A stretch of DNA of 17,891 nucleotides from Micrococcales bacterium (GTDB taxonomy: Bacteria; Actinomycetota; Actinomycetes; Actinomycetales; Dermatophilaceae): assembly GCA_003157445.1 (NCBI GenBank), contig PMJN01000233.1:1-17891 (forward strand), given 5' to 3'. Below, one piece after another: positions 1 to 17,891 of the stretch. The translations under genes and the position numbers were made by a program. The first letter of the stretch is position 1; every line of letters begins with the position of its first letter. The notes beneath the pieces are model-generated. The model saw only the letters and a program-made list of their open reading frames with translations. It made no database searches and was not told where the DNA came from.

Positions 1-108
1 GTGGCCCACGGCCGCAAGTGGATCGGCGAACGGCACAGCCAGGACTTCGTTGTAGGAGTCCGATTACAGCCTCCACGGGTGCCCGCAGGCGGTTCGGCTG
101 CGGGATGA
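1..108 (+). CDS. possible C-terminal end of a gene entering from the left edge
   Basis: Frame 1 is open from the first base to a TGA at 106-108 and reads as 35 residues, beginning VAHGRKWIGERHSQDF. The first 25 residues have a plausible protein composition. The tail (PRVPAGGSAAG) lies in GC-rich sequence that also forms a hairpin (82-104), so the true end could be read-through into an intergenic element. No family is recognisable. The only support is an open frame at the window edge. Confidence 0.25.
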   Translation: MAHGRKWIGERHSQDFVVGVRLQPPRVPAGGSAAG

Positions 109-130
109 CGTTCCGCTGCGACCGGTGTTG
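75..130. repeat. possible member of the interspersed palindromic family (element 0)
   Basis: A hairpin with 7-bp perfect stem CCCGCAG (82-88) / CTGCGGG (98-104) and a 9-base loop is followed by GGGATGACGTTCCGCTGCG. The GTGCCCGCAGG and TTCCGCTGCGACC words resemble arms of the better copies at 5966-6100 and 17060-17140. There is no central GGATCC here, so membership is tentative. Confidence 0.3.
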
Positions 131-134
131 GTGG

Positions 135-287
135 TCAGCTCTTGGCGAGGGCGACGAGGTCGGCGTAGCGGAAGATCTGGCCGCCGGCTTCCCAGAGGTC
201 ACCGCGATCCCGCATGAGGCCGTGACCGCCAGCGGCCTGTCCCAGATTGGGCTCCAAGGCTCTCGGTACCTGTATCTTCCTTGTGAC
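135..287 (-). pseudogene. possible C-terminal gene remnant or short ORF
   Basis: On the minus strand the frame is open from 287 to a TGA at 135-137. Its last 26 codons, starting at an ATG at 215, read MRDRGDLWEAGGQIFRYADL and then VALAKS. The upstream part of the frame (LGQAAGGHGL) also looks protein-like but has no start codon before an in-frame TAG. It lies directly downstream of the DUF2510 gene on the same strand. I do not recognise a family. Either it is the tail of a gene whose front has been replaced by the DUF2510 gene, or it is a chance open frame. Confidence 0.25.
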
Positions 288-291
288 CTAC

Positions 292-789
292 TCAGAAGGT
301 CCAGTCCGAGCCACAGTTGCCACAGTGTGCTTGGGAGACCCTTTGCTTGCGAGACAAACCCGTCGCGATCAGCGACACACCACCTGTAAGAACCGCTCCG
401 GTGGCCTTGCCGCCGCTGACGCCAACCTTCTGCTTGGCAGACCTAACCGCAACTGCCCCAACGTTGTGACATTGGGGGCACTCGATCTTTGGATTGATTG
501 GCCCACGGTTGGCTTCTAGTGACGCCTTGTATGACCTCTTCATAGAATCCAACATGCGGTCGAGACGAGGCTTTTCTTTCTCGGGGGCTTGTGCTCCTTC
601 CAACCACTGACGGAAGTCGTCCAGCTTTGATTTTGGTCTCTTCTTGGGAGATTTGTCCGCTTCGCCGCCGGTGGCTGGGCCTGTAACCGGCGTCGCAGCA
701 TCCGGTGTGGAGTCCTCGCTCCAATCTTCGCCATCCCAGTACCTCTGCTGGCCATCAGGCTGTGGATACCAACCTGCCGGAGTGCTCAT
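292..789 (-). CDS. DUF2510-motif protein with C-terminal zinc ribbon
   Basis: A 165-residue protein. The N-terminus (residues about 5-23, AGWYPQPDGQQRYWDGEDW) is the DUF2510 signature, common in Actinomycetota membrane or envelope-associated proteins. An acidic then basic low-complexity linker follows (30-58), then a charged helical stretch (60-95). At the C-terminus two cysteine pairs, C104-x2-C107 and C156-x2-C159, are spaced as a zinc ribbon. Between them is a glycine-rich, weakly hydrophobic segment (about 124-144). The ATG at 789 is preceded by GGGAGAGG at good spacing. The role is unknown. The motif and cysteine pairs are seen directly; zinc binding is inferred. Confidence 0.85.
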   Translation of the reverse strand: MSTPAGWYPQPDGQQRYWDGEDWSEDSTPDAATPVTGPATGGEADKSPKKRPKSKLDDFRQWLEGAQAPEKEKPRLDRMLDSMKRSYKASLEANRGPINPKIECPQCHNVGAVAVRSAKQKVGVSGGKATGAVLTGGVSLIATGLSRKQRVSQAHCGNCGSDWTF

Positions 790-826
790 GGCCTCTCCCG
801 TCTAGTGATGGAAGGTGAACTCGGAC

Positions 827-952
827 TTAGCTGCTGCGTTTGAGCGTCAAAGTGAGGCGGTCCACTCCCTTGGCGTGGGGTTCGATCAATCGGGCCGCAG
901 CCTTCAGGGTTCTCCGATCCCGCCCATGCCAGAAGGGACCTTCGGCCTGCAA
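827..952 (-). pseudogene. short coding-like remnant upstream of the DUF2510 gene
   Basis: The minus frame ending at TAA (827-829) reads LQAEGPFWHGRDRRTLKAAA followed by RLIEPHAKGVDRLTLTLKRSS, with a protein-like mix of charged and hydrophobic residues. The frame closes upstream at a TGA near 959-961. The only start candidate is TTG at 950-952. The stop lies 37 bases before the start of the next gene on the same strand. The length (41 codons) suggests the C-terminal remainder of a larger gene that lost its front, or a small orphan gene. No family recognised. Confidence 0.35.
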
Positions 953-958
953 ATCGAC

Positions 959-1139
959 TCAAGCGCAGGGTCAGAGCACGGCGCTAACTGATCTCGGAGG
1001 GCTACAAAGGAAGGGCAAGCCGTCTGGATGAGCGGCACTCATGTTCACGATCGTCGGCTTTGCCCCGTGCTCCTATGCACGACCACGATGCACCACATTG
1101 TCCTGGCATCGATCCCACAAGGCGAACCTCATGTGACGA
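959..1139. other. intergenic stretch with no supported gene
   Basis: Both strands carry only short, arginine/serine-rich open frames typical of out-of-frame GC-rich sequence. No Shine-Dalgarno-led ORF was found. It joins the structured element at 1151-1254, so the gene-free stretch between the flanking coding sequences exceeds 300 bases. Confidence 0.5.
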
Positions 1140-1150
1140 CGTCGGCGCGA

Positions 1151-1254
1151 GAACCGACGGCCTCAGCGGCGTCCGCTGGCCGATCGATAGGGCGGGATCT
1201 GGCCCCCCTTGACATAGAGGGGAGCCAAATTCGGTAGTTGCCTCGTGTCGGTTC
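1151..1254. repeat. structured intergenic element 1 (nested inverted repeats)
   Basis: An outer inverted repeat GAACCGAC (1151-1158) / GTCGGTTC (1247-1254) encloses a 6-bp hairpin CAGCGG-CGT-CCGCTG (1164-1178) and a block CTTGACATAGAGGGGAGCC (1208-1226). GCGGCGTCCGC is the reverse complement of the GCGGACGCCGC word next to the palindrome centre at 1769-1776. The TTGACATAGAGGGG block recurs inverted at 1811-1833. The element therefore shares parts with element 2 in a different order. Confidence 0.5.
1208..1230 (+). repeat. inverted repeat flanking the 1266-1625 gene, left copy
   Basis: CTTGACATAGAGGGGAGCC plus four bases (AAAT). It matches the reverse complement of 1811-1833 at all but two positions over about 23 bases. 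The two copies lie about 600 bases apart in opposite orientation with the small membrane protein gene between them. It also contains a TTGACA word, but no matching -10 at 17 bases is visible. Confidence 0.6.
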
Positions 1255-1265
1255 AAATGCTTGGG

Positions 1266-1625
1266 CTAGACCTCGGTTCCGCGATTGGTTTCCCACGCGT
1301 GCTTTTCGACCTTTAATCTCAGATCCGCCCGCCGAGCAACCCGATAGTTCAATCCAATCATCACCGCCGTGACCACGAACCCCGCGAGCGTTATCGGGAT
1401 CGCGATGGCTGGATGTTCATGCACGATGGCAAACACGACCATGACAGGTAGGAAGACCAACACTGGGCGGACGTATCGGTGTCTTGACGCGGAGTACTCA
1501 TCCATCGCAGCGTCAGAAGGTACGAACTTTCCTGGACCTTCATCAGCACTCGCCGTGCGGCCCTTTTCCAACTTCTCCCCGTCATGGGTACCGGACACGG
1601 CTCGTGCTTGGTTCTGGTGATCCAC
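1266..1625 (-). CDS. small two-helix membrane protein
   Basis: A 119-residue orphan. A polar, charged N-terminus (1-51) is followed by two hydrophobic segments, about 52-68 (VRPVLVFLPVMVVFAIV) and 73-93 (AIAIPITLAGFVVTAVMIGL), separated by a short EHP turn. A basic tail follows (RVARRADLRLKVEKH), which by the positive-inside rule suggests both termini are cytoplasmic. The listed start is GTG at 1625 with AAGGTC upstream. An internal ATG at 1503-1505 (MDEYSASRHRY) would give a 79-residue protein that still has both helices. No family recognised. It sits alone between two inverted 23-bp repeats. Confidence 0.6.
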   Translation of the reverse strand: MDHQNQARAVSGTHDGEKLEKGRTASADEGPGKFVPSDAAMDEYSASRHRYVRPVLVFLPVMVVFAIVHEHPAIAIPITLAGFVVTAVMIGLNYRVARRADLRLKVEKHAWETNRGTEV

Positions 1626-1650
1626 GGATCGACCTTATGACATCGGCCAG

Positions 1651-1840
1651 ACGACACACTCAATTCGGTAATTGAGGACGTGTTTGCCGACCGCTTGCCG
1701 TCTCGGAAGCGGAACGGCCACCGGGGCATGTGGTCACCGCTCACCACCGCCTCTGGCCATCCCGTAGCGGGATCCCCTGCGGACGCCGCTCGGGTCCTCT
1801 GAACGCACATCTTGGCTCCCCTCTGTGTCAAGACGCGAGG
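1651..1840 (+). repeat. interspersed palindromic element 2
   Basis: The element starts with hairpin CTCAATT-CGGT-AATTGAG (1659-1676) and GAGGACGTGTTTGCCGACCG, which matches the reverse complement of elements 5 and 6. The centre is CCCGTAGCGGGATCCC (1761-1776), followed by CTGCGGACGCCG. The right end carries the inverted copy (1811-1833) of the TTGACAYAGAGGGG block. It is a composite of two sub-types and is the longest copy, at about 190 bases. Confidence 0.65.
1811..1833 (-). repeat. inverted repeat flanking the 1266-1625 gene, right copy
   Basis: On the minus strand this reads TCTTGACACAGAGGGGAGCC then AAG. It matches the copy at 1208-1230 with two substitutions. Confidence 0.6.
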
Positions 1841-1862
1841 TCCGTCGGCATGACCGCGACTA

Positions 1863-2282
1863 CTACCTGGGGAACCGTTCCAGCGGGGTCCGATCGCCCA
1901 CCGACCAACGATGACCAAATGGATCAGTAAAGCCTCCCTGACGATGCAGCCCCCACGGCGCATCGTGCTCAGTCACCGGCTCCACATCGGTCGCGCCAGC
2001 TTGTGCAGCCCGTTCTATGAGGTCATCGGGCGCATCGACGAAGACTTCAATCCGGGTCGTCGTCAGGCCCACGTCCGTCGGGCTCGGCTCCTGATCCTTA
2101 CCCGGCACAGCTTCGTGGAGAAAGAACGGCGCGCCATCAAGGTGAAGCCCGGCAACGCCGCCAAGATCCCACAACTGGCTGACGCCAAGCGCGATCGTGT
2201 ACCAGCTGACCGCGGCGGCAGCGTCGGACACGATCAACATCACCGAGAGGGCTGGGCGTGCAGCCGCGTTGCTCATAGTCAT
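1863..2282 (-). CDS. VOC-superfamily (glyoxalase/bleomycin-resistance-like) protein
   Basis: A 139-residue single-module VOC protein of the DPFGHRW type. Residues 10-35 form the first beta-alpha unit (ALSVMLIVSD, then WYTIALGV). Residue E79 in TRIEVFVDAPDD and the closing motif TDPFGHRWSVG (119-129) are the usual second-half landmarks. Members of this group include glyoxalases, dioxygenases and antibiotic-binding proteins; the substrate cannot be assigned. Two in-frame ATGs (2282 and 2276) lie six bases apart, with GGTGA upstream. It is on the minus strand between element 2 and a 287-base gap, with no operon partner. Confidence 0.85.
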   Translation of the reverse strand: MTMSNAAARPALSVMLIVSDAAAAVSWYTIALGVSQLWDLGGVAGLHLDGAPFFLHEAVPGKDQEPSPTDVGLTTTRIEVFVDAPDDLIERAAQAGATDVEPVTEHDAPWGLHRQGGFTDPFGHRWSVGDRTPLERFPR

Positions 2283-2569
2283 TCACTATGTCACCGGTTT
2301 CGGCGCCCGCCAGTTCGAACATGGCCCGCCTCTGGCTGAACCCGTAGCGCGGCAGCTCTGCATGGGGAACGCTGACGGACGCGGTTACGCCATGATTCTG
2401 GCGCCGCAAGCGGAGCGGCATACGACACAGCGAAAGGTGATCGGTACGCCACCGGGACAAGTCGACTCGCGTCGTTTGTCGTCTTGCGGTACGTCGCTGA
2501 CCACCGGGCACCACCGGGTCTGCCAATCAGCGAGCGGGAAGCAAGGTCGCTCAGTCTTAGGGTTGGGGA
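2283..2569. other. intergenic stretch with no supported gene
   Basis: A minus frame here (2526-2283, continuing into the VOC gene out of frame) includes a mildly protein-like segment (ASVSVPHAELPRYGFSQRRA), but it has no convincing start and overlaps the VOC start. I treat it as non-coding. No palindrome-family member was recognised. Confidence 0.4.
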
Positions 2570-3076
2570 GTGGCAGAGACCGGTAGATCAGGCGTTCTGC
2601 GAGCGATGACGGCGGCAGATGTCCCGAACGTGCTGAACGTCCAGGAGCCAGGGGCCGTTCGCGGGCTCGCGGAGGTGTTTCCACAGGACGCGTATCCATT
2701 TCCTCGAGTGGAGGTCGCGCAGCGTTGGCTGCGGGAGATTGAGGTGCCGGACATCGACTGTTACGTGGTCTTGGTCGACGGCGCGGTGGCGGGATTCGCT
2801 GCGAGTCGTGGCGATGAGTTCTTCCACTTCGGGATCGCCCTCGGGCATTGGGGCACCGGTCTCGCCCAGACCGCGCACGACGCGGTGCTCGATCGGATGC
2901 AAAGTAGGGGCCTTCAGCGTGCCTGGCTAAGGGTCTTCACCAGGAACCGACGAGGCCGACGGTTCTACGAGAAGCTCGGCTGGCACCCGACAGGTGCCCG
3001 CACCCACAGCACGTTTCCGCCATACCCAGAGCTCTTGCGCTACGAACGCGCCGTCGAGCGGCATGCCAAGGGGTGA
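2570..3076 (+). CDS. GNAT-family N-acetyltransferase
   Basis: A 168-residue single-domain GNAT, predicted to transfer an acetyl group from acetyl-CoA to a small molecule or protein amine. Core strands are YVVLVDGAVAGFAAS (65-79) and FHFGIAL (85-91). The CoA-loop region is GHWGTGLAQ (92-100), a diverged R/Q-x-x-G-x-G/A motif. Helix 4 and motif B are RNRRGRRFYEKLGW (125-138). The start is GTG at 2570 with GGGTTGGGG immediately upstream. ATG at 2606 is a poorer alternative because homologous GNATs usually have the VLRAMTAADVP strand intact. The substrate is unknown. Confidence 0.85.
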   Translation: MAETGRSGVLRAMTAADVPNVLNVQEPGAVRGLAEVFPQDAYPFPRVEVAQRWLREIEVPDIDCYVVLVDGAVAGFAASRGDEFFHFGIALGHWGTGLAQTAHDAVLDRMQSRGLQRAWLRVFTRNRRGRRFYEKLGWHPTGARTHSTFPPYPELLRYERAVERHAKG

Positions 3077-3087
3077 ACCTAGGATTC

Positions 3088-3098
3088 GGTGACTCACC
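3088..3098. promoter_or_regulatory. short inverted repeat after the GNAT gene
   Basis: GGTGA-C-TCACC, a perfect 11-base inverted repeat starting 12 bases after the GNAT stop. It could be a protein-binding site or part of a weak terminator. Too short for a firm call. Confidence 0.25.
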
Positions 3099-3134
3099 AC
3101 GCGCATTCTCATAGCCGCGTTGGCGGGCCCGTTC

Positions 3135-3156
3135 CCGGTCAGCCATGGCTGACCGG
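3135..3156. promoter_or_regulatory. 22-bp perfect palindrome upstream of the oxidoreductase
   Basis: The half-site is CCGGTCAGCCA followed by its exact reverse complement, centred at 3145/3146. A further CCGGTCA half-site lies at 3171-3177. It is 108 bases before the oxidoreductase start and about 60 bases after the GNAT stop. A zero-spacer palindrome plus a third half-site fits a dimeric repressor operator better than a terminator, because no T-run follows. Confidence 0.4.
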
Positions 3157-3264
3157 TCATTGATTGGTATCCGGTCACAGAATCGTTATGCACCAGCGCG
3201 TCGGTCCGGTCTCGGCCACGCCTCGGCTGATTTGGGGGCGCTGTACCGGGAGTAGCGTTCAGCC

Positions 3265-4188
3265 ATGAGAGCGATGGCCTACGACGCGTACGGATCCGAC
3301 GACGTTCTGACCCTGTGTGAGCTGCCGGACCCGAAGGTCGGCCCAGGCGAGGTTCGTATCCGGGTGAGGCGAGCAGGGGTGAACCCGGTCGACTGGAAGG
3401 TGATGTCCGGCGGTCTTGACGGTCTGATGGACGTCGTGTTCCCGGTGGTCCCCGGCTGGGACGTCGCGGGCACGGTCGAGACGGTCGGCATCGACACCCC
3501 GGAGTTCGAGGTCGGCGACGAGGTCGTGGCTTACGCGCGCAAGGACGTCGTCCACGGCGGCACCTTCGCCGAGCTTGTGACCATGAGCGTCCGTGGCGTG
3601 GCCCGCAAGTCCTCGGCGCTCAGCTGGGACGAGGCGGGCGGCCTCCCGCTCACCGGGCTCACCGGGCTGCAGACCCTCGACCGGTTGCGCGTCTCCGCTT
3701 CGGACACAGTCCTCGTGCACGGTGGGGCAGGCGGTGTCGGCGCCCTCGCCGTCCAGATCGCAAGGGCGCGTGGTGCTCGCGTGATCGCCACCGCGTCGCC
3801 GACCAACCACGAGTTCCTCTCCGACCTCGGAGCGACCCCCATCGCGTACGGCGACGGCGTCGTGGAGCGCATTCGCGAGGTCGCGCCGGACGGCGTCGAC
3901 GTGGTCGCCGACTTCGTGGGCGGGGTCCGCGACGTCACGATGGCCGTGCTGGCCGCAGGCGGACGGCACGCGTCCATCGCCGATGCGTCGGTGTTGGAGA
4001 CCGGAGGTTCGTGGTTCTGGGTGCGGCCCTCGGCTGAGGGCCTGGCCGAGCTCGGTCGGCTGGCCGACGCCGGACAGCTGCGTGTCCCTGTCGCCGACGT
4101 CCTGCCGCTCGAGGAGCTGCCCGCGGCGTTCGCGCTCAGCCGCGAGGGGCACGTGCGGGGCAAGCTGGTCATCTCCGTCTCGGACTGA
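3265..4188 (+). CDS. NADP-dependent, zinc-free MDR oxidoreductase (quinone-oxidoreductase-like)
   Basis: A 307-residue medium-chain dehydrogenase/reductase. The N-terminal GroES-like domain (1-about 120) contains GPGEVRIRVRRAGVNPVDWK and PGWDVAG (63-69). The Rossmann domain carries the nucleotide motif VHGGAGGVGALAVQIA (151-166). The zinc-ligand cysteine cluster of alcohol dehydrogenases is absent, which places it with quinone oxidoreductase / zeta-crystallin-type enzymes that reduce quinones or enones with NADPH. The ATG at 3265 gives the usual MRAMAYDAYG beginning; GGGAG lies 12 bases upstream. Third-position GC is high, unlike several neighbours. Probably monocistronic, perhaps controlled by the palindrome at 3135-3156. 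Confidence 0.9.
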   Translation: MRAMAYDAYGSDDVLTLCELPDPKVGPGEVRIRVRRAGVNPVDWKVMSGGLDGLMDVVFPVVPGWDVAGTVETVGIDTPEFEVGDEVVAYARKDVVHGGTFAELVTMSVRGVARKSSALSWDEAGGLPLTGLTGLQTLDRLRVSASDTVLVHGGAGGVGALAVQIARARGARVIATASPTNHEFLSDLGATPIAYGDGVVERIREVAPDGVDVVADFVGGVRDVTMAVLAAGGRHASIADASVLETGGSWFWVRPSAEGLAELGRLADAGQLRVPVADVLPLEELPAAFALSREGHVRGKLVISVSD

Positions 4189-4209
4189 GGCGGTCGACCC
4201 GCGCATTCC

Positions 4210-4395
4210 CTTTAGGCTGCGTCCTACCCGAGCCTCGGGCACGCGTGTAGTCAGCGTCGACGTGGCACAACCCGATCTTCGTCGTCCGGCAGAGGATCCC
4301 TTGCGGACGCCGACGCTGGGTGCCGTCGCACTTGCCGTCTGTGCCCAGAGATCCCCCTGCGGGACGGCGGCCTATCGCAGCGGAGTACGGACCTG
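4210..4395 (+). repeat. interspersed palindromic element 3 (double centre)
   Basis: The first centre is AGAGGATCCCTT (4291-4302), with arms GTCGTCCG (4281-4288) and CGGACGCCGAC (4304-4314). It is followed by GCTGGGTGCCG, shared with element 8. A second centre, AGAGATCCCCCTGCGGGACG, lies near 4347-4366, flanked by GCCGTC (4334-4339) and GACGGC (4363-4368). It fills the gap between the convergent oxidoreductase and GNAT genes, where it could also act as a two-way terminator. Confidence 0.6.
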
Positions 4396-4403
4396 TGCCG
4401 CAG

Positions 4404-4823
4404 TCATTCGCATTCCGGGGCGAGGTAGATCCGAACAGGCAGCCGTTCGCCCTGCGGTGTGACCCAGTCGGCCTGCCGACGGTCCACCAGGCGCCACCCA
4501 AGGCGCTCGTACAGCCTTATCGCTGGTGTTCCGACATCGACGACATCGAGCATCAGTCGACAGTCATGCTCCAACGTCCACGACGAAACTGCCGCGAGCA
4601 ACGACGTGCCAAGCCCGAGTCCCCGGCCGCGCGCAACCGGTGACACAAACAGACGCGAGACGCTGGCTAGGCGGTCCGTGCTGACGCCGGTCAGCGAAGC
4701 GATCATCGGGTCGTCGACCCCGCGCACAACGCAGACATGACCCAGGATTGAGCCGGTCACGTCATCGTAAGCGACCCATGCCGCTGCGCACCCGTTCGGG
4801 CTGAGCCACACGGCTGGGTCCAC
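4404..4823 (-). CDS. GNAT-family N-acetyltransferase, probably N-terminally truncated
   Basis: The 139 residues begin at GTG 4823. Core motifs are intact: VSRLFVSPVARGRGLGLGTS (55-74, with the R-G-R-G-L-G CoA loop) and AIRLYERLGW (101-110). The protein starts at DPAVWLSPNG, which in GNAT proteins lies just before strand 2. Strand 1 and helices 1-2 (typically 30-45 residues) are missing. The reading frame upstream closes at a TGA only seven codons before the GTG, so no longer start exists. No good Shine-Dalgarno is seen. It is probably a broken or reduced gene whose 5' end was lost at the junction with the divergent amidase module. Confidence 0.75.
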   Translation of the reverse strand: MDPAVWLSPNGCAAAWVAYDDVTGSILGHVCVVRGVDDPMIASLTGVSTDRLASVSRLFVSPVARGRGLGLGTSLLAAVSSWTLEHDCRLMLDVVDVGTPAIRLYERLGWRLVDRRQADWVTPQGERLPVRIYLAPECE

Positions 4824-5046
4824 AGGAGCATGGGTCTTCGCTTCTCACATGGACTTCGCGACTCCCCCCAGCGTCGTCCGTGTCCAGGACGGTCAGGAGG
4901 TCACGAACGAACGCGGTGAGGCCATCGGTGAGCCACTCCGGGGTGGCACCACGGCTTCCGCCTCAGCGTGGACGACCACCAGGGCCCTCAAACGCGTATG
5001 GCACTTCAGAACTACCGCTTTGGTCGGCTCGTTAGAGTTTGTCCAT

Positions 5047-5859
5047 GTGAGATGCACTCGTCGATATGCCGCTATGTCGCTTGCGGGCGCGACGGCACTC
5101 ATGTTGACCTTAGCCGGCTGTGCAGGTGCTACCGCGCCTTCGACCGCACCGACGTTGCAGACGCCCACCGCCTCCAGCAGTTTGACCACCAGCATGGTGG
5201 CACCAACCCCGACGGCCCACGTTCCCAAGCCCGCGATCACCACGCCTGCCATCACCAAGGCACCCGGCTCCGTGCCCCCCTCGTTGCTGCGTCTGGTGCC
5301 AAAGCTCATCGACTTCCCTCAGCAGCGCAAGGACGAGATGGCGACATACTCCCTGAGGCATTATGGCGCGAGCAGTTGGCAGCTCAAACCCACGATGATC
5401 GTCCTGCACTTCACAGAGACCGACACCGCGGAGGTAGCTCGCAACGCGTTCGCGAACGACTCGCCGAACCTCGGGGAGCTGCCCGGCACCTGCGCCCACT
5501 TCATCGTTGCCCAGAACGGGGACGTGTGGCAGATCGTTCCAACGAGTGTCAGGTGCCGGCACACGATTGGCTTGAACGATAAGGCGATCGGCATCGAGAT
5601 GGTCCAGCGCACGCAAGGCAACAGCTCTCACTGGGCCGATCAGCAGATCCTCGACCGGCCGGCGCAAATTGGTGCGGTCTTGGCCCTGTTGCGTTTCCTG
5701 CAGCGCGAGTATGGCATCAGCACGAGCAACATCATCGGTCACGCCACGGCAAACGAAGCGCCTCAGTTCCGGGACTTGCAGGGTTGGCGCAACGACCACA
5801 CCGACTGGCAGGCCCAGGATGTTCTCGAGGTGCGTCACCGGTTGTCCGCACTCCGCTGA
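5047..5859 (+). CDS. secreted lipoprotein amidase (N-acetylmuramoyl-L-alanine amidase, Amidase_2/PGRP fold)
   Basis: From GTG 5047 the product is 270 residues: VRCTRRY, a hydrophobic stretch, then lipobox LAGC with Cys25, giving a type II signal peptide. A Thr/Pro/Ala-rich linker (26-80) precedes the zinc amidase domain (about 110-265). Visible landmarks are IVLHFTET (His121), FIVAQNGDVWQIVP, CRHTIGLNDKAIGIEMV (His172), NIIGHATANE and DHTDWQ (His251/Asp253). These match the zinc ligands and core of Amidase_2 peptidoglycan hydrolases. The frame is open upstream to ATG 4849, but those extra 66 residues are not signal-like. It likely cleaves the amide between muramic acid and L-Ala in the cell wall. 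Confidence 0.85.
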   Translation: MRCTRRYAAMSLAGATALMLTLAGCAGATAPSTAPTLQTPTASSSLTTSMVAPTPTAHVPKPAITTPAITKAPGSVPPSLLRLVPKLIDFPQQRKDEMATYSLRHYGASSWQLKPTMIVLHFTETDTAEVARNAFANDSPNLGELPGTCAHFIVAQNGDVWQIVPTSVRCRHTIGLNDKAIGIEMVQRTQGNSSHWADQQILDRPAQIGAVLALLRFLQREYGISTSNIIGHATANEAPQFRDLQGWRNDHTDWQAQDVLEVRHRLSALR

Positions 5860-5950
5860 GGATTTGGGCAGCCTCCCGTGAGCCGCTGTAATGGCGTCAA
5901 GCCGTGCGGCGTCGGGAGAGCCGTTGCAGATGTTCTACGTGGAGGGCGAT

Positions 5951-6100
5951 GCCCGTAGACAAACGGCCTACGGGCACGCGCGGAGCTGCGCCGACCTGGA
6001 ACAAACCTGATCTTCGTCGTTCCGTATCGGGATCCCGTTGCGGAACGACGAAAGCCATCTTTGTGCCGGGTCGGAACGGCCTCCGCGTGTGCCCGTAAGC
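5951..6100. repeat. interspersed palindromic element 4, best-preserved long inverted repeat
   Basis: Arms of about 67 bases (5966-6032 and 6033-6100) match at roughly three quarters of positions. The inner core is CGGGATCCCG (6028-6037). Outside a 3x3 internal loop comes a perfect 12-bp stem TTCGTCGTTCCG (6013-6024) / CGGAACGACGAA (6041-6052). The outer ends are GCCTACGGGCACGCGCGGAG and its diverged complement ending GTGCCCGTAAGC. An extra 8-bp hairpin GCCCGTAG / CTACGGGC (5951-5975) sits on the left edge. It is between the amidase and the 6217 leader ORF. Confidence 0.8.
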
Positions 6101-6216
6101 ATCGTTAGGTTGCGGTGACCGGTCGATGACTGAGGAGACTATAGAGTCAGCACGCCCGAGATGACTCCTTGGCCTATCGCAACCATCGTGCTCGTCACGG
6201 CCCAACAGGAGGAGCA

Positions 6217-6318
6217 ATGGCAATGGCGCAGCTGACAGCAGGCAAAACGTGTGCGACCGTCACCGATTCCGTTGTCGCCCAATGCCGGCTCGCGCGCAAG
6301 CCTGGATCTAACGGATGA
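6217..6318 (+). CDS. 33-residue leader ORF coupled to the next gene
   Basis: ATG 6217 is preceded by AGGAGGAG (6207-6214), the strongest ribosome-binding site in the window. The 33-codon product begins MAMAQLTAGKTCATVTDS and ends ARKPGSNG. Its TGA (6316-6318) overlaps the next gene's ATG (6315-6317) as ATGA, the classic arrangement for translational coupling. The following gene has no good binding site of its own. Either this is a regulatory leader peptide or a small protein made with its partner. No family recognised. Confidence 0.55.
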   Translation: MAMAQLTAGKTCATVTDSVVAQCRLARKPGSNG

Positions 6319-7331
6319 CCGAGCTGTCGACATGCGATCTAGCGGTGCGGGTTCTGCGGCAGCAACGGACCGCGATGATGGCGATGCTCGGCGAAGCACT
6401 GGATGCCTACAAGAGTCCAGTCGACAGCTCGCCCCGATCAGCAGACGACGACTGGATCAACACTCAGCCGCGGGTTTGGCGCGAGGCGCTCAACGGCATT
6501 CTGGGCCTCGCCACCGAGCAAGTTGCCGAACTGCTGCGCGTCGCCGACGAGCATGCTGTCGCACTCGAGGTGCTCCTCAAGGCCGACGAGGTGCTGCCGA
6601 TCCCGATGACCACCCTCGTCCGATCGATCCACGAAGCGTTCATCGGTGTGTGCTGGTCGGTCGACCCCACGCTCACCTGCGAGCAACGTATGACCAGATC
6701 AGCCGCAGGCACCCTGGCCAGCAGTCAAGGAAATCTCGGCCCACTCCGCCAGCTGCAGAACCCGCCCGCAGCGCACGTCGTCCAAGTCGAACAGGCCGTT
6801 CAGGGAATGCAGGACTACCTCGAAAAGCATGGATTCAAACTGAACTACGACAAGCAGACCTCGAAGATGGCGACCAGCGTCGCCTATGGCACCAGCCGCG
6901 CCGCGCTCAAGCTCAACGTCACCGAGGCAAGCCTCAGATACATGCCCGGCTCGCACCACATGTGGTCGCTCGGCTCGGGCGCCACACACTCTCGCAACTG
7001 GTTCACCGCCGGCCTGGCCGGCTCTCGCAGCCAGCTCACCATCATGGTCATGGCCCCGCTGCTCGACTTCGCTGACACCCTAGTCGACAACGTCTCGGAC
7101 TACGTCGGACTCGACACGCAGCAGTTTCACCAGAAGGCACACCTGCGCCGCCGCATGCTGCTCGCACGCAACGACGGGAGGCAGTTCGGCAGTGTCACGC
7201 TGGGTTACACCGACTACGCGGCCGACCGAGACAAGGCACTCATGGCACCCGGGAGCGCGCCACCGTCCACCCCGACCTGCCCCGGGCAGGAGTCGAACGG
7301 ATCCATGAATGCGGCCAACCGCGCTGGGTAG
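6315..7331 (+). CDS. hypothetical helical cytosolic protein
   Basis: 338 residues, no signal peptide or clear membrane segment. The predicted character is mainly alpha-helical: ILGLATEQVAELLRVADEHA (78-97) and ALEVLLKADEV, then a conserved-looking block RSIHEAFIGVCWSVDP (103-118) with nearby EQRMTRSAA. Toward the C-terminus, a histidine-rich segment MPGSHHMWSLGSGATHSRNW and a helix follow. This spread of Arg/Glu/His in helices loosely recalls DUF5677-like or HEPN-like proteins, but I see no diagnostic motif. An in-frame TAA just before ATG 6315 fixes the start. The last about 25 residues are low-complexity and may be read-through. Confidence 0.7.
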   Translation: MTELSTCDLAVRVLRQQRTAMMAMLGEALDAYKSPVDSSPRSADDDWINTQPRVWREALNGILGLATEQVAELLRVADEHAVALEVLLKADEVLPIPMTTLVRSIHEAFIGVCWSVDPTLTCEQRMTRSAAGTLASSQGNLGPLRQLQNPPAAHVVQVEQAVQGMQDYLEKHGFKLNYDKQTSKMATSVAYGTSRAALKLNVTEASLRYMPGSHHMWSLGSGATHSRNWFTAGLAGSRSQLTIMVMAPLLDFADTLVDNVSDYVGLDTQQFHQKAHLRRRMLLARNDGRQFGSVTLGYTDYAADRDKALMAPGSAPPSTPTCPGQESNGSMNAANRAG

Positions 7332-7346
7332 CACCCTGACCGGGTG
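7332..7346. terminator. hairpin directly after the 6315 gene
   Basis: CACCC-TGACC-GGGTG begins at the base after the TAG. The stem is 5 bp and there is no T-run, so it is a weak candidate terminator. It is also the left edge of element 5. Confidence 0.3.
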
Positions 7347-7420
7347 GCGTTCCGTAATCGGGACGGCGGAAGGTCGACAAACACGACCGCAGATACTGAA
7401 TGTAGTGCGTCGGGGTAGAC
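7347..7420 (-). repeat. interspersed element 5 (ATCGGGACGGC / hairpin sub-type)
   Basis: Plus-strand order: GTTCCGTAATCGGGACGGC, then AAGGTCGACAAACACGACCG, then an imperfect hairpin ending AGTGCGTCGG. The same order occurs at 9350-9410 and, inverted, at 1655-1710. It separates the 6315 gene from the convergent interrupted gene ending at 7432. Confidence 0.6.
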
Positions 7421-7431
7421 GCTTCACTGCC

Positions 7432-7779
7432 CTATATGGGCGCTAGGTATGTCGCGTGAGACTCGACCACAAGGCCAACCTGTCGGTCCGACCAGGACTT
7501 GTCTTCCGGTTCCGTCTCGCACAGTTCGACGTGAACCGTTCCTGTGGGTTCCCACTGCTGGCCGACGTATCGGAGTTCGGGCACCAGGTACGAGCCGGTG
7601 CGGGACTGGCGCTTCCCACTGACGACTCCCGTTGCGGTCAACGGCTCGTCCAGATGGACGACACAAGCAGGCGTGGCATTCTGACCGGGTATCCACTTCA
7701 GGAGATACCCCGTGACTTCCGAACGTGCGCCCAGCTATTCGGGCTCGAAGTCGTATCCGCCTGACTGCGATTCGAGCAC
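7432..7779 (-). pseudogene. hypothetical gene interrupted by an in-frame TAG
   Basis: The minus frame reads from GTG 7779 as VLESQSGGYDFEPE, then a TAG at 7735-7737, then LGARSEVTGYLLKWIPGQNA and on to CVVHLDEPLTATGVVSGKR, finishing LVVESHATYLAPI at TAG 7432. The post-stop frame has convincing protein composition for about 100 codons but contains no ATG or GTG before TTG 7641. That start would discard a well-formed stretch. The simplest reading is a 115-residue gene broken by one nonsense mutation. Translation from TTG (69 residues) remains possible. No family recognised. Confidence 0.5.
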
Positions 7780-7803
7780 CGGGTTTCAGCATCACCGAGT
7801 CAT

Positions 7804-7850
7804 ACCTTCTCAGAAGGCACGCCCAACATCCTCATCATCAGCGTTGGGCG
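7804..7850. terminator. two adjacent hairpins, possible terminator or recombination-like site
   Basis: CCTTCT-C-AGAAGG (7804-7816) is followed by CGCCCAAC (7820-7827) and GTTGGGCG (7843-7850) with a 15-base loop. The boxes GCCCAAC and GTTGGGC match the integron attC consensus pair RYYYAAC/GTTRRRY, but the 30-base site is shorter than known attC sites. Placed between two minus-strand ORFs, it may simply end transcription of the downstream ORF (7891-8115) region. Confidence 0.4.
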
Positions 7851-7890
7851 CGCTCCTGCCGATGAGCGCGAAACAACGCAAGGGCTGGAC

Positions 7891-8115
7891 CTACCGCCAG
7901 TAGTACAGCTCCGTGGGGTCGTCGGGATACGTCACGCCGTAGTCGACGCCCGGCTCCGGAACCTCGACGGCGTCTCCCTCGGGGTCGAGAGGCCGCCAAG
8001 CGGAGTCCCGTTCGACGTTCGGCGGATCTAAGCGGTCAACGCGCGTGCCCTGAATTTCGTCGGGATGATCATGGAGAAGCCGACGCGATGGATGACGCTG
8101 CAGGAGTTGCACCAC
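7891..8115 (-). CDS. small hypothetical protein (uncertain)
   Basis: From tandem GTG codons at 8115 and 8112 the 74-residue product reads VVQLLQRHPSRRLLHDHPDE, continues IQGTRVDRLDPPNVERD and ends GVTYPDDPTELYYWR. The C-terminal half is acidic and proline-rich with plausible composition. The N-terminal third overlaps a competing plus-strand frame (8065-8193, MIMEKPTRWMTLQELHHELE), which also looks protein-like. No Shine-Dalgarno clearly favours either. The upstream 8116-8408 stretch has coding-like fragments in more than one frame and may be a decayed gene. Confidence 0.4.
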   Translation of the reverse strand: MVQLLQRHPSRRLLHDHPDEIQGTRVDRLDPPNVERDSAWRPLDPEGDAVEVPEPGVDYGVTYPDDPTELYYWR

Positions 8116-8193
8116 GAGCTCGAACGGACACTTCCGGCGTGGGGGCCGTGGATGTCGATGGCGTCCTGGCCAGTGACCAGGTCGTTTTACTGA
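8065..8193 (+). CDS. alternative short ORF opposite the 7891-8115 gene (uncertain)
   Basis: 42 codons from ATG 8065 to TGA 8191-8193, reading MIMEKPTRWMTLQELHHELE, then RTLPAWGPWMSM. Composition is reasonable, with a Trp-rich amphipathic helix, but there is no real ribosome-binding site. It occupies the same DNA as the start of the minus-strand ORF, so at most one of the two is real. Confidence 0.25.
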   Translation: MIMEKPTRWMTLQELHHELERTLPAWGPWMSMASWPVTRSFY

Positions 8194-8408
8194 GCCAGGA
8201 CGCGCACCGTCGCCAGGAGGCGATGAAGGACAGGTCGGGCAGGCCCATCGAGGCACTCGTTGACTCCCAGAGCTCTGGCGATGGGAGCTGGCGATATGTC
8301 CGAGTAGTCCTTTCGGTCAGTTCTCTTGGATTCACCAGACCCAGCCTCTGGACGATCTCTACCGTTTGAAGCAGGGGGGCATCGGAATGTCTTCAAGGGG
8401 TTGGGATC

Positions 8409-9125
8409 ATGCGCAGTCGCCTGTTGTATCTTCCAATGATCGTTGTGTTCGCGGCAGCGGCCTGCTCTACAGCGCCGGATCGTGCAACCACAATCGGCGC
8501 GCAGCCAGCGGCGGCAACTCACGCTCAAGAACCAGTAAGCCAGGCTCCCAAGCCCAAGGGGGCCGGGTATCAGCTCACTTCGGCTCAGGCAAAGGCCGCC
8601 ATGCTAATCGTGGCCGATTTCCCAACCGGCTGGGCTTCTGACAAGTCCTTGGAACCGTCCGATGGCACGGCCAAGATTGAGCCGGTTGCTTGCCAGAAGA
8701 TGGACGACGAGATGCTTACCGTGGGCAAGGGTGCCAAAGTCAAGGAGAAGGCGACCTTCAGCAAAGACCTGAGTGTACTGGAGATGCAGGTTTCCTCTTC
8801 CGACGCCGATGACCGCATCGACCAGATCAAGAACCTTGGCGACATGCTGGCCAAGTGTGCCCACTACACCTCCACTGGCAAGGCCGGGAAGATTGAGTCG
8901 ACCTTGTCGCCGCTGTCTTTCCCGAACCTTGGTAACCAGACGCTTGCCGTGCGGGTGAACGAGAATTTCGAAGGGATGGACGTAGTTAGTGACTTCGTGT
9001 TCGTAGCGACTGGTCACAACACGGTCAGCTTCATCGCTGCGGGGTTCGAGCCCATCCCCGGAGCAGAGCTAGAGAAGGTCGCACGAACGGGCATGGCCAA
9101 GCTTGCGGTCGCGGCCAAGAACTGA
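8409..9125 (+). CDS. actinobacterial lipoprotein, sensor-domain-like
   Basis: 238 residues with a type II signal peptide: MRSRLLYLPMIVVF, then AAAAC with Cys19 as the lipidation residue. A Thr/Ala/Pro/Gln linker (20-52) leads to a globular domain starting YQLTSAQAKAAMLIVADFP (54-72). The order leucine/alanine helix, PTGW, a central ACQ (Cys95), then KCAHY, resembles extracellular PknH-like sensor domains of actinobacterial lipoproteins, but this is inferred from general pattern only. ATG 8409 has AAGGGG about nine bases upstream. GC at third positions is lower than in the oxidoreductase gene. No same-strand partner. Confidence 0.8.
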   Translation: MRSRLLYLPMIVVFAAAACSTAPDRATTIGAQPAAATHAQEPVSQAPKPKGAGYQLTSAQAKAAMLIVADFPTGWASDKSLEPSDGTAKIEPVACQKMDDEMLTVGKGAKVKEKATFSKDLSVLEMQVSSSDADDRIDQIKNLGDMLAKCAHYTSTGKAGKIESTLSPLSFPNLGNQTLAVRVNENFEGMDVVSDFVFVATGHNTVSFIAAGFEPIPGAELEKVARTGMAKLAVAAKN

Positions 9126-9203
9126 TGGCCATTCGCGGAACCTTGTTGTGCTTGAAAACCGACACGTTGTTTGGGTTGGCCACATCCCAAAGGAGAAGCC
9201 CGA

Positions 9204-9266
9204 ATGCCTAACGAGCGACTTGAGACACTTGCTCGTCGGTCGGTGGATGCGTCTTTCCGCGTGTGA
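9204..9266 (+). CDS. 20-residue ORF with good ribosome-binding site (gene start remnant?)
   Basis: ATG 9204 follows AAAGGAG at eight-base spacing. The product, MPNERLETLARRSVDASFRV (20 residues), looks like the beginning of a normal cytosolic protein that is cut short by TGA 9264-9266. No continuation in another frame is convincing. It may be a truncated gene front left where element 6 was inserted. Confidence 0.3.
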   Translation: MPNERLETLARRSVDASFRV

Positions 9267-9572
9267 CGTGAGCTTTCCGCTCGGGGGTCGGCCTCGACGA
9301 ACATCCGCTCTATGCCGCGATGGGCGTGTGACCTTGTTCGGTGAGGGGATCGGTGATCGGGACGGCAAACGGTCGAGAAACACGTCCTCAATGCCGAATT
9401 GAGGACGTCTAGGAAGATGGTCAGAGGCTCAAAACGTTGTCCTCGCGGTTCGGCTCGTCGCGTTGTCACGCCAACCATCAAGGGTCTCTCGTCGGGGTTA
9501 TCACGGGTGGTGCAGCGCCCCATGCTGACAGAGAGAGCCAGTTCCGACGGTAGGGCGAAGAGGTGAGGCGCG
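9267..9572. other. gene-free stretch of about 300 bases containing element 6
   Basis: Apart from element 6 (9335-9411) I see only short shadow frames on both strands. One minus frame near 9250-9320 (MFVEADPRAESSRHT) is mildly protein-like but lacks support. Confidence 0.4.
9335..9411 (-). repeat. interspersed element 6 with 11-bp perfect hairpin
   Basis: Contains GGGATCGGTGATCGGGACGG, then CAAACGGTCGAGAAACACGT, and ends in a perfect hairpin ACGTCCTCAAT (9382-9392) / ATTGAGGACGT (9398-9408) with loop GCCGA. Its reverse complement matches element 2 (1655-1710) at about four of five positions, and element 5 follows the same order. The hairpin is strong enough to act as a terminator, but no T-run follows. 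Confidence 0.7.
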
Positions 9573-9803
9573 CTACCGGACCCCAGTCCACTTACTCGGT
9601 CCCGGACCCGGCTGCTTGGTGCGATCCTTCGGCTTGCGTGGGAGGGACAGGATAATGAGCGCGATACCTACGAACGATGCGATGCGTGGCCAGTTGCCTT
9701 GCCCCCAGTACGCTGCAGACACACCCCACAAGATCATGCCCGGGACCGCGAACCGCAGGTATCGGGGGTCACGCAGCACCCTCCAGCGAGAAATGTGACT
9801 CAC
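9573..9803 (-). CDS. small two-helix membrane protein
   Basis: 76 residues from GTG 9803, which has AAGGGAG six bases upstream. VSHISRWRVLRDPRYL precedes helix 1 (17-33, RFAVPGMILWGVSAAYW). A short loop QGNWPR and helix 2 (41-54, IASFVGIALIILSL) follow, then a basic proline-rich tail. The frame stays open upstream to GTG 10067, adding 88 residues that include a plausible segment (ANCTQGYVKWFYDSRNSSS). The longer form (164 residues) is therefore possible, and AGGGG precedes that GTG. I prefer the short form on spacing. No family recognised. Confidence 0.6.
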   Translation of the reverse strand: MSHISRWRVLRDPRYLRFAVPGMILWGVSAAYWGQGNWPRIASFVGIALIILSLPRKPKDRTKQPGPGPSKWTGVR

Positions 9804-10029
9804 AGCCGACTCCCTTCGTGAGCGGCCCACAGCTTCGGTGAACCAGTGTGGGCCGTTTGTGCCACCGTGGAGGGCTTCATATTGCAGTAGAGCATATAGG
9901 CGTCGATGGCGCCCCAGGGAGGAACTGTTCCGGCTGTCGTAGAACCACTTTACGTAGCCCTGCGTGCAGTTCGCTGGGTTGGCGCTGGCTGACATCCAGT
10001 GGTGGTTCCTGTAGAGCAAGGGCGGATCG
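9804..10029. other. open but unassigned stretch upstream of the small membrane protein
   Basis: On the minus strand it is a continuous in-frame extension of the 9573-9803 gene. It is either the N-terminal half of a 164-residue protein or the remnant of a separate gene. Third-position GC is low and codons are mixed, so I leave it uncalled. Confidence 0.35.
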
Positions 10030-10035
10030 CGACGC

Positions 10036-10219
10036 ACTGTCATAGCCGCATTTCGCGCGGTCGTCACGAAGGCCCCTGGCTGCCAGGTGTTCGTAACGGG
10101 ATCCCCCTACGGAGCGACGAAAACCCTGCTTGTGCCAGCGCGGAACGGCCTCCGCGCGTGCCCGCTGGCCGTTCCCTGATTCGGACGGACGGTCTTGAAG
10201 TCGCGGTCCTTGGCGGTGG
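10036..10219 (+). repeat. interspersed palindromic element 7 with 46-bp exact repeat
   Basis: Begins CTGTCATAGCCGC. The centre is AACGGGATCCCCCTACGGAG (10096-10115). The right arm GCGACGAAAACCCTGCTTGT then GCCAGCGCGGAACGG aligns with element 4. It continues into GTTCCCTGATTCGGACGG and on to CTTGGCGG (10171-10216), identical over 46 bases to 17138-17183. The left arm is only partly palindromic. It lies in front of the FRG gene. Confidence 0.75.
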
Positions 10220-10345
10220 AAAGGGGGAGCGGGTACTCCGACTGTCATGGCGGGCGCGGCCCCTCAGCACTTCTGGATGATTCGAGTCGGCGTCTTGAAC
10301 TACGTTGTTCCAGTGATGTCGGGACCTGCAGAAGAGGGGACGGAG

Positions 10346-11956
10346 ATGCCGTCGGACGAAGGTGCGTCCGACTCGTCGGATGCTCTCACGCGCGATGTCT
10401 CGGCGACGGACGCGGGCGAGGCGGTCACTGAAGCGCTCTCAGACGCCGCCCGGCAGGCCGTGATGAGCCCCAAGGTCCGCGCTGATGTGCTCGCGGCAGT
10501 GCAGGGCAAGACCACTGGCCCGCTTGGTCTTGAATCGCCTGCCATCTCCCGGGCCGTCAACACCGCCCTCGCGGACGCCGCCACGCAAGCCGTCATGAAC
10601 CCTGACGTGCAGCGGTCAATCCGCGAGGCAGTGCGCACCACCGCCCTCGGTCTGCCCGGCCTCCAGACACCTGCCATCACCAGAGCCGTGAACACTGCCT
10701 TCGCCAACGCCGCCAAACAGGCCGTGCTCACCCCGCAGGTGAATCAAGCCTTCCGCGACGCCGTGCGATGGCAAGCCGCACGAGGGAATGTGACAGCACC
10801 GGACCCAGCCATTGCCTTGGCCCTTGAGGCCGCTGCCACGCACGCAGAACCGCACGCGGCCACCGTCACCCAGGAGCCGGAGGCCCGTGCCCGACCGGTG
10901 CTGTCTGTGGGGTTATTCTCCCCAGACTTCGCCGGCCCAGGCAATTTTTTCGCCCACCACGAGCTGGTCGTTGAGTCATTCACCCACCTGTTGAACGAGA
11001 TCACAGCCCTTTCCGACAAGAACCCCAAGCTCAGTTTCGTCTGGCGTGGGCATCAGGACGCCGACTGGGGCTTGCACAGCAGCTTGTACAGGCGGCTGAT
11101 GGCGCACCACGGCGTCACAACGCACCGCACAGGCACGTCTGAACCGCAACCTCAGGTGTTCCCGGACGAGGAGATGATGCTGACAGCCGAGAGCGCCATC
11201 TTGGAAGAAGCGATCGAGTGGCGCATGTCCGAGGTCCCCGCGCTCGAGTTGTTCGCGCGTCTCCAACACCACGGCGGCCCGACCCGCCTCCTGGACGTCA
11301 CCCGGAACCCCCTCATAGCGGCATGGTTCGCCGTCGAGAACGGTATCGGTGAAGACGATACGGACGGCGAGGACACTGACGCGCGCCTGTTCGCCCTTGC
11401 CACGGGGCCGGTACCGGACACTTCCGACCAACAGGCCAGCGAGCCGGTGCTCAACGAGTTCCTAGCGGACAAGCGATATCCGTTCTGGATGTACGAGTCC
11501 GTCGCGGAGCGCGCCAAGGCCGACTGGGGTACGGGGGCACGCAGACGGATCTGGGTCCCGCCGGCCTACGACGCACGTATCGCAGCGCAGAACGCGGCCT
11601 TCCTCCTCGAGGGGGTACCAATCCTGACGCACGAGACCCTGCACCAGTTCAAGAAGGACAAGAAGCGCCTCGTGAAAGGGCAGGCGCCCCACTGGTCCGC
11701 CGCCGACGTCGCAGCATCCATGTCCATCTACGCCCGACCGACCCACCCGCACACCCGGCCCAAGCCGACCAAGACTCGGCTCGCTCCTCTATTCACGTTT
11801 TGCATCCCGGCGGCAGCCAAGGGGCAGATCCGGAACACCCTCGCGCACACCTACGGGTACACAACTGCGATGCTCTACCCCGACATCCAAGGCATCAGCA
11901 AACGCCTGCGCGACCGGTCCGACTGGCTCGCGGAGATGGCCAGCGCCGAGCACTGA
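10346..11956 (+). CDS. FRG-domain protein with three N-terminal 44-residue repeats
   Basis: 536 residues from ATG 10346, which has GAGGGG about seven bases upstream. ATG 10247 and ATG 10316 are alternatives without good sites. Residues 26-157 are three helical repeats of exactly 44 (starts A26, A70, A114), each with the pattern AVNTALADAATQAVMNP, then REAVR, then GLPGLQTPAITR. A linker leads to an FRG domain: FVWRGHQDADWGLHSSLYRR (231-250), the core LQHHGGPTRLLDVTRN (306-321) then PLIAAWFAVEN, and a late YDARIAAQNAAFLLEGVP (408-425). FRG domains are of unknown function. The motif arginines and aspartate are intact. Cytosolic, single-gene unit. Confidence 0.85.
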   Translation: MPSDEGASDSSDALTRDVSATDAGEAVTEALSDAARQAVMSPKVRADVLAAVQGKTTGPLGLESPAISRAVNTALADAATQAVMNPDVQRSIREAVRTTALGLPGLQTPAITRAVNTAFANAAKQAVLTPQVNQAFRDAVRWQAARGNVTAPDPAIALALEAAATHAEPHAATVTQEPEARARPVLSVGLFSPDFAGPGNFFAHHELVVESFTHLLNEITALSDKNPKLSFVWRGHQDADWGLHSSLYRRLMAHHGVTTHRTGTSEPQPQVFPDEEMMLTAESAILEEAIEWRMSEVPALELFARLQHHGGPTRLLDVTRNPLIAAWFAVENGIGEDDTDGEDTDARLFALATGPVPDTSDQQASEPVLNEFLADKRYPFWMYESVAERAKADWGTGARRRIWVPPAYDARIAAQNAAFLLEGVPILTHETLHQFKKDKKRLVKGQAPHWSAADVAASMSIYARPTHPHTRPKPTKTRLAPLFTFCIPAAAKGQIRNTLAHTYGYTTAMLYPDIQGISKRLRDRSDWLAEMASAEH

Positions 11957-12190
11957 CCCGAGAGAGGCCAGGCGGCCAGGCGGCCACGCGCCCACCGACA
12001 AGCCGCACCGCGACATCAACCGCTCGGTCGCGGCCACACCCTCGAAGGCTCGACCCCATCGCCGGGGCCATGCCCCAGCGAGCCAGCCTCGCCACCGTCT
12101 TTGTGGGCGAATAGACGCGCGACATCGGCATTTGAGGTCGTCGGCCTTTTGCCGCCCCGATTACCGAACGCTGAGCGACGCCTCAGGATG
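11957..12190. other. gene-free GC-rich stretch after the FRG gene
   Basis: A short tandem repeat GGCCAGGC / GGCCAGGC sits at about 11966-11987. No ORF with a ribosome-binding site or protein-like composition was found on either strand. Together with element 8 and its flanks the gap before the next start is 529 bases. Confidence 0.45.
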
Positions 12191-12194
12191 CCTC

Positions 12195-12305
12195 GATTCG
12201 GACCCCGGCGGCGAAGTTTGCGATCCCGTGCGGGGATCCACTTTCGGACGTCGACGCTGGGTGCCGGACCATCTTCGTGGCGCTCCAGCGGTCGTCCACT
12301 ATCGA
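12195..12305 (+). repeat. interspersed palindromic element 8
   Basis: The centre GATCCCGTGCGGGGATCC (12222-12239) is followed by ACTTTCGGACGTCGACGCTG and GGTGCCGGACC. The run GCGGACGYCGACGCTGGGTG (TCGG in this copy) is shared with element 3 (4303-4322). Same sub-type as element 3. Confidence 0.6.
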
Positions 12306-12485
12306 GACGGTGGATGGGATAAGACACGACCGGATGTCTACCTGCTCTTCAATCGGCCAGGATCGGGGACGTCCGCAAGGGCAACGCCAAGATCAACCCG
12401 GATTGAACGGGCAGGCTTCCGCTCCGTACAGGTGTTGAGATGCGGGTGGCAAAGATGGGAAGGTCAACCCATGGAGGCTCTCGCG

Positions 12486-13235
12486 ATGATCGACACCGCG
12501 TTCGACTTCAGGACTGACGCGGGTGCAAGGGACCCCGACAAGCACAGCCCCACACTGCGCCGATACCACCGACTGTTGTGGAGCAAGGCACTGCCCGGCG
12601 GCGAGACCTTCAAACTGGACGACACCACCCCTGACGAATACCTACATCACCGTTCTCAGCTTGGCGAGTTCTTCCTGGCCAGCGACTCGGTGATCCCGAC
12701 ATTCAGGGATTACATGAGGATGCAATCCATCGTCACCCAACTTCCGGAAGCAGACAAGGAAGCGTTCGAGACCATCAGTTGCACCATCGGCGGGATGCTG
12801 CTTTTCCCCAGCAACAAGATCGACGGCAAACCGACGATCAACGGAGCCCGAGGACTCCATCCCAGGATCGCAGACAGGATCGACCTCACCCTTGAGTGCA
12901 TCCGACGCCATTACCGATTCGAGGCCAGCCCACTCGATGAAACACTGCAGCGTTACCGCGACTTCTTCTCGCTGTTCGGTGACTTCCCCGGCTATGTGGA
13001 GTTCTTCCTGCTGCAGGACCTCATCACAGATGACGCCGGCCGGGTCAAGTTCTCCATGCACTTCGACGACTTCACAACCCCAGCACTCCCGCGAGACATC
13101 GAGACCTACAAGGAGTACCAGCGACTCACTATCGAGTTCGTCAAAGCGAGAAACAACCGCATACATCAATGGGACATTGGCCATCTGCAACAGACGCCTG
13201 AACACACGGGGCCGCCGGGACCACTGAGCCGATAG
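12486..13235 (+). CDS. DUF6994-like hypothetical protein
   Basis: 249 residues from ATG 12486 (GGAGG at 12473-12477, eight-base spacer); an ATG at 12471 adds five residues. It begins MIDTAFDFRTDAG, then DPDKHSPTLRRYHRLLWSKA, followed by GGETFKL. The centre has TIGGMLLFPSNKIDGKPTIN and GARGLHPRIADRIDLTLECI, then RRHY. I recognise this layout as the family annotated DUF6994, with no known function; the identification is from memory of the family pattern. No signal peptide or membrane segment. The C-terminus ends in a short proline/glycine tail. Convergent with the methyltransferase gene. Confidence 0.8.
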   Translation: MIDTAFDFRTDAGARDPDKHSPTLRRYHRLLWSKALPGGETFKLDDTTPDEYLHHRSQLGEFFLASDSVIPTFRDYMRMQSIVTQLPEADKEAFETISCTIGGMLLFPSNKIDGKPTINGARGLHPRIADRIDLTLECIRRHYRFEASPLDETLQRYRDFFSLFGDFPGYVEFFLLQDLITDDAGRVKFSMHFDDFTTPALPRDIETYKEYQRLTIEFVKARNNRIHQWDIGHLQQTPEHTGPPGPLSR

Positions 13236-13288
13236 ATGACGGCGCACTCCTGAGCGGTGGCGAGCGGCTCGACGGGAGATCGTGTTGA

Positions 13289-13330
13289 GGCCGGCGCAAA
13301 CCTTTCTCAGTGACTTCGTTGAAGCCGGCC
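13289..13330. terminator. possible bidirectional terminator between convergent genes
   Basis: GGCCGGC (13289-13295) and GCCGGCC (13324-13330) can pair across a 28-base loop, in the 116-base gap between the two convergent stop codons. The loop is long and there is no T-run, so this is weak. Confidence 0.25.
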
Positions 13331-13351
13331 GCTAGAGGGCTGGCCCCACGG

Positions 13352-14170
13352 TCAGTGGCGCGCCTGAAGGACCGAGCGGCGCGTGTCCACGACCGTCACC
13401 TCGTCGCCACGGGTCACGATGAGGCCTCGGCTCGCAATCTCAGCGAGTCCTGCGATGGTGTCATCGTCCAGCTGGTCCGCATCACTGAGCAGTGCTGTAA
13501 CGATCTCGAACTGATCAGGGGTGAAGAGCGACGCGGCGAGTGCCTGTTCGATCCGCGTTGGGTAGAGCGCCCCGACATTGGGGTGCTTGCGGACTAGCTG
13601 GTTCAACATCGGCTGGCTCGGATCCACCCCGGCGTACCGGTCGGGCGTCGTCACGCCGAGATCAAGGATCCGACCGGTCCCACAACCTACGTCCAGGACC
13701 GCAGGCGGGAAGTCGCCACTCAGCGAGGCGACCGCGGCGCGGAGGGTCCTGGTCATCTCGTCGGACGCCGGATGCAGCCGGTCGTACGCCGTCGCGAGGC
13801 TGTCATAAGGAGTCTGGAGACTGGAGTCGGTCGACGGCGCGTTCTGCACGCCGTACAACCGGTCGGTGGTCGACTGGTTGATGAGGTTTGTCTCCGTGAC
13901 TTCGCGGTCCATCGTCCACCACTTCAACCGCCCGTCAGGGCTCATGAGGTAGATGCTTGTCATGCCGTAGAACTTCGCAGGCCTGCCGAAGGTGTGGATC
14001 ACTCTTCCGGCGCGCACATAGTCGTCCTTGGTCATCTCGGGTGTGCGTCCGAGCACCACGTAGCTGTGGGGTGCTTTCTGGGCGTAGGTGCTCGCGAACG
14101 TCCAATCCAGCGCGGGTGCGAGCCCGACCCACCAGTCAAGGTCTGCCTGCACGATCCGGTCCTGCTTCAT
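13352..14170 (-). CDS. class I SAM-dependent methyltransferase with extra N-terminal domain
   Basis: 272 residues. Residues 1-110 form a separate domain (LDWWVGLAPALDWTFASTYA, then HSYVVLGRTPEMTKDDYVRA) with an aromatic-rich pair FYGMTSIYLMSPDGRLKWWT and EVTETNLIN. Residues 120-272 are the methyltransferase: YDSLATAYDRLHPASDEM, motif I AVLDVGCGTGRILDLG (157-172), the acidic residue of motif II in YAGVDPSQPML (Asp183), and a truncated C-terminal half. The C-terminal domain is shorter than a typical 200-250-residue class I enzyme. ATG 14170 is preceded by AGGG and AGGA. Substrate unknown. Confidence 0.8.
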   Translation of the reverse strand: MKQDRIVQADLDWWVGLAPALDWTFASTYAQKAPHSYVVLGRTPEMTKDDYVRAGRVIHTFGRPAKFYGMTSIYLMSPDGRLKWWTMDREVTETNLINQSTTDRLYGVQNAPSTDSSLQTPYDSLATAYDRLHPASDEMTRTLRAAVASLSGDFPPAVLDVGCGTGRILDLGVTTPDRYAGVDPSQPMLNQLVRKHPNVGALYPTRIEQALAASLFTPDQFEIVTALLSDADQLDDDTIAGLAEIASRGLIVTRGDEVTVVDTRRSVLQARH

Positions 14171-14269
14171 CGTCCTAGCCCTACCCTCATTCGCCCGGTT
14201 CAGCTCACCGAAAGCATGCCATCGCCCTCCGACAGAGCCCGACGGCCTGAAGTCTCATCCCCGAACGGT

Positions 14270-14400
14270 CCTCCTGTCATAGCCGCGGTGGGTGTTCGTT
14301 CTTGTCCGTAGACCGATCCCGCTACGGAACCCGAATGTCCCATGCTGCGTCCTATCGGCCGTGTTCCGCGCGGCTGCTTCGAACTGCCGCACCTACAGTC
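14270..14400 (+). repeat. interspersed palindromic element 9
   Basis: Starts CTCCTGTCATAGCCGCGGTG (the TGTCATAGCCGC word is shared with element 7, at similar distance from the centre). The centre is CCGATCCCGCTACGGAACCC (14311-14330), then ATGCTGCGTCCTATCGGCCG. It stands between divergent genes. Confidence 0.5.
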
Positions 14401-14405
14401 GGGCC

Positions 14406-15026
14406 ATGGCCATCATCCACAACGCGACGCTGAATCCATCCAAACTGAACTTGCTGAACGACTGGCTGCCGAGCCGGCCCTGGTTCACCGGGGTGGCGGA
14501 CGTCCAGCGCGTGGGTGCCTACCGCTTCGATGATCCAGCCGGCGAGGTGGGCATCGAGGCTTTCCTCCTGCAGGCCAGTGACGGGTCAGTGCTGCACGCG
14601 CCGTTGACCTACCGGGGCGCGCCGCTGGCCGGGGCGAAGGAGTTCCTCATCGGCACCACCGAGCACTCCGTTCTGGGTAGGCGCTGGGTGTACGACGGGT
14701 GCGGCGACCCGGTCTGGGCGACGGCGCTGGCAAAGACGGTGCTCACCGGCGGCACCCAGGCCGAAGAGTTCGTCGACGTGGACGGCCGCCTCCAACCGCG
14801 CGAAGCCACGGCGACGGTCCGGGGAAGCGGAACGGCCGGCACGCAGGTCGCTGAGATCGACGCGGTGAGCTGCCACGATGAGGGCCTGACGACGCTCATT
14901 CGAGCCGACATGCTCGAACTGGTCGTCATCCGCGTGGTCGGAGCCGACGTGTCGGCCGCGCAGACACTCACCGGTCGCTGGTCCGGGGGTGGACCCGCGG
15001 TGCTGGCCGGCGTGCGACCGATCTAG
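14406..15026 (+). CDS. stand-alone maltokinase N-terminal cap-like protein
   Basis: 206 residues from ATG 14406. It begins MAIIHNATLNPSKLNLLNDW, then LPSRPWFTG, and contains GAYRFDDPAGEVGIEAFLLQ, LTYRGAPLAGAKEFLIGTTE, HSVLGRRWVYDGCGDPV and a C-terminal VVGADVSAAQTLTGRW. This matches the cap domain found in front of the kinase in actinobacterial maltokinase (Pep2/Mak) and as separate proteins. In maltokinase the cap belongs to a maltose-to-maltose-1-phosphate enzyme of the GlgE pathway. Here no kinase domain follows, so the function is unassigned. High third-position GC, no strong Shine-Dalgarno. Confidence 0.8.
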   Translation: MAIIHNATLNPSKLNLLNDWLPSRPWFTGVADVQRVGAYRFDDPAGEVGIEAFLLQASDGSVLHAPLTYRGAPLAGAKEFLIGTTEHSVLGRRWVYDGCGDPVWATALAKTVLTGGTQAEEFVDVDGRLQPREATATVRGSGTAGTQVAEIDAVSCHDEGLTTLIRADMLELVVIRVVGADVSAAQTLTGRWSGGGPAVLAGVRPI

Positions 15027-15068
15027 TCGACCCGGGCCCTGTCCTTCACGTTGACGACGCCTGAACGA

Positions 15069-15082
15069 CGCGCATTTGCGCG
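15069..15082. terminator. hairpin after the maltokinase-cap-like gene
   Basis: CGCGCA-TT-TGCGCG, a perfect 6-bp stem 43 bases after the stop. There is no T-run, so it is a candidate terminator only. It lies in the gap with the convergent antitoxin gene. Confidence 0.35.
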
Positions 15083-15179
15083 GCACACACGTACCGTCCG
15101 TTCAGAGCCGCGCACAGCGCGCTTGTGTCGCATGCCGATCGTCATACGGGACGCTCATTAGCGGGGTACGCGCCTGTGG

Positions 15180-15614
15180 TCAGGCGCTTTGGTGTCTGTC
15201 GAGGTAGCTGGCGAGGGCCTCGCGCATGACCTCGGAGGGCTTCAGGTGGGCGCGGCTGGTGTAGGCGGTTAGGCGCTGGTCCAGGTCCGCTGGCAGGCGG
15301 ACCTGCCTGGAGCGGGACCTGCCTGTTCCGGTGGTGCCGGTCAAGGTAGGGCGGCCTCGGCCGCGGGTCTTGGCAAGTTCGTTACGGGTGAAGGCCTCGA
15401 ACGGGGAGTCCTGGGCTGGGTCAGCGGGTAGAGCGGCCGCCAGCAGTGCGCGGACGCCCTCGTGGCGTGTGTCGCGGCTTGCGGGCGTGCTGGTCTTGGC
15501 TGCCTCGGCAAAGGCGGCGGTGGCGTCTGGGGTCTGGGCCCAGTCGGCGAGAGCGTCGTAGTCCATATCGATGTCGTTGGTGTCTGTGTTGTTGGTAGGG
15601 CGGGTGTTCTGCAT
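15180..15614 (-). CDS. ribbon-helix-helix antitoxin
   Basis: 144 residues, second gene of a two-gene minus-strand unit. An N-terminal acidic, Thr/Asp-rich segment (1-35) is the likely toxin-binding region. A middle helical part (52-83) and a basic RGRGRPTL linker precede the C-terminal ribbon-helix-helix DNA-binding fold (102-140): SRQVRLPADLDQRLTAYTSR then AHLKPSEVMREALASYLD. The RHH is at the C-terminus. ATG 15614 has AGGAG at ten-base spacing. It follows the toxin stop by 43 bases. RHH antitoxins usually repress their own operon through the upstream palindrome. Confidence 0.8.
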   Translation of the reverse strand: MQNTRPTNNTDTNDIDMDYDALADWAQTPDATAAFAEAAKTSTPASRDTRHEGVRALLAAALPADPAQDSPFEAFTRNELAKTRGRGRPTLTGTTGTGRSRSRQVRLPADLDQRLTAYTSRAHLKPSEVMREALASYLDRHQSA

Positions 15615-15657
15615 GGTGGGTGCTCTCCTGACGGCGAGAGTCGAGGTGGTGGGGGCG

Positions 15658-15924
15658 CTAGGTGAAGAGGTCGAGGTTGCGCTGCTGCGCGGCCTGGACG
15701 TGGAAGATGACCAGCGTGCGGCCTTGTCTGACGACCATGACTTCGATCAGCGGCACCAGGACGTCGGGTGTGGACGGTGGGCCGATGTAGAGGTCCGGCG
15801 CCGGTCCTGACGTGCGACTGGCGGCGGTGAGCGGCCCGTAGCGACAGTTCAGCATCGCGTGGATGGCGTCTTGCTTGGTGTAGCCGTGGCGTGCGGCCGA
15901 CGTGGTGAACTCGATCCCCTGCAC
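15658..15924 (-). CDS. toxin of type II toxin-antitoxin pair (BrnT/RelE-fold-like)
   Basis: From GTG 15924 the product is 88 residues: VQGIEFTTSAARHGYTKQDA, then a Gly/Pro loop, a strand DLYIGPP, and EVMVVRQGRTLVIFHVQAAQ then QRNLDLF. The HGxT entry, the two central strands and VIFH near the end fit small BrnT/RelE-like nuclease toxins. Toxin-before-antitoxin order matches BrnTA. A GTG at 15942 (V-R-Y-N-I-Q) is also possible, but TACAAT sits at -12 to -7 of GTG 15924, the exact geometry of a leaderless actinobacterial transcript. No Shine-Dalgarno precedes either GTG. Confidence 0.7.
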   Translation of the reverse strand: MQGIEFTTSAARHGYTKQDAIHAMLNCRYGPLTAASRTSGPAPDLYIGPPSTPDVLVPLIEVMVVRQGRTLVIFHVQAAQQRNLDLFT

Positions 15925-15930
15925 CTGAAT

Positions 15931-15963
15931 ATTGTAGCGCACTATTTAGTTTGATTTGATAGT
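15931..15963 (-). promoter_or_regulatory. toxin-antitoxin promoter and likely operator
   Basis: On the minus strand TACAAT (15931-15936) forms a -10 whose start point would be the G of GTG 15924. Upstream, ACTAT (15941-15945) and ATAGT (15959-15963) form an inverted repeat with a 13-base AT-rich spacer, plausible half-sites for the RHH antitoxin. No clear -35 is seen. This AT-rich patch stands out from the GC-rich surroundings. Confidence 0.5.
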
Positions 15964-15983
15964 ACCAAAATACGTCAGTGGGG

Positions 15984-16100
15984 GTTGGGAGACAACCCTT
16001 ATGAGGATCCCGCTACGGGACGACCAGCGTGGCGTTGAACAACACCGTCAAACGTTCCGCAGACCGTTCCGCCATCGGGACGGTCAGGACTTGGTCCGCT
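15984..16100 (+). repeat. interspersed palindromic element 10
   Basis: A hairpin GGGTTG-GGAGA-CAACCC (15982-15998) is followed by the centre GAGGATCCCGCTACGGGACG (16003-16022), then CCGTTCCGCCATCGGGACGG (16065-16084), matching the GTTCCGTAATCGGGACGG word of element 5. It lies between the toxin promoter and the zinc-knuckle gene. Confidence 0.6.
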
Positions 16101-16204
16101 GCCTCGCACCGGGGTTCTCTACCTCCCCAGCCCTGTTGCTGAGAAGAATGAGCCCGTATGTCCTGCGGGCGGCTAGAGCCTCCGACGTGTTAGATCGGGG
16201 GGTG

Positions 16205-16603
16205 ATGCTGGAACAGCGGAGGTCATGTGCCGTTTGCGGCCGCGACCTTCTTTGGTCGCAGCGCCGCGACGCGAGGTTCTGCAGTGCCCGGTGTCGCCAA
16301 CGCAACTTCCGCAGCGGGCAACGCTTTCCGCGGCTTCCTTCCGAAGTGCGCCGTGACCAGCTGGATAGCACTGAGCTGCGTTCCTTCAGGGATGACATGC
16401 CCGCGATGTGGAAGTTCAGCGACGTGGTCTTCATCGAGTACTCCAGCCCGGTCCCCTGTTTCAGCTGCCGAGTCCAAGGCACTGAGGTCCTCGGGTTGCT
16501 CTACCGAGTTCGCAACAAAGTACCCAGTGAATTCGTGGCCGTGTTCTGCAGCGAAGACTGTCTGCTGAACGCAGTCCATGACACGAGATTCGCCGGCTCG
16601 TAG
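16205..16603 (+). CDS. double zinc-knuckle small protein
   Basis: 132 residues from ATG 16205, with a G-run (GGGGGGTG) directly upstream; GTG 16202 and ATG 16149 are alternatives. Two matching cysteine sets are seen: C8-x2-C11 with C26-x3-C30 (CAVCGRDLLWSQRRD, then RFCSARCRQRNF), and C85-x2-C88 with C115-x3-C119 (CFSCRV, then FCSEDC). Each CxxC...FCSxxC unit is a treble-clef or FCS-type zinc knuckle, so the protein probably has two structural zinc sites. Such modules usually bind nucleic acid or protein. No catalytic domain is visible. Confidence 0.75.
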   Translation: MLEQRRSCAVCGRDLLWSQRRDARFCSARCRQRNFRSGQRFPRLPSEVRRDQLDSTELRSFRDDMPAMWKFSDVVFIEYSSPVPCFSCRVQGTEVLGLLYRVRNKVPSEFVAVFCSEDCLLNAVHDTRFAGS

Positions 16604-16644
16604 GCTCCCCGGACCGCATCAAGCCCGTACGCGCGTAACGCCTA

Positions 16645-16705
16645 CAGGCCCCTGACCTGCGGATCCTCGGTGGACGCGGAATCTTCGTGCTCGCGGTGCT
16701 GGACG
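16645..16705 (+). repeat. possible partial element 10b
   Basis: CTGCGGATCCTCGGTGGACG then CGGAATCTTCGTGCTCGCGG resembles the centre-right half of element 8 (GGATCC, TTTCGGACG, CATCTTCGTGGCGC). Partial and weak. Confidence 0.3.
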
Positions 16706-16732
16706 ATTGTGACCAAGTACAGAGAGGCTGTT

Positions 16733-16754
16733 GGGCCGTTCGCACGAACGGCCC
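16733..16754. terminator. strong hairpin, 10-bp perfect stem
   Basis: GGGCCGTTCG (16733-16742) and CGAACGGCCC (16745-16754) pair with two bases between. A second, smaller hairpin CCTG/CAGG follows. It is located 130 bases after the zinc-knuckle gene and 65 before the next start. It is a candidate terminator or operator; there is no T-run. Confidence 0.5.
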
Positions 16755-16819
16755 CCTGCTACAACAGGAGGCCGTTCTGGACCCGTCGCTCCCAGCATTA
16801 GGACGAAGGGATTCCTGCA

Positions 16820-17011
16820 ATGAAGGTACGGCACAAGCGAGGCTCGGTCGACCCCCGTGAGGGTTCCTCTCGGGACCCGAACTGGGCGACAGCACTGGTG
16901 CTTGGCGCTCTCGCCATGGGCACGCTGGTCATCACTGGCTCACCACACGATGTGCCGGTCGTGGTGGGCGCAGTGGTGGTGGCACTTGGCGTCTCCCCGC
17001 GCGACAGGTGA
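16820..17011 (+). CDS. small two-helix membrane protein
   Basis: 63 residues from ATG 16820, with AAGGGA about eight bases upstream. A basic/acidic hydrophilic start (MKVRHKRGSVDPREGSSRDP) is followed by helix 1 (22-39, ATALVLGALAMGTLVITG), a short SPHD turn, and helix 2 (45-58, VPVVVGAVVVALGV). It ends SPRDR. The layout is like the two other orphan small membrane proteins in this window (1266-1625 and 9573-9803), but there is no obvious sequence similarity. No family recognised. Confidence 0.6.
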   Translation: MKVRHKRGSVDPREGSSRDPNWATALVLGALAMGTLVITGSPHDVPVVVGAVVVALGVSPRDR

Positions 17012-17049
17012 GGTCGCTGACACGACCCAATCAGCCGAGCCACTGGAAG

Positions 17050-17190
17050 TTCAATCTCAGCGGAGCCATCCCGCTCCGGGACGAGCAAAACCATGTTTGT
17101 GCCAGTTCGGAACGGTCTCCGCGCGTGCCCGTAGCGGGTTCCCTGATTCGGACGGACGGTCTTGAAGTCGCGGTCCTTGGCGGCGGTATG
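17050..17190 (+). repeat. interspersed palindromic element 11 with 46-bp exact repeat
   Basis: Centre CATCCCGCTCCGGGACGAGC (17068-17087), then AAAACCATGTTTGTGCCAGT, TCGGAACGG, CTCCGCGCGTGCCCGTAGCG, and 46 bases (17138-17183) identical to 10171-10216. Same orientation and layout as element 7. The left arm is poorly conserved, as in element 7. Confidence 0.75.
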
Positions 17191-17232
17191 ACGCGCCTTG
17201 CATACCCCGGAGTCTGGCGACGGCGCCGGGAT

Positions 17233-17415
17233 CTAGGGGCGCAGCCAGTTGCCGAGCTCGGCGTCGACGAGCAGCTCACGGGCTTCTGCCTCGTGGTCGT
17301 CCGGAACCAGGATCCTCTCAAGGGCGCACCCGTTGCTCCTTCGTGTCGCTCGGCTGCGAGACTCTGCCCGTGTCTCAGATATCAGCATCGTTGCGATTCC
17401 GCTGGTTGACTGCAC
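17233..17415 (-). pseudogene. possible remnant of a DUF2007-like small protein
   Basis: The minus frame ends LERILVPDDHEAEARELLVD then AELGNWLRP at TAG 17233-17235. The acidic helix and VLVP-type strand look like the tail of a small signal-transducing DUF2007-type protein. The N-terminal half from GTG 17415 (VQSTSGIATMLISETRAESR) does not match that fold, so only the C-terminal about 30 residues look genuine. It overlaps the upstream region of the divergent GNAT. Confidence 0.3.
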
Positions 17416-17891
17416 CGTCGATGGTGGACGAAGTCATGCAGGCCCAACTGCTCTCCTGCTGGCGAGACGTATCCAACGCAGGAGGTGCTGTCGGCTTCCC
17501 GTTCCTGCCAGTTACAACAGAGCAGGTCAGGCCGGCCATCGATGCGTTGATCGGATCGCTAGACCCGTCCCTCAATCGCATCCTGGTGGCAACTGTCGAT
17601 CAGAGGCTGGCCGGCTGGCTGGTTTTGGTGGGGAACGCGGACCTGCTGACTGCTCACTGGGCCCGGGTGCTGCGTGTGCAGACCGCTCTGGAGTACCGCG
17701 GAGCCGGAGTCGGTCGCGCACTGATGCGCGAGGTCGAGCGGGCCGCCAGGGACGATCTTAGACTTAACCATCTGCACCTGGAGCTGCGCGGGGGTATGGG
17801 CCTGGAGCGCTTCTATGAGAGCTGCGGATGGTGCGAGATCGGTAGCTGGCCCGAGGCGCTATGCCTTGACGGGAACGAACTGCGCGACGAG
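17370..17891 (+). CDS. GNAT-family N-acetyltransferase (runs off the window)
   Basis: An open frame to the last base, 174 codons so far. From GTG 17370 it reads VSQISASLRFRWLTAPSMVD then EVMQAQLLSCWRDVSNAGGA, VGFPFLPVT. The CoA motif is RVQTALEYRGAGVGRALMRE and motif B is GGMGLERFYESCGWCEIGSW. ATG 17421 (MVDEVMQAQLLSCW) is the nearest alternative start, but residues upstream of it fit the family better. Neither has a strong ribosome-binding site. The missing end is probably fewer than 15 residues. Substrate unknown; element 11 lies just upstream. Confidence 0.75.
   Translation, partial: MSQISASLRFRWLTAPSMVDEVMQAQLLSCWRDVSNAGGAVGFPFLPVTTEQVRPAIDALIGSLDPSLNRILVATVDQRLAGWLVLVGNADLLTAHWARVLRVQTALEYRGAGVGRALMREVERAARDDLRLNHLHLELRGGMGLERFYESCGWCEIGSWPEALCLDGNELRDE

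What the first reader, a model, noticed from the sequence alone, without database searches (positions are those of the whole stretch)
1151..17190. An interspersed family of palindromic elements punctuates almost every module
At least eleven intergenic places share words around a GGATCC/GGGATCCC centre with GTAGC/GCTAC flanks, plus arms such as TTCGTCGTTCCG, CGGAACGACGAA, GCGGACGCCGACGCTGGG and GTGCCCGTAGC. The copies are at 1151-1254, 1651-1840, 4210-4395, 5951-6100, 7347-7420, 9335-9411, 10036-10219, 12195-12305, 14270-14400, 15984-16100 and 17050-17190. The copies are diverged and shuffled, so arms of one sub-type occur next to centres of another. This looks like a mosaic recombination site or a non-autonomous mobile family that builds the island. 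The function is inference; the shared words are seen directly.
Basis: partly seen in the sequence, partly recalled or inferred. Interest (0 to 1): 0.8.

Follow-up and report, generated by a model that had tools for sequence, protein, structure and literature searches.

The report
Palindromic sites joining shuffled gene modules
An actinobacterial genome carries stretches of one- to three-gene modules separated by a 28-base palindromic DNA site, and comparison with relatives suggests that modules are joined, copied and removed at that site by an enzyme not yet identified.

Summary
The eleven places share a degenerate 28-bp palindrome, GTYCCGTA-N4-GATC-N4-TACGGRAC (centre GATC, sometimes GTTC/GAAC). 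A matrix trained without the window finds 18 sites in it, hitting all eleven places, against 1.55 per shuffled window. In the genus, sites often form composite units, a GATC core and a GTTC core 59-73 bp apart in fixed polarity (25 of 27 pairs).

The "mosaic recombination site" reading is largely supported. Several window modules recur at 82-99% identity in other contexts. Intergenic ends of shared blocks lie within 8 bp of a site six times more often than random intergenic points, though only 18 of 191 do. One site is empty in our genome and holds an 885-bp insert in a congener. A 3-contig genome of another genus has one single-gene module twice, about 950 kb apart, its right end stopping at the site centre.

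No integron integrase passes the cutoff in four genomes. The recombinase is unknown, and insertion-type rivals are not excluded.

The parts
9..119 (+). Composite unit, type E: GATC core centred at 21 and GTTC-type core at 92, 71 bp apart
1170..1197 (.). One-sided core site, centre 1182; two short shared blocks (1127-1186 in G002, 1124-1186 in G001) end here
1700..1786 (-). Composite unit, type B: GATC core at 1771, GTTC-type core at 1712, 59 bp apart; a shared block starts at 1770
4224..4301 (-). Type A unit, diverged; a block shared with G003 ends at 4235, near its outer edge; a block shared with own C512 starts at 4295
4338..4365 (.). One-sided core site, centre 4350; start of the block shared with own C275
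5957..6104 (.). Two type A units head to head on a full core site, centre 6031 (GTTCCGTATCGGGATCCCGTTGCGGAAC)
6100..7351 (+). One-gene module (ORF 6315-7331), 97% identical in G002:C135 in another context and there without the flanking type A and type C units
7337..7364 (+). GTTC-type core site, centre 7349 (type C); found with the held-out matrix, just under threshold with the other
8005..8032 (.). One-sided GTTC-type site, centre 8017; weak
9336..9363 (+). Full core site, centre 9348, followed by a perfect 11-bp hairpin at 9382-9408
10034..10187 (+). Type D arm (10034-10103), GATC core at 10100, type A unit, GTTC-type core at 10171
12223..12250 (.). Core site, centre 12235
13304..14294 (-). 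One-gene module (methyltransferase-domain ORF 13352-14170), 87% identical in own C412 in another context
14303..14330 (.). Full core site, centre 14315
15125..15152 (.).
15994..16081 (+). Composite unit, type C: GATC core at 16006, GTTC-type core at 16066, 60 bp apart
17055..17153 (+). Composite unit, type A: CATC-centred core at 17067 and GTTC-type core at 17138, 71 bp apart

Best explanation
The window belongs to a set of gene-module arrays. Neighbouring modules, one to three genes each (9 of 13 gene-bearing stretches between sites hold one gene), meet at a 28-bp near-palindromic core site, GTYCCGTA-N4-G[A/T]TC-N4-TACGGRAC. Each half of a site belongs to one of the two adjoining modules (shown for the A-type arm: it is paired with 24 different partners). 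A recombinase, inferred and not identified, pairs two sites with the same centre and exchanges strands within or beside the central tetranucleotide. A module between two sites can then be excised, probably as a circle bearing one site, and inserted at another site (inferred). Because the site is nearly symmetric, modules can enter in either orientation (mixed orientations are seen; the cause is inferred). The 59-73 bp GATC/GTTC composite units are probably gene-less modules or specialised module ends (inferred).
For: Sites: 18 in the window against 1.55 shuffled with a held-out matrix; 311 half-sites against 62 in one shuffle over the array loci; 27 near-core 28-mers with 8 or fewer mismatches against 0.33. 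Mosaic: scattered module homologues; several modules (87-99%) are more alike between species than a core flank (81-85%). Ends: 18 of 191 intergenic block ends within 8 bp of a site, 1.5% for random intergenic points; 4 of 42 within 4 bp in G147, 0.17 expected. Empty and filled site: L101 and L118, 885 bp between two GATCCC. Duplicated module in G147. Re-paired halves: 24 partners in 24. Independent occurrence: pattern in 9 of 182 other family genomes, 11 places, 4 of them with GTTC/GAAC centre; the reversed control gives 3 places in 186 genomes.
Against: No recombinase is identified. 173 of 191 intergenic block ends are not at a detected site. Only one empty/filled pair with a non-repeat flank involves a site; 20 of the 22 gapped pairs listed do not. 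The 6100-7351 block occurs in G002 without the flanking units, so those units were not carried with it. Insertion with a duplicated GATCCC fits the empty/filled case equally well. Four genus genomes are fragmented and incomplete, and block ends are not independent of one another.
Confidence: 0.57

Rival explanations
1. The elements are MITE-like or IS-derived palindromic insertions with a GATC target preference. They accumulate in gene-poor accessory regions, and the modules move by ordinary homologous or illegitimate recombination, partly between copies of the repeat.
For: Type A is a 77-bp unit with inverted ends and many copies, all 33 listed copies outside predicted genes; the one empty/filled pair fits an insertion with a duplicated GATCCC; most block ends are not at sites; a module recurs in G002 without the units.
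Against: The DNA across the centre from the A-type arm usually looks like a half-site itself (18 of 24, against 10.2% beside any GATC). Very different units share only the 28-bp core and the spacing. In G147 modules end at core sites although type A was not found outside the genus.
Confidence: 0.25
2. The arrays are moved by the housekeeping XerC/XerD recombinases, as the dif modules of Acinetobacter are; the 28-bp core is a dif-like site of this family.
For: Length and layout fit an 11+6+11 bp Xer site; XerC and XerD homologues are present; G147, G006 and G169 have sites but only Xer-like matches at 27-33% to the candidate recombinase, so a universal enzyme would explain them.
Against: The core is near-symmetric, whereas pdif sites have distinct XerC and XerD halves (PMC13141974, passages). 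The genus's own dif was not located, so likeness to dif is untested.
Confidence: 0.12
3. The palindromes are transcription signals (terminators or operators), and the module pattern is coincidental.
For: Sites lie mostly between genes: 75 of 306 are in predicted genes.
Against: No bias to convergent or divergent gaps: 36 of 119 convergent, 30 of 118 divergent and 74 of 291 co-directional gaps hold a site. The arms do not covary. Density falls about 13-fold in control contigs.
Confidence: 0.03
4. The mosaic is an assembly artefact of metagenome bins.
For: The genus genomes are fragmented (280-551 contigs).
Against: The same site and boundary behaviour occurs in G147, a 3-contig, 99% complete genome. 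The words shared across junctions are a few bases long, too short for k-mer joins (inference).
Confidence: 0.03

Closest known systems
Integron gene-cassette arrays (IntI, attC)
   Same: Arrays of small modules with accessory functions (acetyltransferases, glyoxalase-like, methyltransferase, FRG-domain and a weak antitoxin match in the window), separated by imperfectly palindromic elements and differing between relatives.
   Different: No integron integrase above cutoff in 4 genomes; genes in both orientations; arms do not covary; the core GATC/GTTC with TACGGRAC is not the RYYYAAC/GTTRRRY of attC (that motif is recalled). IntegronFinder 2.0 reports no complete integron in Actinobacteria (PMC9024848, passages).
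dif modules (pdif sites, XerC/XerD) of Acinetobacter
   [quoted passage not shown] here the site is near-symmetric, found on chromosomal contigs in the genomes searched, with two centre classes and paired composite units. Sequence likeness to this genus's dif is untested.
MITE / REP-like palindromic repeats
   Same: Short, multicopy, palindromic, intergenic, without coding capacity.
   Different: Boundaries of gene modules coincide with the core in two genera, and the far side of the centre is usually a half-site.
Recombinase-in-trio (RIT) elements
   Same: Runs of adjacent tyrosine recombinases exist in G000:C183, G001:C244, G002:C131 and G002:C196; the name RIT is recalled, and one search gave only a listing.
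   Different: No core site on the G000:C183 contig and one on the G001:C244 contig, so no link was shown.

Membership tests
Integron | Integron integrase (IntI) in the genome | tested here: not met
   TIGR02249 over its cutoff in 0 of 4 genus genomes; best 83.9 bits, cutoff 265. The genomes are 69-96% complete.
Integron | attC sites with R and L boxes at module ends | tested here: inconclusive
   A crude finder gave 30 candidates, 9 with a good stem, in 381 kb of array contigs and 0 in 127 kb of control; several of the 9 looked like coding sequence or the same hairpin read on both strands. No calibrated attC model was at hand.
Integron | Recombination element conserved as a folded strand (arms covary) | tested here: not met
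   121 sites: outer eight bases 473 of 968 paired, 511.4 shuffled; inner four 198 of 484, 184.5 shuffled, P=0.11. In 21 sites of other genera the inner four do match, 48 of 84 against 31.8, P=2e-4.
Integron | Array of mostly single-gene modules | tested here: met
   9 of 13 gene-bearing stretches between window sites hold one gene.
dif module | 28-bp site, two recombinase arms around a short spacer | tested here: met
   Held-out matrix, 28-bp symmetric core; that two protomers bind the arms is inferred.
dif module | Asymmetric XerC/XerD halves, alternating C and D modules | tested here: not met
   Both halves follow one consensus; 121 sites have both halves at 5 bits or more.
dif module | Sequence related to the chromosomal dif of the host | not tested
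   The genus's dif was not located.
dif module | Movement depends on XerC/XerD | not testable with these tools
   Needs an experiment.
MITE | Clean insertion of the unit with target duplication in an otherwise conserved place | tested here: inconclusive
   No insertion of the 59-77 bp unit alone was seen among the 22 gapped pairs; the 885-bp insert fits a GATCCC duplication.
MITE | Autonomous element with the same ends | not tested
   No search for transposases with these ends was made.

The most novel reading that the evidence does not exclude
A previously undescribed gene-cassette system of one actinobacterial family: chromosomal arrays in which small gene modules are exchanged by site-specific recombination at symmetric 28-bp sites with two compatible centre classes (GATC and GTTC), filling the role of integrons in a phylum where complete integrons have hardly been found.
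Probability: 0.4. Interest if true: 0.9.

Novelty: new variant of a known kind. Interest (0 to 1): 0.7.

Why it matters
Integrons are almost absent from Actinobacteria (PMC9024848, passages: no complete integron, one In0, a few CALIN in the genomes surveyed). How these bacteria gather and reshuffle single accessory genes is therefore open. A defined 28-bp site makes such arrays easy to find, makes module gain and loss countable, and gives a concrete substrate with which to look for the enzyme.

Tried and rejected
Covariance-model route: RNAalifold on 18 type A copies gave no supported structure, so a sequence-only model was built. Its matches outside the genus, in 26 of 143 genomes at E 1.6e-4 to 0.01, were treated as chance.

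Integron search: TIGR02249 and a crude attC finder, negative or unconvincing.

Recombinase hunt: 21 tyrosine-recombinase matches in the own genome. A Xer-like family (G002:C256:1473-2387) matches in all four genus genomes (48-96% identity outside the query itself, several of them fragments, in G001 only 64 residues at a contig edge), four times in G027 and as fragments in G020. It has no strong two-sided core site beside it and no close match in three other array-bearing genomes, so it is only a candidate.

A first breakpoint test (GATC within 24 bp: 46 of 167 ends, 13.9% background) was replaced by the site-based one. That test dropped matches under 130 bp or 80% identity, ends within 40 bp of a contig end or of N, and control contigs as queries.

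Of eight apparent indels, three lie at N runs (L120 with L231 and with L220; L215 with L097) and were dropped; three others shown have no core site (L102 with L233, window 3217 with L229, L227 with L223); one (L216 with L097) was not examined.

Plasmid and phage collections: no match to 10034-10190. Viral contigs: no match to two patterns. The 21-bp inverted pair at 1208-1228 and 1812-1832 had no exact match in the other 164 loci then held.

In 21 sites of other genera the inner four bases of the arms do match (P=2e-4). This goes against the no-covariation reading there; most of those loci were fetched through a palindromic pattern with free inner bases.
Full report
WHERE IT IS. The window is contig C253 of an unnamed 3.8-Mb genome in 551 contigs, 68.6% complete. 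Three congeners are held (G001-G003). G001 is very probably "Actinobacteria bacterium UBA4719": the 189 unmasked bases of its named contig lie unchanged in G001:C191, a contig of the same length. A type A word also occurs in "Mycobacteriaceae bacterium Chersky_398". The source of the sample is not known to me. No tRNA and no Rfam family was found in the window.

WHAT THE ELEMENTS ARE. The longest shared word is a 77-bp unit, type A. A sequence-only model finds 54 matches at E<=1 in the own genome, 31 of them at E<=4.2e-8 (150 of 2460 candidates were scored). With stricter filters and 28 candidates scored per genome, 28, 4, 2 and 5 matches were reported in G000-G003, and only weak ones in 26 of 143 other genomes. 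By a crude gene caller none of 33 listed copies overlaps a gene. Type A does not fold by itself. Quite different units (B, C, D, E) share with it only a 28-bp near-palindrome. Iterating from type A ends gave a half-site matrix G[A/T]TC-SNNN-TRCGGRAC, with 311 hits against 62 in one shuffle of the array loci. Density is 9.5 per 10 kb in the window and 0.71 per 10 kb in the control contigs (9 sites, 3 of them intergenic). The controls were 20 own stretches, 19 taken at near-regular contig numbers and one (C400:1-20000) chosen by hand; three were wholly N, leaving 127 kb. The other own contigs were chosen for carrying hits or recombinases, so their density (3.6 per 10 kb) is biased upward. Intergenic fraction is 34% in own array contigs and 18% in controls.

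COMPOSITE UNITS. Among sites 57-73 bp apart there are 27 pairs, with modes at 71 (10 pairs), 70 and 59 (4 each). In 25 of them one core has a GATC (once CATC) centre and the other a GTTC centre, in one polarity. Many of the 71-bp pairs are copies of one family, type A, so these are not 25 independent cases; types B, C and E repeat the pattern. Gene directions around them show no bias (6/6/6/4 of 22 with both neighbours). In the stretches fetched from other genera no pair falls in that range; the nearest is 78 bp.

MODULES IN OTHER CONTEXTS. Searching the window against the genus gives no colinear homologue but scattered blocks: 6100-7351 at 97% in G002, 3217-4235 at 95% in G003, 13304-14294 at 87% in own C412, 4295-4826 at 93% in own C512 and 4350-4826 at 93% in own C275, 17400-17891 at 90% in own C416, 14745-15141 at 88% in own C205, 17175-17317 at 99% in G002, 5282-5860 at 82% in G002; weaker matches exist too. 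For contig C103 a core flank (10132-13061) is colinear in all three congeners at 85, 83 and 81%, while the larger matches of the part before it are scattered blocks at 74-94%. So several modules are more alike between species than this core flank is, as expected of recent lateral transfer.

BLOCK ENDS AND SITES. From 211 matches (130 bp or longer, 80% identity or more) come 253 distinct ends, 191 of them intergenic. Within 8 bp of a site lie 18 of the 191; random intergenic points in the same contigs give 1.5% (P=1e-9 with ends treated as independent, which they are not fully). In the window these are 1770, 4350 and 15141. Ends at 4295, at 1186 (two short matches), and at 3954 and 4340 in C103 also fall on a GATC. 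Most ends do not. Decay, other insertions and undetected sites are possible reasons, or the sites explain only part of the traffic.

EMPTY AND FILLED. Own C441 reads left flank - GATCCC - type A. G001:C215 has the same left flank and type A with 885 bp between two GATCCC copies. The insert ends resemble half-sites. Site-specific recombination and insertion with a duplicated GATCCC both fit this case; that the target is itself a core site favours the former. One search lists 22 gapped pairs. Two involve a site: this one, and the head-to-head pair at window 6031 compared with C103, where two A units enclose 1.7 kb but both flanks are repeats. The other 20 do not.

OTHER GENERA. The 28-bp pattern with up to 2 mismatches hits 13 of 186 genomes of the family: all four of the genus (15 places) and nine of 182 others (11 places), while the reversed control hits 3 places in 3 of the 186. 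Four of the 11 outside places have a GTTC or GAAC centre. Groups of intergenic sites appear in G020:C118 (8 within 5 kb), G147:C2 (8 within 20 kb), G006:C2 (4) and G169:C1 (4). In G147 (3 contigs, 99% complete) 4 of 42 block ends lie within 4 bp of a site centre against 0.17 expected (P=2.7e-5). A module with an alpha/beta-hydrolase gene occurs at about 832 kb and 1779 kb of one contig. The main part is 97% identical over 760 bp and stops at the GAT of the site centre. The 121 bp before it are 85% identical and begin at the outer edge of the left site. The first copy is interrupted by 1.4 kb with inverted ends that looks like an insertion sequence.

STRUCTURE OR HALVES. If the element acted as a folded strand, the two arms should covary. 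In 121 two-sided sites of the genus they do not (outer eight bases 473 of 968 pairs, 511.4 when shuffled; inner four 198 of 484 against 184.5, P=0.11). The sites were picked for both halves, which limits the outer-base test. The 24 occurrences of the A-type arm have 24 different partners; 18 of these carry CG at the consensus place, against 10.2% beside any GATC. This is what a junction of two independent module ends looks like. In 21 sites of other genera the inner four bases do match (P=2e-4), so the picture is not uniform.

ENZYME. Unknown. No integron integrase passes its cutoff in the four genus genomes. XerC and XerD homologues are present. A Xer-like tyrosine recombinase family, whose closest solved relative by sequence is XerD, recurs in the genus, G027 and G020, but in G147, G006 and G169 only matches at 27-33% were found, and no strong core site flanks it.

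LITERATURE. Seen: passages of PMC9024848 (integrons in Actinobacteria) and PMC13141974 (dif modules); otherwise listings and abstract starts. None of these seven listings showed a system with these sites. Most subscription papers are not in the library, so this is no proof of novelty.

VERDICT. Observation confirmed; interpretation partly supported. Best reading: an integron-like or dif-module-like cassette arrangement with its own near-symmetric site and an unidentified recombinase. On re-checking, the confidence of the best explanation is set at 0.57 and interest at 0.70, because most gapped pairs and most block ends do not involve a site.

Noticed in passing
window 1208-1228 and 1812-1832: A 21-bp inverted pair, 95% complementary (CTTGACAYAGAGGGGAGCCAA), flanks the 1266-1625 ORF; no exact match in the other loci then held.
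   Followed up: partly
L121:11695-11858; also L144, L151, L154, L162: A second repeat family of about 160 bp that begins with GATCCTTTGCGGAC and ends beside another GATC; it may be a gene-less module.
   Followed up: partly
L098:612, L098:3274, L099:6356, L132:2550 and others: A perfect or near-perfect palindrome GATCGGTGACCGGTCACCGATC, often directly beside a core half-site.
   Followed up: partly
L254:1473-2387 (G002:C256); L235:8448-9361; G027:C2, four places: A recurrent Xer-like tyrosine recombinase family, 85-96% identical between genomes in several copies, often fragmented or with stops.
   Followed up: partly
L235:9945-13086; L273:518-3599: Three adjacent tyrosine recombinases, like a recombinase-in-trio element; the first runs off its contig.
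   Followed up: no
window 15180-15614 and 15658-15942: Two adjacent small ORFs, the first with a weak match to a RelB-like antitoxin family below its cutoff; perhaps a toxin-antitoxin pair.
   Followed up: no
L102:1537-2031: An ORF beside a type A copy with matches below cutoff to lincosamide nucleotidyltransferase families.
   Followed up: no
L221:8785-12732: Three repeated blocks of about 1.1 kb, also similar to parts of L243 and L099; not studied.
   Followed up: no
L311:3706-5130: A 1.4-kb stretch with inverted ends inside the duplicated hydrolase module of G147, probably an insertion sequence.
   Followed up: no
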